42,249 nt of DNA. Origin: a virus. Below, piece by piece: positions 1 to 42,249 of this stretch (positions are counted from its first letter, which is position 1; each line of letters starts with the position of its first letter). The notes under the pieces were generated by a model. It searched no databases, had not been told where the DNA came from, and saw nothing but the letters and a program-made list of their open reading frames with translations. The stretch lies in IMG/VR virus record IMGVR_UViG_3300038701_002746, positions 1 through 42,249 of that record; one strand, given 5' to 3'. The translations under genes were made by a program, and so were the position numbers.

Positions 1-111
1 GAGACCTTGTAGGCCTTGGGTTACCCAAGAAATAGGAGAAGATGCCAAGGCTATAAAAACAGCCAAGGCACTTCTCTTCTTAATACCTACAAAGTCATAT
101 TTATTAGCCAT
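1..111 (-). CDS. Holin-like membrane protein, left-end partial copy
   Basis: This is the 5' part of the gene that is complete at 41867-42229, present here only because of the terminal repeat. It starts at the ATG complementary to 109-111, overlaps the stop codon of the 169-aa gene (ATGGCTAA), and runs off the left end of the window. In a circular or concatemeric genome it reads straight on at 42120. Confidence 0.8.
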   Translation of the reverse strand, partial: MANKYDFVGIKKRSALAVFIALASSPISWVTQGLQGL

Positions 112-128
112 GTATTTTTTCAATCTGA
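3..128. repeat. Left copy of 126-bp terminal direct repeat
   Basis: This stretch is identical, base for base, to 42121-42246. It marks either the closure of a circular assembly or the direct terminal repeat of a linear phage genome. The repeat covers the last codons of the 169-aa gene and the first part of the holin-like gene, so it is coding DNA. Two extra bases before it and three after the right copy do not match, so the contig ends are not perfectly clean. The unit length implied by the offset is 42,118 bp. Confidence 0.95.
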
Positions 129-613
129 GGGATAACAATTGCATCTAACTGGCTCAAGAAAGGAACAGCAATGTCATCTAGTTTATTCTCAGAGAGCATG
201 GCAGACTCAGTAAGAAATACTTTTAAGATTGCATAGAATTGTCTAGCCAAATCTTCCACTTCTTTTAGCCCTCTATACTTTAAACGCTCGATAAGAACTT
301 CAAAATCATACGCTTCAGCTAAAGGGTAAAAAGGAGCTGCTACGGGCACCAACAAATCTTCTGCTTTTGGCATCTCATTGAGTTCTTGCTCTTCAGAAAT
401 CTTATCAATACTCTCCACAATAGGCCCTTTAACAGAGCTAAGAAACGGGGCACCGATATCATCCCAAGGATTTTTAGAGAGTACAGCAGATTCTTGAATC
501 CACTTAGCTGCTTCAGCGTATATGCCTACAGCCAAGTCCTCTCCCTCTATCAGTCCTTTATTTTTTAAACGCTCTCCAAAAACTTTTAAATCATAAGCTT
601 TAGTTAATTCCAT
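104..613 (-). CDS. Hypothetical protein with two tandem copies of one domain
   Basis: A 169-aa soluble acidic protein of unknown function. Two copies of a roughly 71-residue unit are visible, at residues 3-73 and 98-168. Both start L-x-x-AYD, continue with ERLK-x-x-GL, EDLA, ESA-x-LS and DDI, and end PFLS followed by an isoleucine-rich helix with KI. About half the positions are identical. The linker (74-97) is acidic. The start is supported by AAAGGAG eight bases upstream. It is the last gene before the contig join and overlaps the holin-like gene, so it probably belongs to the late lysis or tail-end block. No signal peptide or membrane segment is seen. Confidence 0.8.
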   Translation of the reverse strand: MELTKAYDLKVFGERLKNKGLIEGEDLAVGIYAEAAKWIQESAVLSKNPWDDIGAPFLSSVKGPIVESIDKISEEQELNEMPKAEDLLVPVAAPFYPLAEAYDFEVLIERLKYRGLKEVEDLARQFYAILKVFLTESAMLSENKLDDIAVPFLSQLDAIVIPQIEKIHG

Positions 614-641
614 TTATAATTCTCCTTTATATTTCAAAATG

Positions 642-1133
642 TTACGGATTAATTCCAGTGTTGCCTTTACCAGTGTTTGCAAACATAGGCGTTGTTTCTG
701 GAGTATCATGGGGTGTAGTCACAGATACATAGTCAGTTAAAAACGATTGCATCTTAGCTAATATTCTTCTAGCTCTACGCTCATCGTGGCTGATCATACC
801 TGATCCCATACGAGCTGAAGCACTGTTGGCTAGTTCAAACATGAAGTTGTCATAGAGGTGAGAGAGGTCAACAATCATATCATTTTCAGCTGCAGTGGCA
901 GAAGGCTCTGGTCCGGCATCAAACTCAGTTGGATTACTTTCTGGAAGATCCAATTGAGGCTGTGCTACAACCCAGTCCAATTTGTTACTCATGGCAGTGA
1001 CATAATCAATATTTCGATCATAGTCATCTGTGAGCAAGTGATTGAGGTTGGATGAAGTTGACTTGATGATTTCCATTTTAAATCTTCGAGCCATGCGAAC
1101 TAGACTTAGTATGTCCTGGTTATTTACAAGCAT
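642..1133 (-). CDS. Hypothetical protein
   Basis: A 163-aa protein that I do not recognise. The first 50 residues look helical, a proline- and acid-rich stretch follows (about 60-80), and a second helical region (88-135) precedes a flexible tail rich in threonine, proline and glycine. There is no signal peptide or obvious membrane span. AAGGAG lies seven bases before the ATG. It sits between a membrane/coiled-coil protein and the duplicated-domain protein at the end of the leftward arm, so a minor virion or lysis-associated role is possible but only inferred. Confidence 0.75.
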   Translation of the reverse strand: MLVNNQDILSLVRMARRFKMEIIKSTSSNLNHLLTDDYDRNIDYVTAMSNKLDWVVAQPQLDLPESNPTEFDAGPEPSATAAENDMIVDLSHLYDNFMFELANSASARMGSGMISHDERRARRILAKMQSFLTDYVSVTTPHDTPETTPMFANTGKGNTGINP

Positions 1134-1160
1134 TTTAAATCTCCTTATTCAGTTACTTGT

Positions 1161-1580
1161 TTATTTTCTTATTTTATCAAATTCATTGCTAATGAGTTCA
1201 ATTCGATCTTCTATGAATTTAAACCTAGCCTCAACACTTTTTTCGTAGAGGTTTTGTTGTGTAGAAGTCCACCTGTCTTTAGACGCAGATTGGAAAAGAT
1301 GTATAATATTTCTGTTTTCGTCTTTTAAGAGTGCCCTCAAACTAGCAAAATCTTGTTTGATGTCAGCCGACATATCAGAAAATTCTTTCTCTAGTCGTTC
1401 TATTCTCTGGGTATTCGCAATTGTTTTCTCGATAACAACTTCATTTTTAGCGGTTTGATTTTGTGTCATTAAGTTTACACCTTGAGACTGGAGCATAAAT
1501 ACAATAGCTGCGACACTTCCAGCACCTGTCCCAACTTGTTTTAAATCCCAGCTCTGTTTAGCATCCTTGCTATCAGACAT
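1161..1580 (-). CDS. Membrane-anchored coiled-coil protein, possible spanin or holin
   Basis: A 139-aa protein with a short charged N-terminus, one modest hydrophobic segment (about residues 17-36, starting GTGAGSVAAIVFML) and then a long charged, heptad-like region to the end. One N-terminal membrane anchor followed by a coiled coil is the layout of inner-membrane spanins. It also resembles small phage membrane proteins related to holins. The ATG directly follows the stop codon of the upstream lipoprotein gene, so the two are likely co-translated. Lysis role is an inference from topology and place. Confidence 0.7.
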   Translation of the reverse strand: MSDSKDAKQSWDLKQVGTGAGSVAAIVFMLQSQGVNLMTQNQTAKNEVVIEKTIANTQRIERLEKEFSDMSADIKQDFASLRALLKDENRNIIHLFQSASKDRWTSTQQNLYEKSVEARFKFIEDRIELISNEFDKIRK

Positions 1581-2132
1581 TTAATCCCTCTCTCGCCTAA
1601 TATAAATCGTTGAATTCTTGCCTTCTGCTATAACGTGTTTTCCATTTATGTGTGCATCGCTGGCACCATAGACAACTAGGTTAAGGTATTTTAATTCGGG
1701 GTCTTTGATGAAATAGAAAGGAGCATAGGCTTGATAAACAGCGTGATGCATATTAACTGAGATGTTCTCACCCACTGATCCGGTTAAGACCTCGCCTTCC
1801 CATGAGTCAGGACTATCAGATAAGACCATAAACCAAGCGACCATCATATTGTCCGGCATATCATTGGTCATTTCCCATTGGATATAGGCCCTTATTTCTT
1901 CGCCCACTTGTAAATTGGGAAGTTCAAAAGAATAGAGGTTTACTGAGTCGTAGTAGTTACCGACATCTGGAGCCAAAACACAATTGGCCCTCGGTGCAAT
2001 ATCGACTGCATGATAGAAGTTATGAACCACATAGGTCAGATCACTTTTATAAGAGCAATCAGGATAAAACGTCGGGTCCTTTGGGCTAGGCGCACAAGCT
2101 GATAAGAGTAGGGCTAAGAGTAGGATGCGCAT
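1581..2132 (-). CDS. Phage-encoded lipoprotein
   Basis: A 183-aa protein that begins with a short basic end, a leucine-rich core and a lipobox LSAC (Cys13), so it should be processed by signal peptidase II and anchored in a membrane. The mature part is rich in aromatic and acidic residues and looks beta-rich. I do not recognise the family. Its start overlaps the stop of the signal-peptide-bearing fibre gene (TAATG), so both exported products come from one transcript. Possible roles are superinfection exclusion by masking a receptor, or an outer-membrane spanin. It is long for a spanin lipoprotein. Confidence 0.75.
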   Translation of the reverse strand: MRILLLALLLSACAPSPKDPTFYPDCSYKSDLTYVVHNFYHAVDIAPRANCVLAPDVGNYYDSVNLYSFELPNLQVGEEIRAYIQWEMTNDMPDNMMVAWFMVLSDSPDSWEGEVLTGSVGENISVNMHHAVYQAYAPFYFIKDPELKYLNLVVYGASDAHINGKHVIAEGKNSTIYIRRERD

Positions 2133-4486
2133 TACTTCGTTCTCCTAGCAGAAAATTGCAAATCAAAATCGGGATTTGAAATTGCGGAAGTCCAACTTTG
2201 ACTTGCAAAACGACAATTTCCATTTGCTGTTGCTTCACTAGACTCTATTCCGACTGAAAATGTTTGCTCTGAAGTGATAGTGTGTTCTGCACAAGTTCTC
2301 ATTGGCATTGTCAAAACTGTACTGCTTCCAAGTGCGTGATAACCACCGACTGGAATCCCAACAATATTACTCAATGAACCACTATTTGTATTATAAATAA
2401 AGGCCCGACAATACAGAGAAGAACCAGAGGAAAGGGTAAACTGTAAAGTCCCTGCGAAACAAATATTCCAGGTTCCAGGCGATAGGGTTAATCTATTACT
2501 AGTGCCATGCGCCTCGGTTAATGTATTCGCTACGCTTGTCGCTACAGTTGATGCGGCAGTTGTTTCTATATACTCGTAAGGCACCCCAGCGTTGCCGATG
2601 ATTGTATAATCACCTATACCTTGAAAGGTAATCTGATTAATAGTAGCACCGCCTGTTGCTATATTGGTCGCCACGCTAGATATTGCATATATTTCTAAAG
2701 TATCACCGGCTGACACATCAATATTTCCACTAAGAGCAAATTGTGCTTGTTGTGTTGAACCAGTGTAGAACTTTTGTGTACCTATATATTTAGCAATAGA
2801 TCCATTTTTATATACAGCTACATTTATTCTATTACCAGCGGCCCACGTTTCAGAATCAGTAAGCATTAAGCCAGATATTTGTACTCGCTGGCTTGTTGGC
2901 CATGTAATAGTTCCACTTGAGTGTAAGTTGTGATCGTCTTTAGTTTCAGTATCGTATGTAATTTTTGTTAAACTAGTACCTATAGCTGGGCCTGTACTAG
3001 CTTCGGCAAGTTCTACTACAGCATTCTGAAAATCCTGCTGTGTACTATTTAAAGTATTTCCACTTCCAGCCCACTCGACAATAGGGATGTCCCGAACCGT
3101 CAAGGTAACAACATCTCCACTCGCAAAAGTGAATGGGCTTGAGTGCCCTACTGTTGAGCCTCCTATCTCTCTTATCCATAATTCATCCGTTGCGTTCCAT
3201 TGAACAGAGCCCATCGTGTTATTTGTGGCGGTGCCAGAATCCTCTAAATAGGCTGTACCTAACTTAGTGTCGAAGTCTGCCCCGTTAGGTAGCTTGCTGG
3301 AATCCATTGTTAGATTATCAGGAATATCCAAAGTGAATGCTACAGAGTTAGGAGCCCCTGACAGGGACGCAATGACCATAAGGCTAAGGCGATCACCGTT
3401 ACGACATTTCATTCCATAGTAAGTTGTATTTGTGGTCCAGCCGCCCGTGGGAGTATATTGCTCACACTCTCCAATTATTGGAGTGTAAATTGTTGCCGAT
3501 GTTTCAATTTTTATATCACTAATCTCTAAAGTATATGGAGTCGTGTCACTATCAGTGACCATTGCAATAACGCGAATTGCAGTCGTGTCACTATCAGCTT
3601 GGACTGTCGCACTGAAAGAACCACGCCCTGTAGCATCGTGATTTAAAGTGTTAGTATTGGTATTTCCTAAGCCATCCGTGCCAGTTAGTGCGAAGGGGCC
3701 TGTTGTGGTTCCAGCGACTCGGTAGTAAAATAATTTTAAGTTTTCGCCCGCTGTCGAATAGCCAGCCGATGTTTTATATCTAATTTTTACATAAAGGTTT
3801 TCACCCTCTTTTATAGGCTTATCTAGAGTAATATCTGTAGAAAATGGGACTCCTTCTCCTTGAGCATTTCCAGATGCCTTTGTAATTTCAAGAGTGGAGG
3901 TTCCCCAAAATTGACCCGATGTTTTTAAAGCGACTGAAACTAGGGATGGGCTCCCGCCAGTCCCATCAACTGGAACACTGACCGCGCCATCGTCGAATGG
4001 AGTATAATTTCCTATAATCTCAGTATTCGGATCAGAGAAGTAATTCTTGCCCGCTCCACCGCCTGAGCTACCTCCCCCGCCTACTTGATTCTCAATTCCT
4101 GAGTTATTAAGTTTATAGAGGTTCCCATCATTCTTAAAATAGAGTTTTAGATTCCCACTTGAGGGATTTGCAGGGGTTGACTCTTCTGACATAGTAAGAA
4201 TATCAACTTGCGGGGTGACTAATGTCCCACTTGTAAAAGTGCCTCCATCAGAAACTTTCCCATCAATTTGAGTCTGAATAAGGCTAGTAACCCCGTCCAA
4301 ATATCCCAGCTCTGTGTCCGTGACAGCAGAGCAAAGGACATCCTTACTCGCATCAAGATAGGGCACTGTATTGGCTGTGCAGTATTCCAGAGTCATACTG
4401 TCTTCAACTATGGCATCGTCAAGCCTTGTACCCCAGGCTATGTTAGAAACAAATAAAAGTAGTAAGATTAAATATAAGTTACGCAT
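2132..4486 (-). CDS. Tail-fibre/spike-like protein with N-terminal signal peptide
   Basis: A 784-aa protein. Residues 1-19 form a textbook Sec signal: Met-Arg, a leucine-rich core, and a cleavage site after AWG. Next comes phage-fibre sequence (VPYLDASK, then ELGYLDGVTSLIQTQIDGK), a glycine/serine linker near residue 140, and long beta-rich, Ser/Thr/Gly-rich regions that look like receptor- or glycan-binding domains. The start ATG overlaps the last codons of the T7-type tail fibre gene by eight bases, and a lipoprotein gene follows with TAATG overlap. A second adhesin on the virion would fit the position, but a signal peptide on a tail fibre is unexpected, so an exported role is possible. Confidence 0.8.
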   Translation of the reverse strand: MRNLYLILLLLFVSNIAWGTRLDDAIVEDSMTLEYCTANTVPYLDASKDVLCSAVTDTELGYLDGVTSLIQTQIDGKVSDGGTFTSGTLVTPQVDILTMSEESTPANPSSGNLKLYFKNDGNLYKLNNSGIENQVGGGGSSGGGAGKNYFSDPNTEIIGNYTPFDDGAVSVPVDGTGGSPSLVSVALKTSGQFWGTSTLEITKASGNAQGEGVPFSTDITLDKPIKEGENLYVKIRYKTSAGYSTAGENLKLFYYRVAGTTTGPFALTGTDGLGNTNTNTLNHDATGRGSFSATVQADSDTTAIRVIAMVTDSDTTPYTLEISDIKIETSATIYTPIIGECEQYTPTGGWTTNTTYYGMKCRNGDRLSLMVIASLSGAPNSVAFTLDIPDNLTMDSSKLPNGADFDTKLGTAYLEDSGTATNNTMGSVQWNATDELWIREIGGSTVGHSSPFTFASGDVVTLTVRDIPIVEWAGSGNTLNSTQQDFQNAVVELAEASTGPAIGTSLTKITYDTETKDDHNLHSSGTITWPTSQRVQISGLMLTDSETWAAGNRINVAVYKNGSIAKYIGTQKFYTGSTQQAQFALSGNIDVSAGDTLEIYAISSVATNIATGGATINQITFQGIGDYTIIGNAGVPYEYIETTAASTVATSVANTLTEAHGTSNRLTLSPGTWNICFAGTLQFTLSSGSSLYCRAFIYNTNSGSLSNIVGIPVGGYHALGSSTVLTMPMRTCAEHTITSEQTFSVGIESSEATANGNCRFASQSWTSAISNPDFDLQFSARRTK

Positions 4487-5498
4487 TGAATTTCACCCTT
4501 TTAAATTTGAAAGTTCCAGTTCCTTCAGCGCCCGAGGTATATCGAACTTGCCCGACATTACCTCCAGCATCAGCCACACTTAAATCAATTCCTGTATTGT
4601 CATCTGATTTTGCCAATACATCTAAGACCCATGCTCCATTTTTATAGCTTAGGTAAACGAGCCACATGGCTTTTATTGTTGTGCTTCTAGTAATATCCAC
4701 AAGGAATAGAGCTGAATCGAAATCATCGGCATCAATTGTAAATCCTGTAATGTTTGTATTGGTTTGGCTGTTAGCAATGGCTACACTTGATTGCTCATTG
4801 TATGGGTCAATACCAAGCACAGGAAGGAATGTGACAGGATTTTCAATGTCATCCAATCGTCCTTCAATCTCGGTATCTTTGTTAAGCAGCACTTTCCACT
4901 GACTAAATTCATTAAATTCAAACACCCTGAGTGCTACCCACTTATTGGCATTAAGGTCATCTAGGAAAGCTGTATCTGAAGTGTGGGCTGTGACACATCT
5001 ATAAAGAAGCCCATCTCCTGCATAATAGACAACTTGATTAACGACATAGGCAGTTGATGCCGCCCAGTCAGGAAGTACGAGATCTGAAGTGCTGCCTCCC
5101 CCGCCTTCTAAGGTATCAATGTCTGCTTCATTTGTTGCTATATCATCAGCATTTTCTTGAGCTATTAATGTGAGCTTATCGACTAAATCCTCTAAAACAT
5201 TCTCACTATAAGTTGTTGCTGGATCTAGTGCTTGAGTAATTGGGGTTTCTCTTTTTACAAGGACAGTCACTCCATTAGCTGGGGCACTTGTGAAAACAAC
5301 ATCTCCCGAAGTGACTCTACGGTTTGTGGCAGCGCCTTCTGTAATGCTGTAACCAGATCCTTGTAAAACTCCATCTAAATAGACCTTTAGAACTGTGGAT
5401 CCTTCTCCCTCGAAATACGTTAAATTAGTGAAAGAGAAAGTATCCAGCACTCCATTGGCTGAGAAAGACTCTTTTCTTTTGGTTGTACTTACACTCAT
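4479..5498 (-). CDS. Tail fibre protein with T7 gp17-like N-terminus
   Basis: A 339-aa protein. The first 130 residues match the pattern of the T7-type fibre N-terminal domain that attaches to the tail tube: a beta-rich start, YLDGVLQGSGYSI, then VLVKRETPI and TYSENVLEDLVDKLTLIAQE. A short coiled stem (about 120-135) and a Gly/Ser stretch lead into a segment with W-A-x-x-Y-V and W residues that resembles carbohydrate-binding modules, then a C-terminal beta-rich domain. It is shorter than T7 gp17 (553 aa), so the distal adhesin may be the next gene. The start has AGGAG five bases upstream. Confidence 0.88.
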   Translation of the reverse strand: MSVSTTKRKESFSANGVLDTFSFTNLTYFEGEGSTVLKVYLDGVLQGSGYSITEGAATNRRVTSGDVVFTSAPANGVTVLVKRETPITQALDPATTYSENVLEDLVDKLTLIAQENADDIATNEADIDTLEGGGGSTSDLVLPDWAASTAYVVNQVVYYAGDGLLYRCVTAHTSDTAFLDDLNANKWVALRVFEFNEFSQWKVLLNKDTEIEGRLDDIENPVTFLPVLGIDPYNEQSSVAIANSQTNTNITGFTIDADDFDSALFLVDITRSTTIKAMWLVYLSYKNGAWVLDVLAKSDDNTGIDLSVADAGGNVGQVRYTSGAEGTGTFKFKRVKFNA

Positions 5499-5510
5499 CT
5501 CCGCTCCTAA

Positions 5511-7904
5511 TTAATTGGTATCAAAAAGTATTTCACTGCCCTGCTTCTTTACACGTTTTTCCATACGTTTCTGATAGCCTGGGCTTATTACCTCATTAAG
5601 TTCTGTCAAAAACAACTTGTTAATAATAGGTTTTAATAGGATTGAGTTCTGTCCTGGTAAATTCCTAACGCCTTGTTTCGCAGTCCTAGCCAAGGCCTCC
5701 CCAATATCCCCCTCAAAAGTTGTCTCTAATATCTTCCCCATTGCAGGGATCTGGCTAAAGGTCGGGCCAGCAAGTCTTTCCAAACTTAAATCCCCTTCAG
5801 CTGCATCAATAAAATACTGGCCAAGTATTGGCATTGCTCCACGCTGCATTCCTCGCAAAGCTAAATTCCTATAGGCTTCTGGGTCTGAAAGATCGGGGTG
5901 TTTTCCTTTAGCTAAATCAGTTATATATTGGATAGCTACTCCCAATATCATTCCATCAACAGCTGTCCTCATTACATTTGAAGCAGCGCCTCTACCCGCG
6001 ACCATTTCATAAAAGTTGTTGGCTTTCATACCTTCCCCAGAATATTTCATCTGTCGCATTGTTCGAGGTATGGCCATAGAAAATGACAAGAATTGTGTAA
6101 GAAGTCTCATCCCAGCGCCATGGGGATCCGAGGCACCTTTACCCCCAGTAAGAGCTAAGTGTTGCATAGCCCCGCCTTCAATAACCCCGCCTTTAGTCAC
6201 GGCAATAAAATACTTAGAAACCTTTTGTTTCATAGCATCTGTAGGCATATCTGTGGGCAATATATACTTCTTCCCATCAACTTCTCGAGCGTGGGATTTC
6301 ATAACATCCCAATCTTTTTTTGTGATGCCTACTCTGTCCATGGATCTTTTTATAGTTCCTGGGAGTTCTTCAAACCCTTTATCAGATAAATCAGCCACAG
6401 CTCTGGAAAGCATTCTTTTATTGGCTAGTTTTGCAGCTTGGGTTTGTTGAGTTAGACCCACTAAACGAAAATATTTTTCTTCTGCTCCGCGAAAGAATTT
6501 TCCACCTGGCTCATCAAGCCCTAGTCCAAATCTCTGGTAATTACTCTCTATGACGCTATCTATAGACTCTTCAAAATATCCAAGCCACTTCTTTCTCTCA
6601 GCTGTTGGAAGAGAAGAAACAAAATCCCCCATAGCTTGGAGGTAGGCTGTTGTTCTCCCCATGCCTGTGACACTTACCATATTTCCTACAGTAGTCGCTA
6701 GATCAGGAAGTGTGGAAAGTGCTACGTTATTTAATAGGGCCATTCTTTGAACGGATAAAGTCCCTCTAGTTATTTTCCCAAGCATTTCATGAGGTCCATC
6801 TGAAGATCTTCCCAACATAGTGTCGAGCATGATCTTTCTTTTTTCTGCCTGTCTTTCAAACTTAGCTAGGGCTTCCCCGCTGAGACTTTTCTTGGCCTCT
6901 AATTCCATATCTCCCCAAAGCTTTTCAACATCTAAATCGCCAAATGTCTGAGCAAGGGCTGAAGCTCTAGCAGAACTTCGACTGGAAGCTATGACAGTCT
7001 CCATGAGGTTGTCTCTACCAAATTTCTTATTGTACTCTCCGAAAGATCTCCCATCTTTAAATATGATAGATCTTTGACCGCCAAAATTCCCAACTCCTTG
7101 GCCGTAGCCTCCTTGAGTTATGTCCTGGTAGATACTTTGGAGAATCTTATCTCTTTCGGCTTTACCACCCGCTACATCTTTAAATGTGGCATCATGGTCT
7201 ATATGTCCATCTAGAAACTTCTTCCATTCTTTGAAATCGACAGCCCCTACTTTTTCCCAATCATGGGTCTGCCTTACAATGAAGTCTTCTCTGTATTTTA
7301 TATCAATGCCTGATTCTCTCATGTGATTGAGAAGCCAGTTATTGTATTGATTGAGTTTCTTTCCTATTCGCACAGCATCGGGATGGAGGCCGTCAAGACT
7401 TTCGCCTTTTCTTAGCTTGTATGTGGCATCGGCTATCTCAATATCCAGCTCGCCTTTTCTTAATATGTCAGCATCTTCTGCAAAACTATCAAGAGCGCGG
7501 CCCATAGTTTTCATATTAGTTTCTTGGTTGATCCAGAAACCATTATGTGAGCCTTCCACTCCTTCGGGTATATATTCAAATTTAGCAATGAAGGCTTTCA
7601 TCTTGTCATTTACAAACTCGGGGCGATTGACAAAAGACTTAGCTTGTCTCTCGGCAACCAGCCTTCTCACTCGACCCATGACTGCAGCTCGAGCATCCAT
7701 GACAGATAGAACTCTCATTCGATGAGACTTGGACTTAAATTTAACAACGTCCCCGCCCTCTATTCCGTACTCTTTTTGCTTCTCTCTTATGTCCTCAACA
7801 ATTCTTTTTAGGTCTTTATCTTTAATAACTTCAGAATCAAAGAACTTGCGGGCCGCCAAGTAGCATTCGTCATTATATGTTGGAGAGGTTTTTTTACGTC
7901 CCAT
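5511..7904 (-). CDS. Internal virion protein, gp16-like, distal part
   Basis: A 797-aa, mostly helical protein placed where T7 encodes gp16, the large internal core protein that is ejected and helps DNA cross the cell envelope. It is rich in Lys, Arg and Glu with glycine/alanine stretches, and has no visible lytic transglycosylase motif. Its start overlaps the stop of the 436-aa upstream gene as TAATG. Together the two proteins make about 1,233 residues, close to T7 gp16 (1,318), which suggests a split version of the same component. Family assignment rests mainly on order, size and composition. Confidence 0.75.
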   Translation of the reverse strand: MGRKKTSPTYNDECYLAARKFFDSEVIKDKDLKRIVEDIREKQKEYGIEGGDVVKFKSKSHRMRVLSVMDARAAVMGRVRRLVAERQAKSFVNRPEFVNDKMKAFIAKFEYIPEGVEGSHNGFWINQETNMKTMGRALDSFAEDADILRKGELDIEIADATYKLRKGESLDGLHPDAVRIGKKLNQYNNWLLNHMRESGIDIKYREDFIVRQTHDWEKVGAVDFKEWKKFLDGHIDHDATFKDVAGGKAERDKILQSIYQDITQGGYGQGVGNFGGQRSIIFKDGRSFGEYNKKFGRDNLMETVIASSRSSARASALAQTFGDLDVEKLWGDMELEAKKSLSGEALAKFERQAEKRKIMLDTMLGRSSDGPHEMLGKITRGTLSVQRMALLNNVALSTLPDLATTVGNMVSVTGMGRTTAYLQAMGDFVSSLPTAERKKWLGYFEESIDSVIESNYQRFGLGLDEPGGKFFRGAEEKYFRLVGLTQQTQAAKLANKRMLSRAVADLSDKGFEELPGTIKRSMDRVGITKKDWDVMKSHAREVDGKKYILPTDMPTDAMKQKVSKYFIAVTKGGVIEGGAMQHLALTGGKGASDPHGAGMRLLTQFLSFSMAIPRTMRQMKYSGEGMKANNFYEMVAGRGAASNVMRTAVDGMILGVAIQYITDLAKGKHPDLSDPEAYRNLALRGMQRGAMPILGQYFIDAAEGDLSLERLAGPTFSQIPAMGKILETTFEGDIGEALARTAKQGVRNLPGQNSILLKPIINKLFLTELNEVISPGYQKRMEKRVKKQGSEILFDTN

Positions 7905-9214
7905 TATCTACCCACACAGTTGATTATGCTTTTATATACATTATTTAGCTCATCCACATTATCCACCGCTTTTTTCAATTCTTGCGCTTCTTTAGGATTC
8001 GCTGCTATCTCTGGGTCTTCAACCAGCTCATTTATACTTTCTTTCATTTTCTTGTCGTACATCATGTCAGCTTCATCAGCCATTTTTTCCATTTTGGCCA
8101 GTGTCTCTACATCGTCGGGAGATCCATACATATCATTTTCAAAAGAGTTTACTTCTTCCCTAGCTCTGACTCCATTGACTGGCTCTTCTCCGCGAACAGA
8201 TGTCACTTCCTCTAGCTCTTCAGTGGCTTTCTTTAATTTCTTTTGTTTCGCTTCAAGCTGTTTTCTCTGTTTCTTATTTGGTTTTTCTATTTTTGAAAGG
8301 ACATCCACTTCAGTTTGCAGTCTCTCAACTCTCTTCTGCACTTTTGGCATCTCGCCTTGTGCTGTAGATTTTACCAATGCCTCAGTGTTTACTTTCTTTC
8401 CAGACTGTAGAGTTTGCTCCACATAGGTCAAAGCCTTCTCCATGCGAGGGATTGATTTACTCATGAATTGCATAGATTTATTGAGGCCCTTGGCTCCCGC
8501 TGCAAGACCTTCCATAGCTAAAGGAAATCCAAGTCCCCCAATCATACTATTCATCATGGCATCGTGGAGACTGTAATCCATTTTATCTGCTTCAGTAGAG
8601 GGCTGTATGATGGCAAATTCAGAAAAGGCGGCGCCCGCTGTGCCCGCTCCCATTTCAAGAGCTTTCTTTTTAAAGCCTGAAAGTTTTTGCAAGTTTCTGG
8701 CAGCTTTTTCCATTCGCATGGCAGTATTTACTTTATTGAGTTTGTAGCCAACTTTGGCAGCTCCAGCTAATCCTTTTATAATTCCAGCCCCGCCAAAGAA
8801 ACTCATACCCACGTTTACAGGATCAAGCATTTGTGGGACAGCCATTGCTCCAAAATTAGCAACACCTTGGATAATGCCCTGGTCGCCCCGAGCGATAATC
8901 ATCTGCCTTTCTCTCTGTCTCTGTGTTCTCTCAAACATATCTTTGGCTAGTGTGTAGGACATAGGTTTAACAAAAGGTATATCCATCCCAGGAAATTCTT
9001 CATTGAGTTTTTCTGGGTCCACTATATCTTCAGCTTTATGCTCTATCAGCTTCCTTCGGGCATAGCGATAGAGATTGAAAGTCTCTGCAGACTCCAGCCC
9101 TTCTTGGGCAGATGCTTGCATGACTTCCACTGGATCTGAAATTCTAGTGACTTCAAACCCAGGAGTTTCTGTTTGATGGGTTGGTAAAGGAACACCTTGT
9201 TTTCTAATATCCAT
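7904..9214 (-). CDS. Internal virion protein, gp16-like, proximal part
   Basis: A 436-aa protein. The N-terminal 100 residues are soluble and charged. Residues about 105-250 alternate Gly/Ala-rich, moderately hydrophobic segments (for example FFGGAGIIKGLAGAAKVGYK) with amphipathic helices, a pattern typical of ejected core proteins that enter membranes. The C-terminal third is a strongly charged coiled-coil region. It starts with TAATG overlap on the gp15-like gene and ends with TAATG overlap on the 797-aa gene. I infer that it forms part of the ejectosome with its neighbours. Confidence 0.75.
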   Translation of the reverse strand: MDIRKQGVPLPTHQTETPGFEVTRISDPVEVMQASAQEGLESAETFNLYRYARRKLIEHKAEDIVDPEKLNEEFPGMDIPFVKPMSYTLAKDMFERTQRQRERQMIIARGDQGIIQGVANFGAMAVPQMLDPVNVGMSFFGGAGIIKGLAGAAKVGYKLNKVNTAMRMEKAARNLQKLSGFKKKALEMGAGTAGAAFSEFAIIQPSTEADKMDYSLHDAMMNSMIGGLGFPLAMEGLAAGAKGLNKSMQFMSKSIPRMEKALTYVEQTLQSGKKVNTEALVKSTAQGEMPKVQKRVERLQTEVDVLSKIEKPNKKQRKQLEAKQKKLKKATEELEEVTSVRGEEPVNGVRAREEVNSFENDMYGSPDDVETLAKMEKMADEADMMYDKKMKESINELVEDPEIAANPKEAQELKKAVDNVDELNNVYKSIINCVGR

Positions 9215-11352
9215 TAGTCCAAGACCTCCTTAACAAAAGAGAGGTATGGCATTTCTTGGAAGCTCTTCTCTACAACATTCCCTTTAGAATCTCTTATGAA
9301 ACCAACTTTACCCGACACATCTGTATATCTTAATTGATACCCAGTGTGGGTTTTATTGGGCACCCAGCTAGATCTCTTTGCTAGTTGATCAAAGAATTTC
9401 TTTTTGGGGTCTTTGATTTTTCTTCTAAATGTAGATCCAGTTTTTATAGAAGAGTATTCTTCATACTCTGGAGAATCCACCCAGCCATTGGTCTCTACAG
9501 CTATATCTAAATCTTCAGAATCTAAGTGGTCTAAGGATCTCTCTAAGAAGTTTTCAACAACTCTTCGATTCATACCAGCTGGAACCACAGCGGTTCTGTC
9601 TGCACCAAACCAACCATTGTCATAGGTTATGAGGTCGTAATGCCTATCAACAACATCTTCAACAGCCTTAGTAACTGCTTCTTCAATGTTATTTGTCTTC
9701 TTCCTATTCTTCATGGCCTCAATTTCTATGAGTTCATACATATTATTTCTAACTTCAGGGTCCATGATATCTGCAGTCGCCTCTAAAAAATCACCCGCTT
9801 TGTCTTGGATATACTTAGGTATTTCAGATTTCTCTGCTTTGAAAGTGGCATTATTTTTAAACTCTTCCCTGTGGGTTGATTTATTAGTTACGCTGTCTAG
9901 GAAAGACATTCTTAAAGAGTTGTCGCGTGTGGCCCCGACTATGGCAATAGAAGCAGGAAGGGCTTTGTCTTTCCTTAAATCATCAAGAGCTTCTACAGAC
10001 ATGGGTCCATACTTATCAATCAATCCGTCAAATATATGTAACCTAGTTTCAGGATCGGGGGCATTTTCTATGGATTCAGCAAAAGCTTTAGAGTCTGCTT
10101 TAGTCACCACTCGAGCATTCTTAATTCCCAATGCTTTTTGCATTTCATAAGAAGAATGAGGATCTGTGGCTGATGCTTTAAAATTTTTCTGTATGTATGC
10201 AGCTCCATCTTCTTCTCTCATTTTATGGATCTTCGGTGCTACTATTTGTATCTTCTTTCTCATTTCGGCTGTTGCTTTATACCCAAGGAGGCCCTTATCT
10301 GGTATTAACTCATCAGTACCATAAGCCATAGCCATAATCTCTGGGCCAGAAGAAGAATGGATCTTCCTTACAACATTTTGCATTTCAATCGCTGACTGGA
10401 ATGCTTTAGTATATTCAGACCTTTTCAAAGGATCTTCTATGCCGCCTATCATTCTTTGAGCCCCTAGTATTTCTTCCATCTCAGCGGGAGTTTTTATCTC
10501 CCCATCTGACAAACTATCAATAGCATTATTGACTAGGACTCTAGACATTTTATCATTCTTGGCTCGGACTGATTTCCTTTTCCTGTTAATCTCATCAAGA
10601 TAGTTACTTTTTTCTTTTGGGGTCATGGTAGAGAGAAGCTCTTCAGTTCCTTCCACTCTGCCTTGCAGGATGTCTTCAGCTTGCTTCATAGCAGCTTCAT
10701 CCCCAGTGCCTATAAGGCCACCTAAAAGACCATAGCGATATTTACCTCTAGCAAAATCATTCATGTCTTTAGCAGAGTCTTTAGTATATTGGATATTCTC
10801 TTGATTATTTACTTCATCAATAAACTCATTGAGTTCTTCAATAGCGGCATCAGTATCGGGAGCATCATATAGAGAATTAGCTCCAGTGAGAACTGTCTCT
10901 TTTCTTTTTCTTATATAGCCCTTAGCTTTTTCTAGATTCTCGTAGGTATCACTTTCTACAAGAGTTGTTTCAAATAGCCCTGCAGTTTTTCCTTCAAAAT
11001 ATTGTCTTGCTCTAGTAGTGGGAGCCTCATCTCTGTAGGCATCTCTTCGCTCCTTAGCGAAGACTTCCATTTCTTCAGCATAGCCTTTGGGGTCATTCTT
11101 ATATTTGGCTTTAAGCTCTAATTCTTTACCTTTTAATTCTCTTCGGTATTCTCTTTTCTTGTTGTCACCAAATTCAGCGGCTTCGGCTTTGGACCTTTTC
11201 TCAAGAAGATCAGCACCAAGCCCGCCCAGTGTTCTGCCAAGATTCTGCATCTGTCTTGCAGCGCCCACTTCAGCTGAAGCACTGGCATCTGCAGGACGAT
11301 CTCCAACAGCTCTCACTCTCCCTTTATTTCCCATCACAGGTATCTTAGCCAT
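9214..11352 (-). CDS. Internal core protein, gp15-like
   Basis: A 712-aa, highly charged helical protein. Position (after gp14-like, before gp16-like) and length (T7 gp15 is 747 aa) match the internal core protein that forms the periplasmic tube of the ejectosome. The N-terminal 70 residues resemble this group: MAKIPVMGNKGRVRAV, then an Ala-rich amphipathic helix and Lys/Glu-rich helices. No catalytic motif was seen. The start lies inside the end of the gp14-like gene (ATGGCTAA overlap). Confidence 0.8.
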   Translation of the reverse strand: MAKIPVMGNKGRVRAVGDRPADASASAEVGAARQMQNLGRTLGGLGADLLEKRSKAEAAEFGDNKKREYRRELKGKELELKAKYKNDPKGYAEEMEVFAKERRDAYRDEAPTTRARQYFEGKTAGLFETTLVESDTYENLEKAKGYIRKRKETVLTGANSLYDAPDTDAAIEELNEFIDEVNNQENIQYTKDSAKDMNDFARGKYRYGLLGGLIGTGDEAAMKQAEDILQGRVEGTEELLSTMTPKEKSNYLDEINRKRKSVRAKNDKMSRVLVNNAIDSLSDGEIKTPAEMEEILGAQRMIGGIEDPLKRSEYTKAFQSAIEMQNVVRKIHSSSGPEIMAMAYGTDELIPDKGLLGYKATAEMRKKIQIVAPKIHKMREEDGAAYIQKNFKASATDPHSSYEMQKALGIKNARVVTKADSKAFAESIENAPDPETRLHIFDGLIDKYGPMSVEALDDLRKDKALPASIAIVGATRDNSLRMSFLDSVTNKSTHREEFKNNATFKAEKSEIPKYIQDKAGDFLEATADIMDPEVRNNMYELIEIEAMKNRKKTNNIEEAVTKAVEDVVDRHYDLITYDNGWFGADRTAVVPAGMNRRVVENFLERSLDHLDSEDLDIAVETNGWVDSPEYEEYSSIKTGSTFRRKIKDPKKKFFDQLAKRSSWVPNKTHTGYQLRYTDVSGKVGFIRDSKGNVVEKSFQEMPYLSFVKEVLD

Positions 11353-11800
11353 TGTATGCCCTCATTAAATTAGCTGTTCCAGAAATTGCTGTGGCCATGA
11401 GCCCTATTCTATTTCCTTGGGAGATAGCATCATTCTGCCTGTCCAGCATTGCAGCTTCAGTTCCTAGATTATTTATTCTTCTTCTCAGCTCAAATCTCTC
11501 GTTTTTAATTTGTGCATTGACCGCGTTCCGAGTGGACTCCATAGCTATTAGTGTTGAACCTTCTCCAACAGCCACTCCACCTTTTGCGTACTGTCCTGTT
11601 TGTATCTGTAAAAAGGCTTGGCCTTCTTTAATCGTTTCTTTTTTATTAATATGGAAGCGATCTTGGAGGTCATTTATTTGAGCTCTTCTTATTTGAGCAT
11701 TGGCAGAATTGGCAGCTTTTCTTGCTTCTGCTTCTTTATTCATTCCATAGAGTTGGAGTCCTAAACCAGCGCCCCCGACTATTGCAGCTCCAGTGGCCAT
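11345..11800 (-). CDS. Internal virion protein B, gp14-like
   Basis: A 151-aa protein with a glycine/alanine-rich hydrophobic N-terminus (ATGAAIVGGAGLGLQLYG), a long charged helical middle, and a second weakly hydrophobic end (GLMATAISGTANLMRAYNG). Small size, two short membrane-like ends and a coiled middle fit the T7 gp14 group, which forms the outer-membrane part of the DNA-ejection channel. It follows the gp13-like gene with TAATG overlap and precedes gp15-like with another overlap. Confidence 0.82.
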   Translation of the reverse strand: MATGAAIVGGAGLGLQLYGMNKEAEARKAANSANAQIRRAQINDLQDRFHINKKETIKEGQAFLQIQTGQYAKGGVAVGEGSTLIAMESTRNAVNAQIKNERFELRRRINNLGTEAAMLDRQNDAISQGNRIGLMATAISGTANLMRAYNG

Positions 11801-12252
11801 TACACATCCTCCAATAATCTATAAAAAACATGATGGGTTTGTTTAGAGTGATCATGGGCTACACTATTGTATTCAAACTTAAATCCTAAAACTTTAGCCC
11901 ACTTGCAGCCTTGTTCCCATCCTTCTCTTATTGCTATTTGTAATTTGTGAATTCCGAATATGACGGGAATATAGACATTGATAAGCCACTTAATTGCCTT
12001 AACTATTTCCACAGGAAAGCCATCAATCTTTTCACTAGGCAGCATCCACAATTCTCCAACACCTTTTTTAAGTATGTTGACCCCGATGATTGCTATTGGC
12101 TGGCTGCCTTGAAATAACATTCGCATAGGCATTCTAGGATCACTTTCATTTTGAATGAGATCTGTTTCAAACCCCTCCCAAAAGAATTCTTCCTTTGGCT
12201 TGAAGTCTATTAAATCGCCCATGTTGAAATCTTTTATTGCTAACTTATCCAA
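11800..12252 (-). CDS. gp13-like protein of the T7 internal-virion group
   Basis: A 150-aa protein that resembles the Phage_T7_Gp13 (DUF2833) family, an acetyltransferase-like fold. The visible features are PMRMLFQGSQPIAIIG, then VGELWMLPSE, and a helix with W-x-x-GCKWAKVLGFKFE typical of GNAT-like folds. T7 gp13 is needed for normal virion assembly but has no known enzyme activity. It sits between the tail tubular protein B gene (8-bp overlap) and the gp14-like gene (TAATG), exactly as in T7. Confidence 0.8.
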   Translation of the reverse strand: MDKLAIKDFNMGDLIDFKPKEEFFWEGFETDLIQNESDPRMPMRMLFQGSQPIAIIGVNILKKGVGELWMLPSEKIDGFPVEIVKAIKWLINVYIPVIFGIHKLQIAIREGWEQGCKWAKVLGFKFEYNSVAHDHSKQTHHVFYRLLEDV

Positions 12253-14473
12253 CTTTTAATTCCCCCTTCACTCCTATAGCTAGAAGGGTAAAAGGGTAGG
12301 GCTTATCTACTTTAAGCTCCAACTGGCCTCGTTGGTCGGCATTGTCCTGCACTCTGAAATTCTCTGTGTCTCCTGTGAAAACTTCATTGTCATTAGAAGT
12401 GATGTTCACATTATCTTCATAACTATTAGACATAGAACGAATAGTACAAGACTTTGATTTATAAAGCCTTAAATTGACTTCATCTAACTTCATAGTCTGA
12501 AGCATGGCGTAGCCAAAATCCCCACCCATTTCTATGGGGAGAAATCTTAGTCTTGGAGTGAACTTAAATCCTGCAATGATTTCTTCTGCAGCTGTATCTA
12601 AAGTTATGTCTCCAGACCCATCGGCTGTAAACTCTCCAACATAAATTCCATCAGCTATAATAGATAGTTCTTCATTGGGGTATTCTGCCACGGTGTAGGC
12701 AGTTGTAGGAGATCCATTGGTTTTTCTTACTGCTCCATCAAGGGTCCAACATCTGTCATCCTCATTAGAAGAATCATTTGATAGGAAAGAATGAGTAAAG
12801 TCAGCGCCCATTTTCTCAATGACAAGCTCTGTGGCTCCATCCACATCTCTTTTAAGTAATAGGAAAAGGTCTGTGAAAGCATTGTCATCATTTTTAAAAG
12901 AAAGCGTAGATAATATCTCTACATTGGTTCCTTGTATTTGGTGGTAAGCCCACGCAATTCTAGGCCTGTCAGGATTTTTATCTAACAGGACGGAAAGAAG
13001 TTCATTGTTGTCACCCACTCTAGACCAGACTGTTTCTCTAGAGGACTGGTAAATTATCTCTGTTATTTTCCTTTGCTTAGAGTCTGTTGAGCTTTGGCCA
13101 TCAAAACCAAAATCAACTATATCTTCAGCAAAATCATTAATGTCTTTTGATAAATGTGAGCCGTTGCTTTCATTGTATTTGAAATCTCTTATCTTCTTCC
13201 CATCAACAGAAACGAATAGGGCAGAATCTCCCACTCTTATGGCATCAGCCCCTTGGCCTCCATAGTTAGTTTGCTTCTTATTTACTACGGCTAGGGGGCC
13301 TAATAGCTGGTCGCCTCCATCAATAACCCACTCCCCGTCTTCAGTCCCGTACTGTAGGGATCGACCAGAAGATATCCATAGAATATCTTTATTAGTCACT
13401 GTGAAAACAAAAGCATCAGTATTGGCAAGCTCTCCGAAATACCCAATTCTGTCGAAGTTGGCATTAGTGGCTGAGTCTATATTGGTATGTTGTACTAATT
13501 TCTCGGCCATTATAAAAAATATGTTCCCAACAAGGGAGCCATACATTTCATTGCCTTTTATGAATATCAACCTTTGTTCAAAGAAAACACAATGGGTTGG
13601 CCATCCTTCAGAATCAGACCAAGCGGGAAAATGGAAATCATCCACTGTGTCACCATCTCTAAGCCCAGCCCCGTATAAATCTGGCCCAGCTTCTCTAGTA
13701 GTGTCTATCTCACCACTTCCAAAACTGTTAACTTTTAGCACAGTGGTCGCTCCAGAATAGTTTATCTTTATTCTTGATCCCACTAGGGCGAGTAGTTCTG
13801 TGGAACCGCCTCCTGTGTTAAAAAAGAAATTGTCATCCCCAGCTGTGCCACTACTATTGCTATATTCAAGAATTACGGATTGGAAAGTGTTTCTTGTTTT
13901 CCAAGGGATCATAAACCTATAATCCACAGGATTCTCTGTTATGTCATAATCAATATTGTCTCCCCAAGGGTTTATGGAGAAATTAGAATCCGAATTAAAC
14001 CGAATATAAAAAGGCCTTTTTGACCCATCCTTGTGGCAAAAAATAAGAAGGTCACCCACTTGAGTAGGAGTTAAAAGCTCTGGGTCACTCACTACTATAG
14101 AGTGAACAAGTCGAGGGGAGCTTGTGATACCATTGTTTAAAGTCTTTTGTGTGCCCGCTATATTGTAAACTTCGCAAATTGTGGAGGTAGCTGTGGCACT
14201 TGTCGAGAGAGTTCCAGCTCTAAGAACCACAATATATTTGTTGTCTGTGGATATTGGGGTAAATTCAAACCCTCTAGCAGAAGTTCCAAAGCCCGTTATT
14301 TCAAAAATTCTCCTGGTCCCAGGTCTTGCAGAAATAGTTCCGTCTTTATTAGGGATCATGTTTTCTATTTCAGCCGCTCCACGACTATAAGCTTCCCAAT
14401 CAATACGGCCAATGGACTTCTGAGAAAACTGTCCTGCAGTGAAATTGTTTTGTATATGTGTAAACTTAGACAT
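12245..14473 (-). CDS. Tail tubular protein B (nozzle), gp12-like
   Basis: A 742-aa beta-rich protein. The N-terminus carries the hallmark of this family: NNFTAGQFSQ, R-x-D-x-x-x-Y-x-x-G-A-x-x-x-EN-M-x-P, then GTISARPGTRRI. A later stretch, GRSLQYGTEDGEWVI, is also typical. In T7 the hexameric nozzle closes the tail and binds the fibres. Length is close to T7 gp12 (794 aa). It overlaps both neighbours and starts at a TAATG overlap with tail tubular protein A. Confidence 0.92.
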   Translation of the reverse strand: MSKFTHIQNNFTAGQFSQKSIGRIDWEAYSRGAAEIENMIPNKDGTISARPGTRRIFEITGFGTSARGFEFTPISTDNKYIVVLRAGTLSTSATATSTICEVYNIAGTQKTLNNGITSSPRLVHSIVVSDPELLTPTQVGDLLIFCHKDGSKRPFYIRFNSDSNFSINPWGDNIDYDITENPVDYRFMIPWKTRNTFQSVILEYSNSSGTAGDDNFFFNTGGGSTELLALVGSRIKINYSGATTVLKVNSFGSGEIDTTREAGPDLYGAGLRDGDTVDDFHFPAWSDSEGWPTHCVFFEQRLIFIKGNEMYGSLVGNIFFIMAEKLVQHTNIDSATNANFDRIGYFGELANTDAFVFTVTNKDILWISSGRSLQYGTEDGEWVIDGGDQLLGPLAVVNKKQTNYGGQGADAIRVGDSALFVSVDGKKIRDFKYNESNGSHLSKDINDFAEDIVDFGFDGQSSTDSKQRKITEIIYQSSRETVWSRVGDNNELLSVLLDKNPDRPRIAWAYHQIQGTNVEILSTLSFKNDDNAFTDLFLLLKRDVDGATELVIEKMGADFTHSFLSNDSSNEDDRCWTLDGAVRKTNGSPTTAYTVAEYPNEELSIIADGIYVGEFTADGSGDITLDTAAEEIIAGFKFTPRLRFLPIEMGGDFGYAMLQTMKLDEVNLRLYKSKSCTIRSMSNSYEDNVNITSNDNEVFTGDTENFRVQDNADQRGQLELKVDKPYPFTLLAIGVKGELKVG

Positions 14474-15072
14474 TACCCAATATCCCTAATGCTAACTGCA
14501 CCTACTTCAGTGTCCCCAGTAATTCGAGACTCTATAAACTCATCGCTGTATAGGTTGTCTCGAGTGCCTTGAGAGCCATCAATAAATCGGGCCTCTCTCA
14601 ACATATCAAGATATTTCCTCTCCATTTCTTCTGCTTTTGACCTAGAGTGTAGGAGTGGCCCCGCCACTTCGGAAGCGAGAAGATATGAAAGAGTCTCTCT
14701 AAAAGTTGGGCTGAATAAGGAAGTATCAGTTACATCATAGATATATTCGCCTTTTAAGGTATCTGCAGCTGCCTGAATTGTTGCACCGATTATTTTATAG
14801 CGAATATTGGGATATTGAAGTCTTCTCATTCTTATAAAATCAGAAGGCAAAGAAAACTCTGCAGAGAAATCATACTCTGGAGTGGAAGATAGCTTTGAAA
14901 AAGAGGCTTTCTTTGTGGCAAAATTCCAATAATGGGCTTCAAGAAGTTGCTTTCTTTTCAGATCATAAAGGACATTGCCAAGCCTTGCAGCTTTGTTGCT
15001 ATCTGAAAAGGCAGATATAGTGTCAGTGTCTAATTTTACAAGTGCTGAGTTGTAAATACTAACCGAAGACAC
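14473..15072 (-). CDS. Tail tubular protein A (adaptor), gp11-like
   Basis: A 199-aa protein with the length and pattern of T7 gp11, the ring between portal and nozzle. The N-terminal helix (VSIYNSALVKLDTDTI) is followed by NKAARLGNVLYDLKRKQLLEAHYWNFA, the typical adaptor motif with the conserved R-x-x-L-L-E-x-H-x-W-x-F-A core, then LPSDFIRMRRLQ and a C-terminal helical region. It ends with TAATG overlap on the nozzle gene, giving the usual gp11-gp12 pair. Confidence 0.92.
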   Translation of the reverse strand: MSSVSIYNSALVKLDTDTISAFSDSNKAARLGNVLYDLKRKQLLEAHYWNFATKKASFSKLSSTPEYDFSAEFSLPSDFIRMRRLQYPNIRYKIIGATIQAAADTLKGEYIYDVTDTSLFSPTFRETLSYLLASEVAGPLLHSRSKAEEMERKYLDMLREARFIDGSQGTRDNLYSDEFIESRITGDTEVGAVSIRDIG

Positions 15073-15109
15073 TATACCCCCTTTAGAAATTAAGAATCGA
15101 GTTTACTGA

Positions 15110-15568
15110 TTACTCAGTGTAGTCAACTCTCATGTGGATTGTCTCACCTGTTGCACTAGAAGAAACGGCTTTAGCAGTCATTTCAATCTGTACAGCTTTC
15201 TCAAAAAGCTTATGGTAGCCTGGTCTGGTAGGCGGCATTGACTGTTCTGCAGTCGAAGTCGCATCAACTCCGTCAATGAAACCATCGGCATCAGCCGCTT
15301 CAGTTACATCGTCGTCTTCTGATGCTTTCCAACCGAGATCAAGTGAACAAGTTCCACCCAAGCTAACTGGAAGTCCAACATGGGCTCCAATAACTCGAGA
15401 GTTTGCAGGAATCTTGAAACTTTCAATGGTGTCGTTTACCGCTAAATCTGCAAGAAGAGTGTACTCATCAATGATTGTTTTGATACGAGCATTTTTTCTT
15501 CCAGGATCAGCCTTAGCAGGTCCATTCGCTTGTGACTGGGCGTACCCAGCTGCATTAAATGTACTCAT
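15110..15568 (-). CDS. Capsid-cluster protein, possible head decoration
   Basis: A 152-aa protein between capsid and tail adaptor. It has a flexible N-terminus with Ala/Gln/Lys, then a beta-rich core (TLLADLAVNDTIESFKIP, RVIGAHVGLPVSLGG) and an acidic loop (SEDDDVTEAADADG). Small beta-rich proteins directly after the major capsid gene are often decoration or minor head proteins; that role is inferred from place. It has its own ribosome site (AAGGAG before ATG at 15568). Confidence 0.7.
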   Translation of the reverse strand: MSTFNAAGYAQSQANGPAKADPGRKNARIKTIIDEYTLLADLAVNDTIESFKIPANSRVIGAHVGLPVSLGGTCSLDLGWKASEDDDVTEAADADGFIDGVDATSTAEQSMPPTRPGYHKLFEKAVQIEMTAKAVSSSATGETIHMRVDYTE

Positions 15569-15582
15569 CTAAATTCTCCTTA

Positions 15583-16560
15583 TTACTCAGCCACTAGGAC
15601 TTCGACAACTTTTTCTTCTTCCATACGAACTGCGCCGACAGAAATTTCAACATACACTTGGTTGTTTACTCTTTTGTCTCTACGAGGTCCGATGTCTACG
15701 AACATACCGTTTTGTGACATTCTTCCAAACATCCCTGTAGAAGAAACCATGCCATCTTCACACCATGCAAAACATCTACGAGCTCCAGCTGCCAATGTAG
15801 CATCTGTGTTCGATGCCAATACTGCACCTGTTTCATCATTGAAATAAGTGGCAGCTGCAGTGACAGGAAGTCTTTCAGTTCTAATGAACTTGAAACCCAT
15901 CCACTCGGTAATCTTGCCTTCAACCAAAGCTTTAATCATTGCATAGTCTGCATTGGTCGCTTGGTCATCATTAAGAAGACCCTGCTTTTGTGCAGAAGAA
16001 TAAGCAAAATACTTTTTGCTGTCTTCATCGTCTTCATCGATGTCGGCTTCATCAAATTTCTTTTGAACAAGAGTTAAAGTGAAAGTGTTAAAACCAGAAG
16101 CTCCAGAACCATTAACTCCAGTAGTAGCAACAACTTTCTGAGAGCTAGGAAGAGCTACATTAGTTCCACCTGAAACTCCAGAACGAGCATTACCTAGAGC
16201 AGCTGCGATGAAAACATCGTCGCGTCTTCGGTTCATAGCTTTAACAGCCGCTTTAACATACTCACCTTCGATACCAATTTTAACTCGTAGCTTATCTTCT
16301 TTATCTACAAGTTGAGCCCAGTCGTAGTCAGTAGTATCTACTGCTCGTCTAGTGTGCTCGATATCGCCTAGGATAGTATCTCCGTGGCGCTCTGTTACTT
16401 CGTTAGAATCCGTATCAGAAATTCTCTCGAAATATTCAGTTTTAGATTCTTGGGTTTCTCGGCGTGACTTACCGAAAAGTCTAGCCTTCTTCTGTTGAGT
16501 TAAGTGATAGACATTATCGTTGTACTCTTCAACGAATGCCGTAGGAATACTAAAAGACAT
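15583..16560 (-). CDS. Major capsid protein
   Basis: A 325-aa capsid protein of the podovirus 'Phage_capsid_2' type. Diagnostic stretches are a Q-Q-K-x-R-L start (HLTQQKKARLFGK), DIEHTRRAVDTTDYDWAQLV, DK-E-D-KLRVKIGIEGEYV and AAVKAMNRRRDDVFIAAALG, followed by a beta-rich C-terminus. I chose the ATG at 16560 because GGAGGG lies just upstream and the protein then begins MSFSIPTAF. The frame is open 36 codons further, but that part is leader. A strong terminator lies about 134 bases upstream on the same strand, so expression may depend on a separate promoter. Confidence 0.9.
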   Translation of the reverse strand: MSFSIPTAFVEEYNDNVYHLTQQKKARLFGKSRRETQESKTEYFERISDTDSNEVTERHGDTILGDIEHTRRAVDTTDYDWAQLVDKEDKLRVKIGIEGEYVKAAVKAMNRRRDDVFIAAALGNARSGVSGGTNVALPSSQKVVATTGVNGSGASGFNTFTLTLVQKKFDEADIDEDDEDSKKYFAYSSAQKQGLLNDDQATNADYAMIKALVEGKITEWMGFKFIRTERLPVTAAATYFNDETGAVLASNTDATLAAGARRCFAWCEDGMVSSTGMFGRMSQNGMFVDIGPRRDKRVNNQVYVEISVGAVRMEEEKVVEVLVAE

Positions 16561-16693
16561 TTCTGTCCCTCCATTAGTTAAATTACAAAGATCATCAGTT
16601 CGAGAGTTACCAAAAAACTGGGTCTCTATAATTGCCAATGTTGGGGCCAGAAAGGTTATCCCTAGCAATTACTCAATAACGTACTCAGGTTGT
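16561..16693 (-). promoter_or_regulatory. Capsid leader, probable promoter region
   Basis: About 130 bases between the terminator and the capsid ATG. Because leftward transcription is expected to stop at 16694, the capsid and everything downstream need a promoter here or partial read-through. The minus strand has AT-rich hexamers (TATAGA near 16626, TGTAAT near 16583), but no clean pair of sigma70 boxes with normal spacing. The only firm element is the ribosome site GGAGGG before the ATG. Confidence 0.45.
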
Positions 16694-16733
16694 AGAAAAA
16701 AAACCCGATTGTCAAGAGCCAACAATCGGGTTT
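16694..16733 (-). terminator. Rho-independent terminator upstream of capsid gene
   Basis: A perfect 12-bp inverted repeat (701-712 and 722-733 of the 16-kb block, AAACCCGATTGT and its complement) has a 9-base loop. Read on the minus strand, the stem is followed by a run of eight T. This is a textbook intrinsic terminator for leftward transcripts, placed between the scaffold gene (ends 16799) and the capsid gene (starts 16560). Confidence 0.88.
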
Positions 16734-16798
16734 AGGAGTAAATAACATGACAAAAAACAATCACATTAGGGCAAATATGCCTTAATTTTATGGCATAT

Positions 16799-17713
16799 TC
16801 AACTGAGTCTTGATTTGGCTTTGCTTCTTCTGTTGTAAAGCTCAGTCATTCTGTCCCGAGTGGCCTTGTGGCGAGGATGTGTAACATCCTTATATTGCTC
16901 AGAATTTCTAAGACTGTCTATTTCTGTAGTAATTTCATCTACAGTCATAGTCAATTTGCCCGCAGCGTCATTGTTAAAAGTGTCTTCAGCGTCCATCGCA
17001 TCAGCTATTTTCGCAAAAACTCTACTAAAGGTTGGGTTATTGAATATCCCAGTCTTTTTAAGACCCTCGATTTCATCTTCGCTTGCGAAATGAGAGAAAG
17101 CCTTTTCAGCATTTTCGAGCTTCCTGTTGTAAGCATCTCCCCACTCTTCTTTCAGTTTGGCTTTGCCTTGCTCGAGTTCTGTTTTTGAAGTTTCAATATC
17201 TTCCCTAATGGCATTGCCCATAGTTTCATTGTAGTAATCAACTAGCTTTTGAGCTTGTTTCGGAAGGACCCCTGCTTCATGGGCGACTTTTTTGAAGTTA
17301 GTGAAAAACTCTTCATCCGCCTCTAGCCCTTCTGGAACCTTGTTTTCAATCTCATACTTTTCTAATTCTTTAGGAAGGCCCAATTTTTCATAGGTCTCTT
17401 TCCACTGATCCTCAGTAAAGTGCTTTGTCGGCACAGGGATCTTATCTGTAGACAAGGCCTGGTTTGCATGGACATAGGACTTCATAATTTTAGCGACATC
17501 AAAAGAGCCATCTTCTTTTGCGAATTTTGTTAAGTCACCTCGCCCTCTATAATCTTCTTCAAGGCCTTCTGGCCATTTGAATTCTGGCCCTTCGCTTGGA
17601 GGGTCATCACTAGGAGGTGGATCACTTGGTGGATCATCGCTACCCCCGCCGCCTTCTTCTCCCATAAAGCCCGCTTTATCCATTAACATATTCATAAATC
17701 TTAAAAGTTCCAC
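16799..17713 (-). CDS. Capsid assembly scaffolding protein, gp9-like
   Basis: A 304-aa acidic, helical protein directly upstream of the capsid gene, the position and size of T7 gp9 (307 aa). It has a low-complexity Gly/Asp/Ser/Pro stretch (about 18-45), PEGLEEDYRGRGDLTKFA, a middle typical of these scaffolds (VPTKHFTEDQWKETYEKLGLP, PEGLEADEEFFTNFKKVAHE), and a basic C-terminal helix ending RRSKAKSRLS that would contact the shell. The start codon is GTG with AAGGAG five bases before it. A strong terminator follows the gene. Confidence 0.88.
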   Translation of the reverse strand: MELLRFMNMLMDKAGFMGEEGGGGSDDPPSDPPPSDDPPSEGPEFKWPEGLEEDYRGRGDLTKFAKEDGSFDVAKIMKSYVHANQALSTDKIPVPTKHFTEDQWKETYEKLGLPKELEKYEIENKVPEGLEADEEFFTNFKKVAHEAGVLPKQAQKLVDYYNETMGNAIREDIETSKTELEQGKAKLKEEWGDAYNRKLENAEKAFSHFASEDEIEGLKKTGIFNNPTFSRVFAKIADAMDAEDTFNNDAAGKLTMTVDEITTEIDSLRNSEQYKDVTHPRHKATRDRMTELYNRRSKAKSRLS

Positions 17714-17722
17714 GTTGTCTCC

Positions 17723-18019
17723 TTAAATATGATCGTCTTCATTTTCTATTTTTAGATCTAGTTGGTCGTCGAGAAAGTTCAAGACCTCTAGTTCTCTCAT
17801 TGTTAAGTTTTGTAGGATGTAAAGAAAAATGGTTCTTCTTCCTTCGGCTTTTAAAAGGAAATCATTTCCCACTAAATTTCTATCCAGCTCTTTAAAAAAA
17901 GAACACTTATCCATTAAATCTTTGAGTACTCTTTTTCCTGCATCTGATTTAAACACAAAATCGTAGTCAGCCTTCTTCTGTCTCAGAAGGGCCTTTTCTT
18001 CTTCTGTCATTTTTGCCAT
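17723..18019 (-). CDS. Bbp19-like small virion-cluster protein
   Basis: A 98-aa protein matching the pattern of the Bbp19 family found next to portal or capsid genes in podoviruses: DYDFVFKSDAGKRVLKDLM, then C-x-F and an EGRRTIFLYIL helix. Function is not established. Its ATG directly follows the portal stop codon. The end is acidic (IENEDDHI). Confidence 0.75.
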   Translation of the reverse strand: MAKMTEEEKALLRQKKADYDFVFKSDAGKRVLKDLMDKCSFFKELDRNLVGNDFLLKAEGRRTIFLYILQNLTMRELEVLNFLDDQLDLKIENEDDHI

Positions 18020-19636
18020 TTATCCCCCTATTTTTTGAACGGCTCCTGCAGCTTGGTTAGCAGCTGTTGCTTGCTCTCTTTGTTTTTGCACTTCCATCAT
18101 TTCTTGTTGTTGTGCTTGCTCTTCTTGTCGCATTTTCTTCAATTCTTTTTCACTATGGAAAATGACTTCTGGCAAGCTATTCAAGTCAGAAACATATTTT
18201 ACAAGTTCGTCTTTATTAATATTTTTTAATATGTCTGGATCCATTTCAGCGTACGGCCCGAGAGTTTGGAAGAATCGAACAACATTCATAGACTCTCCAG
18301 CTCTTTGAGCTCTTGCAATTTCTGAAGCAAAGAACACTCGAGGGTTTCTCCCTTTCATTTCTTCTGGCACTTCAATCTGATCATAGACGCCCTTTCTTTG
18401 GCAGATATCAACAACTCGAGCAATGAGGGGCTGAAGGAATTCAAAATGAAAACGACCTAGGATCGGGCCATAGAAGCGAAAGCCTTGGTCTTCTCTGACA
18501 TCAACTTCCCTCGTTGTCATTCTATCCCCATCTCTTAATTGGAGTTGATCTAAGAAGAAGTTTTCTTTAATTTGTTGTTTCACTTCATTCATTACGTCTT
18601 GGCCAATATCAACGCGAGCCCCAGTGACAATAGGATATATACGGGACTCGGGTCGATCTGCTCTGTATGGATTTTGTCCCCCTGGTCGCATATTAGCAGC
18701 ACCAAGTATAGAGTCGTCGGGTACAGCAATAGGGGGGTCAATGGCTTTTTGGGCTCCACGAATAGTTACCTTTTTCATTTGGTTTATCATTTTAATATCT
18801 GGAAGAGACTTCATAGCAGGGGATCTGCCATAAAGTTCTCCTGTGAGTTTCTCCCATCGAGGGACCATGTAAGGGTGAGTGCTGAAGCCTTTCTTAGAGA
18901 GAGTGACACAAGGTTCTTTTAGAAATTTATAACTCACAAAAGGCTTTCTCATTGTGTCCAAAGTTCTTAAGTCAGCACTTTGTTTCGGCATAACGATGTG
19001 GCCTATTTCATATTTTCTCTCTAAGTCCTTTTTAAATTTCTTTAAAACTTCTGCAGGTATTTTCTTTTCTCCAAACTCCAAAATGATTTGTTCAGCTGTC
19101 ATTTCATAGGTCACACCCACAATAATAACTCGACCTGTGTGGTCTTCAGCAATGCCACACTGAAAAATAGGGAGAGCTGTAAAGTTGATTATGGATTCTT
19201 TATCTTCATCTACCCTGAAAACACCTGTCCCCAATGAAGGAAGGTCTAAATAAAGAGGATGGATGGCGCTGTGGAAGTTGGAATTGTTTATTACTGAGTG
19301 AGTTGTTTCTGTTACATCTTGTAGGTATTTTCTAACAGGGCCCACTCTATCAATTAAAGGATCCCCACTTGTTAGAAAAAACCACTTACTTGTCATATTA
19401 GTAAGCATGGAGTGGAGGTTTGAAGCGGAGAGATCTACACAATGAACGGCAAAAGAATCATATAAGTGGAGATTCTTTCTATCTCCTGGGGTCTTATGGC
19501 TGAAAGTGTAAACATCATCTCTCCTTGGATTACTATAGCGAGTGACATCATACCAATGATCCTTCCAAGTCTCTTGCCCCTTTTCTAAACTATCTAATAG
19601 CTTCTTTAGTCTTTGAGCTTCTACATCAATTTTCAT
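18020..19636 (-). CDS. Portal (head-tail connector) protein, gp8-like
   Basis: A 538-aa protein, nearly identical in length to T7 gp8 (536 aa), of the podovirus head-tail connector family. Typical features are an N-terminal helix followed by RRDDVYTFSHKTPG, then LASNLHSML (here LSASNLHSMLTNMTSKWF), a region around RWEKLTGELYGRSPAMKSLPDIK, and a C-terminal Gln-rich helix (QEEQAQQQEMMEVQKQREQ) that would form the barrel. It forms the dodecameric ring for DNA packaging and tail attachment. It starts with TAATG overlap on the upstream gene. Confidence 0.93.
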   Translation of the reverse strand: MKIDVEAQRLKKLLDSLEKGQETWKDHWYDVTRYSNPRRDDVYTFSHKTPGDRKNLHLYDSFAVHCVDLSASNLHSMLTNMTSKWFFLTSGDPLIDRVGPVRKYLQDVTETTHSVINNSNFHSAIHPLYLDLPSLGTGVFRVDEDKESIINFTALPIFQCGIAEDHTGRVIIVGVTYEMTAEQIILEFGEKKIPAEVLKKFKKDLERKYEIGHIVMPKQSADLRTLDTMRKPFVSYKFLKEPCVTLSKKGFSTHPYMVPRWEKLTGELYGRSPAMKSLPDIKMINQMKKVTIRGAQKAIDPPIAVPDDSILGAANMRPGGQNPYRADRPESRIYPIVTGARVDIGQDVMNEVKQQIKENFFLDQLQLRDGDRMTTREVDVREDQGFRFYGPILGRFHFEFLQPLIARVVDICQRKGVYDQIEVPEEMKGRNPRVFFASEIARAQRAGESMNVVRFFQTLGPYAEMDPDILKNINKDELVKYVSDLNSLPEVIFHSEKELKKMRQEEQAQQQEMMEVQKQREQATAANQAAGAVQKIGG

Positions 19637-20010
19637 TATGCACTCCTAAACATAGACTGGCCTGGGCGTAGTCTTCTAGCAATTATTTGGGCCTGTCTTG
19701 CTCGGAAAGCATCAAGCATTGTTTGGAAATCTTCTTGTGTCTTATCACTATCCACTAAATTATTTGTTCTTCTTTGATGATCCATAAAAAGACTGCCCCC
19801 CTCTGAGTTGGGGTTGAAAGTATAAGTTTGTCTTTCTGGAGTTTTCATCTTTTCTGGGTCTAGGTTCATGAAACTTGCCGCATTATTCATCTTATTCATG
19901 AAATCCCGCAGGGCGGTTTTGCCATACCCGCTGACTGTTTTTGTATTTGCTTTGGCCTTTTCCATTGAACGAAACCCTGCCCGCAAACCCTTGCTCATAC
20001 CTTTATACAT
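19636..20010 (-). CDS. Hypothetical protein between terminase and portal
   Basis: A 124-aa basic protein that I do not recognise. It starts with a positively charged helix (KGMSKGLRAGFRSMEKAKA) and ends ARRLRPGQSMFRSA. GGGGGA five bases before the ATG supports the start. Its stop overlaps the portal start (TAATG), so it is co-translated with head genes and may be a minor head or packaging factor. Confidence 0.7.
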   Translation of the reverse strand: MYKGMSKGLRAGFRSMEKAKANTKTVSGYGKTALRDFMNKMNNAASFMNLDPEKMKTPERQTYTFNPNSEGGSLFMDHQRRTNNLVDSDKTQEDFQTMLDAFRARQAQIIARRLRPGQSMFRSA

Positions 20011-20019
20011 CTCTTCCCC

Positions 20020-21687
20020 CTATGCACCTAGTTCATCATAATCGCTATCAGCGAAAGACTGTATTTGTCGGTCCCTGTCTTCAGGGAAGTAGCTGTCTCT
20101 ATCATCAAGCGCAGAATATCCAAAACTATCAGCGCCATGTGAGCTCCAGTCATGGAGTGGCACTTTTTTGAATATCTTTAGCTTAGAATCGTATTGTTTT
20201 TGATAATTGTAAAGGCACTCAAGACCTCTTTTGCAGTGAACTTCGTCAAATTGTGCGACTTTAATTCGATTGCGGGATGCGTCAATGCGGTTTACTACAC
20301 TAGTCCGTGGCTGTACTTCCACATTTTTACCAATAATTGTCTTAGCCGTTGATAAAATGGACTCTCCTGAGCCGAATTCTCTCTTATTTCCGTCATGCGG
20401 CCAAACATGGCGACCATATCTAAACCCGCGCCCTCTAACTATGACATCTTCTTTGAGTTGAATTTGGCTTTTATAATGCCCCTGCTTCGCTTCCAAGACT
20501 TTAGCGTAGAATTCGACCCCTTCTCCATTGTACTCAAAATAATCGATATACCTGTAAGTACCTCGTATTTTTTGTCGAAACCAGATAGTTGTCTTATCGT
20601 CAATTCCAATATCCCAATATGTATCCACAGGATATCTAGGATCATAAGGGTAATGGCCAACTCGACTTTCATCTTTAGCCTGGTTGAGAGTCGCGCCAAA
20701 AAAGGATCCGAGGATGGCAGCTGTAAAGGAACATTCCAATTCTTGTTCGATTTGCTCTTTGGTGAGATCTTCCACCATTTCGTCATACTCACTCCTACTA
20801 ATAACACCCGTTTCGCTGGCTTTATAAAGAGCGGTGTACCACTGTCTATTTGAAAGAAATTTCCTTAGACTTCTATATTCTTTTTGATCTTCATCACTTA
20901 ACTTCTCTATAAATCCGTCAAGTTCGACTTGAGGTGTGAAATCATGGATACCAGCTTCTCTTTCAATTCGCTCCCATCGTTCCCGAAGTTGAGCGACATT
21001 ATTGTTTCGTTCAAACTCTCTACAGAATTCTTCTGAAGCCACGGCTTTAGCATATCTGTCAAAAAAATGATTTTGACCCTTCGGAGTTCCGATGAATATA
21101 ACCCATGGCTCTTTGTAATCCCGTGATCCGTAAATGCCAAGCTCAATAGCTGTGCGACTTCTATCGGCAAGAGCTGGTCGGATGATCTCTCCCCAAATGA
21201 TAGGGTCGCACTGTGCGTATTCATCCACAACGGCTCCATCTAAATAAATCCCCCTAATAGAATCTGGATCATCAGCTCCTAGACACATTATTTTTATAAC
21301 ATCCGGCTCTAATTCCCCACTCAAAGGGTTGATTCTACCAGGACGCTCTATATAAATAGTAAGTTCTGATTTATTGGCTGTCACGCCAGGGATTTTACTT
21401 GTGAAATCAACTAAATACTGCCAAGCCACTGTTTTAGCTTGCTTATATGTTGGAGCAACATAGGCATATTGGGGATTTCTTAACTGATTCTTTAAGGCTT
21501 GGTGGATCATCTCATTAATGGCAAAAACTGTCTTACCAAAACGACGATGACAAACTAAAACATTAAAACGCCTTAGCAATTTGTGAATAAGGCCCTGCAA
21601 AGCTCGCGGCTTATACCCCGTTCTTACTTTAACAATCTTCCTGCGTTCTTGATGATTAAACTTCGGGCCTGATTCTGCTAAAACCAT
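20020..21687 (-). CDS. Terminase large subunit
   Basis: A 555-aa packaging motor. The ATPase shows Walker A (CHRRFGKT, Lys52), Walker B (GAVVDE, Asp155/Glu156) and the coupling motif GTPKG near residue 201. The nuclease shows WDIGIDDKT (Asp359), a PHDGNKREFGSGES motif, and SSHGADSFGYSA near the end. Together they cut and pump concatemeric DNA through the portal. A charged helical stretch of about 60-70 residues (roughly 212-280) separates the two domains and looks longer than usual. No strong ribosome site precedes the ATG; the upstream gene stops three bases before, so coupling is likely. Confidence 0.95.
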   Translation of the reverse strand: MVLAESGPKFNHQERRKIVKVRTGYKPRALQGLIHKLLRRFNVLVCHRRFGKTVFAINEMIHQALKNQLRNPQYAYVAPTYKQAKTVAWQYLVDFTSKIPGVTANKSELTIYIERPGRINPLSGELEPDVIKIMCLGADDPDSIRGIYLDGAVVDEYAQCDPIIWGEIIRPALADRSRTAIELGIYGSRDYKEPWVIFIGTPKGQNHFFDRYAKAVASEEFCREFERNNNVAQLRERWERIEREAGIHDFTPQVELDGFIEKLSDEDQKEYRSLRKFLSNRQWYTALYKASETGVISRSEYDEMVEDLTKEQIEQELECSFTAAILGSFFGATLNQAKDESRVGHYPYDPRYPVDTYWDIGIDDKTTIWFRQKIRGTYRYIDYFEYNGEGVEFYAKVLEAKQGHYKSQIQLKEDVIVRGRGFRYGRHVWPHDGNKREFGSGESILSTAKTIIGKNVEVQPRTSVVNRIDASRNRIKVAQFDEVHCKRGLECLYNYQKQYDSKLKIFKKVPLHDWSSHGADSFGYSALDDRDSYFPEDRDRQIQSFADSDYDELGA

Positions 21688-21690
21688 AAA

Positions 21691-22050
21691 TTATAAAGAC
21701 TCATCTTCTTCGCTATCATCTTCTTCCATTGCGTCTTCTTCTTTCTTCAACACAATGAGATCGTAGATGTCTTTTTTCTTAGCGTTCTTCGGGAGTGGAA
21801 TACCCATTTGAGATGCTACTTCTTCGAGTTGATCCTTTGTCATAGACATTGAGAAATCTACAACTTCATCAACAACTCTTTCAACTTCTTCAACTTCTTT
21901 TACTGGCTCTTGCTTGGCTTCGAGTTTTTCAAGACGCTCCAACAATCTCTGATTTTGCTCTTGAAGGGACCGAACTTCGGAACTCGTTGCAGTAGCTTTT
22001 TTCTTATAATAAGGACTGAAGGTCCCATCAGCATTTAATACTCGTTTCAT
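21691..22050 (-). CDS. SAP/HeH-like coiled-coil protein, first leftward gene
   Basis: A 119-aa protein. A basic N-terminus is followed by a coiled coil (SLQEQNQRLLERLEKLEAKQ), an acidic linker, then a helix-extended-loop-helix pattern (MTKDQLEEVASQMGIPLPKN, AKKKDIYDLI) like SAP or Rho-N-type DNA- or protein-binding modules, and a very acidic tail ending EEDDSEEDESL. An ATG at 22059 is in frame, but AGGAG touches it. The ATG at 22050 has the usual spacing of nine bases, so I start there. As the first gene before the large terminase it may aid packaging or head assembly. Confidence 0.75.
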   Translation of the reverse strand: MKRVLNADGTFSPYYKKKATATSSEVRSLQEQNQRLLERLEKLEAKQEPVKEVEEVERVVDEVVDFSMSMTKDQLEEVASQMGIPLPKNAKKKDIYDLIVLKKEEDAMEEDDSEEDESL

Positions 22051-22083
22051 ATATTTCATCTCCTGTAGTTATAACTAAAAAGA

Positions 22084-22112
22084 GAATCACTTCAAAACAA
22101 ACCCTTTGTCAA
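22084..22112 (-). promoter_or_regulatory. Candidate leftward promoter for the virion arm
   Basis: The minus strand has a perfect -35 box TTGACA (22112-22107), 17 bases, then TGATTC, a weak -10. The -35 lies in an 11-bp palindrome CTTTGTCAAAG (22104-22114), which could be an operator. A second pair, TTGAAG with TATAAC (16-base spacer), overlaps it but would start the RNA almost at the ribosome site. One of these probably drives the late leftward operon. Confidence 0.45.
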
Positions 22113-22354
22113 AGCAAAGCCTAGCCCATTTAGGATTTTTAATCTAGGGGTCGAGGTTTTTGTAGAAAGTGTATTAAAAAGTGCGGTGTGGTGCGTTAAT
22201 TGTTAGCTTATATGAAATGTGCCTGGGGGGACGACACTCACTCATACATAAACGAATGGGGGGCATCGGGGTCCTTAACAATAGAGATCCTAGATTCTGT
22301 AGTAATATCAGCATGTTATAGGCATATTCCGTCTAATACTAATGATCTGAGTCG

Positions 22355-22396
22355 AAAAGTGTATTAATAAAAGTGTACTAATAAAAGTGTACTGTT
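22355..22396 (+). repeat. Three tandem 14-bp repeats (iteron/operator-like)
   Basis: Units AAAAGTGTATTAAT (22355), AAAAGTGTACTAAT (22369) and AAAAGTGTACTGTT (22383) follow without spacers. A related copy, GAAAGTGTATTAAA, lies at 22165-22178. The same element recurs as AAAAGTGTAGTAAT at 28668-28681, just at the -10 box of a strong promoter. This suggests a binding site for a phage regulator or initiator. Confidence 0.8.
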
Positions 22397-22400
22397 TAGG

Positions 22401-22419
22401 TGTACCAATGGGCGGTACA
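22401..22419. promoter_or_regulatory. Inverted repeat TGTACC-N7-GGTACA
   Basis: A perfect 6-bp inverted repeat with a 7-base spacer directly follows the tandem repeats. The half site shares GTAC with the repeat core (GTGTACT). It may be a dimer-binding site or part of the same regulatory array. Confidence 0.45.
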
Positions 22420-22439
22420 GTTTCTGCGTTTTTGTTTCA

Positions 22440-22468
22440 TTGAGGGACATGTCAAAATATTTAATAAT
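22440..22468 (+). promoter_or_regulatory. Candidate upstream rightward promoter
   Basis: TTGAGG, 17 bases, AATAAT: four and five of six matches to the sigma70 boxes. It lies just after the tandem repeats, so binding there could control it. Weaker than the promoter at 22616. Confidence 0.3.
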
Positions 22469-22490
22469 TTAACGATATTCATTAAATATT
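22456..22490. repeat. AT-rich 10-bp inverted repeat
   Basis: AATATTTAAT (22456-22465) and its exact complement ATTAAATATT (22481-22490) are separated by 15 bases in a very AT-rich segment. It could be an easily melted element of an origin or a dimeric protein site. Confidence 0.5.
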
Positions 22491-22615
22491 GAACACAACC
22501 AGGCCCCTAGCAACCTAAGTCTATATGAAATAGCTGTTTTTGTATTAAAAAACACATCAAAATAATTCGTCTATATATAAGGACAAACAATTAACACAAA
22601 AAGACAAAGTTTTTC

Positions 22616-22645
22616 TTGACTTTTTCCATAGGTTTCCGATATATT
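22616..22645 (+). promoter_or_regulatory. Early rightward sigma70-type promoter
   Basis: TTGACT (22616-22621), an 18-base spacer and TATATT (22640-22645): five of six matches in each box. The predicted start near 22652 leaves a leader of about 28 bases with AAAGGAG before the first gene. It is read by host RNA polymerase, since the phage has none of its own. Confidence 0.75.
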
Positions 22646-22679
22646 AATTAGTATACAAACTAATAAAGGAGTAAAGACT

Positions 22680-22898
22680 ATGAACTTATCCCCTAACACT
22701 TTAAAAGAATTAGTTATAAAAACCCCTAATCAATTGGTGTGCCTGAAATATAGGGGTGTTCTCAATAATGTTGATGGAGACCATAGACCTGTAATGAAAG
22801 CTAAAGATGCTTTAAATTTTGCCAATGATTTAGAAGGAAATGGTTTTAAGCAAGGCTACATTAGAGAGATGTGGGTTTTAGATGAAACAGCTTACTAA
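22680..22898 (+). CDS. Small early protein, unknown
   Basis: A 72-aa protein, the first gene of the rightward arm, right behind a strong promoter, so it is probably made first after infection. It is soluble, of mixed charge, and no motif is recognised. AAAGGAG lies eight bases before the ATG. Early T7-like phage genes at this place often inhibit host defence or host enzymes, but nothing in the sequence shows which. Confidence 0.75.
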   Translation: MNLSPNTLKELVIKTPNQLVCLKYRGVLNNVDGDHRPVMKAKDALNFANDLEGNGFKQGYIREMWVLDETAY

Positions 22899-23007
22899 AC
22901 GCTTCAAATTATTAATAAAGAGCCGATCTAAGTACATAGTCAATGAAGCCTTAGATCGTGAAATAAAACAGACTTACATGAAAATAATATTATTAAGGAG
23001 TAAATAA
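22882..23007 (+). CDS. Possible 41-aa basic peptide
   Basis: An ORF starting ATGAAACAG inside the end of the previous gene. The product is very basic (MKQLTKRFKLLIKSRSKY at its start) and its last codons contain the ribosome site of the next gene. Tight packing on both sides favours a real gene, but no good ribosome site precedes it, so it may be chance. Confidence 0.35.
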   Translation: MKQLTKRFKLLIKSRSKYIVNEALDREIKQTYMKIILLRSK

Positions 23008-23008
23008 A

Positions 23009-23266
23009 ATGAAAACACTATTAATTGTAGTAATCGTATCAATGAGCTCAATATCAATGGCTTGTGAGATAACAGGCAAAGTTAAGAAAAAGGGAGCCAA
23101 AACAATCTATTTAGACAATGGTGAGTCCATTAGTGAGAAACAAATTAATAAACTAGGATGCAAACTCAATAAAACAGTAATGAGTAAAAGAGAGTCTTTA
23201 CTCCTTGATATCTCTTCACTCGAAAGTCGATTAGAGGCTAAAAAAGCATTACTGAAGAGTCTTTAA
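23009..23266 (+). CDS. Small exported early protein
   Basis: An 85-aa protein with a signal peptide: MK, hydrophobic core (TLLIVVIVSMSSIS), and a likely cleavage after MA before Cys19. A second cysteine (Cys51) could form a disulfide in the periplasm. Residue -3 is Ser, so a lipobox is doubtful. The C-terminal 30 residues form a basic amphipathic helix. It has AAGGAG before the ATG. An early exported protein may alter the envelope or block further infection; this is inference. Confidence 0.75.
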   Translation: MKTLLIVVIVSMSSISMACEITGKVKKKGAKTIYLDNGESISEKQINKLGCKLNKTVMSKRESLLLDISSLESRLEAKKALLKSL

Positions 23267-23298
23267 TAGACGAAACAAGGCTGTAGTGGCCTTGTCTA
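23267..23298 (+). other. Intercistronic RNA hairpin
   Basis: ACAAGG (23275-23280) pairs with CCTTGT (23290-23295) around a 9-base loop, and TAGAC/GTCTA flanks can extend it with a bulge. No T run follows, so it is not an intrinsic terminator. It may be a processing or stability element between the exported protein and the next gene. Confidence 0.4.
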
Positions 23299-23323
23299 AT
23301 GCAAAAACTAAGGAGTAAAGAAA

Positions 23324-24265
23324 ATGAAAACAGTATTTAGTAACAGTCAAGTTTGTCATGTTTGGGCCAATGGGGTTCAAGATTATGGTCGAAACTCATC
23401 TGATTCCATATTTTTTGAAGGAGATACTATTTATAGCTATGGATATCATTACCCTATGGCTAAGTATTATGATCCCCAGTCTAAAAAGTTTATGGGGCAC
23501 AACTATAAAAAAGTTTATTTAATCAATGGTAATGGTTACTCTCCCACTACAGGCCAGCATACTAACCATGTGTTAAGAGCCATAGACACCGAGAAACACC
23601 TCTATTTATATGTTGATGATATTAATAAACCAAAAGAAACACTCTTAAATAAACAAAAAGAGATTATTGACGAGTTTTTTAAATATTTCTCAAGTCAAAA
23701 CCCCTATGACCCAACTGATACAGATATTTGGTACGATGATCGATTAGATAGATTCAATGAAATATGTGACTTTTTTGGTTTTAAGTACAAATTAGATTTC
23801 TCAAAACTAGAACCAGCAAGACAATATCATTTTGAGGATAGGGAGAATCGAAAAAAAGAACTTAATACACCTGAAATGATAGCCAAAAGAGAAGCACAAA
23901 AAAAGAGAAAAAAACAACTAGAGCTAGAAAAAGCCAAAAAAGAACAAATAGAGTCTATCCAAAGGTTTAGAAACTTTGAGTCTAATCGTGTTTTTAGATT
24001 AGAAACTGATTTATTACGAGTGAAAGACGGAGTAATTCAGACAAGCGGTGGCGCTGAGGTTCCTTTAACTCATGGGCTTCGACTGCTTGACCTTATTGAA
24101 ACTAAAAAAGCGAAGCAAGGTGATCGAGTTGGGCATTTCACTCTAGATAACTATGATGGTAAATTTGTCAAAATTGGATGCCATAAGATTGAAATTGAAG
24201 AGGCTAGAAATGTTTTAAGTCCTTATAGAAATAAAGCCTTGAGTATTGTTAAGGAGGTTAACTAA
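23324..24265 (+). CDS. Conserved phage protein of unknown function
   Basis: A 313-aa protein. The first 100 residues resemble a domain seen in phages and plasmids: NSQVCHVWANG, GRNSSDSIFFEGDTIYSYG, HYPMA and later HTNHVLRAI. The middle carries a lysine-rich coiled coil (about 185-225, with KRKKQLELEKAKKEQ). A C-terminal domain follows with TSGGAEVPLTHGLRLLDLIE. The N-terminal pattern has no assigned biochemical role that I know. TAAGGAGTAAAG lies before the ATG. It overlaps the next gene by one base. Confidence 0.75.
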   Translation: MKTVFSNSQVCHVWANGVQDYGRNSSDSIFFEGDTIYSYGYHYPMAKYYDPQSKKFMGHNYKKVYLINGNGYSPTTGQHTNHVLRAIDTEKHLYLYVDDINKPKETLLNKQKEIIDEFFKYFSSQNPYDPTDTDIWYDDRLDRFNEICDFFGFKYKLDFSKLEPARQYHFEDRENRKKELNTPEMIAKREAQKKRKKQLELEKAKKEQIESIQRFRNFESNRVFRLETDLLRVKDGVIQTSGGAEVPLTHGLRLLDLIETKKAKQGDRVGHFTLDNYDGKFVKIGCHKIEIEEARNVLSPYRNKALSIVKEVN

Positions 24266-24543
24266 TGAGCAAACACACTAAAGGACCTTGGACGATGACT
24301 GCTAATTTCCACCAAAATGGAGACATTGTGGTGTCTGATCAAGCTAAAGAACATGAAGGAACTAGCATCGCTAGAATAGCTAATTTCAATTATTGGGATG
24401 AGGCTGAGGCAAACGCCCACCTTATAGCCGCTGCACCAGAAATGTATGATTTATTAGAGCTTTTGGAGTTTGAGGGTAGTTTACATAAGAGACATTTAGA
24501 GATGGTTCGATATGTTTTGGATAAAGCAAAGGGCAAGTCATGA
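24265..24543 (+). CDS. Small phage protein of the 'HT-x-GPW' type
   Basis: A 92-aa protein starting KHTKGPW and ending with ANAHLIAAAPEMYDLLELLE, the paired signature of a family very common in early regions of tailed phages. The function is unknown. A related signature (GPW at the start, FIAQSRTDLPKVVEALE later) occurs in the gene at 29933. It overlaps the preceding gene by one base and the following lipoprotein gene by four (ATGA). Confidence 0.8.
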   Translation: MSKHTKGPWTMTANFHQNGDIVVSDQAKEHEGTSIARIANFNYWDEAEANAHLIAAAPEMYDLLELLEFEGSLHKRHLEMVRYVLDKAKGKS

Positions 24544-24779
24544 AATACCTATCCATCCTTTCACTACTATTCTTAACCTCATGTGCTGATAAGGAGGGGG
24601 ATATTGAATTCCCTTCCTGCTACGACTATGCAGACCCATGGCCTAACGATAATATTGAAATATACCCAGCAAGAAACCCTCTAATATATGGAGAATTCAG
24701 GCCTTTATGTAAGTTTGGAGAGTCTCGATGCGAAGTTGAGACCATTGGAGAGAAGCATCTTAATTTTTATTGTGAATAG
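24540..24779 (+). CDS. Small early lipoprotein
   Basis: A 79-aa protein with a signal sequence and lipobox LTSC (Cys15), so the mature lipoprotein has about 65 residues. It carries four more cysteines (in SCYDY, LCKF, RCEV, FYCE), enough for two disulfides. Small phage lipoproteins made early, such as T5 Llp, can block a receptor; that role here is inference only. It ends two bases from the convergent small terminase gene, with no terminator between. Confidence 0.75.
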   Translation: MKYLSILSLLFLTSCADKEGDIEFPSCYDYADPWPNDNIEIYPARNPLIYGEFRPLCKFGESRCEVETIGEKHLNFYCE

Positions 24780-24781
24780 TC

Positions 24782-25324
24782 CTATAAATCTTCTAACTCA
24801 ATTATTTCAGGTTGCTGGAATAATTGAGGGGTTTCTTTTACAGTATCAATCCTTTTTGCCTCAGTTTTTAAGGGAGTAGTCTTTATGGATTCAGTAACGT
24901 CCTTCTCATCTTTTGAAATAATGCCTGTATCTATAACTATGGTAACAGGAGCAGACCCATTTCCTGATTTATTTTCATATAAGGACTCAAATGTATTTTG
25001 GAGTTTAAATATAACAGCATTAGCCTTGGCTCGGTCTGCTTTGCCCGTCGCTGTATCATTTAAGACTTTCTCCCAATACCTTAAAGCAAGGCCATACCCC
25101 ACTTTTTTGGCATGGAGCCACTCTTCATGGTCTTTTTCCCATCGCTCCAAAGTTTCAAGTGTGACACCCAGACCCCCTGCTACAGCTTCATATGTGTGCC
25201 CATTTTCCATCATTTCCACTAAAAGACCTCGATATATAGACCGATACTCAGCTTGGCTATCTAGACCAAGTCGCTCCACTTCTCTTTCCATCATGTCTAT
25301 GTCTTCTAAATCAAAACGTCTCAA
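24782..25324 (-). CDS. Terminase small subunit
   Basis: A 180-aa protein with a helix-turn-helix (YEAVAGGLGVTLETLERWEKDH, about 39-60 without the ends) followed by a helical oligomerisation region (GLALRYWEKVLNDTATGKA, then FKLQN), as in small terminases that recognise phage DNA. The start codon is TTG, supported by AAGGAG six bases before it and by overlap with the HNH gene stop. It lies on the opposite strand to its neighbours and about 3 kb from the large terminase gene. The C-terminus is LEDL, matching the shared [D/E]DL tail of the replication proteins. Confidence 0.85.
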   Translation of the reverse strand: MRRFDLEDIDMMEREVERLGLDSQAEYRSIYRGLLVEMMENGHTYEAVAGGLGVTLETLERWEKDHEEWLHAKKVGYGLALRYWEKVLNDTATGKADRAKANAVIFKLQNTFESLYENKSGNGSAPVTIVIDTGIISKDEKDVTESIKTTPLKTEAKRIDTVKETPQLFQQPEIIELEDL

Positions 25325-25672
25325 TCAGAGCTCCTTAAGGACTTTACTGAGTTCCTTCTTTTTATCGTGGCATGGAATACATAAAATAATCAATCCTTCT
25401 GGACTTACTCTCAATCGCTCAATCCAAGTATCCCAGCCCACTTCCTTAATAGAACCACAAGCTATTATATGGTCCACTTCTGGATGGACTGTATTTTTGC
25501 CACACTTTTCGCATTTATACACTTTTTTGGAGACTCGACCAATTTTCTCTTTGTCTCCTGTCTCGGCCCGAAGTAGGGCTTCACTACGTTCTTTTGAATA
25601 CATCCAGACTCGCCTAAGAGCATTTCGCAAGTCTGTATCAGATATTTGCTTTTTAGATGTCTTTTTTCTCAT
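25325..25672 (-). CDS. HNH endonuclease
   Basis: A 115-aa nuclease. A zinc knuckle is formed by C54-x2-C57 and C98-x2-C101. The catalytic core is VDHI (Asp67, His68), with His102 after the last cysteine and Trp80 between. HNH nucleases beside terminases help cut DNA during packaging in many phages. Here it pairs with the small terminase only. No ribosome site precedes the ATG, and a promoter candidate would start RNA nearly at it, so translation may be leaderless. Confidence 0.88.
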   Translation of the reverse strand: MRKKTSKKQISDTDLRNALRRVWMYSKERSEALLRAETGDKEKIGRVSKKVYKCEKCGKNTVHPEVDHIIACGSIKEVGWDTWIERLRVSPEGLIILCIPCHDKKKELSKVLKEL

Positions 25673-25678
25673 AAATTC

Positions 25679-25707
25679 AATAAAGGAGTTTTAACCATGA
25701 CAGTCAA
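25679..25707 (-). promoter_or_regulatory. Candidate promoter for HNH and small terminase
   Basis: On the minus strand TTGACT (25707-25702), 17 bases, TTTATT (25684-25679). The expected RNA start is close to the HNH ATG at 25672. It overlaps the first codons of the divergent HTH regulator gene, so the two genes could regulate each other. Confidence 0.4.
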
Positions 25708-26272
25708 TACCTATCTAGCATCCTATAAGATGACCATTAAAAGATTCTCTCTCAATTGTCAGATACCCCTTTCCATGGCCAAAAAAGCGGCTAAAGGGCA
25801 TTTAGATGACCAAATGATAGCTGATAAGATCTACTCAATGACTGGAGGACTCATCCTCCCCGAAGAAATGTGTTTTGATTTAGAACGAGAAGATGGCTCT
25901 CCAGTGCTTCACTCCCCTGTCAGATCCAGTGAAGGGCAAAATAATGTCTATTTCCTCCCAGCACAATACGATATGACACCAAAAGAAAGAACTGCTTTTC
26001 AACTCTGTCTCTTTACCTTGGATATGAAGACATTAAGGTCAGTCATCACTTTCTTGAGAGTGGATAGGACTTCAATACGAAAAACAGCCTATTCTCTCGA
26101 TGTCAGCATTAGTTCTGTTCAAACTTGGTACAAAGAAGGAGCTACTGAATTCCAAAAAGCTCTTGATAAAGTAACAGCCGAAACACAGCCCATGTTCATA
26201 GAAAGAAAGCCAACAAGAGCCATTCCTGAAGGACCCCAAGAAAATGACAATGACGCGCTAGATGATCTATGA
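25697..26272 (+). CDS. HTH transcription regulator, candidate early switch
   Basis: A 191-aa protein. The frame is open from 25646, but AAAGGAG eight bases before 25697 sets the start at MTVNTYL. The N-terminal 60 residues look like a Cro/CI-type helix-turn-helix (ASYKMTIKRFSLNCQIPLSM, then AKKAAKGH), and a second HTH-like segment lies near 130-150 (RTSIRKTAYSLDVSISSVQT). It diverges from the HNH gene across a few bases. It is the best candidate to bind the 14-bp repeats or the palindrome at 26279. The protein ends ALDDL, one of the shared acidic-leucine tails. Confidence 0.7.
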   Translation: MTVNTYLASYKMTIKRFSLNCQIPLSMAKKAAKGHLDDQMIADKIYSMTGGLILPEEMCFDLEREDGSPVLHSPVRSSEGQNNVYFLPAQYDMTPKERTAFQLCLFTLDMKTLRSVITFLRVDRTSIRKTAYSLDVSISSVQTWYKEGATEFQKALDKVTAETQPMFIERKPTRAIPEGPQENDNDALDDL

Positions 26273-26420
26273 ATTCTCTTGTCAGACAATATTTTATCGG
26301 GCAAAATACCGGACACACCCAAGGGCGATAGCACCTTTACATATAGGAAAGAAAAGATGCGTGTGTGTGGCAGAAAATAAGAGGGCCCCGCTTAACGGAC
26401 TCTGATTTTATGGTGGTTTT
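26273..26420. promoter_or_regulatory. Non-coding gap with palindrome and weak promoter
   Basis: The gap after the regulator gene starts with an 11-bp palindrome TTGTCAGACAA (26279-26289). TTGTCA, 17 bases, CAAAAT (26279-26307) gives a weak sigma70-like promoter overlapping it, so a protein on the palindrome could block it. A GGGCCCC-containing stretch follows near 26383. No convincing ORF is present. Confidence 0.4.
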
Positions 26421-26702
26421 ATGGATATTTCTAATTTTCGGGTGATTTATAATGTGGGATTTAAGAAATTTTCTCTTTATCGGAAGTGTTACTACTTCCA
26501 TGAAGAGCGAAGAACTCTTCTATTGGGACCGAACCCTAGAAAATACTATAGTGATAGGGAACTAGGAGTGCAAGCAAAACCTGTTATTTTTTGCAAAGAA
26601 AAGCATGAAGATTGGCTCTTTCTGCCCCATGAGCATGGGAGGCTGGGTATCTTTCCAGAGCCTGTCGTTTATATGAATTTAGCGCAATGCGCGATAATTT
26701 AG
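26421..26702 (+). CDS. Hypothetical protein
   Basis: A 93-aa basic protein rich in Tyr, Phe, Arg and Lys, with one CREK-like cysteine site only; no motif is recognised. Codon use looks coding, but the ribosome site (GGTGG) is poor. It stands alone between the regulator and the helicase gene. Confidence 0.5.
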   Translation: MDISNFRVIYNVGFKKFSLYRKCYYFHEERRTLLLGPNPRKYYSDRELGVQAKPVIFCKEKHEDWLFLPHEHGRLGIFPEPVVYMNLAQCAII

Positions 26703-26790
26703 GTATTGCATTCCAAAAAAGTTGTAGATATATCAACAACACTTCTTGAATTTAGGAAAACGCTCTTCCTGTCCCCTAGACTAGTTGAGT

Positions 26791-26818
26791 GTTGCCCTAA
26801 GTTCAAGGGGCGGGCAAC
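26791..26818 (+). other. Hairpin in the helicase leader
   Basis: GTTGCCC (26791-26797) pairs with GGGCAAC (26812-26818). An inner CCCT/AGGG pairing can compete with it. No T run follows. Just upstream, near 26719-26738, lies an imperfect palindrome centred on GATATATC. These could influence helicase expression. Confidence 0.4.
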
Positions 26819-26847
26819 GACGATAGCACATTGTAGAGGGGGATTTT

Positions 26848-28413
26848 GTGGCAGAAGAGCCATTTCAGTACACCATTGTCAAAAAACACCTAAAGAAATT
26901 CATAGAAGAGCATATTTCTGTAAAAGACTTCACAATGTCTGGAGCGGGTTGGGTAAAATTTAGAGGCCCCCTCATAACAACTGTCCAAAGATCTCTCAGA
27001 CTCGACACCAAAAATGCCCTAAAAACAAAACTTTTATCAGTATTTAAGGAAAAAGACCTTGAAGCTGAGTTTTTACTTTTTGCCAAAAACCACCCCGACT
27101 ATTTAGAAAACACACTCCCCGAAATGTGGGAGCAGAGAAGAGCAGAGAAAAAAGAAGAGCTCAATATTCCAGAAGATAGGGTTGTTCTTATAGATGTCAC
27201 ACATACAGGAAAAACCAACTATTTATATGATGAAAAACAAGACCTTCTCCACCTTACTGTGGACCCATTCAATCCTGTACTAAAAGAAATGTCCTCAGAG
27301 CTTCAAAAAAAGGGCGTGGAGTTTGTGTTTAAGCCCCTAAAACAGGGACCCCGAGTCTGGGAGCATGAAATTGAGGGCCTCTATTACTTCAATCTCTACT
27401 CCCCTCCAATCTGGCAAAAAGAGCATTTCCCCCCAAACCCCTATAAAGAGCCAAAACTTTTTATTGAATTTATGGAGCAACTCTTTCCCGACAATAAAAG
27501 TAGAGACGGGGTTTATCGGTGGATGTATCGCGCTTTATGGGGAAGAAATCAGACTGCTTTAATGCTTTTTGGGGTAAAAGGAACAGGAAAATCCATACTT
27601 TCTCAAATAATGAAGGCTTTCACGCGCCCAGAATATGCCAACAATGCCCCCGACTCTGTATTTTCGAGCAATTTTAACAGCATTTTAGGGAAATCTCGCA
27701 TTTTGATAGCTGAAGAAGCCATTGTTAGAGGTCAGGGCCACAATAAATTGAAAAATTGGCTCAATGGTGAGGCGAATATCGAAAGAAAGGGTATTGATGC
27801 CGACCGAACGACTCAAATATACCCCAATATTGTCATTACTAGTAATAATCTCCACGATATGTATCTTGAGAGTGATGACAGAAGGTTTTCGGTCCCCGAT
27901 ATTCGGCAAGAGAGGATGGATCTCAAATCCTGGACTCCAAAGAAAATAGAAAAATTCTTAAAAGATTGTCGCCACGATAGCCCCTATATGGCTCATGTGG
28001 CTTCTTATCTCCACGAAAAATACAAAAATGCAGAGGATTTTGAGCAAATAAGGGACACAAGGACATTCAATGATATTGTCACAGCCTCTCTTTCTGAATG
28101 GCGTAGAGCCATTGTGGAGGCCTGTGAAAAGTGTACTGAAAACGAATTGGATCTCACTCGAATGAAGAGAGACTTTAAAGAGGATCGTATTGAGAATTGG
28201 CCAAGAACTTGGACCCCCGTGGAGAGTTTTATATCCTCTTTTGTCTATAAAAATACCTGTTTATTGGGGTTTATAGAGGACAGGGGGAAGCAAAAATTCC
28301 TAGTTTTTAGTAAAGAATTCAAGAAAATCAATAATATAGGGAAATCTACTTCAAAAGTTGAGGAAGAAGAAGTGGAGGACTTTTTAATAGATGACACAAT
28401 GGAGGACTTATGA
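26848..28413 (+). CDS. Superfamily 3 helicase (primase-helicase-like)
   Basis: A 521-aa replicative helicase. Walker A is FGVKGTGKS (Lys248), the acidic Walker B is ILIAEEA (Glu289/Glu290), and motif C is NIVITSNN. This is the SF3/D5-like type related to DUF5906 proteins, not the RecA-type gp4 helicase of T7. No zinc-ribbon/TOPRIM primase motifs are visible in the N-terminal 230 residues, so a primase activity is not shown. The start is GTG with AGAGGGGGA before it. The C-terminus is strongly acidic and ends TMEDL. Its stop overlaps the next gene (ATGA). Confidence 0.88.
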   Translation: MAEEPFQYTIVKKHLKKFIEEHISVKDFTMSGAGWVKFRGPLITTVQRSLRLDTKNALKTKLLSVFKEKDLEAEFLLFAKNHPDYLENTLPEMWEQRRAEKKEELNIPEDRVVLIDVTHTGKTNYLYDEKQDLLHLTVDPFNPVLKEMSSELQKKGVEFVFKPLKQGPRVWEHEIEGLYYFNLYSPPIWQKEHFPPNPYKEPKLFIEFMEQLFPDNKSRDGVYRWMYRALWGRNQTALMLFGVKGTGKSILSQIMKAFTRPEYANNAPDSVFSSNFNSILGKSRILIAEEAIVRGQGHNKLKNWLNGEANIERKGIDADRTTQIYPNIVITSNNLHDMYLESDDRRFSVPDIRQERMDLKSWTPKKIEKFLKDCRHDSPYMAHVASYLHEKYKNAEDFEQIRDTRTFNDIVTASLSEWRRAIVEACEKCTENELDLTRMKRDFKEDRIENWPRTWTPVESFISSFVYKNTCLLGFIEDRGKQKFLVFSKEFKKINNIGKSTSKVEEEEVEDFLIDDTMEDL

Positions 28414-28637
28414 ATAAATTAGGACAAAGAGATAGTATGACCTGGCAGACTTTCCAATCCATGCTTCAAGGTGGGGCGAAAAGGCATACAGACAAAGGCT
28501 ATCAAGATGTCATTTCCGATGCATATAGAGCTACAGACCAATTTATGGCTGAAACTATGGCTGAAAAAGAAAGAAAAGACGCTGAAACGAAGAAAAAGTT
28601 TGAAGAACAGAGAAGCATAGAAGAAGACCTATACTAG
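28410..28637 (+). CDS. Small charged helical protein
   Basis: A 75-aa protein coupled to the helicase gene by an ATGA overlap. The second half is a charged single helix (MAEKERKDAETKKKFEEQRS), and it ends EEDLY, one residue longer than the shared [D/E]DL tail. It may be a helicase partner, but no family is recognised. Confidence 0.7.
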   Translation: MNKLGQRDSMTWQTFQSMLQGGAKRHTDKGYQDVISDAYRATDQFMAETMAEKERKDAETKKKFEEQRSIEEDLY

Positions 28638-28641
28638 TTTC

Positions 28642-28670
28642 TTGACTTAAGTGAAGAGAAATGTTATAAA
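28642..28670 (+). promoter_or_regulatory. Strong internal sigma70 promoter
   Basis: TTGACT (28642-28647), exactly 17 bases, TATAAA (28665-28670): five of six matches in each box with ideal spacing. A 14-bp element (AAAAGTGTAGTAAT) overlaps the -10 and start region, so the same protein that binds the repeats at 22355 may control it. It should drive the small-gene cassette and the replication genes behind it. Confidence 0.75.
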
Positions 28671-28681
28671 AGTGTAGTAAT
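28668..28681 (+). promoter_or_regulatory. Copy of the 14-bp control-region repeat
   Basis: AAAAGTGTAGTAAT differs by one base from the second unit of the tandem array at 22355. It lies across the end of the -10 box and the start site of the promoter at 28642, a classic repressor position. Confidence 0.6.
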
Positions 28682-28695
28682 AATTGGAGTAGATT

Positions 28696-28971
28696 ATGGC
28701 AATGACACATAAAGCAGGGGACTCCTGTCCCTACTGTTTCAGACAAATGACCCAAGAAATAATTGACCTAAAACGAGCAAAAGGTCGCCAAAGCCTAAAA
28801 GAGGCCTTCAAATTGCGGGGGCCTCATTGCCCCTATGCTGGAGTTGACCGACAAATTTGGGAGCTCTCTAGACTAGAAGGCGATTCTGTTTTCGACATTG
28901 CCCTGAAACTCAATGTTCCTGAGAAATACGTCTTGGGGATGACTCAATTGATGGATGAAAGGGGCCACTAA
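28696..28971 (+). CDS. Small zinc-binding-like protein
   Basis: A 91-aa protein. CPYC (Cys11, Cys14) and a later HCPYAG (His44, Cys45) could bind one zinc ion. A helix-turn-helix-like segment (DIALKLNVPEKYVLGMTQLM) follows. It is the first gene behind the strong promoter, with GGAG six bases before the ATG. A DNA-binding or host-takeover role is possible; no family is recognised. Confidence 0.72.
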   Translation: MAMTHKAGDSCPYCFRQMTQEIIDLKRAKGRQSLKEAFKLRGPHCPYAGVDRQIWELSRLEGDSVFDIALKLNVPEKYVLGMTQLMDERGH

Positions 28972-29066
28972 TGTGGGGACCAAGTTTTGATGTAGCTATA
29001 AATTTGATATGGGTTTTTGTTTTTATGCCTGTGGCTTTAAAACTTTTATGGGAGATGGGGAAATGA
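28971..29066 (+). CDS. 31-aa single-span membrane peptide
   Basis: This short ORF begins at a TAATG overlap with the previous stop and ends at an ATGA overlap with the next start. The product (starting MWGPSFDVAINLIWVFVF) is almost one membrane helix with a basic/acidic C-terminus. GGGG-rich bases before the ATG act as ribosome site. The double overlap is strong evidence that it is translated. Such peptides can be holin-like or modulate host membrane proteins. Confidence 0.6.
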   Translation: MWGPSFDVAINLIWVFVFMPVALKLLWEMGK

Positions 29067-29359
29067 AAATTGAAATACCAGAAACCCTAGAGATTCAACG
29101 AGATATCATAAATGAACTCACTGTGGAGTTAGGGGATTTAAGTAAAAGGTATAGCGAGTCTCAAGACACAATTCAAAGCCAATTTAATGAAAATAAAGCT
29201 TTACGAGAATCATTTAGTAGATTTCACAGAGAAATGCGAGACCCTCCTGTAGTTATGACTGAGGATGCAAAAGCTGAGTTCGATAAATTAGTTGAAGGAC
29301 TTCAGGCAATGAGTTTTTGGAGTAAATTAAAGTTTTTATTTTTAAGAGGTGAGTTGTGA
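29063..29359 (+). CDS. Hypothetical coiled-coil protein
   Basis: A 98-aa protein. The frame is open from 29009, but the ATG at 29063 has GGAGATGGGG upstream and overlaps the membrane peptide's stop, so I start there (MKIEIPETLEIQRD). Residues about 10-55 form a coiled coil and the end is basic and hydrophobic (FWSKLKFLFLRGEL), perhaps membrane-contacting. Its stop overlaps the following GTG start. Confidence 0.7.
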   Translation: MKIEIPETLEIQRDIINELTVELGDLSKRYSESQDTIQSQFNENKALRESFSRFHREMRDPPVVMTEDAKAEFDKLVEGLQAMSFWSKLKFLFLRGEL

Positions 29360-29769
29360 GCCTTATTAAAAAATGGAAAACCAAAGAGGGCTATTTTGCT
29401 GTCATTCTTGAGATGGACTCAACATTTCCAAAAAGTTGGCTCAATGGGTATGTGGGGGTGCCCATGACTCATAAGTCGGTCACTCAGAGTCTTTTTATCC
29501 CTAAAGAAAAAACAAGAGAAGAGATCATTGAGGATATTAAAGAGAATGAGTATGACCTCTATAGGCTAAGTCAATATATAGAAGTATACGATGGCCTTTC
29601 TTATGGAAGTCGAAAATTAAGATGTGTTTATGTACCAAATACATTTTGGCATGGCTTTACTTGTAATGAATTTAGAGAAGAGGACTATAAAGATGAAGCC
29701 TTTGTTACAAAAGAATGTGAGAAACTCTCTCGCCAACTTTATGAATTAGATTTAAGGGAGTTTGAATAA
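29356..29769 (+). CDS. Hypothetical protein
   Basis: A 137-aa protein with a GTG start overlapping the previous stop (GTGA) and AGAGGTGA as ribosome site. It has mixed charge, many aromatic residues and an acidic end (LYELDLREFE). No motif is recognised. It belongs to the tightly packed cassette of small accessory genes. Confidence 0.7.
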   Translation: MSLIKKWKTKEGYFAVILEMDSTFPKSWLNGYVGVPMTHKSVTQSLFIPKEKTREEIIEDIKENEYDLYRLSQYIEVYDGLSYGSRKLRCVYVPNTFWHGFTCNEFREEDYKDEAFVTKECEKLSRQLYELDLREFE

Positions 29770-29932
29770 TGAAATTAGAAATAGCAGAAAAATGGGTCAA
29801 AGCCCTGAGAAGTGAAGAGTATAGCCAAACAAAAAGGGCCTAGAGATTAAGAAAAATGAGAAAAGGCTTAAACGTATTAAAGATCTTGAAAAGGAACTTA
29901 AATCTTTAGACAACCCAGAAAGTAGGTCGTGA
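29769..29932 (+). pseudogene. Frameshifted small gene (or programmed -1 frameshift)
   Basis: The first frame (29769-29843) encodes MKLEIAEKWVKALRSEEYSQ and then stops after four more residues. This start matches a common phage family (KWV-x-ALRSG-x-Y-x-Q). A second frame, without its own start codon, continues from about 29833 to 29932 as a basic coiled coil (EIKKNEKRLKRIKDLEKELK) and its TGA abuts the next ATG. A -1 shift at the A-AAA-AGG stretch would join them into about 56 aa. Either a one-base change broke the gene or the ribosome shifts here. Confidence 0.5.
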
Positions 29933-30298
29933 ATGAAAGAACTTGAACGAATCAAAGCGTACATCGAGAAGGCGACTGATGGGCCTTGGGAATACACTTA
30001 TAATGAGCCCTATACACCAAGCCTTGTTTTTAAAATTACTCACGAAAGGCGAGTTCCTGGAGTAGATTTTTTTGAGGACGATGCTCCGGTTAGAGATTAC
30101 AACGCTGAAGCTAAAAAGAACCATGTTTTCATAGCCCAATCCCGAACCGACCTGCCAAAAGTTGTCGAGGCGTTGGAGGGCGTACTTAAATGGCTCGAAG
30201 TTTGTGAACTAGCTTTATCAAATCCAAGTCATATAAGAGAAGCGGCTAAAGATCAAAAAGAGAGAATCCAATCCATCCTAGGAGGCAGTGATGAGTGA
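29933..30298 (+). CDS. Small phage protein of the GPW / RTDLP type
   Basis: A 121-aa protein with signatures of a widespread phage family: AYIEKATDGPW near the start, and FIAQSRTDLPKVVEALEGVL in the second half. The function is unknown. It is related in pattern to the 92-aa protein at 24265. It follows the frameshifted gene directly and overlaps the next gene. Confidence 0.78.
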   Translation: MKELERIKAYIEKATDGPWEYTYNEPYTPSLVFKITHERRVPGVDFFEDDAPVRDYNAEAKKNHVFIAQSRTDLPKVVEALEGVLKWLEVCELALSNPSHIREAAKDQKERIQSILGGSDE

Positions 30299-30695
30299 GC
30301 CGAGAGAAGTATATGCTTTGATTTATGGAGAAAAATCACACTATCAAGACTTATATAATGATAATCTTAAATTTCTACAAAGCATCCAAAGAGAAAAAGA
30401 TGAGTTAGTCACGTTCATCGAGAAGTCTGCTTATGATGAGTTGAAAGAAAAATTTGATAGAGCCTGTCACTTAGCCTTAGAGAGAAAACATAGAGCGCAA
30501 AAGTATAAAGACCAAGCCGACAAGCTGGCCGAGGCTTTAAGGAAAGTTAATTTATTTGCGGAGGCATTGTGGTGGAAAATGACCCCAGAGCAGAGAGAGT
30601 ATTTAACTGACAGAAATTTAAAACATGGACAACAAGCACTAGCCGAGTACCGAGGGGAGGCCGAGAGTGAGAGTAAGATTATTTCGAACTGGTGA
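30291..30695 (+). CDS. Hypothetical coiled-coil protein
   Basis: A 134-aa protein. An in-frame GTG precedes it, but AGGAGG is best spaced for the ATG at 30291. Residues about 20-95 are a charged coiled coil, followed by WWKMTPEQREYL. The end reads EAESESKIISNW: the part EAESE is encoded by the junction repeat GGAGGCCGAGAGTGAG, so this gene seems to run through an older gene boundary. Confidence 0.7.
   Translation: MSEPREVYALIYGEKSHYQDLYNDNLKFLQSIQREKDELVTFIEKSAYDELKEKFDRACHLALERKHRAQKYKDQADKLAEALRKVNLFAEALWWKMTPEQREYLTDRNLKHGQQALAEYRGEAESESKIISNW
30656..30671 (+). repeat. Gene-junction repeat, copy 1
   Basis: GGAGGCCGAGAGTGAG is identical to 30867-30882. It contains the ribosome site and the GTG start of the following gene, and encodes EAESE in the gene before. 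A looser form (GGAG, then GAGAGTGAG) ends the gene before 31645. Confidence 0.8.
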
Positions 30696-30885
30696 AGAAA
30701 GAAAACAGTTTTTAAGGAGTAAAACAGGCACCTTCTATCCATTTCTTTGGTTCCCTAAATTAATTCAGGGTCGATTTGTATGGCTTGAAAGAGTTGAGAA
30801 GACAGTTAGAGTTTCAACTTATGGGCGAAGAGTTTATTTAGTTTCAGAATACCAATTAATAACCAAGGAGGCCGAGAGTGAGTGA
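30667..30885 (+). CDS. Small basic protein
   Basis: A 72-aa protein with a GTG start and ribosome site GGGGAGG. It is basic with an aromatic-rich middle (FYPFLWFPKLIQGRFVWLER) and ends EAESE. An unused AAGGAGTAAA element, the leader motif of other genes, lies inside at 30709-30718. No family is recognised. Confidence 0.65.
   Translation: MRVRLFRTGEERKQFLRSKTGTFYPFLWFPKLIQGRFVWLERVEKTVRVSTYGRRVYLVSEYQLITKEAESE
30867..30882 (+). repeat. Gene-junction repeat, copy 2
   Basis: Exact second copy of the 16-base sequence at 30656. Here it gives the end EAESE of the 72-aa gene together with the ribosome site and GTG start of the next gene. Confidence 0.8.
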
Positions 30886-31288
30886 CTTTGAGAAAGCTAG
30901 GGATAAAGCTGCCAAGTTTGGTGAATACAAAGGTGATGTTTGGCCGAGAGCTGGTTCCGAAATGTTTCATTTTAAAGAAGGAGCAGACTGGGCTTACCAG
31001 TGGTGCCAGGAAAGAAACTCTGCACTAAGAAATGAGTTTCAGTCTGTTTTAAAGAGATATGTAAAAATGAGCGATGAGAATGAAGCCCTCGAAGCAGAGA
31101 ACGCGAAGTTGAGGGACGCCCTTGAACTTTATGCAGAGCCAGCAAACTGGATTGAAAGGGACGGAGACAGTCATTTTAATGCCTATCTGAATGACGATGA
31201 AGAATCAGAAGGACAAGGCTATATTGGGGGACACTTAGCAAGGAAAGCCCTCGCAGAAACTTCCCACGACCATGCGAAAAATACTTAA
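30878..31288 (+). CDS. Phage accessory protein with coiled coil
   Basis: A 136-aa protein with a GTG start inside the junction repeat. The parts are FEKARDKAAKFG, EGADWAYQWCQERN, a leucine/glutamate coiled coil (ENEALEAENAKLRDALELYA) and a C-terminal GGHLARKALAE. This combination is common in accessory genes of tailed phages and has no known function. A 55-base gap follows. Confidence 0.72.
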   Translation: MSDFEKARDKAAKFGEYKGDVWPRAGSEMFHFKEGADWAYQWCQERNSALRNEFQSVLKRYVKMSDENEALEAENAKLRDALELYAEPANWIERDGDSHFNAYLNDDEESEGQGYIGGHLARKALAETSHDHAKNT

Positions 31289-31343
31289 TTTTTAAACACA
31301 ATTGAGCAGAGTGAGCAAATTCACAAGAACATAGGAAAGAAAA

Positions 31344-31652
31344 ATGTTTTTTAAAGCAGATGATTTTGTAAAATACCTAAAAACAAGAGATGAAGCTGCT
31401 TGGATAGCTCAAGTGGCTAACGAAATTTGTTACGACAATGGCAAGAGATTGAGAGGGCAAGTTCTAGAAGGAAATATCTATGTTGATTTCACTTCTGAAG
31501 CAAAGCCTCATGATACCCATGCCGCTTATGTTTTATTAGAGGGAGAATTGGGGCGAGAGAATCCACATCCAGAGCACACTTACATCAAAAGATCGACTCC
31601 AGAACAACAAAAGAAAATGGAATATGTAAATAGGAGAAGAGAGAGTGAGTAA
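31344..31652 (+). CDS. Hypothetical protein
   Basis: A 102-aa protein of unknown function with MFFKADDFVKYLK at the start and VNRRRESE at the end. Before it lie 55 non-coding bases holding GTGA-N6-TCAC, a small inverted repeat (31308-31321). Ribosome site AGGAAAG precedes the ATG. Its last codons overlap the GTG start of the next gene in the junction-motif style. Confidence 0.68.
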   Translation: MFFKADDFVKYLKTRDEAAWIAQVANEICYDNGKRLRGQVLEGNIYVDFTSEAKPHDTHAAYVLLEGELGRENPHPEHTYIKRSTPEQQKKMEYVNRRRESE

Positions 31653-32109
31653 CGATGAAATACAGAAGTTTACACAAGATATCAGAAGCGGAGCTACAGA
31701 AAAAGAAAGAGTTGTTGTCAATCAGGGACAGGAAGCTCCAAGACAAGCTCAACCCCCAGTTGGAGAAACTGTTAGCCAGGAGACAAAGGGATCATTTAAT
31801 TATAATTGGATTACTATCCCTCTCAGCATTGGCTTTGGCTATTTGCTTTATCTCCTTTTTAATAGCCCTGATCCAAAACTAGAAATTGAGAAGCACAAGA
31901 CAACAATACTCGGCTGGGTCCAAGAGATGGTTGAAAGTGATTTACCACCCGAAGTTAGGCAGTTTTATAAAGCAGAGCTCAAGCCAGGGCAAACTATGAT
32001 TATGTATTGGCAGAGAAATGGCGATGGCCCTACAAGGGAAATCATAGAGTTTAAGCCAGAACACAATGAGGATATTGAGAAGATCCTACAATTAAGGAAG
32101 AAAAATTGA
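31645..32109 (+). CDS. Single-span membrane protein upstream of DNA polymerase
   Basis: A 154-aa protein. Residues 1-54 are polar and Gln/Pro-rich, 55-73 form a membrane helix (WITIPLSIGFGYLLYLLFN), and 74-154 are a charged soluble domain. The start is GTG in a junction motif. Its TGA overlaps the TTG start of the polymerase gene, which argues that this frame is translated. A second ORF, also with a membrane helix, is nested in the +1 frame. Confidence 0.7.
   Translation: MSNDEIQKFTQDIRSGATEKERVVVNQGQEAPRQAQPPVGETVSQETKGSFNYNWITIPLSIGFGYLLYLLFNSPDPKLEIEKHKTTILGWVQEMVESDLPPEVRQFYKAELKPGQTMIMYWQRNGDGPTREIIEFKPEHNEDIEKILQLRKKN
31655..31882 (+). CDS. Possible overprinted 75-aa membrane protein
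   Basis: An ATG-start ORF wholly inside the 31645 gene in another frame. The product has a strongly basic, heptad-like N-terminal half (AELQKKKELLSIRDRKLQDK) and a 27-residue hydrophobic helix (about 47-73, with LIIIGLLSLSALALAICF). The quality of this membrane helix is high for a chance frame. Whether one or both frames are used cannot be decided by reading alone. Confidence 0.4.
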   Translation: MKYRSLHKISEAELQKKKELLSIRDRKLQDKLNPQLEKLLARRQRDHLIIIGLLSLSALALAICFISFLIALIQN

Positions 32110-34154
32110 AGTTTTGCTATATAGATTTTGAGTATAATAAGCCAAGTGATAAAGACCCCAATATGGTTTCTTGCGCTTTAAAACTATCAAATCAAGAAGA
32201 TATTCATAGTTTTTGGCTATTAGATAGTCCTGTTAGTAAGGGAATACTCCATACTCTATTATATAAAATAAAAGATACCCATGTCATTGTCTGCTTCAAC
32301 GCTATAGCTGAAGGTCGTTGTTTTCTTGCGCTTGGCCTGGATGTCAGGGATTTCACTTGGATTGACCTCTACTGTGAGTGGAAGATGCTTACAAACCATT
32401 GCCATAAATTTCAATATGGAAGGCAACTCATTAAGGGGAAAGAAGTTTTCACTAAACCACCTAAAAATAAGTGGGATAGAACAGAAGAAGATAATGAGGC
32501 CATTTCTTCCTCTAAAGCAGAGCACAATTTAGGGTCTGCAGTTTTTAAACTACTTAATAAAAGAATTGATAATGAGAGAAAAAATAGAGTTAGGCACGTT
32601 ATCATTTCGGGGGATTTAGACCTCATAGAAGAACACAGAGATGAAATTATAGAGTATAATGAATCAGATATTGAACATCTCCCCAAACTATTAAATCAAG
32701 TACAAAAAGCCTATAAATTTCTATTTAAGAACAATAGAGAGATCCTTAAGGGGATGAAAAGCGAAATGCTATTTAGAGGTGATTACAGTGCTCGGACTGC
32801 AATCATAGAACGGCTGGGGCAACCAATTGACTACGACAGGCTTAAGAATCTCTCTTCTAATGTTAATAACATTCTTATGGAGTGCCAAAGAGATATCAAC
32901 AAACAATTTCCTGATTTAAAACCTTTTAAATTCAATAAAAGAGAGATGCGGTTTAATTGGAAGCAAAAAGACACTAAAGAATATCTCGAAAAAAACCTCA
33001 CTCGGTCTCAATTAGAGGGTTGGTTGAAGACTGACAGTGGTGCCATGTCTTTGAAATTAGATGCTTTTACTAAGTATTTTGATTTCAAACATGAATACCC
33101 AGAAGGAAATTTTGGAGCACAAATGGTGCGTTTTTTGAAATTGAGACAATCTCTCAATGGATTTAGCCCTGCGTCCAAAAACTCCTTCTGGGATACCGTG
33201 GGGACGGATAAGAGAAGTAGACCATTTCTTAATATATATGGAAGCCAAGCCGGACGAAACCAGCCTAAAGCCACAGGATTTCTATTCTTAAAGCCAGCCT
33301 GGATGAGAAGCCTCATGGTCCCAAGTCCAGGCAATTGTGTTATAGGGATTGACTATGGATCACAAGAATTTCTTTTAGGTGGTCTGCTTTCTGGAGATAG
33401 GGAAATGATTGATGCCTATCATTCGGGAGATCCTTACCTTTATTTTGGCAAAAAATATGAAGCTATTCCTCAAACTGGGACTAAACAATCTCACCCTGTT
33501 GAGCGATATGAGATGAAACAAACAGTGTTATCCATTCAATATAAAATGGGTGCTATAGGATTGGCTAATTCTCTCTCCCAAAAAGGGAATAGAGAGTACA
33601 CTAAAGAAGAAGCTCAAGATTTTATTGATGGTTTCAACTCTATTTTCCATAAATATGCTGAATGGTGTGAAGACATTAGATATACCTATGAAGTCGAAGA
33701 GTTTATAAAACTCCCCTGTGGTTGGGTTATGTTTGGGGACAATGATAATTTTAGATCTATCATGAATATGCCCGTCCAAGGAACAGCTTCAACAATATTA
33801 AGATATGCCATCAGAAATGCTCAGGATAGAAAATTAGCTGTCATCCAATCACTACATGATGCTTTATATACTGAAGCACCTATCAATAATTGGGAATACC
33901 ATGTAGACCAATTATATATAGCTATGGACGAAGCTTTTAGAGAAGTTTTTAAAGATGACGAAAATCTTGATTACGCAAATTGTCGAATGGATGCAGATGT
34001 TTGGTCCCCCGAAATGGAAGAAGGGAAAGGCAAAACCCCCCTGGGCGTGAGCTACAAAATTCAAAAAATGTATGTTGACGAAAGAGCCACAAATGAATTT
34101 GAAAGATTTGGTAAATATTTAAACAAAGATATGAGTGTCTTGGAAGACCTCTAA
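32106..34154 (+). CDS. Family-A DNA polymerase with 3'-5' exonuclease
   Basis: A 682-aa T7-type replicative polymerase (T7: 704). Proofreading: DFE (Asp7, Glu9) and Y-x-x-x-D in YNESD. Polymerase: motif A IDYGSQE (Asp416), motif B R467-x3-K471 with Y479, motif C HDA (His584, Asp585). In motif B the residue equal to E. coli Phe762 or T7 Tyr526 is Leu475, and Lys480 replaces the usual glycine after the tyrosine. The start codon is TTG with AAGGAAG upstream and overlaps the preceding stop. The protein ends VLEDL, a shared tail. It copies the phage genome, probably with the neighbouring SSB. Confidence 0.95.
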   Translation: MKFCYIDFEYNKPSDKDPNMVSCALKLSNQEDIHSFWLLDSPVSKGILHTLLYKIKDTHVIVCFNAIAEGRCFLALGLDVRDFTWIDLYCEWKMLTNHCHKFQYGRQLIKGKEVFTKPPKNKWDRTEEDNEAISSSKAEHNLGSAVFKLLNKRIDNERKNRVRHVIISGDLDLIEEHRDEIIEYNESDIEHLPKLLNQVQKAYKFLFKNNREILKGMKSEMLFRGDYSARTAIIERLGQPIDYDRLKNLSSNVNNILMECQRDINKQFPDLKPFKFNKREMRFNWKQKDTKEYLEKNLTRSQLEGWLKTDSGAMSLKLDAFTKYFDFKHEYPEGNFGAQMVRFLKLRQSLNGFSPASKNSFWDTVGTDKRSRPFLNIYGSQAGRNQPKATGFLFLKPAWMRSLMVPSPGNCVIGIDYGSQEFLLGGLLSGDREMIDAYHSGDPYLYFGKKYEAIPQTGTKQSHPVERYEMKQTVLSIQYKMGAIGLANSLSQKGNREYTKEEAQDFIDGFNSIFHKYAEWCEDIRYTYEVEEFIKLPCGWVMFGDNDNFRSIMNMPVQGTASTILRYAIRNAQDRKLAVIQSLHDALYTEAPINNWEYHVDQLYIAMDEAFREVFKDDENLDYANCRMDADVWSPEMEEGKGKTPLGVSYKIQKMYVDERATNEFERFGKYLNKDMSVLEDL

Positions 34155-34169
34155 CAAAAAGGAGAAAAA

Positions 34170-34607
34170 GTGAGTGTATTTAAAACGAAGAAAAAAATAG
34201 GTGGAGTTGAGTTCTTCAAAAAATGGGATGAGTGGACTGAAGGAGATACTCTTTATGTAAAGTTTAGAGAATTAAAACAAAACAAATTTAAAAAAGACGT
34301 TTTTATCTGTGAGATTGTAAATGTTGATAATATGTCAGACCCCACTTTCACAGCCCCTAAAAATGGAGAGCCGAAAGATATGGAAGTTGGGGATAAAATT
34401 GCCCTTACAGCCAATGGAAATCTAGGCTATTTACTCCATAAAGGGATCGAAGAAGAAGGCAAAGAAGCTATTTTCGCTGTTGCTGTATCAGGAACTACCG
34501 AGCTTCCAGACTCTCATGAATATGCTGGGACTGAAGTTTTTGAGTTCGATGTCCAAGTTGTTGAATATGATGGAGCCGAGGAAGAAGACGATAATGACGA
34601 CCTCTAA
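34170..34607 (+). CDS. Single-stranded DNA-binding protein
   Basis: A 145-aa SSB-like protein: a beta-rich core of about 125 residues with basic and aromatic positions (VEFFKKWDEWTEGDTLYVKF) and a strongly acidic C-terminal tail ending EEEDDNDDL. Such tails in E. coli SSB and T7 gp2.5 dock to replication enzymes. GTG start with AAAAGGAG. It lies between the polymerase and the recombination exonuclease genes, and overlaps the latter. Confidence 0.8.
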   Translation: MSVFKTKKKIGGVEFFKKWDEWTEGDTLYVKFRELKQNKFKKDVFICEIVNVDNMSDPTFTAPKNGEPKDMEVGDKIALTANGNLGYLLHKGIEEEGKEAIFAVAVSGTTELPDSHEYAGTEVFEFDVQVVEYDGAEEEDDNDDL

Positions 34608-35715
34608 AAAGAAATTAAAATCCGTTCGGGATGTGAAGGATAAGAAAGAAGAGAAAGTGGAGCCTATAAAAGACGGGCTCTACTTTGATATGCCTAACAA
34701 GGTTTACCATCATCAATTTGATTTTAAAGATCATTATATCTCTTCTTCTCAAGGAAAGGCATTGATACAAAGTCCCAACTTTTTCTATAGGAAGTATATT
34801 TCTAAAGAACTTCCTGGGGAAGAGATGGGACCACACCTTGATGTTGGCACAGCCCTTCACACTTTAGTTCTCGAGCCACATCTTTGGGATGAAGACATTG
34901 CCATATTTACTGGAGCTAAACGCTACGGGAAAACTTGGGATGAGTTTAAAGAAGAGCACAAGGAAAAGGCTATAATAACTAAGAAAGAAGAAGCTCTTGT
35001 GAGACTTCTTGCTAAGTTTATTAAGCAAAATCCAGCTGCTATGAATTACCTCTCTAAAGAGGGCTGGAATGAGGCTTCACTTTTCATAACACTTTATTCT
35101 GATGGCAAAACTATCTATACAAAAACGAGGACAGATCATTATTCTGCCCTTAATAAAGATGGCTGGGCTGATGGAATTTCTAAAGATGTTGATGAGAGTA
35201 AGCTAATCCCCCTTAAAGTTAAAATGCGGTTTGACCAATTTAGTGAAGATGGGGATTTAATTGATATTAAATCAACATCGGATAACCCTGAAGATAAATG
35301 GGCCATTCAGAATATTGAAAAACGCTATAGTTACTCATTTTCTGCAGCTTGGTATCATGTGATTTTGGACGCTTATATTGGATGGATGTCAGATATAGAT
35401 ATGCCAAGACCTGGCAATTTCTATTGGGTTTACGCATCTAAAACCTACTATAACACTCAAGTCTATCGTTGCTCTCAAAGAGCTATGGCAGCGGGTAGGG
35501 CTAAAGTTATAGAAGCTCTTTTAAGACTCACTGAAGGTATTACTACAAATTGGGAGACCGAAGAAAGTGCAGTACAGGTTTGGGATATTGATGACAAAAC
35601 AGCGAAGTGGCATGGAGTTGAAGGCTTATCAGTAGATGAAAAGCCAGAAATTTACAAGTCTGGACCTGTCGAAGAAAATAATGATTTAGAAGATAACGAT
35701 TTAGATGATTTATAG
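34594..35715 (+). CDS. RecE-like PD-(D/E)XK exonuclease
   Basis: A 373-aa nuclease. The frame is open from 34480, but the ATG at 34594, overlapping the SSB stop, gives a sensible N-terminus (MTTSKKKLKSVRD). The family signature is present: YFDMPNKVYHHQ, SSSQGKAL, GTALHTLVLEP, and the catalytic GDLIDIKST (Asp and Lys), with YSFSAAWYH as the last motif. Such 5'-3' exonucleases work in phage recombination and DNA processing. It ends NDLDDL. A separate annealing protein is not recognised nearby. Confidence 0.85.
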   Translation: MTTSKKKLKSVRDVKDKKEEKVEPIKDGLYFDMPNKVYHHQFDFKDHYISSSQGKALIQSPNFFYRKYISKELPGEEMGPHLDVGTALHTLVLEPHLWDEDIAIFTGAKRYGKTWDEFKEEHKEKAIITKKEEALVRLLAKFIKQNPAAMNYLSKEGWNEASLFITLYSDGKTIYTKTRTDHYSALNKDGWADGISKDVDESKLIPLKVKMRFDQFSEDGDLIDIKSTSDNPEDKWAIQNIEKRYSYSFSAAWYHVILDAYIGWMSDIDMPRPGNFYWVYASKTYYNTQVYRCSQRAMAAGRAKVIEALLRLTEGITTNWETEESAVQVWDIDDKTAKWHGVEGLSVDEKPEIYKSGPVEENNDLEDNDLDDL

Positions 35716-35723
35716 GAGGAAAA

Positions 35724-36284
35724 GTGAAAATCATTGAAATTAAATTAGAGAAAAAAATATCAGGAACTATCAATGGACTAAAAAACGAGTATGATAATGA
35801 ATTAGTATCAGCTGTTGCTATGGTTGAAGAAGGCGAACACGTTGAGAAGGCAATGGCCAATTTGAGATCTTTTGTGGAGAGTTCCCTTGGCATATCAGAG
35901 TCAAAATCTACAATGGTTACAGAGAAGACTGAAGTCTCTGAACCGAAGGAAGATGAAAAGCCAGCATCAAAGAAAAAGGCAAGCCCTAAGAAAGCTACTA
36001 GCAAGAAGAAGACAGCTGCAAAGCCGAAGGCAAAGAAGGCAGTAGCGTATGACAATACTGATGATAATCACAAAGTCATATATTCTGAGTTAGCAGACAA
36101 GCATTTCACTGAGAAGTGGAGAGCTAAGGGCTCTGACTTACGAAAGCAAATTGCTGGAGTATCTAAAGAGTTAGTCGGGGAAGCTATGTTCTCGGGCGAT
36201 GCTGAAGAGTGCACTGTCGAAACTATATTAGAATCATTTGAAGCGAAATTTTTGGAGTTAGCTCCAGAGCCGGATGATCTATAA
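35724..36284 (+). CDS. Lysine-rich, histone H1-like linker protein
   Basis: A 186-aa protein in three parts: a folded N-terminal segment (about 1-58), a lysine/alanine/proline-rich linker (about 78-111, with KKASPKKATSKKKTAAKPKA) like histone H1-type tails, and a C-terminal helical domain (about 118-180). It ends PEPDDL. GTG start with AGGAGG. It probably binds DNA through the linker and may assist the exonuclease or SSB; the exact role is unknown. Confidence 0.75.
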   Translation: MKIIEIKLEKKISGTINGLKNEYDNELVSAVAMVEEGEHVEKAMANLRSFVESSLGISESKSTMVTEKTEVSEPKEDEKPASKKKASPKKATSKKKTAAKPKAKKAVAYDNTDDNHKVIYSELADKHFTEKWRAKGSDLRKQIAGVSKELVGEAMFSGDAEECTVETILESFEAKFLELAPEPDDL

Positions 36285-36315
36285 ATAAAAAAGCCAGCCC
36301 CGAATTAGGCTGGCT
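36283..36315 (-). terminator. Minus-strand terminator inside the plus-strand arm
   Basis: AGCCAGCC (36292-36299) pairs perfectly with GGCTGGCT (36308-36315), loop 8 bases. Read on the minus strand a TTTTTTATTT run follows, so it is an intrinsic terminator for leftward RNA. On the plus strand no T run follows. It would stop antisense transcription coming from the right, away from the replication genes. Confidence 0.65.
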
Positions 36316-36360
36316 AGCACAACACAACAACCAAATGGTTAAATAATGTGGAGTATTTAT

Positions 36361-36705
36361 ATGACGAAAATAATAGCCATATCAATAAGTTTTTTTGCAA
36401 TACTCTCTTTTTCTTTTTCTATGGGCTGGTTCTCTGGCCGTAAGAATTTGGAAGAGAAGTATATGTTTGGGTTTGAGTTTGAACTTTATGACCCAGACAA
36501 TAGGAATGTCTGTATAAACCAAGGTCACAATTATAAAGTAGAGGGTTGGTATTCTGGAAAGAATGGGGATCAACTGGAAGTATGGGTTGAAAGATTTGAA
36601 GGTGCTCCCACGGGGGCTCCGCGCCATAAGTGGCAGACCAGAAGATCTTATAGTTATTTCTTTAATGAAGAAGCCCACACTAAACACTTATTTGGAGACA
36701 AGTAG
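36361..36705 (+). CDS. Small membrane-anchored or exported protein
   Basis: A 114-aa protein. The frame opens at 36346, but TGGAG seven bases before 36361 sets the start at MTKIIAISISFF. Residues 4-24 are a hydrophobic signal or anchor without a clear cleavage site. The rest is a basic/aromatic soluble domain. The stop overlaps the GTG start of the SNF2 helicase. Function unknown. Confidence 0.68.
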   Translation: MTKIIAISISFFAILSFSFSMGWFSGRKNLEEKYMFGFEFELYDPDNRNVCINQGHNYKVEGWYSGKNGDQLEVWVERFEGAPTGAPRHKWQTRRSYSYFFNEEAHTKHLFGDK

Positions 36706-37985
36706 TGTTTGATAAATATCTGAATTGTACATTAGACCCCTACCAAGTTACGGGAGCCAGTCTTGCCTATAGAGAAAAATATTTCTTTATAGGGGATGAT
36801 ATGGGTCTGGGGAAGACAGTGCAAGCCTTAGCAGTAATAGCAAGAGATGGAGGGCGCACCTTATTTGTCACTCCCCCACATCTTCGCACTAACTGGGAGC
36901 AAGAAATCCTTCTCCATATGAAAAATGTGCCGAGCTACCATATTGTTAAGAAAAAGCAGGATATTAATAAGTATAATGGAGAGCACTTCCTTATTATCTC
37001 TAATCAAATGATAGAGAAGATAGACCCCAAAGTGTTAAAGACCTTTGATAATTGTGTTGTGGATGAAGCCCACGCTTTCAAAAATCCCGACTCCCAAAGG
37101 ACTGAAGCATTTGCCCAGTATGTTGAGCAGTGCCGACCTAATCGCCTTCTCATGTTGTCGGGGACAGCTATTAAAAACAGGGTCACTGAGTTTTTCTCCC
37201 TACTCTACATACTATCAATGAATAAAAATGCTTGTGCTTGGAACAGGAAATATTCTGTCAGAAGAGACTTCCCCTCTAAGTGGGATTTTAACAAAAAATT
37301 CTCTCATGAAGTGCAGATAAAAATAAGACGTAGGATGATTACAAAATATGAGGGGTTGAAGAATCTAAAACTTCTCAAGAAATACATGAAACATAGATAT
37401 ATAAGGCGTGATGAAACTCAACAAAATCTCCCTGATTTAATTGAGATGAATCACTTCATTGATGGGTACAAGGATGATCCCTCTCTCCAGACAATTTGGG
37501 AAGCCCTACTCCAGGGAAGACAAAACGACATACTAGCCAAGGTCCGATCTGCATCTGTAAAAGCCAAAGCAACAATAGAATATGTCAAAGGCATCAGTGA
37601 GAATGGCTCCCAAATTGTCGTTTTTACAGACCATAAAGAGTCTGCAGAAACAATTGCCGATGGGCTTAAAGTTCCTTTCATCCACTCTGGAACTTCTATG
37701 AAAGCCAGGGACCAAATCAAAAAAGATTTTATTGCAGGAAATATACAATATTTCGTAGCCACAATAGGCACCATGTCAGAGGGCGTGACATTAATTAATG
37801 CCAATGATGTAGTGTTTAACGACCTTTCCTGGGTGCCAGCTAGTAATAGACAGGCTAAGAAAAGGATTCATAGAAGGGGTCAGACAAAGACTTGTAGAGT
37901 TCATTATGTTTGGGGATCTTATCAGGATAACCAAATAGGTAAATTATTAAGAAGCAAAGAGAGTGTACTAAGGGAGGTACTGTGA
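36705..37985 (+). CDS. SNF2-type (superfamily 2) helicase/ATPase
   Basis: A 426-aa DNA-dependent ATPase. Motif I is DDMGLGKT (Lys37), motif II VVDEAH (Asp120, Glu121), motif III LSGTAI, and motif VI KKRIHRRGQ (387-393), the SNF2 hallmark. It is close to the minimal core without accessory domains. Phage SNF2 helicases remodel protein-DNA complexes or help recombination and replication start. GTG start with GGAG nine bases before it. It overlaps the amidase gene by four bases. Confidence 0.9.
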   Translation: MFDKYLNCTLDPYQVTGASLAYREKYFFIGDDMGLGKTVQALAVIARDGGRTLFVTPPHLRTNWEQEILLHMKNVPSYHIVKKKQDINKYNGEHFLIISNQMIEKIDPKVLKTFDNCVVDEAHAFKNPDSQRTEAFAQYVEQCRPNRLLMLSGTAIKNRVTEFFSLLYILSMNKNACAWNRKYSVRRDFPSKWDFNKKFSHEVQIKIRRRMITKYEGLKNLKLLKKYMKHRYIRRDETQQNLPDLIEMNHFIDGYKDDPSLQTIWEALLQGRQNDILAKVRSASVKAKATIEYVKGISENGSQIVVFTDHKESAETIADGLKVPFIHSGTSMKARDQIKKDFIAGNIQYFVATIGTMSEGVTLINANDVVFNDLSWVPASNRQAKKRIHRRGQTKTCRVHYVWGSYQDNQIGKLLRSKESVLREVL

Positions 37986-38686
37986 AAGAGAAAATAGAAG
38001 AACATTTGCAAAATATAGAGGGGTCTATGGGCGGCATTAGAGAAATATTGATGAGCGAAGAATTTGCTAAGTCTGTTGGAGAAAAAGAAGAAGACACCCC
38101 TGTCTTAAAGAAACCTTTGGGAAGAGTGGCTTTAGTTGTTGGACACACTTACATAAGTAAGGGAGCTTTTTCCCCAATACTTGGTTCTGAGTATGATTAT
38201 AATGCTAAAGTTTTAGGCCCTGCTATCGTTAGAACACTAGATGATTTAGGAATTAAAGGTGGAATTTTCTATAGAGATCAAGGCGGGTATAAAGGGGCCT
38301 ATGATGCGTTAAATTCTTGGGGAGCTGACATAGTTATTGAGCTTCACTTCAATGCCTTTAATGGGAAAGCATCTGGAGCGGAGATACTACTCGCTACTGA
38401 CAAAGATCGTCCTGGTCTTCATGAAAAGGAGCTAGCTATAAACATGGTTGCTATGATTTCTGATGTTTTAAATATCCCAAATAGAGGTTTGAAATATAGG
38501 CCTTCTAGTAAAAGAGAGCGGGGCTGGCATTTAGTGAACCAGACTCACACCATACCGAGCATACTTATTGAGCCTTTCTTTGGGGATAATGAAGATGATG
38601 CTAAAAGCGCCCGTGTAAACATTGTTTCACTAGCAGCTGCTATTGCGCTCCCCTGTAAAACTTTGTTAGAGGGTGGATATGAGTAA
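37982..38686 (+). CDS. N-acetylmuramoyl-L-alanine amidase (endolysin)
   Basis: A 234-aa zinc amidase of the Amidase_3 type. Zinc ligands are His55 (VVGHT), Glu70 (GSEYDYN) and His122 (IELHFNAF); the catalytic acid is Glu197 (ILIEPFF). It cuts between the sugar and the stem peptide of peptidoglycan. A 45-residue charged extension precedes the catalytic domain, and there is no signal peptide, so it needs a holin. As with T7 gp3.5 it is encoded among the replication genes. GTG start. Confidence 0.9.
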   Translation: MKEKIEEHLQNIEGSMGGIREILMSEEFAKSVGEKEEDTPVLKKPLGRVALVVGHTYISKGAFSPILGSEYDYNAKVLGPAIVRTLDDLGIKGGIFYRDQGGYKGAYDALNSWGADIVIELHFNAFNGKASGAEILLATDKDRPGLHEKELAINMVAMISDVLNIPNRGLKYRPSSKRERGWHLVNQTHTIPSILIEPFFGDNEDDAKSARVNIVSLAAAIALPCKTLLEGGYE

Positions 38687-39332
38687 GCGTAAGACAGGGG
38701 GCAAGCGAGGAAGTGTTATAGAGCTATCTAAAAAAAGAAAGACAGCCCCTATAAAGAAAGAAGATTTCACTGTCCCTCGTTTGGTTGATATCACCCAAAA
38801 GACAGAAGATACTTCTATTGTCCACACAACGACAAACATAGAAGAGTCTAAGAAAGCCGTGGAATTTATTCGGAAGGCTTTCCAAAACAAAAACATGGTT
38901 CTATCAGGAGAGACAGAAAGGATGGGCTATGTCGCTGACTTTGCCCACTTTGATTTTATGATAGACCCAAACAACTTAACGAACGATGACATCCTCAGAA
39001 TTAAAGCTGCTAAGAATGATTTAGAAGTTTTAACAGTATTCTGGGGTTTGTTGTGGCCCTATATTGATAAATTGCTAAAGAGCTATGAAGTAATGGAGCA
39101 AGGGTTTGAGCATATCCAAAATGAGAACATTGATGTGGAGAAAAACTATGCCCAGCAATCTCTTATTTTAAGGATATATAAACAGTTTATGGAGAATAAC
39201 AATGACGCAAAATCAAAGTTCAATAGATTCTACAAAGAAGAAAAGAAAAAGTATGACAAGCTCGCCGAGGAAGCTGTCAAAAATTATCATGAGCAACGCA
39301 AATCTGAGCAAGAGAGCCAAGAAAGTAAGTAA
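38679..39332 (+). CDS. Hypothetical protein with basic N-terminus
   Basis: A 217-aa protein. An in-frame GTG lies two codons earlier, but the ATG at 38679 overlaps the amidase stop and has GAGGG upstream. Residues 1-30 are Lys/Arg-rich (MSKRKTGGKRG), the middle is mixed, and residues about 150-217 form a charged helix. The layout suggests nucleic acid contact; no family is recognised. Confidence 0.7.
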   Translation: MSKRKTGGKRGSVIELSKKRKTAPIKKEDFTVPRLVDITQKTEDTSIVHTTTNIEESKKAVEFIRKAFQNKNMVLSGETERMGYVADFAHFDFMIDPNNLTNDDILRIKAAKNDLEVLTVFWGLLWPYIDKLLKSYEVMEQGFEHIQNENIDVEKNYAQQSLILRIYKQFMENNNDAKSKFNRFYKEEKKKYDKLAEEAVKNYHEQRKSEQESQESK

Positions 39333-39579
39333 GTATTTAGTTGCAGAGCTTGGCTTTTCTCCTACCGAAGGACTTGTCTTTGCCCTGAGAGCTGAAGGCT
39401 ATAGTCTTATAGAGACCCAGAGAATGTTGGGGGTTTCTAACGGGGCATCAAAGTCCCACAGTTATAATGGGTTTATCAAATTGAAGAAGATGAATTTCTT
39501 CGATGGAGGGGATGTTAATATTGTACATTTCGTTTATTTAATGGCGGCAAAATTTCCCATAAAGGAGAGTAAAAAATGA
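39289..39579 (+). CDS. Small HTH protein
   Basis: A 97-aa protein from the ATG at 39289 (the frame is open from 39202 and the start is uncertain). It has a basic N-terminus, then GFSPTEGLVFALRAEGYSL and a likely recognition helix in ETQRMLGVSNGASKSHSYNG, similar to sigma-region-4-like or resolvase-like HTHs. It may be a second transcription regulator. It overlaps the genes on both sides. Confidence 0.62.
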   Translation: MSNANLSKRAKKVSKYLVAELGFSPTEGLVFALRAEGYSLIETQRMLGVSNGASKSHSYNGFIKLKKMNFFDGGDVNIVHFVYLMAAKFPIKESKK

Positions 39580-39788
39580 GAAGGGTTGGAGTTATTATAA
39601 AAGATGAAGAAGATGGGCATTTGATCCAATGTGGCTATGAGGCTGAGTCCGAAGGCTTTGATTCTGATAGTATAGTATTTAAGAAACAAGAAGTTGAATT
39701 GAGAATATCGGGGAAAGACTTTACTAATATGCTCCTTATATTTCAGGGCAAGAAGCCAATTATAGAAGAGAAAAATAATGATGTATAA
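39576..39788 (+). CDS. Small acidic protein
   Basis: A 70-aa protein with AAAGGAG eight bases before an ATG that overlaps the previous stop (ATGA). It has mixed beta-like sequence and an acidic end (EEKNNDV). No family recognised. Confidence 0.65.
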   Translation: MRRVGVIIKDEEDGHLIQCGYEAESEGFDSDSIVFKKQEVELRISGKDFTNMLLIFQGKKPIIEEKNNDV

Positions 39789-40020
39789 ATTTAAAGAGAA
39801 AGTGAGGGTAAACCCTCGCTTTTTCGATGCTAGTTTTTATGGGGTTATTGAGGACACTGTTAAGCATACGGGAGAGACTCGTACTTACTATGTTCGCATC
39901 TACCAAGAGCCCGAAGAAGAAGACATGGAGCCTCAATTCATGAAGGCCATGTGGCTTAGTGAACACTCCATATTTAAACTTGATGGGGATAGGTTCGATA
40001 AAGATTTAGATGATCTTTAA
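39778..40020 (+). CDS. Small protein ending in DLDDL
   Basis: An 80-aa (or 79-aa, from the second ATG) protein, the last of the rightward arm. It has a basic first half with a beta-rich pattern and an acidic loop (PEEEDMEP). The tail KDLDDL is one of the shared [D/E]DL ends. Its last 15 bases overlap the end of the leftward metallopeptidase gene on the other strand. Confidence 0.68.
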   Translation: MMYKFKEKVRVNPRFFDASFYGVIEDTVKHTGETRTYYVRIYQEPEEEDMEPQFMKAMWLSEHSIFKLDGDRFDKDLDDL

Positions 40021-40329
40021 ATGGCTCAGCTTATCCCAGTTTCTAATTATCTCTTTTGCCATGTGATCTATCAAAGCATGGAGTTCATAGGGACCACTGT
40101 CTTGGTCCCTAATATGTTCCAACCCCAACTCGAATTCAACGGCATGGCCCATCTCATGGAATAGGATTTCAGCTATTCTTTGATTACTACAATCTGTACA
40201 GACCTCAATTATTTTACTAGCCCCATCACAAGTCCCATCAGCGGGCTTGCCATCAGAACAGAGAACCTCTTTTTTATACTCTATTTTATAGGTGGTTCCC
40301 TTTATGTTCAAACTTCTAGGCCACTTCAT
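40006..40329 (-). CDS. HExxH zinc metallopeptidase-like protein
   Basis: A 107-aa protein (start at 40329, inside the phosphoesterase end, with GGAG nine bases upstream; four more codons are open). The motif FHEMGHAVEF supplies the two zinc-binding histidines and the catalytic glutamate; a later acidic residue (ELHALIDH) could be the third ligand. Four cysteines (in VLCSD, GTCD, VCTDC) lie before it. Small proteins of this type are common in phages and their substrates are unknown. It is the last gene of the leftward arm. Confidence 0.8.
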   Translation of the reverse strand: MKWPRSLNIKGTTYKIEYKKEVLCSDGKPADGTCDGASKIIEVCTDCSNQRIAEILFHEMGHAVEFELGLEHIRDQDSGPYELHALIDHMAKEIIRNWDKLSHLKII

Positions 40330-41584
40330 TGTACTCTCCACACAATATTGGAGTCCTAAATACCATTCCTAATTTAGGATTGTTTATAAATAGGGCTTGT
40401 TGTGGAGGTTCAAATGGGAAGTTTAATCCATTTGCAAACTCATCATACCCTTTTATAGATCCGTTAACTATTAGGTTGTTTGTGTGGATGTATTGATGGA
40501 AGTGCCCAAGCATCATTATGTCAAATGACTGGCCAATTCCTGCCTGTTTCTTTTGCTTCTTATGGTAGCCAAGGTGGAGTGGAGTCATTATCCCGCTGAT
40601 GCCATTCCCACCACGGAATTGATCTCCATGAGTTAGGAGGAACGTCTTTTCATAGATGTTGAATATAGCGTCCGGTGCATCTGGTATCTGAAATTCCACT
40701 TCTTCATTGCTTTGGAAGTGTTTTGCAAGAAGCTGGTAAATAAGCCACTCGAAGTTGTGCCTAACCTTGCCCTTAAAGCGGGGTTTCTTGTGCTGTCTCC
40801 CATGATTACCAACCACACAAGGCACAAAAACTCTACCAAATCTCCTATGAAGAGCTTCAATTCCTTCAGCCAAGAGTGCTGTGAGTTTGAGAATTGATTC
40901 ATTTATACACCCATCATTTGTTTCTGCCAGCTCATCATGAATTGTGCCGCTTAAAAGGTCTCCACCCAAAGCACAAACAATCCCATCATACTCTGGCTCT
41001 GCTACGAAATTATAGAGGACATCAATAGATCTTTCAAAAGTATGTCTTATTCTTTTTGTAGCAATTTCCCTATTGAACTTATTGACAAAGTTTATCTCTT
41101 CTTCAGCAACGACTTCATCAAAATGAATATCACTAAGAAATAATAAAGGGGTTCCGTGTAAAGCCTTGGAACGGGTGTCCTTTAGCCATTTGGGTTTGGC
41201 TTCAAAGGAAGCTCCACTCACTTCATGTATTATATTTCTTAGACTCTGGGAAGTAGCAGCTTCTCGCTCTGCTTCTTTTAACTGACTCTTTAGAGATTTT
41301 ATTTGATCTTCTAATATGAGTAGTTTAGATTTCTCTTCAATCGGAATGGGCTCAACAGGGGCTGCAGTCTGACTTGGAATACTTTTAACAAGCTCTCCCC
41401 TAGAGACCTTTTTAAATACTTCTGACTGACTTAATCCTGTTACCGCTCTGATTTTTGCATTTATAGAACTAGGCGACCTACTTAGTTCGTTTTGGAGCTG
41501 GTAGAGGGCATCAGAGAGAGTATCACAACTTTGAAAAACTTCGATGACCCTCGCCCACTCCTTTTCATCCCATGACTTTTTCAT
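40316..41584 (-). CDS. Calcineurin-like metallophosphoesterase
   Basis: A 422-aa protein. The catalytic half shows the full metal-binding set: LSDIH (Asp152, His154), GGD (Asp209), GNHGR, THGDQ and GHFH. The N-terminal 60 residues are helical with a DNA-binding-like pattern (SCDTLSDALYQLQNELSR), followed by a coiled coil (about 85-112). Such phage enzymes may be nucleases or nucleotide phosphatases; the extension suggests a DNA target. It overlaps both neighbours. Confidence 0.88.
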   Translation of the reverse strand: MKKSWDEKEWARVIEVFQSCDTLSDALYQLQNELSRSPSSINAKIRAVTGLSQSEVFKKVSRGELVKSIPSQTAAPVEPIPIEEKSKLLILEDQIKSLKSQLKEAEREAATSQSLRNIIHEVSGASFEAKPKWLKDTRSKALHGTPLLFLSDIHFDEVVAEEEINFVNKFNREIATKRIRHTFERSIDVLYNFVAEPEYDGIVCALGGDLLSGTIHDELAETNDGCINESILKLTALLAEGIEALHRRFGRVFVPCVVGNHGRQHKKPRFKGKVRHNFEWLIYQLLAKHFQSNEEVEFQIPDAPDAIFNIYEKTFLLTHGDQFRGGNGISGIMTPLHLGYHKKQKKQAGIGQSFDIMMLGHFHQYIHTNNLIVNGSIKGYDEFANGLNFPFEPPQQALFINNPKLGMVFRTPILCGEYNEVA

Positions 41585-41925
41585 GGCCCTCCCTTTTTAA
41601 ACCTGTCCACAGCTTCGAGCGCATCGTCTATTGTTAAAAACAGATCATCCAAAGCTCCCAGAGTTTGTTTACATTTGTTTGTATTACATATATTAACGAA
41701 AGATTTTCGCACTTTTCTGTAGTCTTCAGGCATGAGAACTATTCCTCTCATACGTATTTCATCCCATTGTTCTTTAGGTATTCTTTTTCTTTGTTGAGAT
41801 ATGGTAGACACTGCATAGCCATCGCCACTTGCAGGGAGAGTTATATGGGCATAGAAATCTGGGACATTAACTGTCGCGCAGCTTACCGAAAATAGCAAAA
41901 TTATCAAACTTGCGAATAACTTCAT
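41581..41925 (-). CDS. Lipoprotein, candidate outer-membrane spanin or lysis-associated
   Basis: A 114-aa protein with a signal core (LFASLIILLFS) and a lipobox ending VSC (Cys16). The mature part is helical at the C-terminus with two more cysteines (ICNTNKCKQ). Its first 59 bases overlap the end of the holin-like gene in another frame, recalling nested spanin pairs, but a direct spanin family match is not visible. Confidence 0.7.
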   Translation of the reverse strand: MKLFASLIILLFSVSCATVNVPDFYAHITLPASGDGYAVSTISQQRKRIPKEQWDEIRMRGIVLMPEDYRKVRKSFVNICNTNKCKQTLGALDDLFLTIDDALEAVDRFKKGGP

Positions 41926-42229
41926 TGTCTATATCCTTGACTTGTTCTGGGGTAAGCGGTCCTTCGCTCTCCCTTACTTTCTTTATAGCTTCATCAAAAG
42001 CTTTTTCAAAAGCAATCTGGTCCCAATAAGATGTTGTTTCTTCATGGAGCACATTGAGAACTATGAGACCTTTGTTGGCTAGGATGTTGAAAACATATTC
42101 TAGCACTTTTAAAAAGATACGACCTTGTAGGCCTTGGGTTACCCAAGAAATAGGAGAAGATGCCAAGGCTATAAAAACAGCCAAGGCACTTCTCTTCTTA
42201 ATACCTACAAAGTCATATTTATTAGCCAT
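41867..42229 (-). CDS. Holin-like protein with two membrane segments
   Basis: A 120-aa protein starting MANKYDFVGIKKRS (ATG at 42229, overlapping the stop of the duplicated-domain gene in the circular map; four more codons are open at 42241). Hydrophobic segments lie near 14-32 and 40-60, then a soluble helical end (EKAFDEAIKKVRESEGPLTP). Two spans and a charged tail fit class II holins, which the amidase would need. The assignment rests on topology and on the neighbouring lipoprotein. Confidence 0.65.
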   Translation of the reverse strand: MANKYDFVGIKKRSALAVFIALASSPISWVTQGLQGRIFLKVLEYVFNILANKGLIVLNVLHEETTSYWDQIAFEKAFDEAIKKVRESEGPLTPEQVKDIDNEVIRKFDNFAIFGKLRDS

Positions 42230-42246
42230 GTATTTTTTCAATCTGA
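42121..42246. repeat. Right copy of 126-bp terminal direct repeat
   Basis: Identical to 3-128. It carries the first codons of the holin-like gene and the last codons of the duplicated-domain gene. The last three bases of the window (42247-42249) no longer match the left end. Confidence 0.95.
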
Positions 42247-42249
42247 CCT

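Follow-up and report, generated by a model that had tools for sequence, protein, structure and literature searches.

A C-terminal tail shared by replication, recombination and packaging proteins of related phages, and a co-occurring protein as its candidate receptor

Introduction

In phage T7, the acidic C-terminal tails of gp2.5 and gp4 bind the T7 polymerase, and the hydrophobic residue at the end of the tail is critical. The title of one study, cited in PMC9917605, describes the C-terminal phenylalanine of gp2.5 as essential if T7 DNA polymerase is to carry out strand displacement. In phage T4, gp43, gp55 and gp33 carry highly similar, interchangeable C-terminal motifs that bind the clamp gp45 (PMC2988020), and the bacterial β-clamp is bound through the motif Q-phi-x-[LM]-[FL] (PMC11139829). 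The small helical C-terminal domain of Redβ, a protein encoded together with an exonuclease, binds both λ exonuclease and E. coli SSB (PMC8303780). T4 and Redβ/SSB are the only precedents that we have found in the open-access literature on a shared tail of phage replication proteins.

Here, we have analysed a stretch of viral DNA of 42,249 nucleotides (hereafter, the window), for which it had been predicted from the sequence alone that eight proteins share one C-terminal tail. The accompanying statement of the original prediction, that no described phage system uses one tail in this manner, was too strong in view of the three T4 proteins; the number and the variety of the tailed proteins are, however, larger here than in T4.

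Results

The tailed proteins of the window

The tripeptide [DE]DL is the C-terminus of eight of the 56 proteins of the window (Table 1). Shuffling of the last 20 residues of each protein yields on average 0.13 such ends, with a maximum of 4 in 20,000 shuffles, and the expectation from composition or from internal tripeptides is 0.04-0.09, corresponding to binomial probabilities of 2e-16 to 3e-14 for the observed count. The [DE]DL end is absent from the proteins of the leftward virion arm. The leucine codons of the tails (TTA, CTA, CTC, CTT) and the stop codons that follow them (TAG, TGA, TAA) differ, and the tails are therefore not a DNA repeat. In all of these respects, i.e. the eight ends, the EEDLY end of the gene at 28410, the tail-free virion arm and the varied codons, our results agree with the original prediction.

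Table 1. Carriers of the tail and neighbouring genes in the window
Feature	Position	Strand	C-terminal end	Family or structural support
Small terminase subunit	24782..25324	-	...IIELEDL	phrog_309 (E=4e-9)
"HTH regulator" of the original prediction; lineage-specific carrier	25646..26272	+	...NDALDDL	
SF3-type primase-helicase (DUF5906)	26848..28413	+	...DDTMEDL	PF19263 (1e-12), phrog_1156 (3.5e-20)
75-aa protein, possible ninth carrier	28410..28637	+	...SIEEDLY	
Family-A DNA polymerase	32106..34154	+	...SVLEDL	PF00476 (1.8e-16)
SSB-like protein, predicted OB-like fold	34170..34607	+	...EEDDNDDL	AlphaFold2 pLDDT 88
PD-(D/E)XK (exonuclease VIII/RecE-like) nuclease	34480..35715	+	...LEDNDLDDL	PF12684 (1e-11), phrog_412 (3e-38)
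H1 protein, candidate hub	35724..36284	+	...EPEPDDL	
SNF2-type helicase adjoining H1, tail-less	36705..37985	+	...LREVL	PF00176, phrog_62 (1e-72)
80-aa protein, last rightward gene; lineage-specific carrier	39778..40020	+	...DKDLDDL	

The names first given to the small terminase, the primase-helicase, the polymerase and the exonuclease are borne out by family matches; the real start of the exonuclease is probably located downstream of the mechanically assigned TTG. The family search gave no match for the SSB-like protein, which is predicted to form a barrel-like arrangement of β-strands with a helix and whose fold matches in the PDB are mostly of the SSB type, but weak (best E 0.03). The "HTH regulator" matches no family and has no relative among approximately 90 loci, the last rightward gene likewise has neither a family match nor a relative in the loci, and the label "H1-like" describes only a lysine-rich linker. 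For the 75-residue protein, relatives were looked for in the loci and none was found; -DLY and -DLF ends do occur in other tailed phages, e.g. DEDLY in the SSB of L119. A DNA-level search of cultured phages with the window gave no match.

Conservation and concerted change of the tail in related phages

Relatives of the window have been found by terminase and alignment-based scans; single-protein scans with the polymerase and the SNF2 helicase gave none. In about 37 related phages, the polymerase, the primase-helicase, the SSB, the PD-(D/E)XK exonuclease and the small terminase have been extended by an acidic tail whose final residue is hydrophobic: for example, the small terminase of relative G001 (L053:17818-18408) ends in ENLDDLL, and the primase-helicase of a relative ends in EDELDGLL. 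The alignment of tailed with tail-less polymerases places the SVLEDL of the window past the conserved end of the domain, KY[FLM], while the tail-less polymerases stop immediately past KY[FM]. The tails were called by a regular expression that was refined after misfires on several loci; the polymerase of L123, which ends in KYF-NNEV and is tail-less by eye, was flagged automatically by an anchor matching "EYK".

In the 36 loci that contain H1, the protein encoded next to the exonuclease, an aspartate followed by one or two hydrophobic residues ends 84 of 144 members of the five families, compared with 24 of 622 other ORFs; in the loci that lack H1, the corresponding counts are 8 of 126 and 8 of 569. 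At least one family member falls outside the strict motif in 17 tailed phages, and several such members still end in a hydrophobic residue.

The spelling of the tail differs by phage (DL, DLL, DLF, DI or MEF) and is shared within a phage: the within-phage similarity is 6.05, against 2.71 ± 0.33 after shuffling, a value that none of 2000 shuffles reaches, and the signal is absent 12 or 20 residues upstream of the end. The last two residues are identical in 61 of 129 within-phage pairs (27 expected, maximum 42). Examples of this concert are L100 (DLF/DDF/DLF), L118 (NEDEI/ELDI/FTDI/ADDI), L145 (QEEF/EMGF/MDF/FGF) and L108 (DLL/DIL/EDL/ELL/DLL). In the tail-less relatives, the tail of the polymerase is gone and those of the other proteins are mostly gone as well; the tail is thus kept in concert or lost largely in concert, and not at random among homologues, the outcome that the original prediction had named as contrary to it. 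Among named phages, Silvanigrella phage CP017838 is the nearest (polymerase 31-35% identical and truncated at the record end), and none of its ORFs has the tail.

Most tails are acidic, and the SSB of some tail-less phages also has acidic residues at its end, as would be expected if the tails were general acidic extensions that aid solubility, contribute charge or guard against C-terminal proteases, with a likeness that arises from amino-acid bias. This explanation is highly improbable in our assessment: the signal is confined to the last three to five residues, such ends are rare in the remaining 622 ORFs of these phages, and the tail is phage-specific and tied to H1. Protection from a protease, one of the two functions originally proposed, is disfavoured because it leaves unexplained the phage-specific spelling, the restriction to replication, recombination and packaging, and the strict co-occurrence with a single gene.

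Exchange of the exonuclease and the SSB

In one clade (L095, L106, L110, L118 and L145), the exonuclease has been replaced by a DUF2800 protein (PF10926, 3e-95) and the SSB by an Enc34-type SSB (PF10991, 1e-38), both from families unrelated to the original ones, and most of these replacements bear the tail of their own phage. The other function originally proposed, a common docking tag on one hub, is strongly favoured because the tail is conserved in homologues, changes in concert within a phage and is present on non-homologous replacements.

The C-terminal domain of H1 has been swapped exactly in this clade, where the exonuclease, the SSB and the tails have changed, and its N-terminal domain has been kept (hhalign 98.7%). 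This swap is a single event, and it could track the type of exonuclease rather than the tail. In the cultured phages Bacteroides BU2-1, Corynebacterium Stiles and C. difficile phiCDKH02, a small linker protein adjoins the DUF2800 exonuclease and the Enc34-type SSB; its C-terminal domain matches the H1 C-terminal domain of L095, L106, L110 and L118 (hhalign 95%), whereas its N-terminal region is unlike that of H1, and the polymerases of these three phages have no such tail.

Co-occurrence of the tail with H1

H1 is present in 37 of 37 tailed phages (36 of 36 tailed loci contain it, and in L128, the 37th phage, it was recovered at the far end of the contig) and in none of 28 whole tail-less records, and is the gene family that best discriminates tailed from tail-less phages (p=2e-10). 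Tail and H1 are phylogenetically clustered, with four to five independent pairs on the polymerase tree and none opposing, too few for significance; between the sisters L124, which is tailed, and L117, which is tail-less (support 100/99), H1 differs together with the tail.

This co-occurrence profile points to the phage protein H1 as the hub, rather than to a host partner of SSB. Were the tail to dock on a host protein, such as the β sliding clamp or a reader of the SSB tip, H1 would be just a gene of the same module; ends such as DLF and DLL do look like the final three residues of the β-clamp motif (PMC11139829) and like the acidic SSB tip, and similar tails are common to phages whose hosts are not identified. 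We regard host docking as unlikely: the conserved glutamine of the clamp motif at -5, either clamp pattern and the SSB tip [DE][ILF]PF each occur in 0 of 149 tails, and the tails differ from phage to phage, in the sister pair together with H1.

Alternatively, the tails might converge on a different phage protein, e.g. the SNF2 helicase or the polymerase, or on more than one partner, and H1 would then be a client or accessory. The T7 polymerase, which receives acidic tails, is a precedent, and H1 is itself tailed in about nine phages (the window and about eight relatives). However, the polymerase is found in every locus and bears the tail itself, and the SNF2 helicase is found in most phages, whether tailed (30 of 31) or tail-less (17 of 24), while H1 tracks the tail; a hub of this kind is therefore improbable.

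The model of H1, obtained with AlphaFold2 from a 30-member alignment, consists of an N-terminal hairpin and helix (about residues 4-54), a linker rich in Lys, Ala and Glu, and a C-terminal domain (about residues 107-180) that is predicted with high confidence to be helical. With this model as query, the fold search gave no match in the PDB at E<=0.001, and a clamp was not among the matches listed; the C-terminal domain has no fold or sequence match to PDB chains of the SSB-binding Redβ C-terminal domain/λ Orf type, a three-helix bundle; no known peptide-binding fold therefore lends support to H1. That H1 is a sliding clamp is supported neither by the structure prediction nor by the fold search. 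With tblastn, three H1 proteins had no match in cultured phages and a fourth had none in plasmids, and hence no cultured phage with H1 was found.

Discussion

Comparison with the described systems

As in T4, similar hydrophobic-acidic C-termini are found on several phage replication proteins. In T4 the hub is a ring clamp with three described clients, whereas here there are at least five conserved clients and additional ones, including an SSB, an exonuclease and a small terminase. The fold search gives the candidate hub no likeness to a clamp, and a scan of the rightward-arm proteins of the window found no clamp family. The acidic tails with a terminal hydrophobic residue are also reminiscent of T7, where, in contrast, two proteins end in Phe and the polymerase is the receptor, and of the E. 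coli SSB tip (DDDIPF), a docking peptide, as the present tail may be; there, a single protein shows its tip to many receptors, while here many proteins show the tail. Like Redβ, H1 is encoded beside the exonuclease and its C-terminal domain is helical, but there is no sequence or fold match between the two. In λ, we know of no shared tail on the polymerase, the helicase or the terminase.

A possible mode of action

What the computation shows directly is the tail itself, conserved in relatives, changing in concert, present on non-homologous replacement proteins and co-occurring with H1, as well as the domain swap of H1. From these results, we consider it somewhat more probable than its negation that the tail serves as a docking peptide, transferable between proteins, whose receptor is most likely the phage's own H1; instead of receiving the tails, H1 could be one of the clients or a linked module. 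In the favoured mode of action, proteins acting on DNA during its replication would be labelled with a short and disordered C-terminal tail, of the consensus [DE]-x-D-L-L-COOH or in a spelling particular to the phage. These proteins are the polymerase, the primase-helicase, the SSB, the recombination exonuclease, the small terminase and lineage-specific small proteins, and H1 would receive their tails. The N-terminal domain of H1 may serve in oligomerisation or in DNA binding and the basic linker in holding DNA, and the tails would be gripped by the helical C-terminal domain. The enzymes of replication, recombination and packaging would in this way be brought together on a common DNA, similarly to the gathering of clients by the T4 clamp and of λ exonuclease and SSB by the C-terminal domain of Redβ. 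More tentatively, H1 may be a non-clamp scaffold with an "address code", whose C-terminal domain reads the C-terminal peptide particular to its lineage; even new, unrelated enzymes would be recruited by evolving the tail, and the assembly of the replisome would be modular and orthogonal.

Implications

The sequences show that, across dozens of phage lineages, no fewer than five unrelated enzyme families have a short tail in common, keep it and change its spelling together, and that this tail tracks a single gene. It also becomes testable how a replisome stays compatible when whole components are exchanged for unrelated ones. If the tails do dock on H1, this would explain the coupling of replication, recombination and packaging in these phages; it would provide a set of orthogonal peptide-receptor pairs that are ready for use, as well as a rule for the function of phage proteins, i.e. 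that a protein that ends in the tail of its phage is probably a client.

Tail-bearing proteins of the window and its relatives

In the C-termini of mechanically called ORFs of the window (the record of an uncultured virus, 42,249 bases long), the eight [DE]DL ends and the one EEDLY end of the original prediction are seen again; the choice of start codon is irrelevant to these C-termini. Composition or internal tripeptide frequency gives an expectation of 0.04-0.09 [DE]DL ends, and shuffled ends (last 20 residues, 56 proteins) give a mean of 0.13 and a maximum of 4 in 20,000. The codons of the shared ends differ, and thus the likeness lies, as predicted, in the protein and not in the DNA. Two members are without relatives among the loci compared (Table), so that it is by the tail that they are counted here. 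The early arm, which runs rightward, also holds an N-acetylmuramoyl-L-alanine amidase (Amidase_3, 1.5e-16), located outside the virion arm.

Polymerase-alignment scans have yielded about 90 phage loci (L-numbers) and one contig from a Flavobacteriaceae MAG, where the polymerase, primase-helicase, SSB, exonuclease, small terminase, H1 and SNF2 helicase were assigned by profile searches. The SSB label is tentative, being based on a fold prediction whose matches are weak. All the relatives are metagenomic contigs, many of them partial. The MAG contig (L163) carries a tailed H1 phage, which may hint at the host, but may also reflect a binning error; L001 contains two copies of a block of about eight genes, their ends identical, which is probably an artefact of assembly or deposition. 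The relative G001, a contig of 37,928 bases from the terminase scan (terminase 57%, polymerase 48-50% identical), has DL respelled as (D/E)xLL in nearly all the tail-bearing proteins it shares with the window.

Coordinates and C-terminal ends of the features
Feature	Coordinates	End(s)
Window, proteins without relatives	25646-26272; 39778-40020	
Window, H1	35724-36284 (+)	
Window, amidase	37982-38686	
G001, polymerase		LEDLL
G001, exonuclease		LEDLL
G001, primase-helicase		LDGLL
G001, SSB		EMDL
G001, small terminase		LDDLL
G001, 87-aa protein		LDELL
L108		ILDLL/EEDIL/EEEDL/DSELL/EDDLL
L100		ETDLF/DEDDF/ETDLF
L118		NEDEI/DELDI
L163 (CAKZOO010000163.1)		EWELL/EDDLL/EEMGL/EEDLL/EEDLL
L118, replacement proteins		EDFTDI, GADDI
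L145, replacement proteins		EDMDF, NNFGF
L145, small gene 3' of polymerase		EDMEF
L110, small gene 3' of polymerase		DDMEF
L108, small protein	7361-7669	GDEDLL
L108, small protein	7843-8058	EGEDLL
L163, small protein	9126-9362	EEEDLL
L114, small protein	7465-7662	DDSDLL
L151, small protein	1441-1770	DDEDLL
L177, primase/helicase	8858-11044	TEGDLE
L177, DUF2800 exonuclease	11965-13206	TEEDLE
L001 (CP017838.1), doubled block	~21.1-25.3 kb; 30.3-34.4 kb	
G060, H1 (whole)	51-578	
G060, H1 (start)	41020-41091	

Phage-specific spelling of the tail

Across unrelated families, every phage has its own spelling of the tail (Table). Scored by BLOSUM, the final four residues of proteins from one phage have a mean similarity of 6.05, versus 2.71 +/- 0.33 when proteins are moved among phages within each family (0/2000 permutations), while the same test finds no signal 12 and 20 residues upstream; the last two residues are identical in 61 of 129 within-phage pairs (1000 shuffles: mean 27, maximum 42). 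The 112 non-SSB tails give the consensus [DE]-x-D-L-L. Ends in which D is followed by one or two hydrophobic residues occur in 84/144 proteins of the five families (polymerase, primase-helicase, SSB, exonuclease, small terminase) versus 24/622 other ORFs of the same loci, and, in H1-less loci, in 8/126 versus 8/569. Small proteins of undefined family that share the tail of their own phage are candidate lineage-specific clients. The two similar ends in L177 (Salmonella phage vB_SenS_SP8, a cultured Jerseyvirus) may represent a shared tail there as well.

The clade L095/L106/L110/L118/L145 has an exonuclease (DUF2800; PF10926, 3e-95) and an SSB (Enc34-type; PF10991, 1e-38) unrelated to the window's own; that these non-homologous proteins bear the same phage-specific end argues strongly for a function of the end itself. 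The L106 exonuclease (FTNID) and the L110 SSB (GFSFT) are exceptions.

Gain and loss of the tail, and its co-occurrence with H1

The polymerase tail extends 7-14 residues past the conserved KY[FLM] end, where tail-less relatives terminate, or at most 6 residues beyond; in tail-less phages the exonuclease also lacks the tail, and the helicase mostly does. On a polymerase tree computed without the last 12 residues, the tailed phages form one large group, one small group and isolated cases among the tail-less, with six changes of the tail and six of H1. Some tail-less phages, with bare polymerase and exonuclease, have SSBs whose ends follow a different common style, such as DDLE/NDLE and similar (L094, L117, L121, L130, L147, L149 and others) or D-D-I-x-L (the L136/L137/L140/L148 group).

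No other gene family in the loci discriminates between tailed and tail-less phages as well as H1 does (p = 2e-10, uncorrected for kinship). On the tree, 36/36 H1-bearing loci are tailed by the refined polymerase rule, under which three H1-less polymerases are not anchorable; H1 is absent from 28 whole tail-less records. The sole tailed locus at first without H1 (L128) is cut at the contig end, and H1 lies at the other end; its record, G060, repeats the H1 start at the opposite end, and thus seems terminally redundant or circular. The sole H1-less locus called tailed by the refined rule (L123) is an anchor artefact. Only 4-5 independent pairs occur on the tree; those that differ all agree and none oppose, which alone is not significant. 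A search of H1 against cultured phages found none.

In the window and many relatives, the H1 gene immediately follows the exonuclease gene; in the DUF2800 clade it immediately precedes that gene. The predicted model has a hairpin plus helix at residues 4-54 and a helical domain at 107-180, joined by a basic linker of low confidence; neither the PDB nor viral models gave a confident match to this fold. The N-terminal domain is common to the main group and the replacement clade (hhalign, 98.7%); in four replacement-clade phages, the C-terminal domain is of a different kind, matching that of a small DUF2800-adjacent protein of the cultured phages BU2-1, Stiles and phiCDKH02 (95.4%). This domain has therefore changed together with the exonuclease, the SSB and the tail spelling, the respelled tails including those of the homologous polymerase and helicase.

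Interpretation

Computation shows that no fewer than five unrelated families carry a real, conserved, phage-specific tail, and that this tail co-occurs with H1. The beta-clamp motif and the SSB-Ct tip are ruled out (0/149 tails each). The tail very probably docks, similarly to the interchangeable tails of T4 gp43, gp55 and gp33 on gp45 (PMC2988020), and the C-terminal domain of H1 is slightly more likely than not to be its receptor; such a system would work like the C-terminal domain of Redbeta, which binds lambda exonuclease and SSB (PMC8303780).
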